Below, in pieces: positions 1 through 64,000 of a DNA stretch of 64,000 nucleotides. Source of the stretch: Paratrimastix pyriformis. Its lineage: Eukaryota > Preaxostyla > Paratrimastigidae. The position numbers were made by a program, and so were the translations under genes. The stretch's first letter is position 1. Each line of letters begins with the position of its first letter. The notes under the pieces are model-generated. The model saw only the letters and a list, made by a program, of their open reading frames with translations. It did no database searches and was not told where the DNA came from. The stretch lies in assembly GCA_027972325.1 (NCBI GenBank), contig JAPMOS010000057.1:1-64000 (forward strand). Direction: 5' to 3'.

Positions 1-5
1 CACAG

Positions 6-1391
6 GCCTTGAGGCCCTGCCCCACCGCGAGGGGTACGCCTTCGCCCTGCCCATCACCATCTCGCTGTCCTTCGAGGCCTTCGGCACGGCGCCCGACGGG
101 CGGCCGCTGATCCCGGTGCTGCTCATGTTCGACCCGGCCAGCCAGCAGTACGTCGACGCCTCCACGACCTGCAGCCCGGCCTACACCCACGTCGACTACG
201 ACCACAAGCTGCTCGAGGTGAACATCTGCCATCTGACCACCTTCGCCCTGGTCATGACCACCCGCAACTTGACCCTGGCCGGCCTCCCCGAGCGCGCCGC
301 CCAGGCCGCCGAGTGCACGGCCGGACCTGCGGACCTGCCTCTGGTCAGCTTCCCGATCGACGGCGAGACCAGCATCGCCATCAGCCAGGCCGACCCCGTC
401 CCCGACCCGGCCGCGCCCGCGGGCACGCCGCTCACGTGCGCCTCGCTGGTGGCGCGCACGTACCGGGTGGTGACCTTCTTCGGGACGCCCTCGGGCGGGG
501 TGGCCACCCAGTGGGTGCCCGTCCGGGACACGGTGGCCCCGACCTTCGCCACGGCCCTGGCGCCCTTCCGGGCGGCGGCCTGCCCGGTGGACCGGACGGG
601 AGCCCTCGACCTGGCTGCGCTGCGGCCGCCCTGCTGGCCGACCTGCCGGCCCTGGTGGACTGCCAGCCGGCCGGGCTGCTGGGCCTGGCGCTGGGCGAGC
701 TGCCCGCGGGCCTGGCTCTGCGGGCTAACCTGACGGCCCGCTACACGCTGACCGACGGGTGCGGCAACGGGCGGGTGGTCGAGCGGGTCGTGCTCCTGGG
801 GCCGGTGCCCGTCGGCGGGGCGGTGGGCCTGATCGTGGGCTCGGTGGTGGGCTCCGTCTGCGGGACGGGCCTCCTGGTCCTGGGGGCCCTGCTTGCTCTG
901 CGCTGGTACCGGCGCCGTGTGGCTGCCCCCGAGGGCGACGCCACGAAGGCCGTCGAGATGGTGGTCCGGGCATCGCCCGTGCCGCCCGCCTCGAGATGGA
1001 GTTGGATGAGGCCGCCCTGCTGGCCTCGGTCGGGGCCTCTCCCGCCCCGCCTCCCCCTGCCGCCCACCGACGACCTCGCCCCCGACGCGGCCGCGGCTCC
1101 CCTGCCGCCCCGTCACCGCCTGCCCTGGGGGACATCGAGATCCACTTGGTGGAGACTCCGCCTGACCCGCTGATGGGCGCCGTCCTGCCCCCGTCCCCCC
1201 CTGCCCCCTTGGCCGGCCTGCTGGGAGCCGAGGATGCGGCCAGCGCCCCTGCCGGCCCCAGCGGTGCCCTCCCTGCCGACCTCGGGGTCGTGACCACGCC
1301 GCCCCCGGACGAGGCCGCTGCCCACCTGCTGGTGTCCCCTGCTGCCAGCCCCGAGGCCCCCGGCGCCGACGGGCAAACGGCACCACAGTAG
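6..1391 (+). CDS. Gene A, 3' end: membrane-proximal domain, transmembrane helix and cytoplasmic tail of a giant surface protein (partial)
   Basis: The last coding part of a gene entering from the left; cacag at 1-5 is the likely 3' splice site. It encodes a beta-type membrane-proximal domain ending in ICHLTTFAL (about 226-249), a further ectodomain with paired cysteines, one hydrophobic helix (about 816-898) followed by RWYRRR, and a Pro/Ala-rich tail. It is nearly identical to the end of gene B on the other strand (3966-3048), apart from a divergent island at about 315-390 and the tail. Compared with B, one G is missing near 626 (gcggccgcc against gcgggccgcc), which breaks the frame. Near 966-997 the frame changes again: either a 32-base GTCCGG...AG intron or another indel. 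After that a natural-looking tail (MELDEAALLASVGAS...) runs to TAG at 1389-1391; without it the frame stops at 1173. Function is inferred only: type I surface receptor or adhesin. Confidence 0.75.
315..390 (+). other. Divergent island inside the A/B inverted duplication
   Basis: On both sides (about 250-310 and 392-600) gene A and gene B are almost base-identical, but this stretch encodes TAGPADLPLVSFPIDGETS in A against VAQLGAIPQVAFVIDNQTS in B. Sharp borders between identical and divergent sequence suggest gene conversion tracts or a selected variable segment. Confidence 0.7.
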
Positions 1392-1467
1392 CCGTCCTTC
1401 CCATTTTTTTGTTTTCTTTTGAGGGGCTCTTGGGTGATGTATCGTTGGCCCTGTAACGACGAACACC

Positions 1468-1533
1468 TTTTCCTCCTCTTCCTCTTCCTCTTCCTCTTCC
1501 TCTTCCTCTTCCTCTTCCTCTTCCTCTTCCTTT
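1468..1533. repeat. (TTCCTC)n microsatellite
   Basis: About eleven perfect hexamer copies in the intergenic region, 80 bases downstream of the gene A stop. Confidence 0.9.
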
Positions 1534-1784
1534 TTCTTTGGCGCGGACCTTCTTTTGTCTTTATTGCGCTGCGCTGCGCTGCCCTGTTGTCTTGTTGTTC
1601 TCGTTGGCCTTGGTGCCTCATGAGGCTGGCCATCGTCGATGCCAACAATATTCTTTCGTTCTCCTCCTCCCCCCTGCGCGCTCCATTCGATTCGACTTGA
1701 CCGGAGCAGCGTGCCCCCCCGCGTCGCTGGGCTGGTCGGCCCGCGGGTTTGTGTCGTCCGTGCGTGTTGATCCCCTCACCGTCC

Positions 1785-1806
1785 CCCCCCCCCCCCCCCC
1801 CCCCCG
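1785..1806. repeat. Poly-C tract
   Basis: About 22 consecutive C in the intergenic spacer between convergent genes. The length is probably unreliable in any read technology. Confidence 0.9.
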
Positions 1807-2370
1807 TATGTATTAACAAGGCAACGCGCCCTATTTTTCAAATCTGGAGGCAAAAACACCGATTTGAAGGTGGGAGGGGCAGAGCCCCAGGGAGATGGCG
1901 AGAACTCCCAGATAAAACACGAATTGGGCATGAAACACACACCGCCCAGGAGACAACAAACAGCCGCGTTCCGTTTGAGAAGGTACATGATGGTCCGTCA
2001 GGTAAGGCCGACACATCGGCCGCCGATACACAGAAGCAAATGAAAGTGAAAAAAAAATGACCCGACGAGGGGACCCGCCTGCCCCCCGTTGGTTCGGTGA
2101 CGGGGCGGGTTTGAAGGGCAAGAGAAAAAGGGCAAGAAAAGGGCGAAAAAAACAAAATGATGAACAACAACAGACAAGAAGCCGCGAAAGAGAGATGATG
2201 AGAGCGAACGGCACGCAGGCTGCAGACGCTTCAAATTTCAAACTCAAATTACCCAACACAGGAAACAACAGGGGAAAAAAAACCAGAGTTCGTGTGGGCG
2301 CGCTGGCTCAAAGGGGAGGGAGGATGAGGTGCCACTGCAGGGGCCCAAGTCCTGACTGCATCGACGGACT

Positions 2371-4784
2371 CTACTGCTGAAGCTGCACGGCCGGACTCTC
2401 GGCAGGGACGGGACTCTCGGCAGGGACGGGACTCTCGGCAGGGATCTCGCCAGGAGTCCCGGTCGGTGCCGGTGGGTCGGGCGCTGGCGCCGGTGGTGAC
2501 GGCGGGGGCGGCGGGGGCGGAGACGAAGGCGCCTCCTCAAGGACAGCCGTCCCAGGGACCGGTGCGGGGGGCTCCGGCTGGCCCAGGTCGATCGGGCCGC
2601 CAAGGGCGCCCGAGGGAAGGGACGTCTCGGCCGCGTCGGGCGGCAGAGGGGCGGGCTCACCGGGAAGGGGGCTCGGGCTCACCGCATCAGGCAGAGGAGT
2701 GGCTGCGTCGGGGGTGGCAGATGAGGAGCGGTACGATTCGATGACCGGGTCAGGGGTCTGGGGGTCCAACGAGGGCTGGGGCGTGGACGAGCTCGACCAC
2801 AGCGGGGACGTGACCCGCTCGGCCCACTTCTCGGCGCCATCTGCGGCCGACCCGACGGCAGCTTCGTGAAGCGGGCAGCTGACAGCCACCTCAACCGCAG
2901 GCTCAGGGGAAGCCCCGGTGCACAGGAAGCAGCCTTCATCCGACTTGCCGTCTGGGGTAGACGGGGGCAGTGGGGACGACGACGACGGCACGGAGCCGGG
3001 GATTTCAACCATCTCCTTGGGCATGGCCATGACACGGTCGCTCTGGGCGTGGCGGCGCCGGTACCAGCGCAGAGCAAGCAGGGCCCCCAGGACCAGGAGG
3101 CCCGTCCCGCAGACGGAGCCCACCACCGAGCCCACGATCAGGCCCACCGCCCCGCCGACGGGCACCGGCCCCAGGAGCACGACCCGCTCGACCACCCGTC
3201 CGTTGCCGCACCCATCGGTCAGCGTGTAGCGGGCCGTCAGGTTGGCCCCGCAGGCCAGGCCCGCGGGCAGCTCGCCCAGCGCCAGGCCCAGCAGCCCGGC
3301 CGGCTGGCAGTCCACCAGGGCCGGCAGGTCGGCCAGCAGGGCGGCCCGCAGCGCGGCCAGGTCGAGGGCTCCCGTCCGGTCCACCGGGCAGGCCGCCGCC
3401 CGGAAGGGCGCCAGGGCCGTGGCGAAGGTGGGGGCCACCGTGTCCCGGACGGGCACCCACTGGGTGGCCACTCCGCCCGAGGGCGTCCCGAAGAAGGTCA
3501 CCACCCGGTACGTGCGCGCCACCAGCGAGGCGCACGTGAGCGGCGTGCCCGCGGGCGCGGCCGGGTCGGGGACGGGGTCGCTCAGGGTGATGTTGATGCT
3601 GGTCTGGTTATCGATGACGAACGCGACCTGCGGAATCGCACCAAGCTGGGCGACGCACTCGGCGGCCTGGGCGGCGCGCTCGGGGAGGCCGGCCAGCGAG
3701 AGGTTGCGCGTGGCCACAATCAGGGCGAAGGTGGTCAGATGGCAGATGTTCACCTCGAACAGCTTGTGGTCGTAGTCGACGTGGGTGTAGGCCGGGCTGC
3801 AGGTCGTGGAGGCGTCGACGTACTGCTGGCTGGCCGGGTCGAACATGAGCAGCACCGGGATCAGGGGTCGCCCGTCGGGCGCCGTCCCGAAGGCCTCGAA
3901 GGACAGCGAGATGGTGATGGGCAGCGCAAAGGCGTACCCCTCGCGGTGGGGCAGGGCCTCAAAGGCCTGCGCGAAACGGCGAATGAAGAGCAAGGGTGAG
4001 TGAGTGGGATGTGTGCAAAGGTGCTGCACTGCGCAAAGTCCATGAATTTCAGATGGGTCGCCTGGGCAACCGTAACCCACCGCGCAACCGCGTCTAGGAC
4101 TGGGGGGCGCCACAGACAAAGCTGTAGTTGCCAAAGTTGAACACGGCGTCGACGTCGGTGGTGCTGGTGGTCGGCATGGGCTCGGGCGGAGTGGTGGCCT
4201 GGGAGGGGGCCACGCTCAGCTGGACGGGGTCGGTCACGGCCCCGGGCGGGATCCGCACGCCGCCGACCACCTTCTTGGTCTCGCCGGGCGGCGGGGGCGA
4301 GTCGAACATGAAGGTGGTCTCGGGCGAGTCCGGGCTCAGGGGCGCCTCGAACGCACCCACGTGCACCCCGGGCGCGCAGAGGACCCCCGAGACGAGCGAG
4401 CTGTTGGAGATGGCCCGCAGGCAGGGGATGTACCGGTAGCCCTCGACCAGCAGCGGCCGCGCCCAGCCCGAGGTGACGTTGGTCCCGACGAGGCTGCTCG
4501 TCCCGCTGACCCGCGACCAGTCCAGGAAGAGCAGCCGCTCGGTGGTCATGGCGGCCCCGTTGGCGGCCCCGTTGGCGGCCGTCGCGGTGGTGGTGAGGTT
4601 GTGCTCCTCCCAGATGCAGTACTGGTACTCGGTGATCTGGCTCAGCGGGGCCGGCCACGGGTCCCACACGATCCTGGCGGTGGTGGAAAGAAGAGGGAGT
4701 GAGGAGGATGGGGCGACGGGGAGGGAGCAGCAGCAGCGGTGGTGGTGGTGGTGGTAGTTGTGTTGGTGGTGGTGACAGGACGAG

Positions 4785-4822
<38 letters not shown>

Positions 4823-5426
4823 ATGGTGGGATGGCGGGATGGTGGGATGGTGGGCGGTGGGTGGGTGGTGGGTGGCGGCGCTGATGACAACAACGGACGC
4901 GAAGAGGTCGGTGACGCTCTGCACCTGGATGTCGTAGCTGAACATGCCCGACCGGACGGTGGCCCCGGCCGTCGTGGGGGCCACCCGGTCCACCCGCACC
5001 GGGTCGGCCGTGGGCGTACCGGTCCACGCCCGCCCCGTTGCGCATCCGCATGACCCCGTACACGGTCCGGTTGTGGGTCCACACCAGGCCTGCTGGCAGC
5101 CCAGGTTGGCCTCGGGCGGGTAGCTGACCCAGGGCGCAATCCGCCGGAAGCCCCCAGCCCCGGGCCGCCCTGGTCGAGCAGCGGCAGCAGGGCCAGCAGG
5201 CCCGCCGAGGTGGCCCCGGCGGCCAGGTGCTGTTGGGCTGGCTCAGGGCGTGGGCGTACTCGACGAAGGACACCTCCATCGCCAGCAGGCCCGACTCGGG
5301 GTCCTCCCAGCCCTGGCCCGGGCCCCACCGCACGCAGAGCCGCTCCATGCCCGCCGTCCAGGCGCCCACCTCGTCCGTGCCGTTGTCCAGGTGGCTCGTC
5401 CCCGCAAAGGCCGGCGTCGCGTCGTA
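2371..5426 (-). other. Gene B exons 99-101: last module, membrane-proximal domain, transmembrane helix, cytoplasmic tail
   Basis: Exons 5426-4899, 4673-4118 and 3966-2371. Exon 99 has the last WEDPESGLLAMEVSF module, then reads coherently only by changing frame about four times between 5215 and 5000. Exon 100 has VGGVRIPPGAVTDPVQLSV and ends at donor GTCTGTGG; exon 101 resumes with FEALPHREGYAFALPITIS and ends the domain at ICHLTTFAL. The IPPGAV...HLTTFAL layout resembles GAIN- or ZU5-like membrane-proximal domains (inference). The helix GLIVGSVVGSVCGTGLLVLG (about 3080-3160) is followed by a basic RWYRRR stop-transfer. The tail of about 220 residues is Pro/Ser/Glu-rich and ends in three PAESPV repeats (2400-2455). 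Confidence 0.7.
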
Positions 5427-8400
5427 CTGGTGGCGAGGGGGCGGGGGGGTGGAGAGGGGCGATGTGAGGGAGTGAGGTGTTGGACGACGCTGGGCACGAT
5501 GGAGTGCCCTCGCATTCGGGGAGACACCGCCACCCGCCAACGGCCCGCCCCACAGCCAGCCAGCCAACCAGCCAGCCCAGCCCAGCCCAGCCCAGCCCAG
5601 CCCAGCCCAGCCCAGCCCAGCCCAGCCCAGCCAGCCTCACCCCCCCATGGTGGGGCCACAGACCACGAAGGGGTCCGAGGCGAGCTGCACGGTGAAGTGG
5701 GCCGCGTCGGTGACCCGGGCCAGCAGGTAGAGCTTGCGCAGGGTGGTCTGCTCGGCCAGCGAGAAGTTGAAGGCCACCAGCAGGGCGTTGGCGCACTCGT
5801 GGCGGCCCAGCCGGCCCGTCACGTCCACCCAGGGCACCAGCCCGGGCACGGTGCCGTTCAGGCCCAGGCCCACCTCGACCCGCACCAGCGGGCTGCCCGC
5901 CGAGGCCACCACCGAGACGTTCTCCGCGGGCAGCAGGTTGCCGTCCCCGTCGAACCGGCGCGGCTCGCACAGGAAGGCGCCGCCCTGGGCCGCCCCTTCC
6001 GCCCCTTCGGCCGCCGTCAGCTGGCCCAGGTAGGCCGCCGTGGGGGCCGCCCCAAGGTACCGGCCCAGGCCCACGAAGCGGGGCCCGCGGCTCTCGGCCT
6101 CGGCCAGGGCCAGGTCGCCCTCCAGCCGCAGCACCCCCACCACGTAGGGCTGCCCGTAGTAGATGCCGCCCGTCGCGGGCCGCTGGCTGAGCCCAACCAG
6201 GTGCAGGTGGGCCAGGTCGCCGCCCTCCGTGGGGCTGGTCATGTTGACGCTGTCCAGCGTCTCGTTGGCCATCCCGGTGGTGGTGCCGCCGCTGGTGGTG
6301 GTGGCGTTGATCAGGGTGCTGCTGCCGGTGGCGGCGGTGCTGTTGTGCCACTGGTTGACCAGCAGCGCCGCGGGCGAGACGTGGGTCACGGTCAGGCCCT
6401 CGCTCAGCGCCAGCATGCCCGGCGACAGGCGCCACGACACCCGGCCCAGCACTGCAGCCCACCAACAACCCGAAGCACAGCCCCCAGCCCCCCCCAGCCA
6501 GCCAGCCAGCCAGCCAGCAGCCCCAGACACAACGATGGTGAAGGTGGGGATGGGGAAACGCAGGAGGATGGTGGCAGGAGTGAACCTGCCCGCCAGCCCT
6601 CCAGCCCTCTAGCAGCCCGCCAGCCCGCCAGCCCGCCAGCCCGCCAGCCCTCTTGGCTCCGTGGGGGGCTCGTGGGACGGACCGTTGGCCATGGCGACCA
6701 GGTAGCGGTAGAGCCTGTAGGGCGTGGGCTGGGTGTTGTTGTTGGTCCGCATCCAGAAGGCCGGCCGCTGGGCGGCCGTGATGGCGGCCAGCGAGCCCGC
6801 CAGGGGCACCGGGGCCAGCGGCTGGGCCAGGGCCGAGCTGTTGCCCAGGGTGGCCGCCATGCAGCCCGCCAGGCCGGCCCCAGCACCTCGGGCAGGTCGG
6901 CCGAGGGCGCCCAGCCCCCGGCGGCCCCGATCCGGGCCGCGATGGTCGCCCGGGTGCCGCCCGCCGTGGCCGCCTCCAGGCAGGCCAGCAGGGCCGCCCG
7001 GCGCTGCTCGAAGACGGGCCGCTGCTCCTGCAGCCGACCGAAGGTGTACAGCGCGCCATCCCTGCCACGCCCCAAGGACACAACAACAGCAGCAGCAGGA
7101 GCGGTGGTGAGCCGGGATGGCAGGGCGGATGCCGGGGGATGGGAGGCGTACATGGTGGCGGGGGCAGGGAGGAAGGGGGGGGGGGCAGGGAGGGAGGGGT
7201 CGGAGGGCCGGACCCGAAGTCGCCCTCCTCGATGAGGGCCAGCCAGGCGCCGCCCAGCGGGACGGGGCTCGGGGCCGGGTCCCAGGCCCACAGCACGCTG
7301 GGCGCCATCAGGGGCGAGGTGCTGCTGGCGGCGGTGCTGTTGGTGGTGCTGTTGGTGGCCCCGCTCGTGGTGTTGGTGGTGGCCGTCCCGTTCATGGTCT
7401 GGTTCAGGTCGGGTGGCAGAGGAACAGTGGGCAAATGAGCACAAGCGAATGCGGGAGCGGTCCAAGATCACAGGGATGGCGATCCCTCCCACTCCCTCCC
7501 CGAAAACTGTGAGAAGGATGGACGAAGTGGGCGGACCCCTTCAGAGGGCAAGTCGACCGGGGCCGACTCGTTGTAGGCGGGCAGGGTGGGCAGCGGGTAG
7601 GTGGCCAGGGCCTCGGCCGGGTCGATGACCAGCATCGTCACAAGTTCCGTGACCGCCTCGACGGTCGCGTTGGCCGCCTCCGCGGTCTCGTTCAGGGTCA
7701 CTGGGGAGGGAACCGGAGGGAGATGGACAAGATCGGCAAATCGGAAAAGCCAAGCCAAGCACGAGCCGCAATGCGAACGGATGGGCCGCCACGGACCGGC
7801 GGTGCCGTTGACGGTGTAGGGCAGGGTGTCGTTGTCGACCGTGGTGAGGTTGTACCGGGTGGCGTACATCCAGGGCGACCAGACGAAGTCCAGCAGGTCG
7901 GTGGCCGTGTCGAGCCCGTTGGCCGTCCCCACGGCCAGGGCGTCCGTCCACAGGGGCAGACCGGCCGGGGCCGCGAAGGCCGGCGCCTCGGCGCAGCCCA
8001 ACACGGGCAGCTCCAGCCAGCCCTGCGCCCCCCACATCCCAGAAACCACCCACAGCCAGCCACCCACAGCCAAAGCCAGGACAATGGCAGAAATGATGGG
8101 CGCGGGCCGAGGAGCCGATGACCAGTGAGCCAAGAAGGGGGCGGAACGAAGAAGGGGGGCGGGCGAGTAGGTCGAGTGGGCACGGGGCGGACCGCGGTGA
8201 CACCCGAGGCGGCCGTGGCGCGGAGCCGGAAGGTGACCCACTGGCAAGGGGGCAGCACCGAGGCGGCCGTCCCGTTGCCCGGCAGCAGGCGCACCGTCAG
8301 GGCCGCCTGGGCCCACCCGAAGGCCGGCGCCCAGGTGCCCGCCGAGTAGCGCTGGCCCCCCGTCGCCAGCACCATCTCCCACTCGATCTGCGAGACGGGC

Positions 8401-11400
8401 GCCGGGGCCGGCCGCCCCCCCGTCGCGGGCACGCTCAGGTCCTGGGTCAGGGTCTGCACCAGGGCCTCGGTGAAGGTCTGCAGCAGCATGGGCGCCTGGG
8501 TGGCCGGGTCCCGGAAGAGCAGCCCCGCCTGGCCCAGGGCCGCCCGCTGGGTCGCCAGGCCATCGGCGGAGGCGGCGGTCGAGTTGCCGAAGAGGTCCAC
8601 GGCCGGGGCGGTGTCCGTCAGCCGCAGCGGCACCGCCGTGTAGGTCTGGGCCTGCAGCCCCATCTGGTCGGTCACCCGCACGGTCGCGTACAGCGACCCG
8701 GCCGCGGCCTGGCCCGCCCGGGCGGCCATGTCGGCCGGCAGGGCCACCCGCGGCCGCAGGGTCAGCCCGTCCAGCGGGTGCACCGGCGCCGGCACGGCGG
8801 GCCGGTTCGAGGCGGCGGCGGCGGCCGGCGGGACGGGCAGCTCGTGGAAGGCCACCACGTCGGCCCCGTAGGGCGACCAGCCCAGGGCCACCTCGTACCG
8901 GGCGATGCCCGTGCCCGCGTCCGAGAAGCCCGCCACCACCAGCTCGACGGCCTCGTACGAGGACTGGTACAGGGCCGCGCCCCAGGGGTGCGCCTGGCCG
9001 CCCTCGGCGAAGCTCACCCGGCCCAGCACCGGCTGCGCCGTGTCCACCGTCACAAGCCCGTAGTCGTAGCCCACCTGCACAGGCACCACCACCACCACCA
9101 CCAGCAGCAGCAGCAGCACAGGCCAGCAAAGGACGAGGCAAGGGGGAGGGGGGATGAGGCAGGGTGGGTGTGCAGGTGTGGAGGCAGCAAGGAGGAAGTG
9201 GGCACCGGGCAGGGGCGAGGGGCTCAGCCGGCCGGACCATGCCCAGGATGTTGGTCGCCCGGATGGTGAGGGCCACCGTGTCCCCGTCGGCCAGGCTCAG
9301 CCCGGCGAACTTGATGCGCCCCAGGGCCACCTCGTCGGCGGCCCACTCGCGGCAGGCCACCAGCTCCTGGGCCAGGTCGCTGTCGGCGCTGGGGCCCGCC
9401 GCCCCCACCAGGGGCCACCCCAGGCAGGCCTCGCGGCTGCTCAGCGGCACCAGGACCGGCTGGCACGGGCCAACCGGGCTCGTCACCTCCGCGCTGACGT
9501 TCTGGTAGCGCCCCGGGGCCGGCACGCAGTGGGGCGTCCGGTCGTCGAAGAGCACCTGCCAGGGGGGGCGGGGGCCGGGGGCCGGGAGCCGGGGGGTGTG
9601 AGGAAGGCGGCCGGATTGATGGCGAGGAGAGGCCCGATGGGGGCAGAGGGCATGCAACCGGGTCAGCGCGGGCTTCTGGACTGGGCAGGGCAGGGCAGGG
9701 CAGGGCAGGGCAGAGCGGACCTCGGTGCAGAACTCGGCCGACAGGGCCCCGGGCAGCCGGCCCACGGCCCGCAGGCAGAAGACCAGCGAGGTGCCCGCGG
9801 GCAGGGGCGCGTGGGCCCAGCTGAAGACCAGCGGGAAGCCGTTGGCCGCCGTGGCCGCCAGCGAGGCCGCCAGGGTGCCCTCCTCGGCCAGCTGGGGCTG
9901 CGGCAGCCGCGACCAGCTCAGCACCGCGCTCCCTGCACAGGGCGGGGGGCGGGGGCGGGGGCGGGGCGGTGGGAACGGCGAGCAATGGGATGGGTGAGAT
10001 GGGTGGCGGGGGGCAGAGGCAGCACGGGGAGTGCGGGGCGATGGTGATTGGGCGATGGGCCGCTGGGCGGGGCGGGGCGGGGCGGGGCGGGGCGGGGCGG
10101 GGCGGGGCGGGGCGGGGCGGGGCGGGGCGGGGCGGGGCGGGGCGGGGCGGGCTCGGGTTGGGCGGGGCGGACCGTTGGGGTGGGCGACGCGCAGCTGGAT
10201 GTGGTCCACGTAGCGCATGGCCGCCAGGGAGCGCTCCTGGAGCAGGTCCAGGGCCGCCTTGGGCACGCTGGCTGCGCCCCCCTCGGGCAGCTCCACCGGC
10301 CCGTAGCGCAGCACCACCGGGCCCGCCAGGTCGGCCGTGTAGACCCGCTCGACCCCCGGCCAGGCGCCCTCCCGGGGGACGGTGCTGTTCATGGCCGTCG
10401 GCAGCCGGGTCACCCCCGCCGCGTAGAAGTACGGCTGCCCGGGGGCCGTCAGGCAGTACACCGGCCCGGGGCTGGCGTACCGGGCCGACCCCGTGGCCGC
10501 CCAGGCCGTCACGCTCACGTAGAGGCCCGTCGCCCGGCTGACGTTGCCCAGCACCACCCGCCAGGCCCGCGTCCCGTCGGCACCCACCGCCGCCACCGCC
10601 ACCGCCGCATCGGCATCACCACCTAGGGCCAGGGTGCCGTTGTACAGGTCGGCGCTGCCCGGGCCCCGGCTGCCCACCTGCAGCAGGTAGCCGGTGATCC
10701 CCAGGGCCCGCTCGTCGCCGAAGCCGCCCCAGCGCCACCCCAGGGCGCAGCTCAGGTCGCTGCCGGCCGCCACCTGGGCCGCCGCCCCCAGGTAGGTCGC
10801 GTTGGCCCCCACGACCAGCCCCGCCGCAGGGCGGGCGCTGTACAGCTCCACCGGCCCGGCCGTGCGCAGGGTCACCGTGGGCCCGCCCACCGTGGGCACC
10901 CCCAGGCAGGCGTACCGGGCGCCCCAGCTGGCCGCCGTCACGTTCAGCTGCACCGTGAAGGCCTCCACTGCCACCACCGCCACCCGGCTGCCGTCGTCGG
11001 CCGCCGCCGTCGCCAGCAGGGCCACCGACTGGCACAGGGCCGAGGGGGCCAGTTGGCACTGCGGGTCGGCCGACAGGCACAGGGTGGCCGCCCCGCCAGC
11101 GGGCAGGGCACCTCGAAGGCCCCCACCACCACCTGCAGGGTCCCGTTGGCCGGCTGGTAGACGGCCTCGATGCCGCCCGCCTGAGGGCTGGCCACCGCCG
11201 CCGCCCCGAGGGCCACGGGGCGCACCGTCGCCCGGGCCGTCGAGCGGAAGGTGGTCGTCAGGCCCACCTTGTTGGTGCACCGCACCCAGCCGTAGAGGGC
11301 CGTCGGCAGGGCCGCCCCCGCGGGCAGGCGCCCCTCCGCCAGCACCGTGTGGGTGCTCCCCGCCGAGGCGGCCGCCACCCAGGGCGACCACCGCGCCGGC

Positions 11401-14400
11401 TCCGTCTCGCTGCCCAGGGAAACCTCGTACTGCACCAACCAACATCCACCCCCATCCACCAGCCACCATCCACCCACCAGCGTGAAGGCGAACAACAGGG
11501 AGAAAGTCACCGCCCCGTGAGTGAGTCGAGACGTCACGACAGATGAAGAGCCTGGCTGTGACTGTTCGGGATGGAACCGGAACCGGTGATGGTGGACAGA
11601 CCGAGGCGATGCCCGATTCGGGGTCCTCGCATGGCGACCAGCCCACCAGGACCGCGCCAATCGCTGTCTCCGCCTCCGCGGACAAGTTGCCCGATACGGC
11701 TGCGCACTGGGGCCCGGTGGCGTTGGGGTTGGGCCCGAACCAGACCGGCTCGGCGGCCGAGGGGGCCAGGGGGGCCGTCTCGTCGACCGTTAGTGGCCCC
11801 GCCCCGCTGACCGTGCTCAGGCCGGCCCCGTTGGTGGTCCGCACCTGGGCGTAGTACCGGGCGGCCCCCGCGGCCAGGCTGCTGCCCGCCGGCAGGGACA
11901 CCGTGAAGGGCACCCGCCGCCCGGCCGCGGTCATGGCCGGCTCGGTGGCCACCCGCTGCCAGCCCACGATGGCCGGGCTGGCGGCCGCGAGGGAGGTCCC
12001 GATGGCCACCTCGACGCTGGCGATGCGCGACTCGGGGTCCGGCATCACCTCCACCACCCCCGTCAGGGCCCGCGGGCCCGCGCGCAGCTCCAGCAGCCGC
12101 GCCGCCTGGGGGGCCGTCAGGTCGACCAGGTGTGGGCCGCCCCGCACCACCGTCGTCAGGCCCAGCCCTGTGCGGAGGGGAAACGGGTTGGTGAGAAAGC
12201 GGAAGATGAGGTTGGTGGCGGTGGGCGAACAGGGGTCAGAAAGGCAGAAGAGCCTCGACATATACGAATGCTCCGTTCGATGGCGGGGCGGGGGAGGAAG
12301 CGACCACGGCGACCCAACCCCGACAAGGGACCGGGCAGGGGCAGGGGCAGGCACAGGGCAGGTCGGCAAATGCTCCAGGGAGGCGGACCGTTGGTGGCGA
12401 CGAGGGTTGGCCAGACGGCCGCCCCGTGGGTCAGCTTGAGGGGCAGGTCCAGCTCGCCCGTCCGGTCGAGGAAGTAGCAGCTGCCGTTCGGCGCCGCGCC
12501 GCCCACCATGGCGCACTCGCCAGCTGCCGTGCCGGTGGCGTTGGCGTAGAGGTTGCGCGTGAAGAGGTCCGTGGCGCCCTCGGTCGAGCCCAGGGCCAGA
12601 TAGAGGTCCCGCAGGCCCGAGTGCGGGTCGGAGACGCTCCACCGAACGTGTGCGCTGGACGTGATGAAGTGCGAGCGCTCGAAGAGGCCCTCCCGGCCCA
12701 GTTCAAAGGCAGCCACGATGGTCAGGGCACCGGCGTCGACTGTCGCCTCGTGGCGAGAACCTCCTCACTGTCAACGAGGGTGGCCGCCCCACTGCCGGCG
12801 GACTCGAAGAGCTCCATCCGGAAGAGGCATTCCGGGCAGGGGGTCGGTGCTGCCAGGAACTGCAGTGGCACCTGGAAGATGACCTGGGCAACCAGCTCGG
12901 GGGCTCCGGGAATGGCCGTGAGCCTGAGCATGGGGTCGCGTGGGGCAACCTCCTGGTCCAGCTCGAAGTCGTCCGGCAGGATGAGCAGAGGCTCGCTGTA
13001 GGCCAGCCGGATCAGGCCCACCCCGTTGGTCACCTCGACCGTCACGTAGCAGGCAGTGTCGACGTGGTCAATGAGCGTCGAGGTGGAATTGAGGGCAATC
13101 AGGTAAGCATCCTCCACAGTCACCACCCCAGCGGGCAGGGCAACCATGTCCGGGAACTCCACCGGGTCGGCCAGGTCGGAGAGCCCAGGGCCCGTGCCCA
13201 GCCAGGCGCGCACCCGGGCCACACCGCTCTCGGGGTCGTCCAGCCCCAGGACGGCCACCCGGACCGTCTCGCCAGGCGCGGTCACGCTCAGGGCCACCCG
13301 GCCGGCCGTCACGGCCACCAGGCGGCCCTCCCGGGGCGGCGTCGGGTCGAACAGGATCGAGGCGGCCGGGCTGGTGCAGTTGGTCAGGCCGGCCCCGTTG
13401 CGGGCGCAGAAGGTCGGGTAGAGCGCCGTCCCGGCCTCGGTCAGGTTGAGCACCGGGCTCGACCCGCCCACGAAGGGCCGCAGGGCCATCAGGTCGGCCT
13501 GGCCGGGGGCCGTGCCCAGGGCCCAGTACAGGGCCAGGCAGTCGGTGGTGGCGGTGGCATTCGTGGCATTGGCGGCATTGCCTGCCGCGGGGGGGCACTC
13601 GGGGTCGCTGGCCGCGAAGGTGACGTTGGCCAGCTGGGGCGCCGTGATGCCGGCCGGGTAGGCGGGCACCCCCAGCAGCGGGGCCGTCGGGTCGACCACG
13701 ATGCCCGGCCCGCTGGCCTCCAGGGTCACCCCGTCCATGAAGACCGCCCGCACGGTGGCGTGGTACCGGCGCCCGGGGGCCAGGGCCAGCCCCGAGAAGA
13801 CCACCCCGTCGGCCCGGCTGTAGTTGAACAGGGCCACCACGTCGTCCAGCCCCGGGGCCGTGCCCAGGCCCACCTGGTAGACGTCCACCCCGTAGGCGAA
13901 CTCCTGGAAGCCGCTCCAGCCGGCCGCCAGCTGCCCGGTGCTGCTCTGCCAGGCCTGGCCGGCCCGCCGCAGCCCGGCCCCCTCGAAGACCAGCCCCGCC
14001 CGCCGGGCCAGCAGCTGCCGGGGCGTGGCCCCGGCCCGGGTGGCCGCCAGCCCCAGCCCGTTGCGGACCCGCAGGGCCGGGTAGAAGTCGGCCGCCCCGC
14101 TGGCCCGCTCGTCCCAGGTGGCCTGGGGCAGGCTCACCGGCACCACGGCCAGCCCCTCGGCCAGCACGGCCGCCGTCACCTCCGTCCAGGGCAGCATCAG
14201 CGGCTCCCCGCCACCGCCGCCGCCGCCAGCGCCCGCCGCCATGCCCAGGGCCACCTCGACCGCGGCCAGGCCCGACTCGGGGTCGGCCAGGGCCGGCACC
14301 ACGAAGGCCATCGTCACCGTGGCCCCGTCGCTGGACAGCAGCACGTCCGGCTCGGCCGCGATCTGGGGGCCCGTCCCGTCGATGGCCAGTCCCTCCGAGA

Positions 14401-17400
14401 CGGCGCTCAGCGGGCTGAAGGGCGCGCCCCGGGCCACCCGGGCCCCCACAAAGTACGGCCCCCCGCTGTCGTCATCGGTCTCGGAAGCCGGCAGGGCCGC
14501 GCACAGGGCCTGAGGGCTGCTGCTGGAGCCGGCTGCTGCTGTTGCTGCCGAGAAAGCGGCCTGCAGCCAGCCGGCCGGGAAGGGCTGCTCGGGCAGCACA
14601 TCGGCCTGGGTGGGGCTCCGGCCCACCCACCACCCGCTGCCCGCCGTCACGGGCCCGCAGCCCGTGGCCCGGGAGAAGCTCGCCCCGAAGCAGACGTGCG
14701 TCCGGTTGAGCTGGGCCGCCGTGGCCCCGGTCCCGCCGGTGGTGGTGGTCACTGCCGTGGCGGCGGCGAGGGGCTGGTCGGGGTCGGCCCACAGCAGCCG
14801 CAGCACGGGCGGCGCCTGCGAGTCCACCGTCACGGCCAGCAGCTCGCTCGTGGTGGCGTTGCCCGTCGGGTTGAAGCACTAAGAAGAGAAGGCAGGGGTG
14901 GTGGCGAGCGGTGGGCGGTGAGATCGAGGCGCACGGGGGGTGATGACATGAGACCAGCAGTCGAGAGAGAGACTGCAACCAACCAACACATCAATCATCA
15001 TCGCACCCCACCCGATACCGCAGCATCTCACTCGGAGCATCAGCAGACCTGCACCGTGGCGTAGAGGGTCCCGTCGGCCTGGGCGGCCAGGGGCAGGGCC
15101 GCCCCCAGGGCGAAGGTCTGGGCCAGGCCCACATCGGCCCGCACGGCGTCCAGGGCGGCGGCGGCAGGGTCGGACCCGGCCCGGACCAGCACCCGATCGA
15201 GGCCCGACTCGGGGTCGGCGCAGGCCCAGTGGAGCGCCAGCGAGGTCGGGTCGGCCACGCACTGCACCGGGTGGGCCGCGCTGGGCCCGAAGCCGGCCTG
15301 GGTCAGGGCGGGCGCGGTGGCGTCCACCTGGGCGGGCGTCACGGTGGCCGTCCGCTGGCCGGCCCGGTTGACGCAGCGCAGGTGCAGGTAGTACGGGGTG
15401 CCCGCCAGGGGGTGCACGTCGGGCCAGCTGGCCCGGTAGGTCAGCTCGCCGGCCAGGCCCAGGGTCCGGTTCCACAGGGGCCGCCAGCCGGTCACCTCGG
15501 GCACGAAGGCCTCGCCCGCCTCGGCCAGCCCGGCCTCGCCCGCCCCCAGCAGGGCCAGCCGGTCCGCGGCCAGGGTGGCGTTCTCGCCCGGCTGCAGGCC
15601 CGCTGCCACCGCCGAGAGGCCCGCCTCGGCCCACAGCACACCCGACTGCAGGTCCGTGCAGGCGTCCGCCACGAAGGTCACCCCAGCATCCCCGCCAGCA
15701 CCCCACCAGAGGCGCCCGTTGGCCGGCTGCAGGGCCGGGAACGAGCCCGCCAGGGGGCCCGTCAGGTCGGCCACCACGGGCCCGCCCACCACCAGCGTCA
15801 CCGTCCCGGCCCAGTTGCGGGCCGTCACCACCGGGTAGTAGGGCCGCCCCGGCTGCATCCCGGCCGCCGCCCCCGCCCCCGCCGCCGCCAGCAGGTAGCC
15901 CCGCAGGGCCACCTCCAGGGTGGCGTTGAACGGGTCGCCCGACAGCGGCGCCATGCCGCCGTCAGCGGTGGCTGTGGGGGCCCCCATGGGCACCACGTCG
16001 GCAGCCCCCGGGTTGGTGCCCAGCCCCACCAGCACCTCGCGCAGGCCCGAGTCGGGGTCCCGGATGGTGGCCACCAGGGTCACCCCCTCGGCCCGCGGCT
16101 GCCACACGGCCGCCGCCGTGGTCGCCTCGTCGGGGGTCAGCCCGGCGGCGCTGGTGGTGACATTGGCCTCGTCGGTCGCGGTGACCACCACGGCCATGGC
16201 CACGGCCGGGCCCGAGTAGTCCACGCAGAAGACCCGCGAGAAGGACAGGCTGCTCAGCTCGGCCCGGTTGATGGCCCGCAGGGCCCAGCTGTAGCAGTGG
16301 CCGCCCAGGGCCATGCCGCCAATGTCCTCCAGCCAGACGTGGCCCACCGGGCCCAGCCGCCGGTAGCCCCGGCTGGCCGAGGGCACAAAGTCGCTGGCGT
16401 TGTGCAGCCACCGGTCGGCCGGGAAGTGGCCCAGCTCGGCCCGGGCGGCCTCGTGCAGCCCCAGCTCGACCGTCAGCAGGCCCGACTCGGGGTCGGCCAC
16501 CCCGGACCACATCACCAGCGCCTGGGGCAGCCGCACCCAGTCCAGCTCGGCCGCCACGTGCTCGGCCGTGGTCGGGTCGTACGCGGCCGCTGCCGTCCCG
16601 CCGGTGCCCTCGCCCTCGCTCTCGCCCTGCTCGACGGCCGCCAGGGCCTCCGAGGGCAGCAGGTGCACGGTGCCGTTGCTGGGCGGGCTCGAGTCGACCA
16701 GCACCGGCCAGCCGGCCTCGATCAGGGTCCGCATGCCCAGCGGGTTGGTGGTGGTCAGCCGCACCGTGTAGTAGCCGTCGGCCAGCCCCAGGCCCGTGAA
16801 GAAGTGCGCGTCCGAGGCCCGGGTCGAGGTCACCACCGCCGCCGCCACCACCGCCGGGGCCGGCCCGCACCCGTGGCAGGCCGTCGCCGAGGCGCCCGCC
16901 CCCGGGCAGCCCGCCAGCGCGCCCGCCGTGCACTGGGCGGCCCGGTCGAAGCCCGCCGGCAGCTGGCCGGCCCCGGCCCCGGCCGCCACGGCCGTCCAGT
17001 TGCGGCCCTCGGCCAGGCAGGCCGCCAGGCAGCACCGCCCGCAGAGGGTGGCCTGGGCCGCCCCGGCGGGGTCCTCCAGCTGCTGCACCTCGGCCGCCAG
17101 CCGGGCCGCCCAGGCCCCGGCCCCGTCGTCGGTCAGCAGCTCCACCAGCTGCTCGGCCACGCCGCTCTCGGGGTCCACGGCCCGCGCCCAGTAGACCGGC
17201 ACGAACCGGCCCGTGGGCAGGTAGTCCAGGTAGCGGCCCTCCACCCCCACCAGCACCGTGCCCGCCTGGGGCGGCGTCGGGTCGGCCACCAGCGCCACCT
17301 CCGTGCAGGCGCAGGCCGTCCGGCCCACGGTCGAGGTGGCGCAGACCGTCGCGTAGACCCGCACCCCGGGCTGCAGGGCCGCGCTCAGGGCCAGGGTCAG

Positions 17401-20400
17401 GTCCGCAGCGAAGGTGTGGTTGCTGGCCTGCAGCAGCGGCTGGGGCTGCTGGGCCGTCGCCGCGTCGTCGCCCGTGGTTGCCGTCGTGTTGCGCCAGTCG
17501 GCCAGCGGGCTCAGGTCGGCCGTCCCGTTGAGGCGGGCGGCCAGGTGGTGGCCCGTGAAGGTGTCGCACCGCACGCTGACGTGCACCCGGCTGCTGGCGA
17601 TGCGCGCCTCGGGCTCGGCCACCCGCCAGCGGAGCCGCACGTGGGTGGTCACCGTCTGGAAGAAGGTCGCCTCGCCGCCCCGGGTCGCCGCCGCCGCCAG
17701 CACCGTCCGCGGGTCGAACCCCACCGCCGCGAAGGCCAGCTCGCTCAGGGCGGGCGCCGTGGTGTCCACCAGCACCGCCAGGGGGGCCGTCTGGTAGGTC
17801 TGCAGGCCCACCCGGTTGGTGCAGCGCAGCGTCAGGTAGTACCGGGCGCCGTGGCTCAGGGCCAGCCGGTAGAGGCCCCCCGACCGGGCCCCCGCGTCGC
17901 CCTGGTAGGTGAACGGGGCCGCGTCCGTGCCCAGGGCCACCGTGCCCAGGGCCAGCTCGTAGCTGGCGATGCCCGTCTCGGGGTCCGTGCAGGGCTCCCA
18001 CCGCGCCAGCACGGCCTCGGTGCTGGCCTGGGTGTAGTGCCCCTGCCCGCCCCCCGTGGCCAGGTCGGCCGGGTCCAGGTCCTCGGCCACCACCGCCAGC
18101 CCGCCGCCGTCGCCCCCCGCCCCCGCCCCGCCCGCCGGGGCCAGGGGGGCCGTCAGGTCGACCAGCAGCCCGTCCGAGCAGGCCGCCGCCCGGTTGCCCA
18201 CCAGGTCCTCGGCCGTCACCGTGGCGTAGTAGCGCACCCCGTGCTGCAGGTCGAGCCCCTGCAGGACCGTGCTCAGCACCGGGCCCGCCTCGGACATGTT
18301 CAGCGCGTCGTACCGCCCGCAGGCCGTGCCCAGGCCCACGTAGTAGGTCTTCAGGAAGTAGTTGTCCCGGAAGTCGACCCACGTCACGGGGTACCTGCAA
18401 GCCGCGCAGTCGCACAGGATGGTGACGACGATGTGATGATGACTGGATGATGATGACTGGGTGATGATGACTGGATGATGATGACTGGATGATGATGACT
18501 GAGTGATGTTGACTGCGTGATGATGACTGGGTGATGATGACTGGATGGTGATGATGACTGGGTGATGCAGGGTGCAAGGAGGCATGACCGCGGACTGGGT
18601 GCTGGAGGCGGTCTCGTTGAAGTCGCGCAGGTAGCCGTCGTAGACCGTGCCCGGGGTGGGCGGCTCCTGGTCGATGACCAGCCCGGTGCTGCTGTCGGTC
18701 GTCGTGTGGCCCGCCCGGTCGCTCACCCGCCTGCAGACAGGCAACGGTCAGGAAATGAAGGTGGTGGTGGTGAATAATGGATCTGACGCTCTCCGGAATG
18801 ATTGAGCTGCTGTTCCGCCGGCTGTTGCTGGCGTGTGACCCTGCGGGGGTTCGTGAGGCGGTACGGACAGGAGGGCGTAGTACTTGTGGTTGGGCAGCAG
18901 GGTCAGGTTGGTGAAGGTGATCACGTTGCAGTAGTCCGAGGCGCCGAACTCGTCGGCGGTGAGGTTGAAGGGCACCCAGTCGACCAGGTCGGGGGCCAGC
19001 AGGGGGCTCTGCCGGGTGGACAGGGCCACCGAGACGTTGCTGATGCCCGTCTCCTTGTCGTACACGCAGAAGTGCACCGAGTAGTGGTCCGTCTCGTTCT
19101 GGGCCTGCGCGTCCGTGGCGATTTGCCCCTCGCCCACGGGGAGCCCGTCGTAGAGGTAGTCCACCTGTGTAACGACAGCGGAGACACCCACCAATGCCCA
19201 CCAAGTTGGGTTGTGTGAGTCCAGGCTTCCTCGCAAGCTCTCCTTGTCCTGTGGGCTCTAGGGCACGGACCGTGGGCCACTTGGAGTCGTACATCTGGCC
19301 GGGGCTGGTCACCTCGACGGCCAGGTCGATGACGTTGACGGCCCGCACGTGCGAGTAGATCATGGCCCCCTGCGGGATGGGCGCCTTGACGGTGCCCGCC
19401 CACTCACCATCGACCGGCCGCCACGCGTCGTACCTGCACCAGAGCGCCCACCATTGTCAATCGGACCCTGATGTGCAGCGCGGCCAAACAACAGACGAGT
19501 CCAGTTCGGCGATCAGCTCACCGGCGTACTCGGCGTACATGCGGACGGTCAGCTTGGGCACCAGCACCGACTCGGGCTCCTCCAGCACCGCCGGGTGGCC
19601 GTAGAAGCGCAGGTTGGTGTGATACTGCGCCAGGTGAAAGGGGGTTGTGAATCGACTGAGGTTCCTTGGCGTGCATGGCGTGGGGATCACACAGTAAAAA
19701 AGAAGAGCGGTGGCCACCCGACATGCCACCACCCCGGGGTCTCCAGGACCACCAAAATAGGTGCCGGACGGACCCACCAGGGGTCACGCGCGGGGTCGTC
19801 CCTGAGGCCCAGCGGCCCCTCGGCCAGCTCGAGGCGGGGCGGGGTCGTGTCGACCGTCACCGGCGAGCGCATGACCGACTCGACCGAGTAGTTCGTGTAG
19901 GCGCGCACCGTCACGTAGCTGGTCGACCCGTGGGGCAGGGCCAGATCGCGGAAGGTGTGCCGGGTCGGAATATTGGGCGCTGAGAAGGCCATCGACCCGA
20001 CAATGTCATCCTAAGGATAATGGGGGGAGGGGGTTAGTTGGAACGGGGAAAGGAACGCTCACAAATCCACTTGCACGTCCACTCTGCGGGCGGCTCACGG
20101 GGACCTGATCTGGTGCCGTGCCCAGCATGAAGAAGAGCCGGACGATGGCCGGGTCGGTGGGCAGGCTCACGTTGATCGTGTCCCCGACGGGGATGTACCG
20201 TGGGCACGAGTAGCTCGTCCAGTCAGGTTCGTGGTCGCTCGCGTTGATCGGGATCGAGACCTGCAAGGAGGTGGTGATTCTCCGGGGGCGTGGGAAAGGC
20301 AGCGGACTGTGTCGTAGCCGTTGGACATGGTGACGCCCTTGGCCGTGACCCAGGCGACGGCCCCCATGGGCCACTTGGGCAGGGCGACCCGGTCCAGGGT

Positions 20401-23400
20401 GCCGCTGGTCTCGCCCTCCATGTTTTTCCAGGCCATCAGGTCGTCCGAGCCGGGCGTCGAGCCCACGCAGAGCATGTAGCTGATGGTGGAAGAGGGGATG
20501 GACAGGCGAGGAGATGAAGATTTGCGGGAGGGCAGAGAGAGAGCGGGGGGGGAGGGGCGCGCGGACTGGTGCACCTTGAGCCGATTCGTGCCGCCCGACT
20601 GGGGGTTGGCGTCGCCGAAGCTCCACTTGGCTGAGACCGTGTGCAGGGCCGTCTGGGAGGCCTCCAGCTTGCCTTCGCCGGGTCCCTTTGGCGTCCCTCC
20701 GCTTCCGAGGCAGATCTTGAAGATGGTGAATCTGGAGAAAGCCAAAGAAACAAGTCGAACGATGAGGACGATGGCCACGCCCATGCCACTCGGGCCTGTG
20801 GCGCGCGGACCGGAAAGTGGGCGTCTTCAGGCGGAGGATGGTGAATGAGATCCTGCCGCAGTACTCGATCCAGCAGTTGATGCCGAAGACCCAGAAGCGG
20901 CACTTGAGGCACAACTTGAACTCGATGAAGACGTAGATGTCCACTTGCAGCGGAATGAACTCCACGTCCAGTTGGAGGCACACCTGGCAGGGGAGGGCGG
21001 TGAGGGTCAGACATGCAGTTGGTGGCCAGGGCGGGAGGCGGACCGTCGGCGGTGCCGTCCAGAAGCGGACGGCTGCGATGGGGATGAGGGAGGTCTCCAT
21101 GATGGTGCACCGGATGCCGATGCCCACCCGGAAGATCTTCAGCGAGGCCGACCCCTCGAACTCCAGGATGAAGGCAAACGTGGGGATGACCGAGGCCGAG
21201 ATTTCCTGGTGCGCAACGAAAGATGAGTGCTGTGTGTGTGTGTGCTGAGGGGGAGGCGGCGGACGATCTGGCCGAGGTCGATGCCCATCGACATGGCCAC
21301 CTTGAACGAGCCGCGGAGGATCAGGGACACGTCGCACGGCACGACCACGATGACGAAGGAGAACTCGTACTTGAAGAAGGTCATCGGCACCTTGGGACTG
21401 CGCAGGGAACAAACGAAGAGATGAAATCGGGAGCCGCAACATGGTTGCGGGGAGGCAGCCCGTGAGGATGGAGGGCGTCGTGACGGACGTGCTGCCCTTC
21501 TCCTTGGCGGGGGCATCGCGGGCGCCGGGCTGCTTCTGGTCGTCGTTGTTGAAGTTGTCTGGGAAGAACCGCTCGGAGGATGAGAGGATGAGGGGGGGAT
21601 AGAACGGGGACAGACAGGGGAGCGCGGGCTGGTTGACGTATTGTTTCATGGCGACGACCAGCTTGATGACGTTGGCCGTGATGGTGGGCTTGACCGTCCG
21701 CAGGATGGGCACCCGGGCGATCATCAGTCGGTCCTCGTTGTCGCCCAATGACCTGCACAGGAGCGGCGTGAGCTCACAAACCAAGGGGGAGGGAACGGCA
21801 GGGCGGACCATTTGACGGTCTGGAAGAAGTCCGAGGCGGACGAGCTGAAGGCCACCAGCAGGTCGAACCCCGTTGGAACGGGGCACAGGCCCTCGGCCCC
21901 CGAGGGCACCCCGACCGTCTGCATGTTGGAGTCTTTGCTGAAGACCCCGCAGCCAGCGATGCTCTGCCCACCGGGCAGCTGGGCCGTGGTTTTCTCGTAG
22001 GTGAAGTTGTGGAACTACAAGGCAGAACAAAAACAAAGATTGTGGCGAATTGCCCGACATCCGGGGGATCGAGACCTGCAGAGTGCAGCGGCCGGGCCTG
22101 ATGAAGCACCGGGTGAGCGCCACGTACTCGAAGCCCAGCTGCTTGACGAAGCTGATGCCCCGCACGTCGGGTCCGATGTAGTGCACCTTGAGAAATCGCC
22201 GCAAAAAAAACTCAGGTCCAGACCAAAAGAGATGGGCGAACAGAGACCTTCTTCGGGGCGAGCACGGTGGCGGCGCCCACCTTGTAGGTGGCCGTTGTGG
22301 TGAACTCGCCGTTGGAGCCGAGCGGGTAGCCGACCATCCAGCCCAGGGTCGACCGGACCGAGGTGCCGTGGTGGGTGGGCACGTCGGCGTGGCCGGCCTC
22401 GTGGGAGTCGGCCGCCCAGAGCATGGGTCCCCTCTCGTCGTCCTGGAAGGCCAGCGGGCCGCCCGGCGAGACGTCCAGGCGGTACATGGCCCCGGCCGTG
22501 GCGGCCGACGGGGGACCGCCGGCCAGCCGGAGGGTCCGGATGATGGAGGTGTTGTACTGGCACATGTGGCCCGTCCCGTTCATGACGTAGACGAAGTCCT
22601 TGACGACCAGCATCCCGTGGGCGTTGGCGAAGGGGCGCCCCTCGGGGTCGTACAGGCTGATGAGCTTCTTGAGGGCCCCGTCCTTGGGCCCCATGAAGGC
22701 CAGGATGGAGGGGTGCGGCGTGGACAGCCGCCGGCCGCCCTGGTAGTACTGCACAATCCACTCGTCCTTGTTGTTGATCGTCATGGTGCCCACCCCTTGC
22801 GGCACATACCTACGCCATCGCCGAATGGCGCGAAATGAACCCCCCCAAAGCAAGCGAGAAATCAAGCAAGGCAAGGCGAGTGAGCCAAGTTCAGGGCGGG
22901 CGCTTTGGCAGCCAAAGAGACAAAGAGACGGGCTGCGCACAGACCCGTCCCAGAGGCCGGGCAGGGTGAGGGAGCGAGGCGAGGAGGTGAGCCCGTCGAC
23001 ACCGTAGTAGTTCATGGAGCCGTACGAGATATCGGCGAAGTGAAGATACTGCCAAACCCCACAGCCAAAGAAACCGAACGGTCAGGAGGGTGTCATCGGC
23101 GGGCAGGTTGGGGGTCGGCAGTGGGGAAGGAAGCAAGTGAGCGGACCTTGATCATGAAGAGGTAGTCCTTGTACAGGTCGACCGAGCGGGGCAGGGTGTG
23201 CATGCACAGGTCGGCGCTGCACTGGGGGATGGTCGACGAGTCGGCCAGTTCGGGCTTCTCCAGGCCGAAGTCGAGCCAGCTGAAGATCTGCTTGATTTTC
23301 GCGATGATCATCTGCACGATCTCCAGGAAGGTGTTCACGGGGCCCTTGATGACCCCGCTGCAACAACAAAGGCGCCCGGCCGACAGAAAAGGGAGACGAG

Positions 23401-26400
23401 AAGAATGAAAACTGGTGGCCTTTGAACCGTTGGAAAACGCGAGGGAGAGGTCGTGTGTTTGGGCGGGACCCGGGAGGAGAGATGATGCCGGACCTGAACG
23501 TCTGAAGGTAACCTTTGATGGGCTTCAGGATGTCTGCCAAGCCGGTGCCCTTCAGGAAGGCCTGGTGCCAGAGGAGAAGAGCGCAACGATTCAGGGTCAG
23601 GTGAGATCGACAAATGACAACAATTTGGGCAGGCGCATGAGGGAGGGAGGACAGCAGGGCCGGACCGCCACCATGTCGGGGAGCTGCTTGCGGGCCACGT
23701 CGGAGGCACCGATGACCCCGTTGACGACTCCCACGACCTGCTTGACCTGCTCGATGTGCCCGTATTCCTTCACCTTGTCGAAGACCGTCTTGATCTGCAG
23801 GGGGGCAGAGGCCAAAATGAGCGATCGGGAATGGGCAGCCCCACCAGCGGAGGCCCACCCACGCGCAGGGGCGAGCCTACTGAGCGGGTGGTCGGACCTG
23901 GTCGACGACGATGTGAATGGTGCGGCATTTGTCGACGATGAAGTCGTGCAGGGGTTTAATCCCGTCCAGGGCGCTCAGCGGGTCCGCCAGCACGTCCAGG
24001 ATGGTGTTCAAGGGCCCCAGGCTCTTCAGGCCCGTGACGAAGGCTGGAAGGTTGAAGAGGGGAAGAGTCATGGAACGGGCGCGCGTCAAAGCAAACCTTC
24101 AAGCGCAGGCCGCACGACCTGGGTGAAGTTGCGCCGGTACCCCTCGACGCTCTGCAGGCCGTCCGTGAGGGGCGTCAGAATGCGGCCCTCGACCTGGGTG
24201 TCGAAGTGTGCCATCATGTCCGTGAGGAGGCTCATGTTGGTCCGCAGGGAGCCAGCGGCCTCGTCCAGGGGGCCCATCAGATCGAGCAGATTGAAGGTCG
24301 CCTCGCGGAGGCGATTCGAGAAGGCCGTCCCGACAGAGGGCGACCGCGATCCCGTCCCTGCGGCGGCCCCCCCGCCGCCGCCGGTCTCGTCAATCACGCC
24401 TGCTGCGAGCAGGGTCTTCAGGGTGCCGCACTGGTGCTGCAGCTCCAGCGAGACGGCCGGCAGGCTCGAGAGGTACCCCGAAACCTACCCGATCGGGGAG
24501 CCACCGAAAAATGAAGGGTGTGTGTGTGTGTGTGTGTGTGTGATGAGCAGCCACTCGCGCCAGACTTCCCCATCAAACAACCCGTTCCGAGGGGCGACAG
24601 TGGCGGACAATGGGCGCGGAGAGTTTCTGGAAGGCGGTCAGGTCGGTCCGGAAGGCGGCAACGAGGGCCCGCAGGCGGGCGATGTCCGACCGGCCGAAGG
24701 CGACCCGCAGGTGGTAGATGCGGTTGGTGCCGTCCTCGAGGTACTCGTTGGCCCCGGCCATGCCCAGGATGGACTTCAGGAAGCCCAGCATCTCCTTGAA
24801 GGGCGACATGGCCGATCTGGGAAGAGCGATGTACGGCAGGCATGGAAGAGGGGGGCGCCATGAGCGATCGCCTCAAAAGCGAGGATGTGATGGAAGGGCA
24901 AGGGGAAGCAAGCCAGACGAGAGGACGTCCTTGATGGCGTTCGAGGCGGCCTGAACGGGCGGCACGATGGCGTCGGTGACCATCGAGACGAGCTTCTCCA
25001 GGCCCGAGTTGACGAACTCGATGGCCTTGCTCCTCATCTCCAGCTGTGGGCATCGATGGAATCGGACAGGACAAGTGAGTTGGCATGCGCACGGAGTCGA
25101 GAGGGGAGAAGGTGATGTGCGGGGCGTACAGACGATCCCGGAGCGAAGGTCCTCGAGGTGCAGGTCCTCGGCAAGGAATGTGACAATCATGCCCTGGAAG
25201 TCCTTCAGGGGTTGGGTCACCAGCCCGCCCAGCGAGTTGCGGATCAAGTCCTGGATGGTCCGGTTGAACGGCACCAGCAGCAGGCTAAAAAGCGACAAAG
25301 GAACAGGGGGAACGAACCGAGACGGGGTGAGGAATCTGCGAGCAGGCGGGTGCCCTTCGAATCTGACCTGAAGTCGATGAAGTCGCTCGACTTGGCGTTC
25401 ATGTTGCCCATCTTCTTGCGCCACTCGACCACCGTGTCCACAATGTCCTTCACCTTCCCGTAGAAGCTGGTCATGCTGTCCTTCGCAGGGAAGTCGCTCG
25501 GCACGGTGTTGAGCAAGCGGCCAACCGTGTCTGGAGGAACACAAAGCAATGTGCAGAGAGAACGCGGATCAGAGATTGTTCTCCAATTTTCACTTGTCTC
25601 ATCGTCGCGATCATTTACTCAGCACTCATCGATGGGGTTCTCCACGAGGAGACTATGTCACGGTTGGGGCGTGGGTATGCCGGGCTCGCTTTTCAGGTGA
25701 GGCCCGATCAAATATGAGGGGAAAAGGGTCCAACGATCGGCATCCACGGGCGGACCGGTGACATTGACCACCTCGGGCAGCAGGGCGTCCATGGCCCCGA
25801 CGACCTGCTTGATGACCCCCACGATGGACGAGTTCTGGATGGGGCCCAGGGCCACCCGGGACAGGTTCCGGGTGAGCTGCTCCGCGTAGCCCATCAGCAG
25901 GGTCGTCTGGTTGGCGATCAGGCCGTCGACCAGGCCCACCAGGTCCAGCTTGGTGTTCTGCAGCGGGCGGGAGGTGCAGACGGGGGTGTGAGGAGGCGCG
26001 CCAGGGCAAGGCGGGCAGGGGCAGACCAGGTAGCTTCTGAGGTCGGTCGAGTGGAAGAGGATGTCGTCCAGGGCACGGTAGGCGGCCATGGCCACGGCCG
26101 TGACCTTCTCGGTGGCTGTCCGGTTGGCCTGATTCTGCCAGAACCAAAGCCAAGGGCCGGATGGGTGATGCGGGGGGGCTGCAAAAACGAAGTGGGGGCA
26201 CAGACGAGGTCGGTCAGGTTGCCCACGTTCTCGACGAAGGCCTGGCGGTACTTGGAGATCATCCCGGCCATGGTCTGTGTGCGGAGCATCAGGAAGTGAG
26301 TCAGATTTGATGTGGAGGGGGCAGCAGAAGACCGTGTGGTTGCCCTCGGTGAAGTACATCTCCATCATGGACAGAACCTCGGGGCTGGTGGCCATGGTCT

Positions 26401-29400
26401 TGGCCCAGCTGGCGAAGAGCTTCATGACTGCGGCCGGGGTGACGCCCTTGTCGACCATGGCCATGAAGTCACCCGAGATGTCCACGTACTTGCTGACGTT
26501 GCCCAGGAAGGACTGGCCGATCTGGAGCATCTCGCTGCTGGCCGTCATGGTGTTCAGCACCTGCACACACACCAAGGGGCAATTTTGTGGTTGTGATTGC
26601 GCAAAGAGGGCACCCCCAAGCAAGCACAGGCGGGGCGGCGGGGCGGGGAGGCGAGGCGTTGGTGGCGGAGGATGGGGACGGCGGAGGATGGGGACGGCGG
26701 AGGATGGGGCGGCGAGGAGGGACCTTCTGGACGTAGGGCATGAAGTCGGCCACGGGGAAGTTGGTCATCAGCGAGTTGGTCACCTTCTTCATGGTCTCCG
26801 GGTCGGTCAGCGAGCGGAGCAGGTTCTGCACCTGGGCCCCGATCGAGGTCAGCCCGCCGGCCGTCTTGTCGTATGCCGCCGACTGGCTGTCGATCTCGTC
26901 GGCCCGGGTCAGGTTCTTCCACAGCTCCACAAAGTACAGCCCCATGTCTGCACACAGGCACCAGGAGCGGCCGCAGCGGGATGAGGCGGGAAGGGGACGC
27001 GGCAGCGACATACACACGCACCATCAGCACACGACGAGCGGGGGCTGGGCGGGCTGGGGGGCGGGAGGGGCGGGGGAGGAGGCGCGGCGGACCGAGGTAC
27101 TTGGTCAGGTTGCCCGAGACCTTGTCGGCGGCCATGCGGACGATGTCGCTCTGCAGCAGCGACTGCACCAGGTCCGCGAAGCCGCCACTCGAGACGGTGT
27201 CCATCAGGCCGGTGAACTTGGACAGGGCATCCGAGGCCAGCTTCTGCCAGTACTTGACGTCGACCTAACGAGGAGGAACGCAAAGCATGATGATGATGAC
27301 TGGCAGGCCGAGACGGGCCGGGGAGGCGGACCATCTCGCGGGCGTGTGTGGCGAAGTAGGCGGCCAGCTCGAGGCCCCGGGTGAGCATGCGCTGGGTCTC
27401 GGGCGAGGTGCCGGCCGCGTCGGCGAGGGCGACCGCGTCCCCGATGAGGCCCTGCAGGCGGGCCGGGGTGGCGAAGGCGGCGATGTCGGTGAAGAGGAGC
27501 CGCAGGTCGTCGAAGCGCCGCTCCCACCGGTCGATGCCCAGCGCCTGGCGCAGGGTGCCCATCATCTGGTCGGCCATGGCCCGCAGGTCGAAGCCCGCCG
27601 TGCCGCCGCCCGCCAGGGCCGTCTGGACGCCGCTCGTCAGCATGTTCGTCGCGACGGTCTGGGGACGGAACCCAAAGGGGCGATGAGTTGAAAGGAACGC
27701 TCGAAGTCCATTCCACTGTTGGCGAATCGTCTCGCCAAGACTTCATAGGAGACGGCTCGCCGAAAGGACAAAAATAGGAACCTGATTGGCGAATGCAAGG
27801 GATGCTGGCAGCTGGTTGGGGGGGCATGGCGAAAAAGGCGGAGCGGCGCGGACCTGGATGGGGCCGAGGATCTTGGTCAGGTTGCGGATGGGCGCCAGGA
27901 CCGTGTCCACGCTAACCAGCCGGCCCACCGCCTCCGTGACCGGGTTGGGGCCGACAGTCGTGCCCCCGGGGAAGACCGACACCATGTGGGCCTGCGCCAC
28001 CAAGCCGACAGACAATAATCGTGAGGTGAGGCGCCCAACCAATCGTGAGATGATGCGGCCTGTGCAAGGAATGACCCAACAGGGCATTTGGCATTGTGGC
28101 GGGGGTCAGACCTTGAAGGCCTCCCAGACGGAGCGCGCCTGGGCGAGCAGCTCGTCCAGGCTGAGCACCTCGCGCAGCATAGGCCACACGGATGCGGCCA
28201 GGTCGACGGTGGCCCCCGAGAGCCGGTCGACGGCCAGCTCGACCAGGTTGTCGGCCCCGATGAGGGCCCGCAGCAGGCCCGCCTGGGCGGCCGTGCCGTG
28301 GCCCAGGAAGCCACCAAACTGGCCGCCGAAGATGCCCACGATGAGCTCGGTGGCCGCGGTGACGTTGGCCTGCAGGCTGGCCACCAGGCCGCGGTACTCG
28401 TCGTAGCGGACGGCCGCCTCCACGGTGCGGGTGAGCAGGTCGCCCAGGGAGACCCACTGCGTCATATTGGCCTGGACGCCGACCAGGCCGGGGCCAAGCA
28501 GCCAGTCGGCCCGGGCCAGGATGCGCACCACCTGCCGGAAGGGCGCCGCCTGGGCGCTGGCCAGGGTCGTGTATGCGCTCAGGTTGGTGGCCACCTCGCG
28601 GCCCAGGGTCGCGCCCTCGGACGCGTGCAGGGCGGCGGCGATCAGGGCCGTGCAGTTGGCCAGCAGCACGCCGTCCACGGCGGCCGTGTCGGCCCCGAGA
28701 GCCTGTGCGGCCTGCCGGCCGATGCGGGCCAAGTCGGTGGCCAACGGAGCCACGTAGCGGGACCGGAGGCCGCCGTATGCGGCGCTGACGAGCACCTCGA
28801 GGGCCGCCGCCGCCCGATCGGGGTCCATGACAGTCTCGCCCGCCTCGGCAAGCACATCCGGGGCCGCGTGCAGCCCCAGCGCCTGGTCGCGGGCCTTGGC
28901 GAGGCGATCGCGGACCAGACGGACGTCATCCCGCAGGCCGCCGAAGAAGAGGCGCACCTGGTCGGCCGAGAGGGCGTGGCCCATGAGCGATTCGAAGCCG
29001 TCCAGCGCGGGGGCCAGCACAGCCCGGGCCAGGTCGGGCTGGGCCGCGAGGCTGCCGTTGGCGGAGAGGGCCATCAGGCCAGCCGCCAAATCGGCGCGGG
29101 CCTGGACCAACGCGGCCTGGCGCCCGGCGGCGTCCTCGCAGTCGGCGAGGGCCTCCGCTTCGAGGGCCGCCAGGACCGCGAGGGCCCGCTCGGCGACGGT
29201 CAGCTGGAGGGCGCGCAGGGATGCCGCGGCCACGCGGCTGTCCAGGGCCTCCAGCCGGGCGGGCAGCACCTGTGCCATGGCAAGCGGGTCGTCGAAGAGG
29301 CCCGCCACGAAGAGCGGCAGCGGGGCCTGGGCGCTGCCGGTGGCGCCCAGCACGGTCTGGGCCGTGTCCCGCAGCAGCCCCACCACAGCCGTGTCGCCGC

Positions 29401-32400
29401 CCAGGGCCGCGAGGGCATCGGGGCCCAGCATGGCGCTCACGTTGGCCCGCAGGATGGCATCAGCCGGAGCGAACATGTCCGGGGCTGCCGCGCGCGCGTG
29501 GGCGTACTGGGGCCCCATCCATTCCTTGGCGTGCACCTTGAGCAACTCGTAGTGGGCCGCCTGGGCGGCCACGGTGCCGGCCTGGGCCTGGGCGGCAAAG
29601 GCGGCCAGATGGCCTTCCATGCAGGGCAGGATGGCCTGCCAGGCGTCCAGGGACAGGGCCGTCCCGGCCACGGGCAGGGCCGCCCGGTAGCAGGCCGTCA
29701 GGTTGGCCAGCAGGGCCTGCGTCCGGGCGGGCGTGAAGAGGGGCGCCACCACGGCACGCATGGAGGCTGCCAGGGCGGCGTCGCCCGTCCGGTTCTGGAT
29801 CCAGAGGTCCATCTCGGCCAGGGCGGCCTGCGAGGCCGCGGTCATGTTGGCCGCGGCCAGGGCGGCCATGGGGGCCAGCCGGGGCTCGAGCAGCGTGGCC
29901 AGGGTGCCCGTCGCGTAGGCCAGGGCCCGGGCCTTCAGGCTCTCCCCGAGGGCGGGCAGCTGGGCCTGTTGAGGAAAGATAAACGGTGACGGCCAGTCGG
30001 AAAATGGAGGGCCGGGGGTACGGACCGTGATGGCGGCGGCCAGCTGGTCGGGGGTGTCGAGGGTGTCCACCAGGGCCCCCACGAACCCGTCCAGCTGGGA
30101 CAGGTCCAGGGCGGCGCTCATGGCCGACCCCACCACCGGCCCCATGAACGGCCCCAGGGTCGGCGAGGTGCTGGCGTTCTTGGCGAGGGCCAGGATCTGC
30201 TTCTGGATGGCGGGGCGCTGGGTGTGTGTGTGTGGGGTGGGGGATCGAAGCCGACGGGGGGTGAGATGGGGGACGGCTCAATCCGAGGGAAGCAGCCGGC
30301 GACAAGACGGGGAACCGGCCAGTCGCCCAGAACGAGGGACGGCCTCCAGAGGTGGGCCCTGGGAGACAGAGACCGGACGAAACGAGGCGGCGCGCCACCG
30401 ACCTTGGCCGTCCAGAGGTCGTGCAGGGCCGCCTGGGCGATGGGCATCATGGTCGCCTTGGCCTCGGCCGCCATGTCATTCAGTTCGGACATGAGCTCCC
30501 GCAGGGCCGTCGTGGCAATGCCCTGGCGCGTGGGTGCCCACCAAGGGTGCGGGGTGGAGCACAAAGATCAGAAGGGCGGCACGGGGAGCCGCCAAGGATG
30601 GGCAAACAAGGGGGTGTGGGGTGGGCACAATTGGTCGAGGATGGCGCCGGGGGACTGGGAGAGGAGATGCCGACCTTCATCCGGGCGAACATGACATCGA
30701 CCGGGTCGGTGCCCAGGCCCATGGCGGGCATCTCGAACGAGTCGATCAGCGCGCTGGCCATGTCCTGCAGCCGCTGGTCGTTGGTCAGGTAGGGCCGCAC
30801 CACATCTGCACATGGAAGTCGCATGAGCATCCAGTTATCATCATCCAATCATCATCCAATCATCATCCAATCATCATCCAATCATCATCAGACCGGTGAA
30901 CTTGGCGACCGTCTTGGCGCTCACGGAGATGTTGAGCAGCTTGGCCGACATGGTCTCGACCGCGGCCCGGCCGCGTGCCGTGATGTTGGGCACCACGCTG
31001 GCCACGAAGGGCTTCAGCAGGTCGGACTTGGCCCAGGCGGTCAGATTGGTGCGAATCATGTGCTCAAGCCGCTTGCCGGCCGTCGGGCCGAAGGCCTTGG
31101 TCTGGTTCCAGAGCACGGCGGGCAGCCCGTCGAAGTTCCACGCGAGGACGGCCTTCGAGATGGGCTCGATGAAGGCCAGAACCTCCTCCTGGTGGGTTTG
31201 GCGAGGGGAAGGATGGTCGAATAAAGGTGGGAACAGATGAGGTGGTTGAGAAAAAAGGAGAGGAGGAGAGGAGGAGGAGGAAGGAGAGGAGGAAGAGGAA
31301 GAGGAGGAGGCCGAGGGTGCGGACCGTGGTGATCATCTCGCCCGCGGCGCGGATGAGTGCCCCCTTGACTGTCTCCATCACCCGGGTCATGTTCACCTCG
31401 AACACTGCGTTCTCCCCCGAGTGGCCCGGCATGTGGGTCTGCAAGGCCAGCTGCCCGAGCAAGTCGCCATTGGCGTTGTACGCGGCGGCGGTGGCATTCG
31501 CGGGGGCGGTCGAGTTGGTGGTGGAGTTGCCGAAGACCAGGCCCAGCAGATAATCCCGAGTCGCGTTGAGGTTGCGAACGATCCGGTTGCGCATCTGCAT
31601 CCATGTGCGCACGGAGGGGGTTGGTGGGTGGGTGGCGATGAGTCCCGGATGGCATGGAAACGCCAAAATGGTGTGTCGTGCGCCCCGGGGGAAACCAAAG
31701 GGAGGGCGTCGGGAAAAGGCGGCAGGGCGGGGCGGACCTGGTCGACCATCAGCCCGACGAGCTCCTTGCCGAGGGTGGTGGTCCGGTTCAGCAGGGGTGG
31801 CAGGATCTTCTCCGTGAGCATCGCCGTGGCCTGGTCCAGAATCGACCTGTGACAGAGGAAGAGGAGGGCGGTCAAGATGATGATGATGATACGATGATGA
31901 ATGATGATGATGATGATTGATGATGATGATGATGATGATGATAATGATGAATGGATGATGAATGGATGATGATGATTTCAAGCCGTGGTGCTGGTGCCTG
32001 GGGAGGTGAAGCGGGTGGGTGTGGAGGCGAGACGGACGAGTCGAATGTGGCCGTCTCGAGGAAGCTGACCAGGGTGCTGACCATGTCGTCTGCGTCATAC
32101 AGGGTCACGTTCAGGGCGGCGACAATCAGGGCCGCTCCCTGGACGGACGGACCAACGAGGGTGACATCACCCAGAGAATGAATAGCGTGTTCAACCGCAA
32201 CGACAACAGGAAGAGATTTAGGCTCAGATGACACGAGTAATCCAATCAGCAGCGACAACAGCCAACGCCACCAACCACCACCACCACCACCAGCACACAG
32301 AGGGAGCAGCCAAGGGAGGGAGGGAGGGACCTCGGGGCTGCCCGTCATGTTGGTCAGCTTCTTCTCGAGGTCGGCCAGGCCCGTCCGGACGAAGCCCGTC

Positions 32401-35400
32401 GAATTGCTGACGGCCGCGGCAATGTCCACGACCAGCTCCGTCTTCAGCCTGCCCAGCGAAAGAGAAAAGAGACTCAGTTTGGACAGGAACCACGAAGGAC
32501 CGGCACGCAACAACCTCAACCTCAGGGGGGGGCGCCGACCTGCTGGTGATGTTGACCTTGACGTAGCCGATGAGGTCGTCCTTGGTCTGGTCGGCGAGGG
32601 TCTGGAGGGAGCCCATCAGGATGTCGACGAAGCTGCCCGGGTTGAGCAGCCCATCGACCAGCTGCGAGAAGAAGCCCGTCAGGCGGCTGGGCGGGGGAGC
32701 AGAGGGACGATGCGGCAGGCACCAGAGAGGAGTGAGGACGATGATGTGGGGACGAAGTGACACTGTCGAGCGCCAGGGGGAGACAGGCTGTCGGTTACTC
32801 AACTGGCGCATCGCGGGGGGGTGGGGGAGTCGTGGAGGCGATTCGGGGATGGGGGATTCCGGACGAGAAACATCTCGCAAATCCAATCCACGTTCTCCGG
32901 CAACACCAAAACCGACAACCGCGCGCAGTAAGGCCCATCCCAAAAGGCAACACGGCTTCAAACGTTCACACAAGAGCGTGTGGAGGCGAGGCTCCGGGGG
33001 GGACGGACGATGGGTCGACGGCCGTGCGGAGGGCCCCGTCGAGGATGTCCGCTGCGAGGGCGCTGTGGGTGGCGTTGAGCGCGAGGCCCCGGGCCTTGAC
33101 GAAGAGCGCATCCATGCGCGGCTCGACCCCACTGCATGGCCCACACCGAAAGGGACCCGCACCCAATGATGAGCTTCCGTGTGCAGTTCGACCCGCGAGT
33201 GGGGGGGCGCTGCCGGTCAGCAGGCGGAGCGAGAAATGATGATGATGATGATGGCGGTGGCGGTGGTGAAGATGATGACGATGACGATGATGCTGATGAT
33301 GATTGGATGGTGATGATGAGGGAGCGGTATGCCGCCCCAGAGGACGCTGAGAAGGGTGTAGCGGGTGGGTCAATATATGAGCATCCGAGGGGGCCGGGAG
33401 GGCGATGGCCGGTCGGCGGACGTGAGCAGCTTGTTGGCCAGCAGGGTGACCAGGGAGCGGCCCATGTCGAGCTGCTTGCCCACCTCGAGGCCCCCCGAGA
33501 GGCTGCTCACGAGCTCGTGCACAATGGACGTGCTCGTGGTGGTGGTGGTCGTGGCCACGTTGGCGGCGGGCCCGTTGTTGGCGGCGGCGGGCCCGGAGGG
33601 ACCGGACGGGGCGCTGGGGCCCGCAGCGAACAGGGTCGGCACGGCCAGCAGGAATTCCTATCACCCGTACGAGCCGATCCGAGCCGGTCAGAGGCAGGAT
33701 CGGGAGGGAGCATGAGGGACATGACGGGGATCAGTCAACATGGTCATCCGGCCGTCATCTTCCATCCCATGGGGGGCACAGCGCGAAGAATCGGCCCGAC
33801 ACGGAAGCCCCGATGCGAACGAAGGGCGGGGGTCGAATCGACGCGGCGGCGCAGACCTGAATCTGGTCACCGAAGGCGGCGAGGGAGGGCCCCGTCTGGG
33901 CGGCCCCCGCCATGGCCTCGTCGCCTTCCTCGTTGGCCGATGCGGGCGGGGGGGCCTGGGCCTGGGCCACCAGGGAGGCCGTGGTGCTGCTGTCGACCAG
34001 CTGGTAGGTGTCGGCCACCTGGGCCATGGCCACGGCGGCCTCGGGGCCGAGGGGCGAGGCCGACATGGGGATCATGCTCTGACGAAAACGAGGAAGAGGG
34101 AAGCATGAGCGATTCGGCGCCAGACAAACAGGCAACACAGACAGGCAAGACATCACAGACAGGCAGACAGCACAGACACAGAAAGACATGCAGCACAACC
34201 AGCACAGCCAGCACAGACGGCAGACAAACAGCCAGCAAGCCAGCACAGCCAACACAGAGAGGCAGCACAGAAGACAGCCAGCCAAGCGCAAAGCACGAGG
34301 CGCAGCGGACCTGTACGATCTGCAGGACGACCTCCCCCAGGTTCACGCCCTCGGCCGACCCGCTGGCGCCTGCGGCCGAACCGCTGCTGCTGCTGGCGCC
34401 GCCGGAGTCCTCGGCAGACCCGCTGCCGGCGTCGGCATCCGATCCGCTGGCGGCAGAGCCCTCGGTGGCCCCGCTGCCCGCGCCCTCAGTGGCCCCGCTC
34501 CCGGCAGCCTCATTGCGGGCGGCTGCGTTGGCGTTGGCCGCCTTGGCGGTGGTCGAGGTGGCGGTGATCTTGGAGATGAAGCCGAACTTCTGGGCGACCT
34601 GGGCCGAGACCGTGGCCACCAGGTCGCGCTGGAGCAGCTGGCCCAGCAGCCAGTCGAAGCTGCCCTCGATGTCCATCAGGGCGGCCGCGTGGTCCGGGTC
34701 GGGGTCCGCCAACCCCATCAGCTGCATGAAGGCCGTCGCCCCGACCCGCATCAGGGGCACCAGCTGGCCCTCGAGGCCCGTGGCGTTGGCCAGCAGGTCG
34801 CCGACCAGGCTGCCCAGGTTGGGCACCCGGACGCCCAGCCCGGCCACCGTGCGGCCGAGCTCCTCCTCGCGGAGGGCCGCCCCCATGGCCGCCCGGAGGC
34901 CCAGCAGGCTGCCGTCGGCGAGGAGCGCGTCGAGCCCCTGCAGGCCGGCCCAGAACCGGTCGAGGGCGGTGCTGGTGTTGGTCAGCCCGGCCGCCTCGCC
35001 CACCGCCGCCCGCACCAGCTCGTCGACCCCCGCGAAGCTGGCCATGTCCAGGGTGGCCCCGCCGCCGCCCCCCAGGGTGGCCGTGGGCGAGGCCGGCAGG
35101 CCCGCAGCCAGGTCGGCCCCGCCCTCGGCCGCGTTCTCGGCCCGGGTCCGGTTCCACAGGGCCACGTAGCCGGCCGCGGGGGCCTGCTGGCCGAGGGGAC
35201 CCACCGCGGCCAGGTCCGCGACCAGCGTCCCCAGGGCCCCGTAGCCGCCAATGTCCGCCTCGTGGAACAGTTGCACGTACACTGCGCGGCCCGGTGGTGG
35301 TGTGCCGAGGGAGGTGAGGTCGGGGAGGGGCGGGGCGGGTGAGGGCGAGAGGAAGGTGAGGCCGAGCAGAGGCGGCACTGCGAGGGCCAATCCAAGCGCC

Positions 35401-38400
35401 TGGGCTCGAGGGCACGTGTGGGCGGGGGATGGGGCGGGGGATGGGGGGTGGGGTTTTACCGACCGGAGAAGTTGCCCGCCGCGGCACGGGCGAGCCCCAG
35501 GGCGTCGGCCAGCACCTCGCGGAGGGCCGTCTCGAAGGCGGCCGGCACGTCGATGCCCAGGTCGGCCGCCTCCTGGCGGGCATCCTGCAGGGCCGCCGAC
35601 CCGCCCGCCCCGAGCAGCAGCGCCTCCAGGGGCCCCACGAAGGAGGCCCGCAGCTGGGCCGTGACGAGCCTCTCCAGGGCCGCCTGCACCGAGCCGTTCA
35701 CCAGGGCCACCAGCTCGCTGGCGGCCGTGATGAGCCCGTTGGCGCCGGCGGGCGTGACGCGGGCCACCAGGGCGGGCCCGTCGAGGGGCGCGTAGAGGGC
35801 GCTCACCTCGCCCAGCCGGCCCGCCAGGGCTCGCAGACACAGCGCCGCCCGGGTCGTGTCCACCTGGGCCCGCAGCAGCCCCTCCAGGGCCGCCACCGAC
35901 CCCTCGGGCAGCCCCCGCGCCTGCAGCCGCCCGCTCAGCCGGCCCAGTGCGTCCTAAGGATGGGGATGGGGATGGGGAAGAGGAAGAGGATGGGATCAGC
36001 ATGGGTCGGGATGGAGGTGAGGTAGTGCAAGGAGGGCGAGCAGGCGGTGGGCAGCCGGCGGTGGGCGGTGTGGGCCGGGGGTGTGCGGTGGCCGGACCTC
36101 GAGCCGGTCGACGAGGGTGTCCTCGTAGGCGGCGATGGCGGCCTCGGTCTGGGCCAGCAGCCGCAGCCGGACGGCCTCCCCGCCCAGGGCGATGGCCCGC
36201 ATGCGGGCCGTGGCGATGGCCGTGCCGGCCAGGGACTGGGCCAGGGCGGGCAGGCTCTCGAAGGTGGCGAAGTCGGCCACGAGCCGGCCGAAGAAGCCCT
36301 CGAGCAGGGTCGGGGCCACCACCCCCAGGCCCGCGGCCACAGAGCCGGCCGGGGTGGGCAGGGTGGCGGGCCAGAGGTCGGTCATGTTCTGCAGGGCCGT
36401 CTGCAGCTGGGCCGCCAGGGGCCCCGCGTTGAGCAGGGTCGCGTTGAGGATGTCCGCCAGGTCGGCCACCGTCGCGGCCGTCACGTTGGCCGCCAGCACC
36501 CGGCCGGCGGGGCCCGTGGCGTTGGCGGCGGGGTCCGAGGCGGCCAGCAGGTCGGCGATCTGGTCCTGGATGCGCCCCACGGCCCCCTCGAAGCGGGTCG
36601 GGGCGCTGGCGCTGAAGGGCGCCACGAAGGCCGCCAGCTGGCCGCGGGACCACTCGACGCGCTCCGCCAGGATGGTCGCGAAGGCGTCCTCGAGAGTGCT
36701 CGCTGCGGGGCAGAGAGAAAAGGCAGAGGTGATCATCAACATCCAATCCTCATCATCTTGATCATCATCATCCCATCATCATCATCATCCCATCATCATC
36801 ATCATCCCATCATCATCAACAAACCACCAACAGCACCATCACCATCCCTGTCGGGCGGACCTGCATCGAGTCCGGCCCAATCGACGGCCTCGTAGATGCA
36901 CCGCCCCGCAGCGACGACCGCGCTCTGCAGGGCGACGCGGCTCTGGGCCCAAGTGAAGGTGCCGTTGACCTGCACCACGGCCCCGAGCGGTGCCAGGCAG
37001 GTCCCGATCTTGGCCTCCAGGGTCGCCGCCATGGCGGGCGTGAAGAGCGACCGCACACTGGCCGCGACCTGGTTGCCCAGAGCCACACTGCGGCACGGAC
37101 CACGAAAAAAGACGGGACGAGAGAACGGATCGGTGGGGGGTGGCGTCGTTCAAGGGAGCATGGGCTGTTTCTCGAATGATCTCCGCAAATACATGCTGTT
37201 TCTCGAATGATCTCCGGGCATTCTCACCCGGGACGCGGCGCCACCAGCGAAGCACCCGCCCTCCCCCGAACGAAACGGCCATCCTCCCGGCGGAAGCTGG
37301 GGCTGGGGAGGCGAGCCGACCTGGCCGTGAGGGCGACCACGCGCGCCTTGGCCGCAACAGCGACCCGCTCAGCGGTCTGGTTCAGGGCCGCAAGCGAGGC
37401 GACGGTCGTGTTCTGGAGGGCGGCGCGCAGCTGGCCGGCCAGGCGGCCCTCGAGCGACGCGACGACCCCGGCAAGGGCCTGTCACCGAGGGGATGGGACA
37501 GGCGGTGCGGGGGACATATGAGCGACTGAGCGACTGAGACGACCCCGGCAAGAGCCTGCGAGGGGGGCCAATGGCAAACCACCGACCTTGGCCGTGACTC
37601 TGTCGAGGGCCCTGGGGACGTATGTCTCCGGGTTGAGCAGCGCCTGCCAGCCCACCCCGCCGGAGATCGAGGCCATGGCATCCCGGAGGCCGTCCGGGCT
37701 GAAGGCGGCCTGCAGTCCGGCGGCGAGGCCGGCCCGGATGTCGTCCGTCAGGTTGGCCGACGGGACGAAGGCCGAGGGCAGGCGAGGCTGGGCCCCGTTG
37801 AAGGCGGCCGGGATGGGGATCTCGGGCATGGCCAGCATGGCTGGGCCCGCCAGCCACGTGCCCAGGGCGATCCGCGACTGGTCGAGGGCCTCGGCAAGGA
37901 CCGGCTCCACCGGGCCGGACAGCGCCACGGGGTCGGTCAGGGCCCACTCCTGCACGAAGACCGCGCCCTGGGCCTGGGCACGCACCTCCTCGGCCTGGGC
38001 GGACCCCTCGATGACCGACTGATCGGCACCGCCCGCCTCGGACCCGCCCGCCTCGGAACCCTCGTTCGAGGCCGCGGGCCGGGTGCGCGTCAGCCGCCAC
38101 ACCTGTGCGAAGAGGGCGTGAAAACCAACGCGCGTGTGGCGGGGCGGACCTTGGCGAAGGCAGCCCGAACGGGGCCGAGGGCCGGGTCCAGGACGGGCCC
38201 GACCAAGGCGTCCAGGCGGCGAGTGGCCAGGGTCGAGACGTCCCCGAGCAGACCGGCAAAGGCGGCCTTCACCTCGGTCAGGGCCGCCTCCACGTCGAAG
38301 CTCATGTCGCCTTGCCCGACGCGAAAAAAAACCCAAGTCAAAGTCAGCTCGCCGCACCCGGACCACCTGGCTTCGGCGCACCCTCACGGCGAAGCCAACA

Positions 38401-41400
38401 GACCAGGGAGGGGCAGCACGAAGCCTGCGCACGCTGCCTGCACGAGGGCCACAAACTGGGAGCTGTTGATGAGGCCCGGGCCCAGGGCCTGCTCGACCAG
38501 GGGCACCATCTTCACCGCCAGGGGCTGGCCCCCGGCCGCTTGCGCCCGGAGGGACGTCAGGGCCTCCCGGAGCTCCCGGGCAATGGCCGCGTCAAAACCG
38601 GTGGCCAGGGTCGCGGCCTTGGCGCGCAGGCTCGCGTCCAGGCTGGCCGTCAGGGAGGTGCGCACGTTGGTCAGGAGCTGGGTCTTGACCCGGGCCCCGT
38701 ACTGGGCCAGGTTGCCCAGGAGGGCCTCCTCGAGGGACTGCCCGCCCAGGGTGAGGCCCTCGAGGGCGTCCAGGAAGAGGGCCGTCAGGTCGTCCGGGGC
38801 GATGAGCCCCGCCAGGGCTTCCTGGTACAGGCCCACCACCGCCTCGCTGGGCACCGCGGCCCGCACGGCCTCCGACGAGCGCATGATGAGCCCGTTCAGC
38901 GTGTCCGTCGCCCGGGCCGCAATGCCTGCCGTGGGCCGTCAAGCGCAGAGGGGCCAGTGAGGCGGGGGCCCGGGAGATGGGGGGGCGCAAGGGGGGCGTG
39001 GGGGGGATGGGGATGCCAGAGCATGGCGGCTCGTGAGCTGGCGGACCGTAGATGGTGGGGTAGAGCAGGGTCCGCGCCTGCTGGGTGGCGTTGGCGGCGA
39101 GGGTGTCGCCCAGCTGGGCGAGCTGGCCCTTGATCTCGGCCCAGACGTTGGCCAGGGCGGCCTGCATCTGGTCCAGGATGGGCTCCTCCAGGTTCAGCGA
39201 GTCCGCCAGGGCCCCGATGACCGACCGCACCCGGGCCGCCGGGTCCCCGATCGCCCCCACCAGCAGGCCCTCCACAGCCGGGGCTGCCCACCACCACAGG
39301 AGGGACAAACGCAATGACATGAGGCCCCGCCCCGGAACTTCCAGATCATCGTGCTCTCTTCCAATTTCTCGCTCAGGCGCTCCAGCAATGGGCAGACTGT
39401 TCTCATCCCGTGTCGAAAATCGGTGGGGTTTTCGGGGGGTCTGGCCAGGGTCTTTGCGTGCGTTTGATCCAACACGAGTACAAAACACAAAAACTGGCGA
39501 ATCGGCCAGCCGAGTGGGGGCAGGGGGGCAGGACACAGACCGAGGTCGGAGCCGACCGCGCCCATGGCCCGGATCGAGTCCATGGCCCGGGACATGATCA
39601 TCGGAAACTGGCGGGCAGCGGCCGGGGCCAGCGCGTCCCCGATCCGGTTGAGGCCTGCCGAGAAAAACCATGTCGGGGGTGAGGAGCGGAAGGTGCAAAT
39701 GAATGGGGGAAAACCGTGTGGGGGTGAGGGGAGACGGCAGGTCAGGGGCGTGGGGAAACGAATGCGAAAAAGTGGTGGTGGTGGTGGTGGTCACCAGCAA
39801 CCTTGGCGCACACCAGGAATAGGGGCGGAGGCCTGTCCGCGCTGGGCGGCAGACCGTTCCTGGTGAAGTTGAGCACCCACCCAAGCAGGGCCTCCTTGAC
39901 GACGGGCACCATCTCGTCGACGAAGGCCACCAGGCGGGGCTGGACCTCCTTCTCGATGAGGCCGCCCAGCCCGTCGAAGATGCCGTTGGTGCGGGCCGCG
40001 ATGCCCAGCTGGCGCTCAACCCAGCCGGCCGAGTGGTCGACCAGCCCCAGCAGGAAGCCGCGGATGGCCTCGGGGGTCAGGGTCGCCCGGATGGCGTACT
40101 CGAGGCCCTCAACCAGGCCCTGAGCCTGCCGGAACATGACCCAGAACAAGAAGATTGTTGCGGGTGTCACACAGACGCAGACACAAAGACACATGCGGCA
40201 CGCACGGCACAGAAAACAGCAAGCCATCCCGGGGTGGCCTCCATGGCGGACCTTGCTGCCGACCAGCTTCTGGACGGCGGGCCGGTTCTTGGCCAGGGTC
40301 GCGTCGAGGGCCACCGAGCTGATGTTCACCAGCCGGTCCACCCGCCCGCTGGCGGCCGTGCGTGCCCAGCGGGTCATGTTGCGCAGGATGGGAAGCTGGG
40401 AAGGGAGACCGAGCAATGATGAGCATTTCAAAGAGCGACGGCGGTTGGGGGGCGGGACCTTGAGGCTGTTGAGGGCGCCCATGCTCTGGTCGATGAAGCC
40501 CGTGGCCATCTGCTCGAGCAGGGTGGGGAACTGGACCGCGATGCGCGGCGGGATCCGAAGGAGAGCGGCGGGGCAGAGCGCAGAAGGGGAAGAATGAGGA
40601 AGGAATCGCGGGGTGGAGAGGGTTTGCCGTCGGGGGAGCGGAGGATGGTAAATGTGGGTGCCGTGTCGAAACGAGGTGGTTCTGGTGGGCAGTCATGACC
40701 GGCCGGACCTGGGCGAGGCCCGAGGGGGAGAGCAGCATGTCCAGCTGGACGCCCTCCACGAATCGGTCCAGCAGCGGCCCCAGGGCCGAGGGCTGCAGCA
40801 GGTTGCGCATGGTCTGGGTGAATGCGTCGGCCACCGTGACGGATCCGGTCACGTTGAGGACCTGGTGGTAGGCCACGGCGGACAGCCTGGGGGATGGGTG
40901 AGGATGGGGATGAGGGGGTGGGGGTGGCGTGAGCAGAGGAGGATGGGGGCGCAGGGACAGGGACAGACTGGTCGAGCTTGGGAGCGGCCGAGTTCGTGAG
41001 GGCGGCCACACCCAGGTGCATCGTGTCCTTGAGCATCGACGTCATGTTAGCCTGATCCCATTCGGAGGCAGACGAGCAGAAAACCGCCCAGAAAACCGCC
41101 AAACAGCCCAGAAAACCGCCAAACCGCCCCAGAAAACCGCCCCAGAAAACCGCCCCAGAAAACCGCCCCAGAAAACCGCCCAGAAAACCGCCCAGAAAAC
41201 CGCCCAGAAAACCGCCAAACAGCCCAGAAGAATGTGTGAGCGATCTTCCGCCAAAATGCGCAACGTCTTCTTCCCCTGTCCACCCAACGCAAGGCGGCGA
41301 GGGACCTTGAGGTAGGTGACGACGCTGTCCTGGGTGTCTGTCAGGAAGGCCTTGCCGCGGGTCAGGAAGATGGCGACAATGTCGGTCGGGTGGGCCATGA

Positions 41401-44400
41401 AGTCGTCCATGAACCCGACCACGAAGGCTCGCACCCGGTCCACCGAGACCACACTGCGGACGGCCCCCTCGAAGGCCTGGGTCAGGGCCGTGGAGCCGGT
41501 GGTCTTGTTGATCCACCCGCGGGCGCTGCCCAGGGCCCCGTCGATCATCAGGCTGAAGTTGGCCAGCCGGGGCTCCAGCAGGGACAGCACGAAGGTCCGC
41601 GCGGTGGCCGTCAGGTTGCTCATGAAGTTCTGCGAGGCCTGGCTCAGGTGGCCCTTGGCCGTCGCGGTGAAGTCGTCCACCGTGGCCCGGTAGATGGCCC
41701 CCAGCGAGCTCTGGAAGTCGAACCGGTCGATCAGCCGGCCCAGGAAGTCCGTGATGACGGCAGGCTCTGCGGGGGGGCGAGGTCGAGAGAAGACAGGAAC
41801 CACCCTGTGAATCCACCGACGATCTCTGCTCCTTCAAGGGGCAGGTGGGGGGGCAGGTGGGGGGCAGGTGGGGGCAGGTGGGGGGCAGGTGGGGGCAGGT
41901 GGGGGCAGGTGGGGGGGCAGCGTGACGGACGTGCGAACTGGCGGACGGAGGAGACGAAGAAGCTGGCCATGGCGTCGGAACCGGTCTGCCCGAGGATGAA
42001 CGCCTGGGCGGGCAGCAGGAGCTTGTCCAGGGCGGCCGTCATGCCGGTCTGCCACTGGGCGAACTGCCCCTGCAGGAAGCGCTTGGCGATGGCCGTCAGG
42101 TTGGTCCGCACCCGCTCGATGACGCCCACCTCGATCCGCTGGGTGTACTCGGCGAGCAGGGCTAACCGGCAGGACAACAAGGGGGATGAAAGGTGGGTGG
42201 GATGAGGCGCAATCTCGCGAGGGTGGGGACTTTCCAGAAGCAGAGGCAGATCCGGCAGGCAGGGGCCGCGACGCCCGGGGGGGCAGGTCGGCAGACGGAC
42301 CGTCATAGACGTCCTGGAAGGAGCTCGGGCCCGTGCCGAGGATGGCGTCCAGCAGGGTGTCGAAGAATGGCCTCAGGGATCCCGTGCCCAGCGCGTCCTA
42401 TCGCCAGTCGAAGCGCATCCGTGAGCCGGGGCAGCCAAGGGGCGGCGAGTCGTGCGTGAAATGAGTGGTGTGCGTGTGCGGACCCTGAGGGCTGCCCTGC
42501 CGAGGGCGCCCAGCTCGGTGGACTTGGTCAGGACGGCGATGCGGGTCTCGGCGGCGGCGGTCAGCTTGACCAGGAGCGGGTCCGCCTTGGCCAGGGTCGC
42601 GTTGATGACGAACATCAGGCTCTCCTTGGCCGCCAGGGTCAGGTTGGTCTGGCCCCCCAAAAAAAAGGTCCCGCACCCAATGTGAGCGCCGGGTGATGAC
42701 TGTGGTGGCTGGTGGTGGCCGGCTGTGACTGTGGTGGCTGTGGTGGTGGAGGCGGCGGGGGCAAGGCGGGGGCCGGACCTTGATCTCCTGGCCGAGGGTG
42801 TCGAAGCGGGCCCGGACGGGGGCGATGAGGCCGCTGTAGAGGTCGTCCCACAGGGAGGTGATCGAGTTGAGCCCGTTGAAGTCGTTGATCAGCTTGGTGA
42901 AGAAACTCTGCAGCCGGTTCGGGTCTGGGGGGGCCATCAAGCAGCCAGAAATCACAGGGCAGGTGATGATGAGTGTGATGATGATCGGATGAGGGTGCGT
43001 GGCGATGCCCACCAGGGCGGGGCGGGGCCGGGGGCGGGGTACGGACCGGCGAGGACGCGGACGGTGCTGTCGAAGGTGGCCGCGAGCATCCGGTTCTTGG
43101 TGACGGCCAGGATCTCCGCGCTGACGGTGGCGATGGCCCCGTTGGCGGTGGCGGTCATCTTGTTGATCTGGGCCGTGGCCACGGCCGTCAGGCGCTGCTT
43201 GACGTAGCCCAGCGTCTCGCCCACAATGGTCCGCATCACCTGCCAACCAGCAGTGACGGAACGGGAGGTGATATCGACGAGGGGTGATATCGACGAGGGG
43301 TGATATCGACGAGGGGTGATATCGACGAGGGGTGATATCGACGAGGGGTGATATCGACGAGGGGTGATATCGACGAGGGGTGATATCGACGAGGGGTGAT
43401 ATCGACGAGGGGTGATATCGACGAGGGGGGTAAGAGAGATCGATCGTGGAATGGGATGAGGACAAGGCGGCGGAGGGGACGGACCGTGTCCTGGACCTTG
43501 GCGCCCAGCTGGGAGACGAGGCTGCTGACGATGGGCCCGATCGAGTCGACCCCCTTGAAGTTGGTCGTCACCTCGCTCACCAGCCAGCCTGCAACGAGGG
43601 ACGAGGGATGACCGCGGCATGCCACCGATGAGCAGAGAGGAGCAGAACAGGCGGGGCAATGGAAGGGCGTGCTGGCTTGCGGTGTGCCAATGGTTCGTAC
43701 CGGTGGCTCGTACGATGGTTAGGACCAATGATGAGTGCGGATCATGTGGTGGGGAACGGCAAGCGGTTTCTCATCGAGTTTGCCGGGGCTGACACGAAAA
43801 AGCTGCGGAATGTCGTGTCGTGTCGTGTGTCGTGTCGTGTGTCGTGCCGTGTGTCGTGTCGTGGCGTGGCTGGTGGCGGCGGACTGGAGAGGTTGGCGAG
43901 GCAGTTCTGGACGGCCGTGGTGAAGACCCCCGCGAAGGCGGTCAGGTCGGCCGAGCTGCTGCTGTTGCTGCTCAGCTTGAGCGACTTGACGATGGCCAGG
44001 GTCGTGTTGGCCAGGAAGGGCGCCACGTAGCGCTGGGTGACGTTCTGTCCAGCCCCAACGCAAGCATGCAGCGTGTAAATGAGCCTCAGGCTATGCCAGG
44101 AAGGGCGCCACGTATGGCTGGGCGACACTCGGCCTGGACTCCAATCAGGTACGGTGGGGATGTTCGCGAGTGTCATTCTGGCCAGCCCCCCAAACGTACG
44201 TGTGGTCATCCGCGCGGGGCGGGAGAGAACGATGGGGGACGCACGACGGGACCTGAAGCACCCCATCGAGGGCCCTCTGCAGGAAGCTGCCCGCGGCCCC
44301 GAGGGCCTGGGTCAGGAGCGAGTCCATCAGCCCGTCGAGGTCGCCGAGGGACCCGTCGGCGCGCGAGAAGGTGTCCAGCACGGGCCCCACGTGGTTCATC

Positions 44401-47400
44401 AGCTTGGCGAACTCGTCCATCTTGGCCATGACCGCGTCCGCCTGGAAGGAGGAGGGGGAGGAGGACGCCAGATCGAATCATCGTCCGATCATCATCATCT
44501 TGGCCATGACCGCGCCGGGGGACCCCCCCAGCGGCGAGACAGTTGGGTGAGTGACGCTTGGATGGCCGAACTGTGTGGGGGTGCGCCGGGCAGCTTCGAA
44601 ACACCGGATGAATTGCGTGCTGTGTGGCTCCTGGTCATGCGGGGCTCAAAGTACACCCCACCCCAGCTTTCGGTCTCATCCGATCATTGGCCAGGCCATC
44701 GGCACATGGCCTCGTGTGTCCCGATCATGGCTCAAAGGACACTTCAGCCTTCGCCGTCCGATTGGGGAAACCGAAAGTGGGTGTGCAAGCTCTGCGGACC
44801 TTGTCGAGGGAGGGCTCGAGCTGGGTCAGGAGGGTGTCCATGCCGGCCAGGAAGGCCCGCACTTGGGTCGTGGCGTCCAGCAGGACGGCCCCGCTGGCGT
44901 TGCCGTAGAGCAGCAGGGGCGCGTACTGGGCCTGGCAGACGGCCAGCGGGTTGGCCAGGACGGCCGCCTTCAGGGCTGCCGCGAGGGACATCTGATCGGC
45001 GAAGGCCGTCAGGCTGGACGAGAAACACAAAACAAACGAGATGAGGCGCTGGCCAGGCATGGCACGACGCATCTCCCAGGTGATGCTCTCTGGATGAAGC
45101 ATCTGCCAGTGATCATTCAGCGCCCTGTCACATCCGCGCTTCCAAGGCCTGATCTGCTCCGCATCGACACCAACCAACCCACTCTGCTGTCCCCACGAAC
45201 TACTGCAGCGACCGTCATCCGCCTCTGCCCGCGCCCACTCCCATCCACTCATCATTATCAGCATCACCATCAGTCATCGTCCTCATCACCATCGCCACCA
45301 TCACCATCGTCATCATCGTCATCGTCATCGTCATCACCATCGCCACACATCAGCATCTGCATGATGCTCTGCATGAGGCGAGGCGCATGTGTTCAGCATG
45401 ATCGAATGCGACCGATCCGATCCGAGGGGTGTGTGCTGTGTGGACAGACCTACCCTGATGGGCGGCCGACAGGTTGGCGGCCCGGAGGCGCACGGTGGCG
45501 ATGGCGTCGCGGGACATCTGGAAGGCGTCCTCGGTGTAGCCGGCGATGAGCCCGTCCAGCTGCAGCTGGCTGGCGTCCGTCACGGCGGGCAGCCCGTCCA
45601 TGTCCACCTGGGCCACCACGTCCTGGACCATCCCCACCACGTCCAGAACCTTCTTCACGGTGCCCAGGCCGCTGGACATGTTGAAGACCCGGTCCGTGAT
45701 GGGCTTGATCTGCTGCTGCAGCCAGCCTGTGGGGAGATATGGTGGTGATGATGGTGATCGGATGATGATTGGATGATGATTGGATGATGATTGGATGATG
45801 ATTGGATGATGATTGGATGATGATTGGATGATGATGATGATTGGATGATGATTGGATGATGATGATGATTGGATGATGATGATGATGATTGGATGATGAT
45901 GATTGGATGATTGGATGATGGTGCGACGCAGTGGTGACGGGGTATTGCATGTTGAAAAGAGGGCGGACCGCTGAAGAGCTCGCCATCGGAGAGGACAGCC
46001 GTCAGGCGGTCGGCCTGCTGGAGGCCCCGTTCGATCTTGTCGAAGCCGGTCGTGACCATCGAGACGGTGGTGGTCAGCTGGGTCACGTAGGGCAGCATCT
46101 TGGCCCGGGTCCCGTTGGCGAACTGCTCGAAGGCCTGCCCCATCAGGGCCACGCCCTACAACAGCACAAACGAGGGTGAGGATGGAGCGGGGGCGGGGCG
46201 ACGGGGCGGCGGGGACCTTTGTGATGGGGTCCAGCGGATCGCAGTTCTCGGCGAACTTGAAGAAGCCCTCGACCCCGGTTTTGGCCCGGCGGATCCAGAC
46301 GTCCACCAGGTCGACAATGGGCACCACCTTGTCCATGAAGGTGCCCACGGTCCTGCCCAGGAGGGCCTGCAGGGGCGCCAGCACCTCGAAGATCTTGCCC
46401 ACGATCGACTCGAGCGAGGCGAAGGGCGACTTCCACGAGAACCCGCCAGCGAGCTGGCCGCGGCCCTCGAAGAGGGTGATGTCAACGATCAGGGCGTACA
46501 GCTTGCCCTGGGCAACGTTCTCGCCGTTGGCTGGCCGGCAAGAAACCAGAAAGAACGAGACCCGCATAAGGTCAATGCGAAGGGCAAGGCGAAGGGAAAG
46601 AAGGAGACGCGCATATGGCATATGGCCAGTGCAAAGGGGCAGTAATGCGAAGGGCAGACCGTCAAACATGACCCCGAAGAGGCCCGCCATGAAGCGGGCC
46701 TGGTCCCGCAGCATGAGGCCCGCCTCGGCGCCCACCTTGTGGCTGCCGAGGGCCTTCATGTAGTCCTTCAGGAAACCTGCAGCCATGAACAAGCAGGCCG
46801 GACAGGAGAGGGGTGGGGCGACCCGAAGAGTGACTTCAGGGAGAGTCCTTCGTCCTCATCCATCATCATCATCCAATCATCATCATCCACTCATCATCAT
46901 CCAATCATCATCATCCACTCATCATCATCATAACAGTCATCATCGTCATCATAACAGTCATCATAATGTCCTTCAGGAAACCTGTCCAAAACTCCAAAAC
47001 GGAAGATTGCCAGACCTCCCGTGAACTCGATGCCCACCAGGGTGCGCCCCGTGAAGTCGGGTCCCAGCCCGTTGGCCGCATCCCGCTCGGGGTGCTCGGC
47101 GCGCTCCTTGAGGGCCGCGTAGAGGCGTTCCCGGTCGGCCCGCAGCTGGGGGTCATCGGCCTCGCCCTCCGCGGGCAGCGGCCGGGCCAACAGGGCCTCG
47201 AGGCGCTCCATGGCCGTGCGGGTGGCCAGGTCACGGTCGTAGTGCTCCGGCCTGGTGATGAGAAGCAATGAGAAGAGCAGGCCGAGCCCAATCATCGAGT
47301 CATCGTCCAGTCATCATCATCCATCAGATCATCATCGTGGCCGTCATCATCATCATCATCCAGCAGCAGCAGCAGCAGCATCCCCATCAGCATCATGGGA

Positions 47401-50400
47401 GGGGCAGGGGGCACCGAGCGGACCGCTCCATGAGGGCGAGCAGGTCGGCCAGGTCGCGGTCGGTGAACCCGTACCGGGTGGCGTCCCGGGGGGCGGCCAG
47501 GCCGGCCGTCTTGACCCGGGGGTGGTTGGCCAGGTCGGCCGGCAGGTGGGCCGCCCCCAGGCCGGCCAGCTCCTCGCCGCCCAGCTCGAGCAGGGCCGCC
47601 CGCAGGGAGCGCCCCAGGTGGAAGGGCATGGCGCTGGTCCGCTGCAGGTCGCCCAGGAAGGACAGCGACATCGACACCAGCGAGGTCTCGTTGGCCAGCA
47701 GGCCTGCCCGCATCCCACCCCCACCCACCCCAAAGGCAGAAAGGAATGCCGTGCGGAGAGGACGATGAGGTGGGGGCACGAAGGATTCTGCGCCGAGAAG
47801 ACAAGGAAAACGAAGTGGGGAGCCCGAAGCGGGTCGGCATGTGTCTGGGCGCGTGGTGTGCGGCGTGGGGCGTGTCGCGGACCGGTGGCCATCTCGAGGT
47901 CGCCGCTGGGCAGCCGGGTCAGGCCGCCCGTCCGCTGGGCGCGGCGCATGTTGGCCACGTGGCAGCCGAGGAGGCCCCGCACCGCATCGTCGACCGCCCC
48001 CAGGGCCGGGTGGGCCCGCAGGGCCACCTCGCCCTCGGCAAGCTCACCCCGGGCCACAGCCTGGTCGAGGGCCTCGGCCGTCTGGGGCACAGTCGGAGCC
48101 GGAGTGCCGGAGCCGGAAGAAGACAGTGTGAAGCGAACAAGCGCCGTGATGATGATGAAGGCCACCCAAGGAGCCCGCTCATGGGGCAATGGATGGGAGG
48201 AAGAGTGGGAACAGGGCAAGGGGCCCGACCTGAGCGGCGAGGTCCTTGGCGGCGTTGCGGAGGGCCTCCAGGGCCGACATACGCACTGTGGGCCCGCCGC
48301 CCCAACCCAACCAACCAGGGGGACAACGGGGGGGGCCAGTGATGAGGCGCGCACGGACTGCAGGTGTGCGGGGCAGGGCAGGGCAGGGCAGGGCAGGGCA
48401 GGGCAGGACAGGGCAGGGCAGGGCGGCAGGGGCACGGACCGGGTTCGTACTCGTGGCCGTCGGCGTAGGCCTCGAGGAGGGCCTTGACCACGGGCCGGGG
48501 CGCCCAGGCCACGGCCCGCCGGAGGGCGAACAGGGCCGCCGTGCGCAGCTCGGGGGCGCGGTGGCCGGCCAGGGGCAGCAGCAGCCCGGACACCTCGGCG
48601 GGCAGGGGCCCCGCGTTGCCCAGGGCCGCCAGGGCGCCCGTGCACTGGTACAGGTCCACCCCGGGCCGGCAGGCCTCCCGGGCACGGGCCGCCAGGCGGG
48701 CGTAGGCCTGCCGGGTGAACTCGTCCAGCCCGGCCAGCTCGGGGACCGCCTCGTTGGCCAGCTGCCGGTCGGCCGGGGCCGGGGACCCGTTGGCGTTCGT
48801 GGCGGCGGCGGGGGCTCCGGGGGCGGGCAGGGGCCACTGGTAGAAGTCGTCCGCGGCCAGGGCCTCGGCATCCACCTCGTTGGCGTTGGCGGCACGGAGA
48901 GCCTCCACCCGCTGCCGGGCAGGCGCAGGGGGAGGCAGAAGACGGAGGGGGCCGGGGATGAGCACATGATGTGCCGGCTGGGGTGGGGGCCTCATGGGCA
49001 GGGGGCTTGGTCAGGGTCAGGGGCTGGGGCAGGGGCGGGGGCAGGGGCGGACCTGGTGGGCGGTGGCAACCCGGGCCAGGTGGCGCAGCCTGACGGCGGC
49101 CATGCGGTCGTGGAGGTGGCTGCCCAGGGCCAGCCCCGCCAGCCCGCTCAGGGGCAGCGACCGCTGGGCCCGGCCCCGGCTGCCCAGCTCGCTCTCGTCG
49201 CCCTCGTAGGCCTCCGGGGCGGCGTTCATCATGGCCTTGACCTCGGCCACCGTCGGGGCGGTCCCTTTGTACGGCCAGTACGGGGCCGGGCCCCCGCCCA
49301 CGTGCTTGGGGGCCCGCGGCACAGGGTCGGCCCGCCGCTGGGGGGGCAGCGGAGGCGGCACCCCGTCGTCGGCCGCGTTGCCGTTGGGGTTGCCGTTGGC
49401 GCGGCCGGGGGCGTCCAGGGGCCGGTCGGGGTCGGTCAGCACGGCCTCGGGGCCCTCGACGTCCCCCGCGCGGCGGTCGGCCCGGTGGCCGTCGTAGAAG
49501 GCCTGGTCGATGACCGTCGCGTAGGCCTCGCTCAGCGGGGTCGGCTGGGTGGGATCCGCGTTGGCCCCCGCCGCGGCCAGCTGGGGGTCCAGCGCACGCA
49601 GGGCAGCCGAGATCTGCCCCGACGGGATGGGATGGGATGGGATGGGATGGGGATGGGATGAGTAATGGGATGGGTGATGGGAATGGGTAATGGGGATGGG
49701 ATGGGTGAGGGTGAGGGCGATGAGTGATGGGGGGCTGGGTGGGACGGGGGCTGGCCGGGCGGACCGATGGGGCTCGAGCGAGCAGGTCGCGTCGGCGGGC
49801 CTCCCAGTCGCGGGCCCGCTCCTCGGCAGCCCGGTCCTCCTCGAGGGCCCGCGCCTGGAGGGCCTCCAGGGCCGCCACCAGCTCGCGGGTGGGCCGCTGG
49901 GTGCCGGCGCCCAGGGTGTGCATGGTCAGCACCAGCTGGCGCAGGTGGGGCTCCTCGAGGCCCCCGTTGGCCGGGTGCTCGGCCGACAGCAGCCCCGCCA
50001 CGCACCGCTGGGCGGTGGGCGTCCCCAAGGCGCTGAGCAGCCCCAGGGCCGCGTCGAAGCGGGCCAGCTCGACCGCACTCCGGGGCCGCCCCAGGGCCAC
50101 AAGCTCCAGCAGCCGGCAGGCCATCCGCGAGCCGCGCTGCCCCCGCCCGCCCATGGTGACGGACGGGGTCAGGTGGGGGATGGGCACCGGGGGGGATGGA
50201 ACGATGGCGGTGAGTATGCGGTGACGGACGGAACGAAGGGGATGGGGCCGGGCACAGCGGGGGGGCGGGCTGGATGGCCAGGGGGTCTGGAGGGGAGGGT
50301 GGAGGAGGGGCGGACCGGGTCGGCGGCGAAGAACTTTTGCATGTCGGCGAAGCAGTACGAGGTGTTCTGGTCGAGGGGCGAGATGCCCTCGGCCTGGTTG

Positions 50401-51978
50401 CTCAGCCGCAGCAGGTCCGCGCACCTGCCGCCCCGCACCGCCACGGACCCAACCAGGGTGGCCACGCACGCAGGAGAAGGCAGGCCCAGGACGCCATCAA
50501 GAAGAGGCAGGCCCAGGGAGGCAGGCCCAGGGCGCCATCATGAAGAGGCAGGCCCAGGGCGCCATCATGAAGAGGCAGGCCCGCCCAGGGAGGCAGGCCC
50601 AGGGAGGCAGGCCCAGGGAGGCAGGCCCAGGGAGGCAGGCCCGCCCAGGGAGGCAGGCCCAGGGAGGCAGGCCCAGGGAGGCAGGCCCAGGGAGGCAGGC
50701 CCAGGGAGGCAGGCCCAGGGAGGCAGGCCCAGGGAGGCAGGCCCAGGGAGGCAGGCCCAGGGAGGCAGGCCCAGGGAGGCAGGCCCAGGTCCAGCCACCC
50801 ACCACTCCCCCGGGGGAGGGAGACAGGCTGTGCAGGGCCTGGGGGGCGGACCGCTCAAGGTGGGCCCAGCCCTCGGCCAGCTTGTCGTCGCCCTCGGTGG
50901 CGGCGGCCATCATCTGCTCGAGGCTCAGCCCGGCCGCCCAGGGGGCTCCGTTGGCCGCGAAGGCGGCCGCCTGGGCCTCGAGCTCCTCGTCGGCGGGCGG
51001 CTCGGCCCCCTCGGCCAGCCCGTTCCGGGCCGGGTCGCGGGCCTTGGGCCGGATGGCCAGGCCCTCGTCCCGGAAGCCCAGCCGCCGCAGGGCCGCCCCC
51101 AGCCGGGGGCGCCCGTTGATGGTGTTGTGGTTGGCGGCGTGGGCGGGGCGGGGCAGCTCCATCCAGTGGGCGTTGGGGTCGCTGGCGGCGGCCAGCTGCA
51201 GCTCGGGGGCCAGCAGGCTGTTCATCCCGGGCCCGTCCACCAGCCGGAGGGCCGCCCGGCCGCGCATCCGGGTGAGGCGCTCCATGCCGGCCGGCAGGTC
51301 GGCCGTCGTCTGGGCCAGCAGGGCCTCCTCGCGCCCGTACAGCTCCTCCGGGTCCACGGGCGGCCCGTTGGCCTGGGCGGCCCCGTCCAGGGCCAAGGTC
51401 GCATCCTCGGGGCCCATGGGGACCCCCACCAGCTGCTGCAGGGCCGTGTCCACCGCGAAGCGCACCATCTGGGCGGCCTCGGCCTCCCGGGGCACCAGAA
51501 AAAGGGGCCCATTGGTCGCTCCCGCGTGAGGCAGGGGGCACGGGCCCAGCAGCTGGCGGGTTCGGACGGAGGTTCGCATGTGGGTCCCCTTGCGGTGCGA
51601 TGAGGCCCTGGTCAGGCGGAGCAGGGACACCTCGTTGCTGGCGGAGTCAACCCTGGCCATGCTGCTCTCGGATGCCGGCTCCCACTGGGCCCGGTAATGG
51701 ACCGCCGCAAGACCCTGCGGACCCGGGTCCATCGAGCGGTACAGGGTGGGTGCGTTCCCATTCTTGGCGGGGGAGGTGGGGGGCAGGCGGTGCTCGAACA
51801 GGGAGACGAGCTGTTTCACGGTGGCCTCCCCGAAGGGAGCGACCCCGTCGGGGTACCAGACACGAGAACACAAGCCAGTCCTGGGAAATTCCGCGGCTGA
51901 ATGGCGGATGAAACGCAAAAAGAGGACAGACGTCGCGGAGAACTCGGCGAAAAAGTGAGCCGGAATGTCGGAGGTCAC
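2371..51978 (-). CDS. Gene B: giant fusion of a large-lipid-transfer-protein head, helical stalk, FN3-like array and single-pass membrane anchor
   Basis: One gene of about 101 exons on the minus strand. I joined exons using acceptor AG and donor GTCYG sites and checked that each exon length carries the phase needed by the next; this works from 51978 down to about 12.8 kb without a break. The order is LLTP N-sheet and LPD_N helical domain (exons 1-7), beta-type region (8-13), long amphipathic helical region (14-68), propeller-like and Cys-rich beta region (69-78), FN3-like modules (79-100), then membrane-proximal domain, helix and tail (101, stop TAG at 2371-2373). Predicted length is about 11,500 residues. 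The true N-terminus is not settled: the open frame at 51978 starts with GTG, and a small upstream exon is likely. Apparent frameshifts exist near 12.75, 11.1, 6.88 and 5.0-5.2 kb. Likely role (inference): surface receptor or adhesin that binds lipid or lipoprotein. An alternative is two genes, but no stop or initiation signal separates the parts. Confidence 0.72.
3048..3966 (-). repeat. Inverted-repeat arm, gene B copy (partner of 6-917)
   Basis: The reverse complement of this arm matches the start of the window almost base for base from GAGGCCCTGCCCCACCGCGA to CGCTGGTACCGGCGCCG. The two arms point away from a spacer of about 2.1 kb holding both tails and the intergenic region. Confidence 0.85.
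5570..5635. repeat. (CAGCC)n pentamer repeat in gene B intron 98
   Basis: About twelve pentamers just below exon 99's upstream junction, within the intron between exons 98 and 99. Confidence 0.85.
10066..10151. repeat. (GGCGG)n pentamer repeat in gene B intron 90
   Basis: About seventeen near-perfect copies between donor 10172 and acceptor 9933. A G-rich strand of this kind can form G-quadruplexes; on the coding (minus) strand it is C-rich. Confidence 0.85.
12718..12890 (-). other. Unresolved junction between FN3-like modules
   Basis: Exon 87's frame reads LVDSEEVLATRRQ and stops at 12722-12724. The next module (VDAGALTIVAAFELGREG) is in another frame. Candidate introns either are under 40 bases or use a donor that gives the wrong phase. 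A 1-base indel or an ultrashort intron are the simplest explanations. Confidence 0.5.
15049..20479 (-). other. Gene B exons 79-86: first half of the FN3-like array
   Basis: Exons 20479-20308, 20260-20105, 20010-19774, 19624-19497, 19433-19271, 19164-18869, 18730-18596 and 18394-15049. Each module of about 100-120 residues has a W..C.DPESG turn, then a strand ending in a LGT motif, then YYATV/VRCTN-RAG, then VD-TPP. Examples: CTDPETGIASYELALGT, RYYLTLRCTNRVGLQTYQ, LVIDQEPPTPGTVYDGY. Exon 86 is 3,346 bases without an intron and holds about eight modules in a row. These are fibronectin-III-like beta sandwiches common in protist and invertebrate surface proteins; binding partner unknown. A long antisense open frame (15229-18450) is a shadow. 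Confidence 0.75.
18420..18575. repeat. GATGATGACTG-type microsatellite in gene B intron 85
   Basis: Repeats of gatgatgactg(g) between donor 18595 and acceptor 18395. One of many ATC/GAT tracts confined to introns. Confidence 0.85.
20567..23048 (-). other. Gene B exons 69-78: propeller-like segment followed by Cys-rich beta domain
   Basis: Exons 23048-22945, 22809-22248, 22186-22076, 22014-21809, 21752-21616, 21558-21489, 21397-21265, 21205-21044, 20983-20811 and 20731-20567. Exon 70 has PSILAFMGPKDGALKKL, LVVKDFVYVMNGTGHM, a segment around MLWAADSHEAGH and GWMVGYPLGSNG; this recurrence of short beta blades with W/Y and G suggests a beta-propeller-like fold (inference). Exons 75-78 are strongly beta and Cys-rich: VVVPCDVSLILRGSFKVAM, VGIGIRCTIMETSLIPI, FKLCLKCRFWVFGINCW. 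I do not recognise this domain. It links the helical stalk to the FN3-like array. Coding is less GC-rich here than in the FN3-like exons. Confidence 0.5.
23147..27991 (-). other. Gene B exons 52-68: amphipathic helical stalk, part 4
   Basis: Exons 27991-27854, 27658-27332, 27264-27093, 26947-26724, 26560-26333, 26274-26206, 26134-26027, 25957-25756, 25530-25368, 25284-25134, 25043-24919, 24816-24609, 24484-24097, 24043-23898, 23794-23666, 23561-23494 and 23357-23147. Helices alternate with short loops; examples are GGLVTQPLKDFQGMIVTFL and VNGVIGASDVARKQL. Exon 64 ends at the only GTTTG donor of the gene, with a 53-base intron. The last exon brings the first cysteine pair for a long stretch (QCSADLCMHTLP), marking the border to the next domain. 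Confidence 0.6.
28112..29965 (-). other. Gene B exon 51: single 1.85-kb exon of continuous helical sequence
   Basis: An uninterrupted 618-codon exon between acceptor CAACAG and donor GTCTGA, the largest in the stalk. It is Ala/Leu-rich and helical throughout, with N-x-T/S sequons (NLTACYRAALPVAG, NVTAATELIVGIFGGQFGG) and only three or four cysteines. The absence of introns contrasts with the roughly 100-200-base exons around it and suggests intron loss or a recently expanded block. A long open frame also exists antisense (28088-29989), but it lacks splice-phase support and gives low-complexity protein. Confidence 0.65.
30821..30888. repeat. ATCATCCA-type microsatellite in gene B intron 47
   Basis: Tandem atcatccaatc units fill most of the short intron between exons 47 and 48 and run to within a few bases of the donor GTCTG at 30893. 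Confidence 0.85.
31878..31978. repeat. GAT microsatellite in gene B intron 44
   Basis: gatgatgat with atgatgaatg interruptions, wholly inside the intron between exons 44 and 45. A similar tract at 33236-33305 sits in intron 40, and another (ATCATC) at 36735-36820 in intron 35. Confidence 0.85.
37165..37220. repeat. Short tandem duplication in intron 34
   Basis: gctgtttctcgaatgatctc occurs twice, about 28 bases apart, in the intron between exons 34 and 35. Confidence 0.9.
37460..37565 (-). repeat. Copy of exon 34's 5' end inside its upstream intron
   Basis: On the + strand gacgaccccggcaagggcct (37462-37481, exon 34 start plus ac of the splice site) recurs as gacgaccccggcaagagcct at about 37539-37558. 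The intron copy also carries a CAG acceptor at the matching place. Confidence 0.8.
41077..41229. repeat. AGAAAACCGCCC-type tandem repeat in gene B intron 23
   Basis: About a dozen units of (c)cagaaaaccgcc with small variants fill the intron between exons 23 and 24. On both strands it stays open in several frames and produces spurious repeat proteins. Confidence 0.85.
41842..41918. repeat. GGGGGCAGGT tandem repeat in gene B intron 22
   Basis: About eight copies of gggggcaggt with length variation, within the intron between exons 22 and 23. Confidence 0.85.
43269..43428. repeat. Ten perfect copies of a 16-mer in gene B intron 17
   Basis: The unit TGATATCGACGAGGGG is repeated ten times without a mismatch that I can see, next to the acceptor of exon 18 (43239) and ending before donor 43484. 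Its perfection implies very recent expansion. Confidence 0.92.
44030..44145 (-). repeat. Copies of exon 16 and exon 15 starts in their upstream introns
   Basis: aggaagggcgccacgta occurs at about 44015 (exon 16) and again at about 44098 in the intron, each followed by a ctggg(t/c)gac block. A second case lies at 44421-44445 (exon 15 start, cttggccatgaccgcg) and 44499-44514 in the next intron. Confidence 0.8.
45735..45935. repeat. GATGATTG-type satellite in gene B intron 12
   Basis: About 190 bases of gatgattggatg units with internal GAT expansions between exons 12 and 13. The same TTGGATGATGA core recurs at 30.8, 46.9, 53.7 and 58.2 kb. Confidence 0.85.
46845..46965. repeat. ATCATCCA microsatellite in gene B intron 9
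   Basis: atcatcatccaatcatcatccactc units followed by ATC/GTC repeats. Next to it, at 46968-46986, is a copy of exon 10's first bases (ccttcaggaaacctg) together with a CAG acceptor-like site. Confidence 0.85.
47295..47395. repeat. ATC/CAG microsatellites in gene B intron 8
   Basis: A patch of atcatcatc and a (CAG)7-like run within the intron between exons 8 and 9. Confidence 0.8.
48366..48428. repeat. (GGGCA)n repeat in gene B intron 5
   Basis: About eleven pentamers in the intron between exons 5 and 6. The same pentamer occurs at 9688-9712 in intron 91. Confidence 0.85.
49620..49720. repeat. GGGATGGGAT repeat in gene B intron 3
   Basis: Irregular gggatgggatggg units between exons 3 and 4, directly against the acceptor of exon 4. 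Confidence 0.8.
50490..50790. repeat. AGGCAGGCCCAGGG minisatellite in gene B intron 1
   Basis: About twenty copies of a 14-mer (gggaggcaggccca), with two longer variants containing gcgccatcatgaag, filling the intron between exons 1 and 2. Confidence 0.9.
50852..51978 (-). other. Gene B exon 1: LLTP N-terminal sheet region
   Basis: Open from 51978 to the donor at 50851 (GTCCG). The segment around VKQLVSLFEH (about 51.8 kb), then a Tyr/Trp-rich stretch (VHYRAQW) and VSLLRLTRASSHRKG resembles the order in vitellogenin-type N-sheets (an 'ILSLLQ' helix, a Y-x-V-x-E-x-G strand, a 'KT' strand). Its end (LSLEQMMAAATEGDD, about 50.9 kb) leads into the helical domain. Upstream, a short exon ending LGSRSLFSLAKK (about 52.02-51.98 kb) could be joined by an intron GTGACC...CCCAG to the frame starting TGLCSRVWYPDG; phases agree, but I cannot prove it. 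A signal peptide is expected for this family and was not found. Confidence 0.55.
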
Positions 51979-51984
51979 TTCTTC

Positions 51985-52453
51985 TTGGCCAGGCTGAAGA
52001 GCGAGCGGCTCCCCAGAGTATATTCTATGAAGAAACTAATGAGGGAAATATTCCATTTCCGAAAAGGACCTCGGTGTCAGAATGCGGAATTCAGCGGTAG
52101 TTGTTGTGGATACATTTTGGATCATCAGGCGGAGGTCAACTGTGGCTCGAAGGAGAATATGGTCATTCCCGTTTCCCTACCGAACAAAAGTTACCCCGTA
52201 TTTTGCCAAGACAGTAGTGGAATGACCTGTTGGCCATAAGCCAGGCCGTGGGTTTCGGCTTCAAATGCGTATCGTAAAAATGGGGAATCGATAGATAACG
52301 CTCCACATACAAAGAAAAAAAGAAGGATCCAACAACAAGGCACGCTGTAACGTGCCCTTGGAGGCATCCGTTCAAAACAAAACAGGAAGACTGTCGGCTT
52401 TCCGCGGGTATCTAAACCAGTGACCCAATTTAGTCCAGGTCAAATCAGTCATA
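51985..52453. promoter_or_regulatory. Divergent intergenic region between genes B and C, likely bidirectional promoter
   Basis: About 450 bases, clearly AT-richer than the rest of the window. It contains gtatattctatg at 52018-52029, an A-rich tract at 52309-52321 and no open frame that joins either gene by a clear splice except the possible short first exons of gene B. Gene C starts at 52454. I see no sharper promoter motif. Confidence 0.5.
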
Positions 52454-52519
52454 ATGGGGCACCTTAGATGCCCGGCTATTTTCGTTTTTTTTGTTGCGCC
52501 TTGTTTCGCGGCATGGTGG
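52454..52519 (+). other. Gene C signal peptide
   Basis: A basic residue at position 5, then a hydrophobic core (AIFVFFVAPCFAA), with small residues before WWADTLCN for cleavage. Targets the protein to the secretory route. Confidence 0.8.
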
Positions 52520-53504
52520 GCTGACACTTTATGTAATGTGGACCATGATTTTGGTGATTTGTTCAACGATACAACTTACGCTGTCCCTGATCCCCGGAAC
52601 GCTGCCTCGACTTGCTATAGTTTGTTTCAATTACTCTTCCTTCCTCTCAACCCGATTTCTCCCTCCAGTTATCTACACCCGAAATGATACGAAGGGTGTG
52701 AATATTCCGGCGAGTTATGGTTACGCTTCGATTGCTAATTGCAAATTTCAGTGTCAAGATTACTGCTTCGGATGGTGGATCGCGAGCGCTTATTGGGAGG
52801 ATCCGCCGAACTATTACTGCCAAAAGATCGAATCGTCCTATCAAAAGATTGTCTTCCGATTTTGGGCGGGACTCTCAACCGTCCGCTCCATCAAAACCGG
52901 CTGTCAGTCCTGGGACCCCTATCCTTATTTCGTCTGCGTGTTGTTCATCCGGGGTTACATCCACCGTTCCCCAACCCCCCCACAGGCCGACATCACCTAC
53001 TACACGGTCCAGCACAGTCTGTCCTATTTGTCGTCTTGTCGGGGTGTTAATCCCTTTCAAATAGAAAAATCGTGTCAATGTCTGCTCGGCGGCGGGGGGC
53101 GGGTCTGGGAAGCTCACCGAGTTCTGACTTGGGTCTAGCCTTCAACGCCACCGGTCACGTCGTGATGAAGGTGTGTCACGATCCCTTGCCGCATCTCTCG
53201 ATTTTCATGTCTTTGTCTTTGTCTGTGGCACCGGCCACGTAGCCTGGTTGGTGTTTAATATCCGGCACTTGTTACACGGAGAACACCACCAATGGGGAAT
53301 GTCTGCTCTGCGACCCGGCCTCGAGCGCCACCGCCTGGACGCCCCGGATCGTCTGCCGGGCGGCTGTCGATGAATGCGACAACGTCGAGAAGTGCGCCGT
53401 GGGCGGGACGACGTGCCCCGTGGACACCGGCATCCAACCTGTCATCGGGTGCGGCTCGGCGGCCGTCGTCCCCAGTCGGTCGCTCCCACCCAGCATCATC
53501 ATCC

Positions 53505-53563
<59 letters not shown>

Positions 53564-53737
53564 GATCATCATCATCATCATCATCCGATCATCATCATCA
53601 TCATCCGATCATCATCATCATCCGATCATCATCATCATCCGATCATCATCATCATCCGATCATCATCATCATCCGATCATCATCATCATCCGATCATCAT
53701 CATGACCCCATCATCATCATCCAATCATCATCATCCG

Positions 53738-53825
<88 letters not shown>

Positions 53826-56800
53826 CCACTGCCATCTCGTCATCACCGCCACCCCTTCCGTTCCCCTTTTTTGCCCTGCCCAGGCTCGTCCTATATCGCC
53901 ACCCCCGCCGTTGATTTCACCATCCAAGGAGCCACCATCAATTGCGGCCCCATCCGGTACCGGTGGGTCCTCTCGCCCTCTGCTTACCCGGCCTGGTCCG
54001 ACCCGGCGACGGCCCGGAGCGGCCAGAACTTCAGCGTGGTCGGGGCCCCCCTGGGCGCCCTGCCGGCCGGCCACAAGTTTGTTGTGGCAGCCGAGTTGCT
54101 CGTCCGTCCATCACGGCTGGGGGAGACTCGACAGACAGCCGGCGGGGGGGGACGGCACTGGTTGCACGTGTTCCACCCTGCCAGCACGCCCAACCCGCAG
54201 AGCATGTGCGATATATATGTTGCTTGAGCGCCCTTCACGTGCATCCCGTCCCGCTCCAACCGCCATCCCCTCAGCCAGATCAGCCAGTCGTCAACATCCA
54301 GCCATCAAATCTCCCCATTGGCCCCATGCTCATCCTTGGGGGTCCCGGTCCGGGTCGGGCAGAACGCCATGGGGGCCAAGTGGAACGTCAACCCCACCTT
54401 GGCCCTGTGCTATCTGAACTCGACGAGCATCATGTTCGACAACTTCCCGCCCGACGCCTTCGCGCCCACCCCCGGATGCACCACCTTCAGCGCCGCCACG
54501 CAGACCTTCTACCAGACCGACCTCACCTGGCTCGTGGTCCGCCCCTGAATGTGGAATCCCATCGAGTGGCGCTGACGAGGACTACAGTGTCAGAGGGTGG
54601 AGATGTCATGGGGCGGGGTGGAGATGTCAGGGTGATGGTGATGAACCGGGCCAAGTGGCCGTTGTTTGGTGTGGGCGTGCATGCGCTCATGTGAATCTCG
54701 GGGTGGCCTGGATGGGGGATGATGGATGATGGGGGGGGGCATGGTATGGGGGTTGCTGGCGAGGGGGTTCAGGCAACGTACAACACGACGGACCACCAGT
54801 CGGGCATCGACCTTCACTGACCTCCCTTCCCCCCTCCTCCTCCTCCCTCCTCCTCCCTCCTCCTCCTCCTCCTCCTCCTCCTCCTCCTCCCTCCTCCTCC
54901 TCCTCCTCCTCCTCCTCCTCCTCCTCCTCCTCCCTCCTCCTCCTCCTCCTCCTCCTCCTCCTCCTCCTCCTCCTCCTCCTCCTCCTCCTCCTCCTCCTCC
55001 TCCTCCTCCTCCTCCTCCTCCTCATATGCCATTCAATCCACATTGATTTTTGTTTGGGGGTGGGGGACATGGGGCATGGGCATGGGGGGAATTGGCATGG
55101 GCATGGGGATGTTGCCGGTGCAGTGGGGGCAGGCCCGGACCTGCTGCCCTACCAGACCACTAACGGCACCCTCTGCGCCCAGATGGGCCCGCCAGCCGCA
55201 GCCGACCAGTGCGGCCACACACCCGCCGACTGCGTCCGGGTGCCCACCGCCGCGTTCACCCCCGGTCAAGTGGCCCACCTCTTCGTCCGCGCCACCGACC
55301 GGGCCGGCAACAGCATCGTGGGCAGCCCGCGGAGGATCTTGTTCGACCCGAGCCCGCCGCTCAGTTCCGCCTCGCCAGGTGACAGGACAGGGCCCCTCCT
55401 CTTCTGCCCGCCGACTTGACGTTCGGTGCACTCACACGCACGGGCCCCGCGCTCGCTCTCACCTCCGTTCCAGCAGTCGATGACATCGACATTGGGTAGC
55501 CCCTTTGCTCTGACACGCCCCTCCCCTTCTGGTTCGGTGTCCACTCGTCTCCTGCAGTCGATCACATCTACATCGGCCACGACCCGGCCGGGTCGGAGCT
55601 GTACAGCAACGTGGCCGACGAGATGGCCGCCCGGTGGGCCATCAGCGACCCCGAGTCCGACCTCGACCGCATCCTGTCCGCCCCCCCGCCCCCGCCCTGC
55701 ACTGGCCCATGCCCCGTCCTGCCGTCCACTCCCCTGCCCCCATCTGGCCCGTTGTCGTCTCGATCCTCATCCTGTCCGGCCGGCCTTGGCTGTGGGGGTT
55801 GCAGGTGGGGCTTCGGGACTGCCAACGCGACCATCACCGACGAGAGCCAGCTGACCGCCGTGGGGCTCCTCAGCACGGCCACCATGGCCGCGACCCTCGT
55901 CCATGGCAAGGGATACTACGTGGTCCGTGGCCTTGGCCATCATCCGAATCATCATCATCATCATCCCAATTATCATCATCCCAATTATCATCATCCCAAT
56001 TATCATCATCCCAATTATCATCATCCCAATTATCAAGGGATCCTCTGGTCCGTGGTCGGCCGTGGGACCACGCGATGCGACCCCAGGGCATGCGCTGATC
56101 GTGTTCTCTCGCCTTCCGTTCCCTTTTCGTTCTCTTCTCGGCCCAGACGGTCAAGGCGTACAACCGTGCGGGACTGTCCACGACCAGACTGAGCCCTATG
56201 ATGGTCATCGACCTGACCCCGCCATCGGTCGACGGGTGTCTGGTCAACAACACCTCCCCCCAGGCAACCTGCACGGGGGAGAATGCCACCAGGGTCCGCT
56301 CCCGCTCCCCCCATTTTCAAGGGTCAAGAGGAGGGATCGCGCCCTTGTTGTGGTCACCCTTGATCGGGGCCTGCATGATCCTGGCACCCGTCGGATCCCC
56401 GTCGCCGCATCGTCATTGTTCATGGGGCGCTTCCTGACCCCCGGTGTGGACGGGTGCAGGTCTGCTACCAACCGACCGCGACCATCGCCCTGGCCTTCGA
56501 CCCGTTCCTGGAGGACGTGGCGCCCATCCGCGAGTACCGGGTGGCCATCGGGACGGCAAGCGGGGGCGCGTCCTTCATGAACTGGACCCTGGCCGACGGA
56601 CACACGATGGTCTTCGATGCCGGGGAGCTTGGCATGGCCGGTCCGTGTGGCCGTGTGGCCGTGGGGGGGGCGAGCGGGGTGAAGGTTGTTCCCTCCTCGG
56701 TGGCGCGGCTTCTCACAGTGCTTGCTGTCTTCAGACGGCGACGTGTTCTACCTGACTGTCCGGGCCACCAACATGCTGGGCATGGTCCGTCCCCAGGCGG

Positions 56801-57136
56801 CGGCTGGCTGGGGGCTGGGCAATGGGGCCCTCACCCGTTGGTTTCGGGGCGGTGTGATCGGGACTGGGCTGGAGTAGGCCACTCAGCTGTCAACCGGGCC
56901 CAACGTGTACGACCTCAGCCCGCCCATCTGCGAGTCCCTCCAGGTGGGCATCGGCGCCGTCGACACGTTCTCCAGCACCAACAGGTCCCCTGCGGGGTGG
57001 GTCCCCACCACCACAACCACAACCACAACCACCACAACCACCGTCATTCGTGCTGTCTCTTCTACATCTCTGGTTTTTGTTTTCCCGTTACTCCTTTCCT
57101 TCTTTACGACACACACAACCACCACGGCCGGGATAG

Positions 57137-57218
<82 letters not shown>

Positions 57219-57271
57219 TCATCATCATCCAGTCATCATCATCAATCATCAATCATCATCAATCATCATCA

Positions 57272-57329
<58 letters not shown>

Positions 57330-57407
57330 AGCATGATCAAGCATCATCATCAAGCATCATCATGCATCATCATGCATCATCATCATCATCATCACCACAA
57401 CCACAAC

Positions 57408-57474
<67 letters not shown>

Positions 57475-57527
57475 TCATCATCATCCAGTCATCATCATCA
57501 ATCATCAATCATCATCAATCATCATCA

Positions 57528-57570
<43 letters not shown>

Positions 57571-57658
57571 AGCATGATCAAGCATGATCAAGCATCATCA
57601 TCAAGCATCATCATGCATCATCATGCATCATCATCATCATCATCACCACAACCACAAC

Positions 57659-57725
<67 letters not shown>

Positions 57726-60700
57726 TCCCCTGTTTTCATTCAGCTCGCGGCGCTCGCACACTTTGCCCATCCCCTCCCCCGCACCCCACGCCCCTCACAG
57801 CTCGCTGGACATCCAGGACGCGCTCGCTCATCTTGCCCGCCCCCTTCCCTCGCGCCCCTCACAGCTCTCTCGAAATCCAGTATGGGCGTCACTACGACCC
57901 CCACAGCGGGCTGGCGGCCCTTGAGGTCTCCATCGCCCGGAACTCCTCCGACCCGGCCGACGACACGGACATGGCGGTCCCCTGGCGGCCCCTCAACGCC
58001 ACCTCGGCAGTGGCCGTCCTCGACGGGTTCGAGCTGCCGGCCGGCGTCTTCATTGTACGGGGTGCGTCTGCTCCTTCCGCATGATGGATGATGATGATGT
58101 TGGGTGATGGTGATGGTGATGGTGATGGTGATGGTGATGGTGATGATGATGATGATGATTGGATGATGATTGGATGATGATTGGATGATGATTGGATGAT
58201 GATTGGATGATGATTGGATGCAAATACACAGCATATCTCTGGATGATGATGATGATGGATGAACATCTCCGGGCTGGCCTCTTCGCGCAGTGCGTGCCAC
58301 CAACCGGGCCGGGCTGCAGTGCCGGTCGATCAGCGCGGCGGTCACGGTGGACGGGACGCCGCCCCTGGTGGACAGCGGCCGGCTGGCGGTGCCCCGGTAC
58401 CTGGGCTCGCTGACCCACCTCAACCTGACCTGGGCGGGGGCCTTCGCGGACCCCGAGTCGGGCCTGAGCGCGGTCACCTGGATGCTGGGCGACCAGCCGG
58501 GCACATGGGAGCATGCCCGCGGCACCTACGCCCCGGCCACCACCAGCGACCTGCTCGACCTCAGCCCGCCCTTGGTCGACGGCGGCACGTATTACATCAC
58601 GGTCCGCGCCCTGTCGTGCAGACCGCCGGTCTGACCCCTTCACCGCCCTCCTTGCCACCAGGCGATTCTCGTCAATGGTGTCGGCGCGACCACGTACGTG
58701 GGGCCCCTGGCGGCCCTGGCAGACACAACGTCGCCCTCGAACGGCACCGTCCTGCTGGGGACGGGCGGGGTGGTGCGCCACTACCAGACCGACAACCACA
58801 CCCTGGCCGCGTCATGGTCCGCCCGCCCGCGTACCAGCACCCACGCACCGGCACCACCACCACCACCACCACCAAGCGCCCCGCCATCATGTCAGTGCCA
58901 AAGGGGATATCTGGCTGCCTCGCCGCTGACCCCCTTCCCTTGTGGCTGCTGGGGTGCTGGTGGGGGTGGCCACAGGTCGGGCTTCACCGACGGGCAGGCC
59001 CCGATCACGGGCTACCGGGTGGCGCTCTACCGGGTGCTGGGCGAGGGGTCGGACCCGGCCCTGGTGGCCTGGACGGACGACCTCAGCCCGGCCACACGCA
59101 ACCACACCTTCACCGGGCTGGACCTGGCCTCGCCCGCGGACCACTTCCTCCGGGTGCGCTGCACCAACGGGGCCGGACTCTACACCGACGCCGACTCGGT
59201 CGCCTTCCGGGTGACCACCCAGGCGCCCAGCGAGGGCCTGGTCTTCGACGGGTGCGCCCAGGACCGGGCCGACCAGGCCGCCCAGACCGACCCGACCACC
59301 CTGTGCGCCTCGTGGGACGGCCTCGACAGCCCCGACCAGGCCCACAACCCGGTGGCCCGGGTCGAGTACGCCGTGGGGACGGGCACCCCGGCCGGGGCCC
59401 CCGGGTGGGACAGCCTCGTGCCGCTGACCGTGCTGGCCGATGGGCTCACGGCCGACGCGGTGGCCCCCAGCCGGGTCACCGTCACGGGCCTCACCCTGAC
59501 CCCCGGTCCGCGCCTGACCGGAGTCCACGCCGCCCCGCCTGCCCCGCTGCTCCCCTGCTCGACATCATCGCCCCCATCCGACCTTCTTCCTCATCATCAT
59601 CGTCATTTTCCTTGACTTGTGTCTGTGTGTTCTGGGTTGGGCCGGCCAGGGACGCGCTACTACACGACCGTGGTTGTGACGCTGGCCTCGGGGCTGGCCC
59701 GGAACGCCACCTCGGACGGCATCGTGGTGGACCTGACCCCGCCCCAGACGGGCGCCGTGGCGGCCACCATGCCGGCCTTCGTGGCCCGGCGGGCCTCGCT
59801 GTTGGTGGCCTGGTCGGGCTTCGCAGACCCCGAGTCGGGGGTCCGTCCGCCCCGCCCCGCCCCCAATCTCCATCACCCAATCGTCATGATCGCCAGCGTC
59901 ATCCACCCCTCCTGGGGGTCCTGGGGAAAGCGGCCAGATCCCGATCAGACCCACCGCGCGTCACCTTTTGATTCATCAGTCTCTGCCTCTTCCATGATCG
60001 GTGCCTGTGTCTGTGTCGGTGTGGGTGTGGCGGTCGCGCGCAGATTGCGGGGTACCAGTGGCGCGTCTACGCCGAGGGGGCGCCCGTGCGCGAGGTCGAG
60101 CCGCTGCGGGAGCTGGGGCTGGTCCACAGCGCGCTGCTGGCCACGGACGGACTGCCCGCGGGCCGCTACTTCATCGGACTGGTGGCCACCAACGGGGTCG
60201 GCTACGCGGCCCAGTGGAACAGCTCGGCCTTCGCCGTCGACGAGACCCCGCCCGCCGGTCCGCTGCCGAGAGGGGGGCAGACATTCAGGTGATGAGAGAA
60301 GTCGGGTGTTTGGGGGGACTCCGCTGCAAGAACTCCGATCTCGAACGCCACCACCATCATCATCTATTCACCATCCAGTCATCGTTTTCATTATCGCCCT
60401 CCTTTTCATTGTCATCACCATCATCCGATCGTCACCATCCTTTTCCTGCTTGACCTCTTCCGGTACAGCCTCCCTTGTCTGGGTGGGCCCAAGCTGCGCG
60501 GATGGCGTGGTCCGAGGCTCCCAGCTCGAGACCGACCGGACGACCATCTGCTGGCAGCCCATGCCCGACACGGACGGCTACGGGGGCACGGTGCACTACG
60601 AGGTGCTGCTGTTGTCGAATACGATGACGGTCCTGTACAACGCGACCCTTTCGGCCGGCCAGACCTCCGTCGCCGTGACGGGCCTGAACCTGACTGCCCC

Positions 60701-63700
60701 CGGGGCCCTGAAGGCCACCGTGACGGCCATCAACCAGGCCGGCCTGCGGACCGTGGCCGTCTCGGCCCTGGTGGTGGTCGACAGCGCCCCGCCCAGGGCC
60801 AACTTTGTTCGCGATGGCCGGGGGGCGGCCGACGGGGACCTGGAGTACACCGCCGACCGGCAGGTGGGCGCCGTGTGGTCCTTCTCGGCCGCGTCGGGCA
60901 TCGCGCGCCATCGGGCCCAGGTGCGCCTGGGTTCGTGCACTGGGACCGCCCTCACCGCCTGGACCGACCTCGGTCTGTTCCGACCGCGCCGGCCCCGACC
61001 CCCTCGTGGAGGAAGATGGCATCTCGGTCCCCGGGGTGGCTGGAGAGACGCGCAGCCGATTTGTGATGGATGGAAGAGGCTGGGCTCAGGCCCTGGCGGC
61101 GTCGGCTCTGAAGCGGCATGGGAAAAACTGTGCCGCATCCCACCAAACTCATCCCTCTCCTGTCTCATCCCCCCCCGCCCCCAGATGGCGCTGCGGGAGG
61201 GTACGTCTTCCCATCGGTCGAGATCCAGTACGACGCGACTGCGGGAGGCCGCCGGATGGTGGTGGCCGTCGAGGCGACGAGCAACGTTGGCCTGGCGACC
61301 GTCTTCTGCTCGAACGGCGCCGAGTACCAAGGAAGCCCGCCCCTGGCCGGCACCGTGTGGATTGAGGGCAGCCGGCCCAGCGCCGCCCTGGGCCAGATGC
61401 ACTGGCCCACCCCGGCCATCGTGGCCGCCCTGCCGATGGCCGCGTGGGCTTCGGCAAGCAGCCTCCTGGCCGCCACGGGGGACCGCTGCCTGACGGTGGG
61501 CTGGGCTAATTTCTCAGGCAGCGAGGCCGACAGCGAGGCCGGGGTGGCCGAGTACCGGGTGGGCTTCGGCACGGGCCTGGGGCTCACCAACTTGGTCCCC
61601 GCCCTCACGGTGGGCCTTCGGCCGCCCCACACGGCCTGCGGGCTGCCCCTGGGCCAGCCCCTCTACGCCACGGTCTGCGCGTACGACTACGCGGGCCGCC
61701 AGGCGTGCGGCTCGAGCCCCCGGGCCGTGACCCTGCTCGCCCCGGGGCTGCCCGCCATCCGCAGCGTGGCCGGCCACACGCCCACCAACGCCCTGGCCTG
61801 CGCCGCCGCCAGCGCCGCCGGGTGGGTCTGCCGTGGGCTGGCCCTCAACCAGACCCTGTCCTCCGACCGCGCCGCGCCTGCGGCCTCGTCGGGGCTGCTG
61901 GTGGCTGAGGTCTTCCTGGACGGGTCGCTGCCCGAGGGCCTCTGCGCGGCCCGGTGGTGGGTGGGCAGCGGGCGGCTGCTGCAGGACCTGGTGGCCCCGA
62001 CGGCCGTGGCGCTGGACCAGGGGGCGGGCAGCCCGCTGGTCAACGTGAGCATCCCGCTGCGGGCCGACCTGAGCGGGTACTACCTGGGCCTCGAGGCCTA
62101 CTCGTGCATGGGCACCGCCAGCCGGTCCACGGTCGCCCTGCACCTGATCCGGGCCGCGCCGGCCCTGCCCGCGGGCAGCGGCGGGCTGACCGTCCGGGCC
62201 GACAGCAGCCAGCCGGGCGCCGTGACCGTGTCCTGGCCCGCCTGGGGCGCCACGGCCGACGTGCCCATCGGGGCGCACCATTACCAGCTCCGGGACACCG
62301 TCACCGGCGCCACCACCAGCGGGGCCGTCGGGCCCACCGCCCAGAGCGTCACTCCGGCCCCGGGCGCCCTGGCCCTGGTCTCGGGTCGCCGCTACGAGGT
62401 CCGCGCCGCCCATCATTGCGCCCGCCATCTGCCCTCGGCCCGCCTTCCGTCCCCACACCGTCACCGCTCACACACACCCCGCTCTTCTTCTCCCGGTCGG
62501 CTGCAGGTGCACGTGTGGGCCTACTCGACGGCCCCGGGGGCGGCGGGCCTGGCCACGGCCAGCTTCGTCTACGACCAGAGCCCCCCGACGGTGACCCTGG
62601 CGGCCCGCCAGGAGGCCCTCTCCGAGGCCGACCTCTACGCCATGGCCGCCAACGCCTCGGCCGTGCCCCGCTTCACGGGGCTGCTCTGCGCCCAGTGGGC
62701 GGCCGCCGACCCGCAGAGCCGCGTCCGCCAGGTGGTCCTCCGCTTCGGCACGGCCCCCGGGCTGGCCGACCTGGGCCTGTGGAACAGCAGTAGGCGGAGA
62801 TTCAAGAACAGCAACAGCACCGGCGCGGAGAGCCTTCCTGACCGGGCCTGCGTGGGCCCGCTGGTGATGACCAACCCGCTGGTGGGCCGCCAGCCGCTCT
62901 ACGCCTCGCTGACGGCCACCAACGCGATGGGCCTCGAGACCACCGCCACGGCCAAGGTGCGCCGGGCCCTGCTGCCCGGGGCGGGCCTGCTCAGCGTGGG
63001 GTGTGCCGGGGACCCTGCCGCTGGCCGAACCACGGCCGACGGGACCATGGGCCTGCAGGCCACCCCCGGCCAGCTGTGCGCCCGGTGGGATTCGACCTTC
63101 GCGCCCGACGGCACCGGGGCGCCCGACCCGGACGAGATCGCCGAGGCGACTCCCATCCGCTACGCCGTGTCCGTGGGCAGGGCACCGGGCACCGCGGCCC
63201 TCGGAGACCTGGCCGCCACCATCGATTCGACGCTCACGGGTGGCGGCCAGGTGCACTTCGACGCGGGCGGGCTGCTGGCTGAGGGCGAGGCCTACTGGGT
63301 GCAAGTCACGGGCACCACGGCCGACGGGCGCGCCCGGACGGCCCTCAGTCGCGGGACCCTCCTTGCCCGTCGGGCCCCCGAGGTTGTCCCGGGCTCGGTC
63401 GAGGCCCAGTTTGTCTGCCTGCCCGGCGGGGCCTCGGCCCTGGCCACGGGCGGCTGCCCGCGGAGCAACGTCACCGACCCGTCGGCAGTGGTCGGGCTGC
63501 GGGTGGCCTTCGATGAGGCGGGCCTGGTGGAGGGTGGGCTGGCCGATTTGACTCTGGTCCTGCTGGACGTCACACCGTCCGCCGCCAGCGCCGGCAGCAA
63601 CGCCACGGCCGAGGTGGCCCGGGCGCAGGTTTCCATCACAGGGCTGGTGGGCACGCCCACGGCCGGCTCCACGTCGACACACCTCCGATACAGCTACATG

Positions 63701-64000
63701 CACACGTTGGGGCCCCTCGGGGCTTTGGCCTGCGGCCGGCGCTACCGCGTTCGCATCTTCCTGACCAGCCAACTCGGGGCCAGCTCGACCCCCGCCGACG
63801 GGTCTGCTCCCCCCACCACCCGCCCCCTTCCCGCTCGCTTCGATCTGACTATTCCTTCGGCGGGGGCCATCACGCTCACTCGCCTCGCCGGCCCGCCTTC
63901 ATCCACATCACCCACCCCCACCCCACCCCACCCTCGGCCCCCCAGCGGCGAGTTCCAGCTCTGCCCGACCATCGCGCTGACGGCCGCCTACAACCCGGCC
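52454..64000 (+). CDS. Gene C, 5' part: secreted or surface protein with Cys-rich segment and FN3-like modules (runs off the window)
   Basis: Starts ATG 52454 with MGHLRCPAIFVFFVAPCFAA, a clear signal peptide. Exons with consistent phases: 52454-52619, 52669-52880, 52986-53016, 53139-53170, 53243-53474, 53884-54101, 54363-54536, (54773-?), 55124-55378, 55558-55675, 55805-55922, 56147-56293, 56460-56640, 56735-56784, 56878-56984, 57865-58061, 58291-58601, 58662-58816, 58976-59505, 59650-59840, 60044-60257, 60469-60972, 61185-62398, 62507-63801 and 63946 onward. The frame from 61185 stays open to the window edge apart from two introns. Modules match gene B: FADPESGLSAVTWMLGD, ISDPESDLDRILWGFGTA, EYRVAIGTASGG, with VDLTPP linkers. 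No membrane helix is inside the window. It is probably a paralogue of B without the lipid-transfer head. One exon junction (54.5-55.1 kb) is unresolved. Confidence 0.75.
53243..53474 (+). other. Gene C exon 5: Cys-rich GWCLISGTCY and disintegrin-like segment
   Basis: The exon starts at acceptor CGTAG (53238-53242) and ends before donor GTCGGT. It encodes PGWCLISGTCYTENT, then CLLCDPASSATAW, then CRAAVDECDNVEKC and TTCPVD. The first part matches a motif seen in cysteine-rich repeats of many microbial surface proteins (CLI.G.CY...C..CDP..S..AW). The second has the CR-x5-CD-x2-E-x-C-x-G-x3-CP-x-D spacing of disintegrin-like domains. Ten or so cysteines in under 80 residues imply a disulphide-bonded extracellular knot. 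It is open in only one frame and begins without its own ATG. Confidence 0.7.
53499..53826. repeat. (ATC)n microsatellite in gene C intron 5
   Basis: About 320 bases of ATC with regular ccgatc interruptions. Its frames give poly-His, poly-Ile or poly-Ser, which are not real protein. The flanking exons join in phase across it (donor GTCGGT 53475, acceptor 53883). Confidence 0.92.
54537..55123 (+). other. Gene C 54.5-55.1 kb: intron sequence with one probable short exon
   Basis: Exon 7 ends DLTWLV and the next certain exon starts VGAGPDLLPY, so a module turn is missing between them. ATYNTTDHQSGIDLH, from acceptor TTCAG at 54768-54772, fits this place, but no GT donor gives the phase needed at 55124. 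The rest is a (TCC)n tract and G-rich sequence. Confidence 0.4.
54829..55023. repeat. (TCC)n microsatellite in gene C
   Basis: About 195 bases of TCC/CTC, pyrimidine-only on the coding strand and ending 100 bases before an acceptor. It gives the spurious poly-Glu and poly-Leu frames on the two strands. Confidence 0.92.
55936..56036. repeat. ATCATCATCCCAATT 15-mer repeat in gene C intron 11
   Basis: About five copies of atcatcatcccaatt after a short ATC run, between donor 55923 and acceptor 56146. Confidence 0.88.
57137..57724. repeat. Large ATC microsatellite with internal tandem duplication, gene C intron 15
   Basis: Nearly 600 bases of ATC. A complex segment (ccagtcatcatcatccagtc, then caatcatcaatc, then aagcatgatcaagc, then caccacaaccacaacc) occurs twice about 250 bases apart, so the tract grew by a tandem duplication. 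The 880-base intron is the longest in the window. Confidence 0.9.
57788..57890 (+). repeat. Copy of gene C exon 16 start in the upstream intron
   Basis: cgcccctcacagctcgctggacatccag (about 57788-57815) is repeated as cgcccctcacagctctctcgaaatccag (57854-57881). Both copies carry the CACAG acceptor; phase selects the second. Confidence 0.8.
58086..58218. repeat. GGTGAT and GATGATTG repeats in gene C intron 16
   Basis: (ggtgat)n followed by six gatgattggat units, the same satellite core as in gene B introns. Confidence 0.88.

Follow-up and report, generated by a model that had tools for sequence, protein, structure and literature searches.

The window, i.e., the whole stretch of 64,000 nucleotides that was analysed, corresponded to positions 1-64000 of contig C449 from Paratrimastix pyriformis, a free-living, oxygen-shunning protist of the Metamonada, and carried a predicted giant gene. 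A gene finder based on codon and splice-site signals was trained on the window itself, and its model was then refined by hand. On the minus strand, the resulting chain ran from a predicted ATG at 52367 to the stop codon in the last exon at 2371 and joined 111 predicted exons into 11,428 amino acids with zero stops. The best chain score over this span with the refined parameters was 5551 for the minus strand versus 597 for the plus strand, which served as a control. The 110 predicted introns were 41-436 bp long (median 138), with 107 GT and 3 GC donors and with AG at all 110 acceptors. Some introns held minisatellites, namely a 16-mer in ten exact copies at 43267-43428 and GAT/CAT-rich arrays in others.

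The exons at the 5' end were guided by the homologue P0001 and contributed the signal peptide and the first strands. Comparison with the paralog on contig C223 led to a shift of two exon edges and to the removal of two micro-exons produced by the gene finder (45366-45349 and 33292-33226). Judged by its sequence, the predicted chain at 52367-2371 can be taken as confirmed to be a real coding chain; the individual exon edges were predictions, chiefly in the long GC-rich exons. A first-pass annotation of the same DNA had placed the end of the gene at 2371 and its product at about 11,500 residues, and the refined model agreed with both. On the other hand, its start at 51978 gave way, guided by homology to P0001, to the predicted ATG at 52367, and its count of about 101 exons rose to about 111. 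The parts of the gene were as follows, from the start codon to the stop codon.

52367-52227, 52176-52070, 52024-51932 and 51880-50852, minus strand: first predicted exons, guided by P0001
52292..52367, minus strand: start codon and predicted signal peptide (residues 1-26), from a hydropathy peak at residues 8-26
50852..52289, minus strand: N-sheet-like part of the head with a linker (exons 1-4), from paralog alignment
47016..50424, minus strand: helical HEAT/Vitellogenin_N-like part of the head (exons 5-12), from Pfam matches below the cut-off
46217..47046, minus strand: short beta stretch from residue 1209, past the helices, kept in paralogs
23266..46237, minus strand: divergent helical repeats (about 4,670 residues, 1356-6020) with 73 N-glycosylation sequons, from internal repeats and the helical moment
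20815..23251, minus strand: Cys-rich beta domain (residues 6025-6587), from own-genome matches and the beta moment
21369-20815, minus strand: strongly amphipathic sheet (residues 6442-6587), from the beta moment
4231..20694, minus strand: FN3-like array with DPESG motifs (residues 6601-10860) and 65 sequons, from the motif count
3168..4276, minus strand: juxtamembrane extracellular domain, from collinear copies in a tail search
3072..3165, minus strand: transmembrane helix (residues 11165-11196) followed by RWYRRR, from hydropathy
2371..3069, minus strand: Pro-rich cytosolic tail with zero sequons and the stop codon, read from the sequence

The predicted acceptors were CAG and the predicted donors were GTCCG-like, with 59 of the 110 starting GTCCG and 21 starting GTCTG. 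Searches of the organism's own genome (56,060,509 bases in 495 contigs) with Rfam found eight matches to the U1 snRNA on contigs C24, C212, C231, C349, C388, C441, C482 and C495; they scored 50.8-60.2 bits and did not reach the Rfam cut-off of 69.5. The first 32 bases were identical in all eight copies and opened with ATACAGACCTTG, so that every copy had AUACAGACCUUG in place of the AUACUUACCUG of the Rfam consensus, and one pattern search of the genome found no U1 with the usual start. In the changed U1, a G faces donor position +3, which was C in 104 of the 110 introns of the gene, and an A faces position +4 (C in 70/110 and T in 27/110), where a C stays mismatched. The one copy of U6 that was read had the usual ACAGAGA. 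It looks, from the sequences, as if U1 and the 5' splice site had changed in a compensatory fashion, and the change at the 5' end of U1 supports the unusual GTCYG donors of the gene model.

The gene was one member of a family that occupied no fewer than seven loci in the P. pyriformis genome. For paralog C223, the gene finder was applied unchanged from 55 kb, and its protein was assembled from three pieces, namely an N-terminal reading, a main model and a tail model. It matched 93% of the length of the window protein with 49% identity. Every one of the 23 windows of 500 residues aligned (33-66% identity), including the doubtful zone at residues 5001-6500, where the identity was 48-54%. Moreover, 27 of the 110 introns had the same position and phase in both genes, whereas 200 shifted controls shared 2.3 on average and never more than 8. 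The head, the beta domain and the tail followed each other on the same strand in C223, C452, C443(-), C441 and C101, the last being weak throughout (E 8e-5, 1.5e-5 and 9e-6, respectively). At C443(+), the contig end came before the tail, and at C494 the beta domain was found but the head and the tail were not. Among the public models, P0122 (7,794 aa, contig C443) spanned the signal peptide and reached into the array, covering window residues 14-7876 in three pieces with 83, 73 and 67% identity. The earlier claim that the span is one gene was backed by the C223 alignment, by the collinear loci and by P0122. At the level of sequence, an open collinear chain from the predicted signal peptide to the membrane helix was conserved in the paralogs.

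When the head was used as a query, the only protein retrieved was PAPYR_1474 of P. pyriformis. P0122 had been named 'putative DNA double-strand break repair Rad50 ATPase'; nothing seen in our analysis of it supported this name, which probably reflects the long helical part. The published annotation of P. pyriformis is described as using RNA-seq intron hints (PMC10703272), and we infer that P0122 stems from it. Two further public models, P0001 (1,743 aa) and P0123 (4,231 aa), were partial. The analysis also singles out a gene family whose members the public annotation had split or called 'Rad50'.

The predicted protein had the layout of a type I membrane protein. Hydropathy revealed a single leader at the N-terminus and a single membrane segment towards the C-terminus, in keeping with the membrane helix of the first-pass annotation, and positive residues stood behind this segment. 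There were 150 sequons ahead of the membrane helix and 0 behind it. Ahead of the helix, the juxtamembrane domain matched no Pfam family, and a similar part was present in P0124, a homologue from another eukaryote. The array contained 9 strict DPE[ST][GER] motifs (300 shuffles gave a mean of 0.01 and a maximum of 1) and 11 motifs under a looser pattern, which did not confirm the approximately 20 DPESG modules that had been reported before. As for its FN3-like character, also claimed earlier, the Pfam family fn3 was unmatched in P0123 and in the window stretches scanned, which lay outside the helical repeats, and PF00041 was present only as a precomputed annotation of the homologues P0124 and P0125.

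In the helical part, 14 of 231 window pairs reached an hhalign probability of 50, and the mean helical hydrophobic moment was 0.251 versus 0.196 after shuffling; the helical stretch that had been described earlier was upheld, but its length of about 5,000 residues shrank to the value given above. The Cys-rich beta domain had 48 matches at E <= 0.001 in the own genome, located at eight further places or in the window itself. Within this domain, the sheet at residues 6442-6587, whose limits were picked by eye ahead of the test, had the top beta moment in the whole chain (none of 283 windows equalled or exceeded it; z 6.0 versus shuffles) and also its highest hydrophobicity. The matching sheet in five homologues reached z 4.4-5.6, and between 0 and 7 windows of each protein scored as high (P0125: 7 of 146). 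Such a sheet may be lipid-facing; ordinary beta cores can be amphipathic too.

The head comprised about 1,330 residues and resembled the lipid-bearing head of the large lipid transfer proteins (LLTPs), which include lipoproteins of animal egg yolk and blood. Like them, it would enter the secretory path, as a leader was predicted by hydropathy, and the paralogs P0001 and P0122 shared the same kind of N-terminal beginning. The N-sheet-like part aligned with P0001, C223, C443(-) and partially C452. The Pfam family Vitellogenin_N (PF01347, LPD_N) has a cut-off of 24 bits and matched four of the five heads scanned, one of them above the cut-off. Namely, the head of C443(-), whose sequence was hand-joined from predicted exons and reading frames, passed at 29.6 bits (E 3.5e-7), and the heads of the window (20.0 bits, E 2.9e-4), P0001 (19.8 bits, E 3.4e-4) and C223 (head piece, 19.4 bits, E 4.5e-4) were below it; the Pfam scan left the head of C452 unmatched. 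The LLTP-like head of the first-pass annotation was supported by these matches. The more specific expectation of a Vitellogenin_N match in exons 2-7 was borne out only partly: the family was recognised in C443(-), but the match in the window stayed at 20 versus 24 bits and was located in exons 8-9 (profile positions 460-556).

When the head of C443(-) was cut apart, the N-sheet stretch (profile 89-150) gave E 0.013 alone and the helical stretch (profile 430-554) gave E 5e-4 alone, in collinear order. The N-sheet followed by the helical domain was found in C443(-) only; such paired stretches were absent from the other family heads scanned, and the N-sheet piece of P0122 had no Vitellogenin_N match in Pfam. 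A HEAT superhelix alone would not yield the N-sheet match in C443(-). Plain HEAT families also matched the heads weakly in Pfam. Two further Pfam matches to the head, DUF826 and Taeniidae_ag, were dismissed as chance.

Pfam showed no match to the LLTP sheet families, vWD, DUF1081 or the MTP lipid-binding family in the stretches scanned. PDB sequences compared with the head by phmmer and by profile search yielded nothing, and neither did an NCBIfam search with two proteins. A six-frame search of the own genome for PF01347 was also empty (2 candidates scored), but it says little since the control was detected in 0 of 14 genomes. In hhalign, the head scored no higher against mammalian MTP than against its shuffled version in any of 5 regions and with 2 profiles, which was a weak test since the MTP profile contained only mammals (named proteins among the best 120 of 660). 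Since homology to MTP was undetected, we filed the gene as LLTP-like and not as a proven member. It is nevertheless likely, though not proven, that the predicted head belongs to the LLTPs as a distant member.

Homologues of the protein were found in ENA records of other eukaryotes. P0125 (5,960 aa) had the same order of parts as the window protein, with a head, helices, a beta domain (residues 1506-2078) and an array; in comparison to the window protein, it was shorter, had far fewer helical residues, and showed no membrane helix at the end of its model as far as this was read. In style it may resemble animal proteins. The family profile matched residues 1-760 of P0125 twice and in order: a helical stretch with E 0.004 and a probability of only 8.2, and a beta stretch with a probability of 93.4 and E 2.4e-7, which corresponded to the stretch after the helices in the window. 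The profile score was 67.3, compared with a maximum of 22.9 in ten shuffles. Pfam matched only HEAT families in the head of P0125. P0124 (6,776 aa) was likewise shorter than the window protein and shared with it the array, the juxtamembrane domain, a hydrophobic segment at the C-terminus and, in part, the beta domain, but its model had no head. The idea that the fusion is unique needs to be qualified in view of the equal order of parts in P0125.

The LLTPs (vitellogenin, apoB, apolipophorin II/I and MTP) and the window protein had in common a signal peptide, an N-sheet-like start, a HEAT-like superhelix, a large size and the Vitellogenin_N match, which was above the cut-off in one paralog model. 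Unlike them, the window protein had a membrane anchor, an FN3-like array and long helical repeats, its beta stretch past the helices was short, and its similarity to MTP was undetectable. It resembled FN3-array adhesion receptors in its long array of extracellular modules with DPESG motifs, its single membrane helix and its sequons on the outside; it differed from them in that an LLTP-like head, helical repeats and an amphipathic sheet preceded the array and in that Pfam did not recognise fn3 in the window stretches scanned. LDL-receptor relatives, likewise large type I membrane proteins with a part in lipid traffic, bind a separate lipoprotein, whereas in the window the lipoprotein-like module sat inside the anchored chain itself. 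PMC1783640 and PMC9219001 discuss LLTPs in animals, where they are described as the basis of lipoproteins. Our literature search, which covered few subscription journals, found nothing relevant on protist LLTPs or on such a fusion among the matches listed, and the main text of PMC10703272 had zero mentions of vitellogenin, lipoprotein, lipid transfer or fibronectin.

We propose that the gene encodes a giant type I membrane glycoprotein whose LLTP-like tip and beta sheet handle lipid on a long anchored stalk, a reading in which our confidence was evenly balanced. The matches described above support a distal tip built like the N-terminal module of LLTPs, with a predicted N-sheet, a HEAT-like superhelix and a short beta stretch. 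The handling of lipid by the head and the beta sheet, the role of the stalk and the uptake or transfer at a membrane are inferred. The head and the conserved amphipathic Cys-rich sheet would hold lipid or hand it over, the long stalk would consist of helical repeats plus FN3-like array, and the membrane helix would anchor the whole assembly either on the cell surface or inside an endomembrane lumen. Lipid could be taken up, for example from bacterial prey, and then passed to the cell's own membrane, so that the protein would work as a lipoprotein tied to its own anchor. In LLTPs, sheets form the cavity that holds the lipid and the helical subdomain braces them, as outlined in PMC9219001; here, sheets of this type would be separated by the rod, and the short beta stretch at 46217..47046 is a possible remnant of them. 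If the proposal is true, lipid is handled on a stalk rather than in a secreted particle.

A second reading, possible but somewhat doubtful in our view, is a giant adhesion or feeding receptor, in which the HEAT-like head would be a protein-binding scaffold without lipid and the rod and the FN3-like modules would reach prey or substrate. The FN3-like array, the sequons and the membrane anchor are typical for adhesion proteins, and both the weak matches to plain HEAT families and the noise-level comparison with MTP would fit such a receptor; the ordered N-sheet and helical stretches of Vitellogenin_N in C443(-) and the conservation of a hydrophobic amphipathic sheet argue against it and for the anchored lipid carrier. 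It is improbable, but compatible with the layout of head, rod, stalk and anchor, that the chain is a precursor from which cleavage, during secretion or once at the surface, frees the head and the helical part as a soluble lipoprotein. The parallel would be apoLp-II/I (apolipophorin II/I), which, like crustacean apoCr, is described in PMC1783640 as being cut by a subtilisin-like protease.

That the chain unites two or more adjacent genes, with the join of the helical part and the array being an artefact of gene finding, was rejected as highly improbable. In its favour, P0001 and P0123 cover parts only, and a gene penalty of 4 makes the gene finder split the predicted chain at 33.2/33.1 kb; this break is the site of a dropped micro-exon and not the junction of helices and array. 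Against it, none of the 31 introns that lie between 28.5 and 19.5 kb exceeds 225 bp, the length of the longest, and the join is spanned by the C223 alignment, by collinear parts in five other loci, by the single public model P0122 from head to array, and by P0125 of another eukaryote over the same extent.

The occurrence in a metamonad of such a large LLTP-like protein tied to a membrane, together with the same order of parts in another eukaryote, would make the origin of the LLTP module directly testable. Tentatively, and with more doubt than belief, we suggest that the LLTP module predates animals. On this view, an early eukaryote already had a giant membrane-anchored LLTP-like receptor with a helical rod, an amphipathic sheet and an FN3-like stalk, descendants of which persist in metamonads and in one distant lineage or more, and the lipoproteins that animals secrete would be a derived branch without the anchor.

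A head-to-head neighbour of the gene on the plus strand (52454-64000) continued beyond the window, and its ATG at 52454 was located 86 bases from the ATG at 52367. It had a hydrophobic leader and FN3-like/DPESG modules, and no LLTP-like head was seen in the portion read. At the other end, positions 1-917 on the plus strand were the tail of another, converging copy and formed an inverted repeat 94% identical to 3053-3969 on the minus strand. A similar convergent pair of tails was found on contig C403, at 4492-5419 (plus strand) and 7482-8422 (minus strand), one of them with 2 TGA. The convergent tails in C449 and C403 are perhaps an allelic or duplicated junction.
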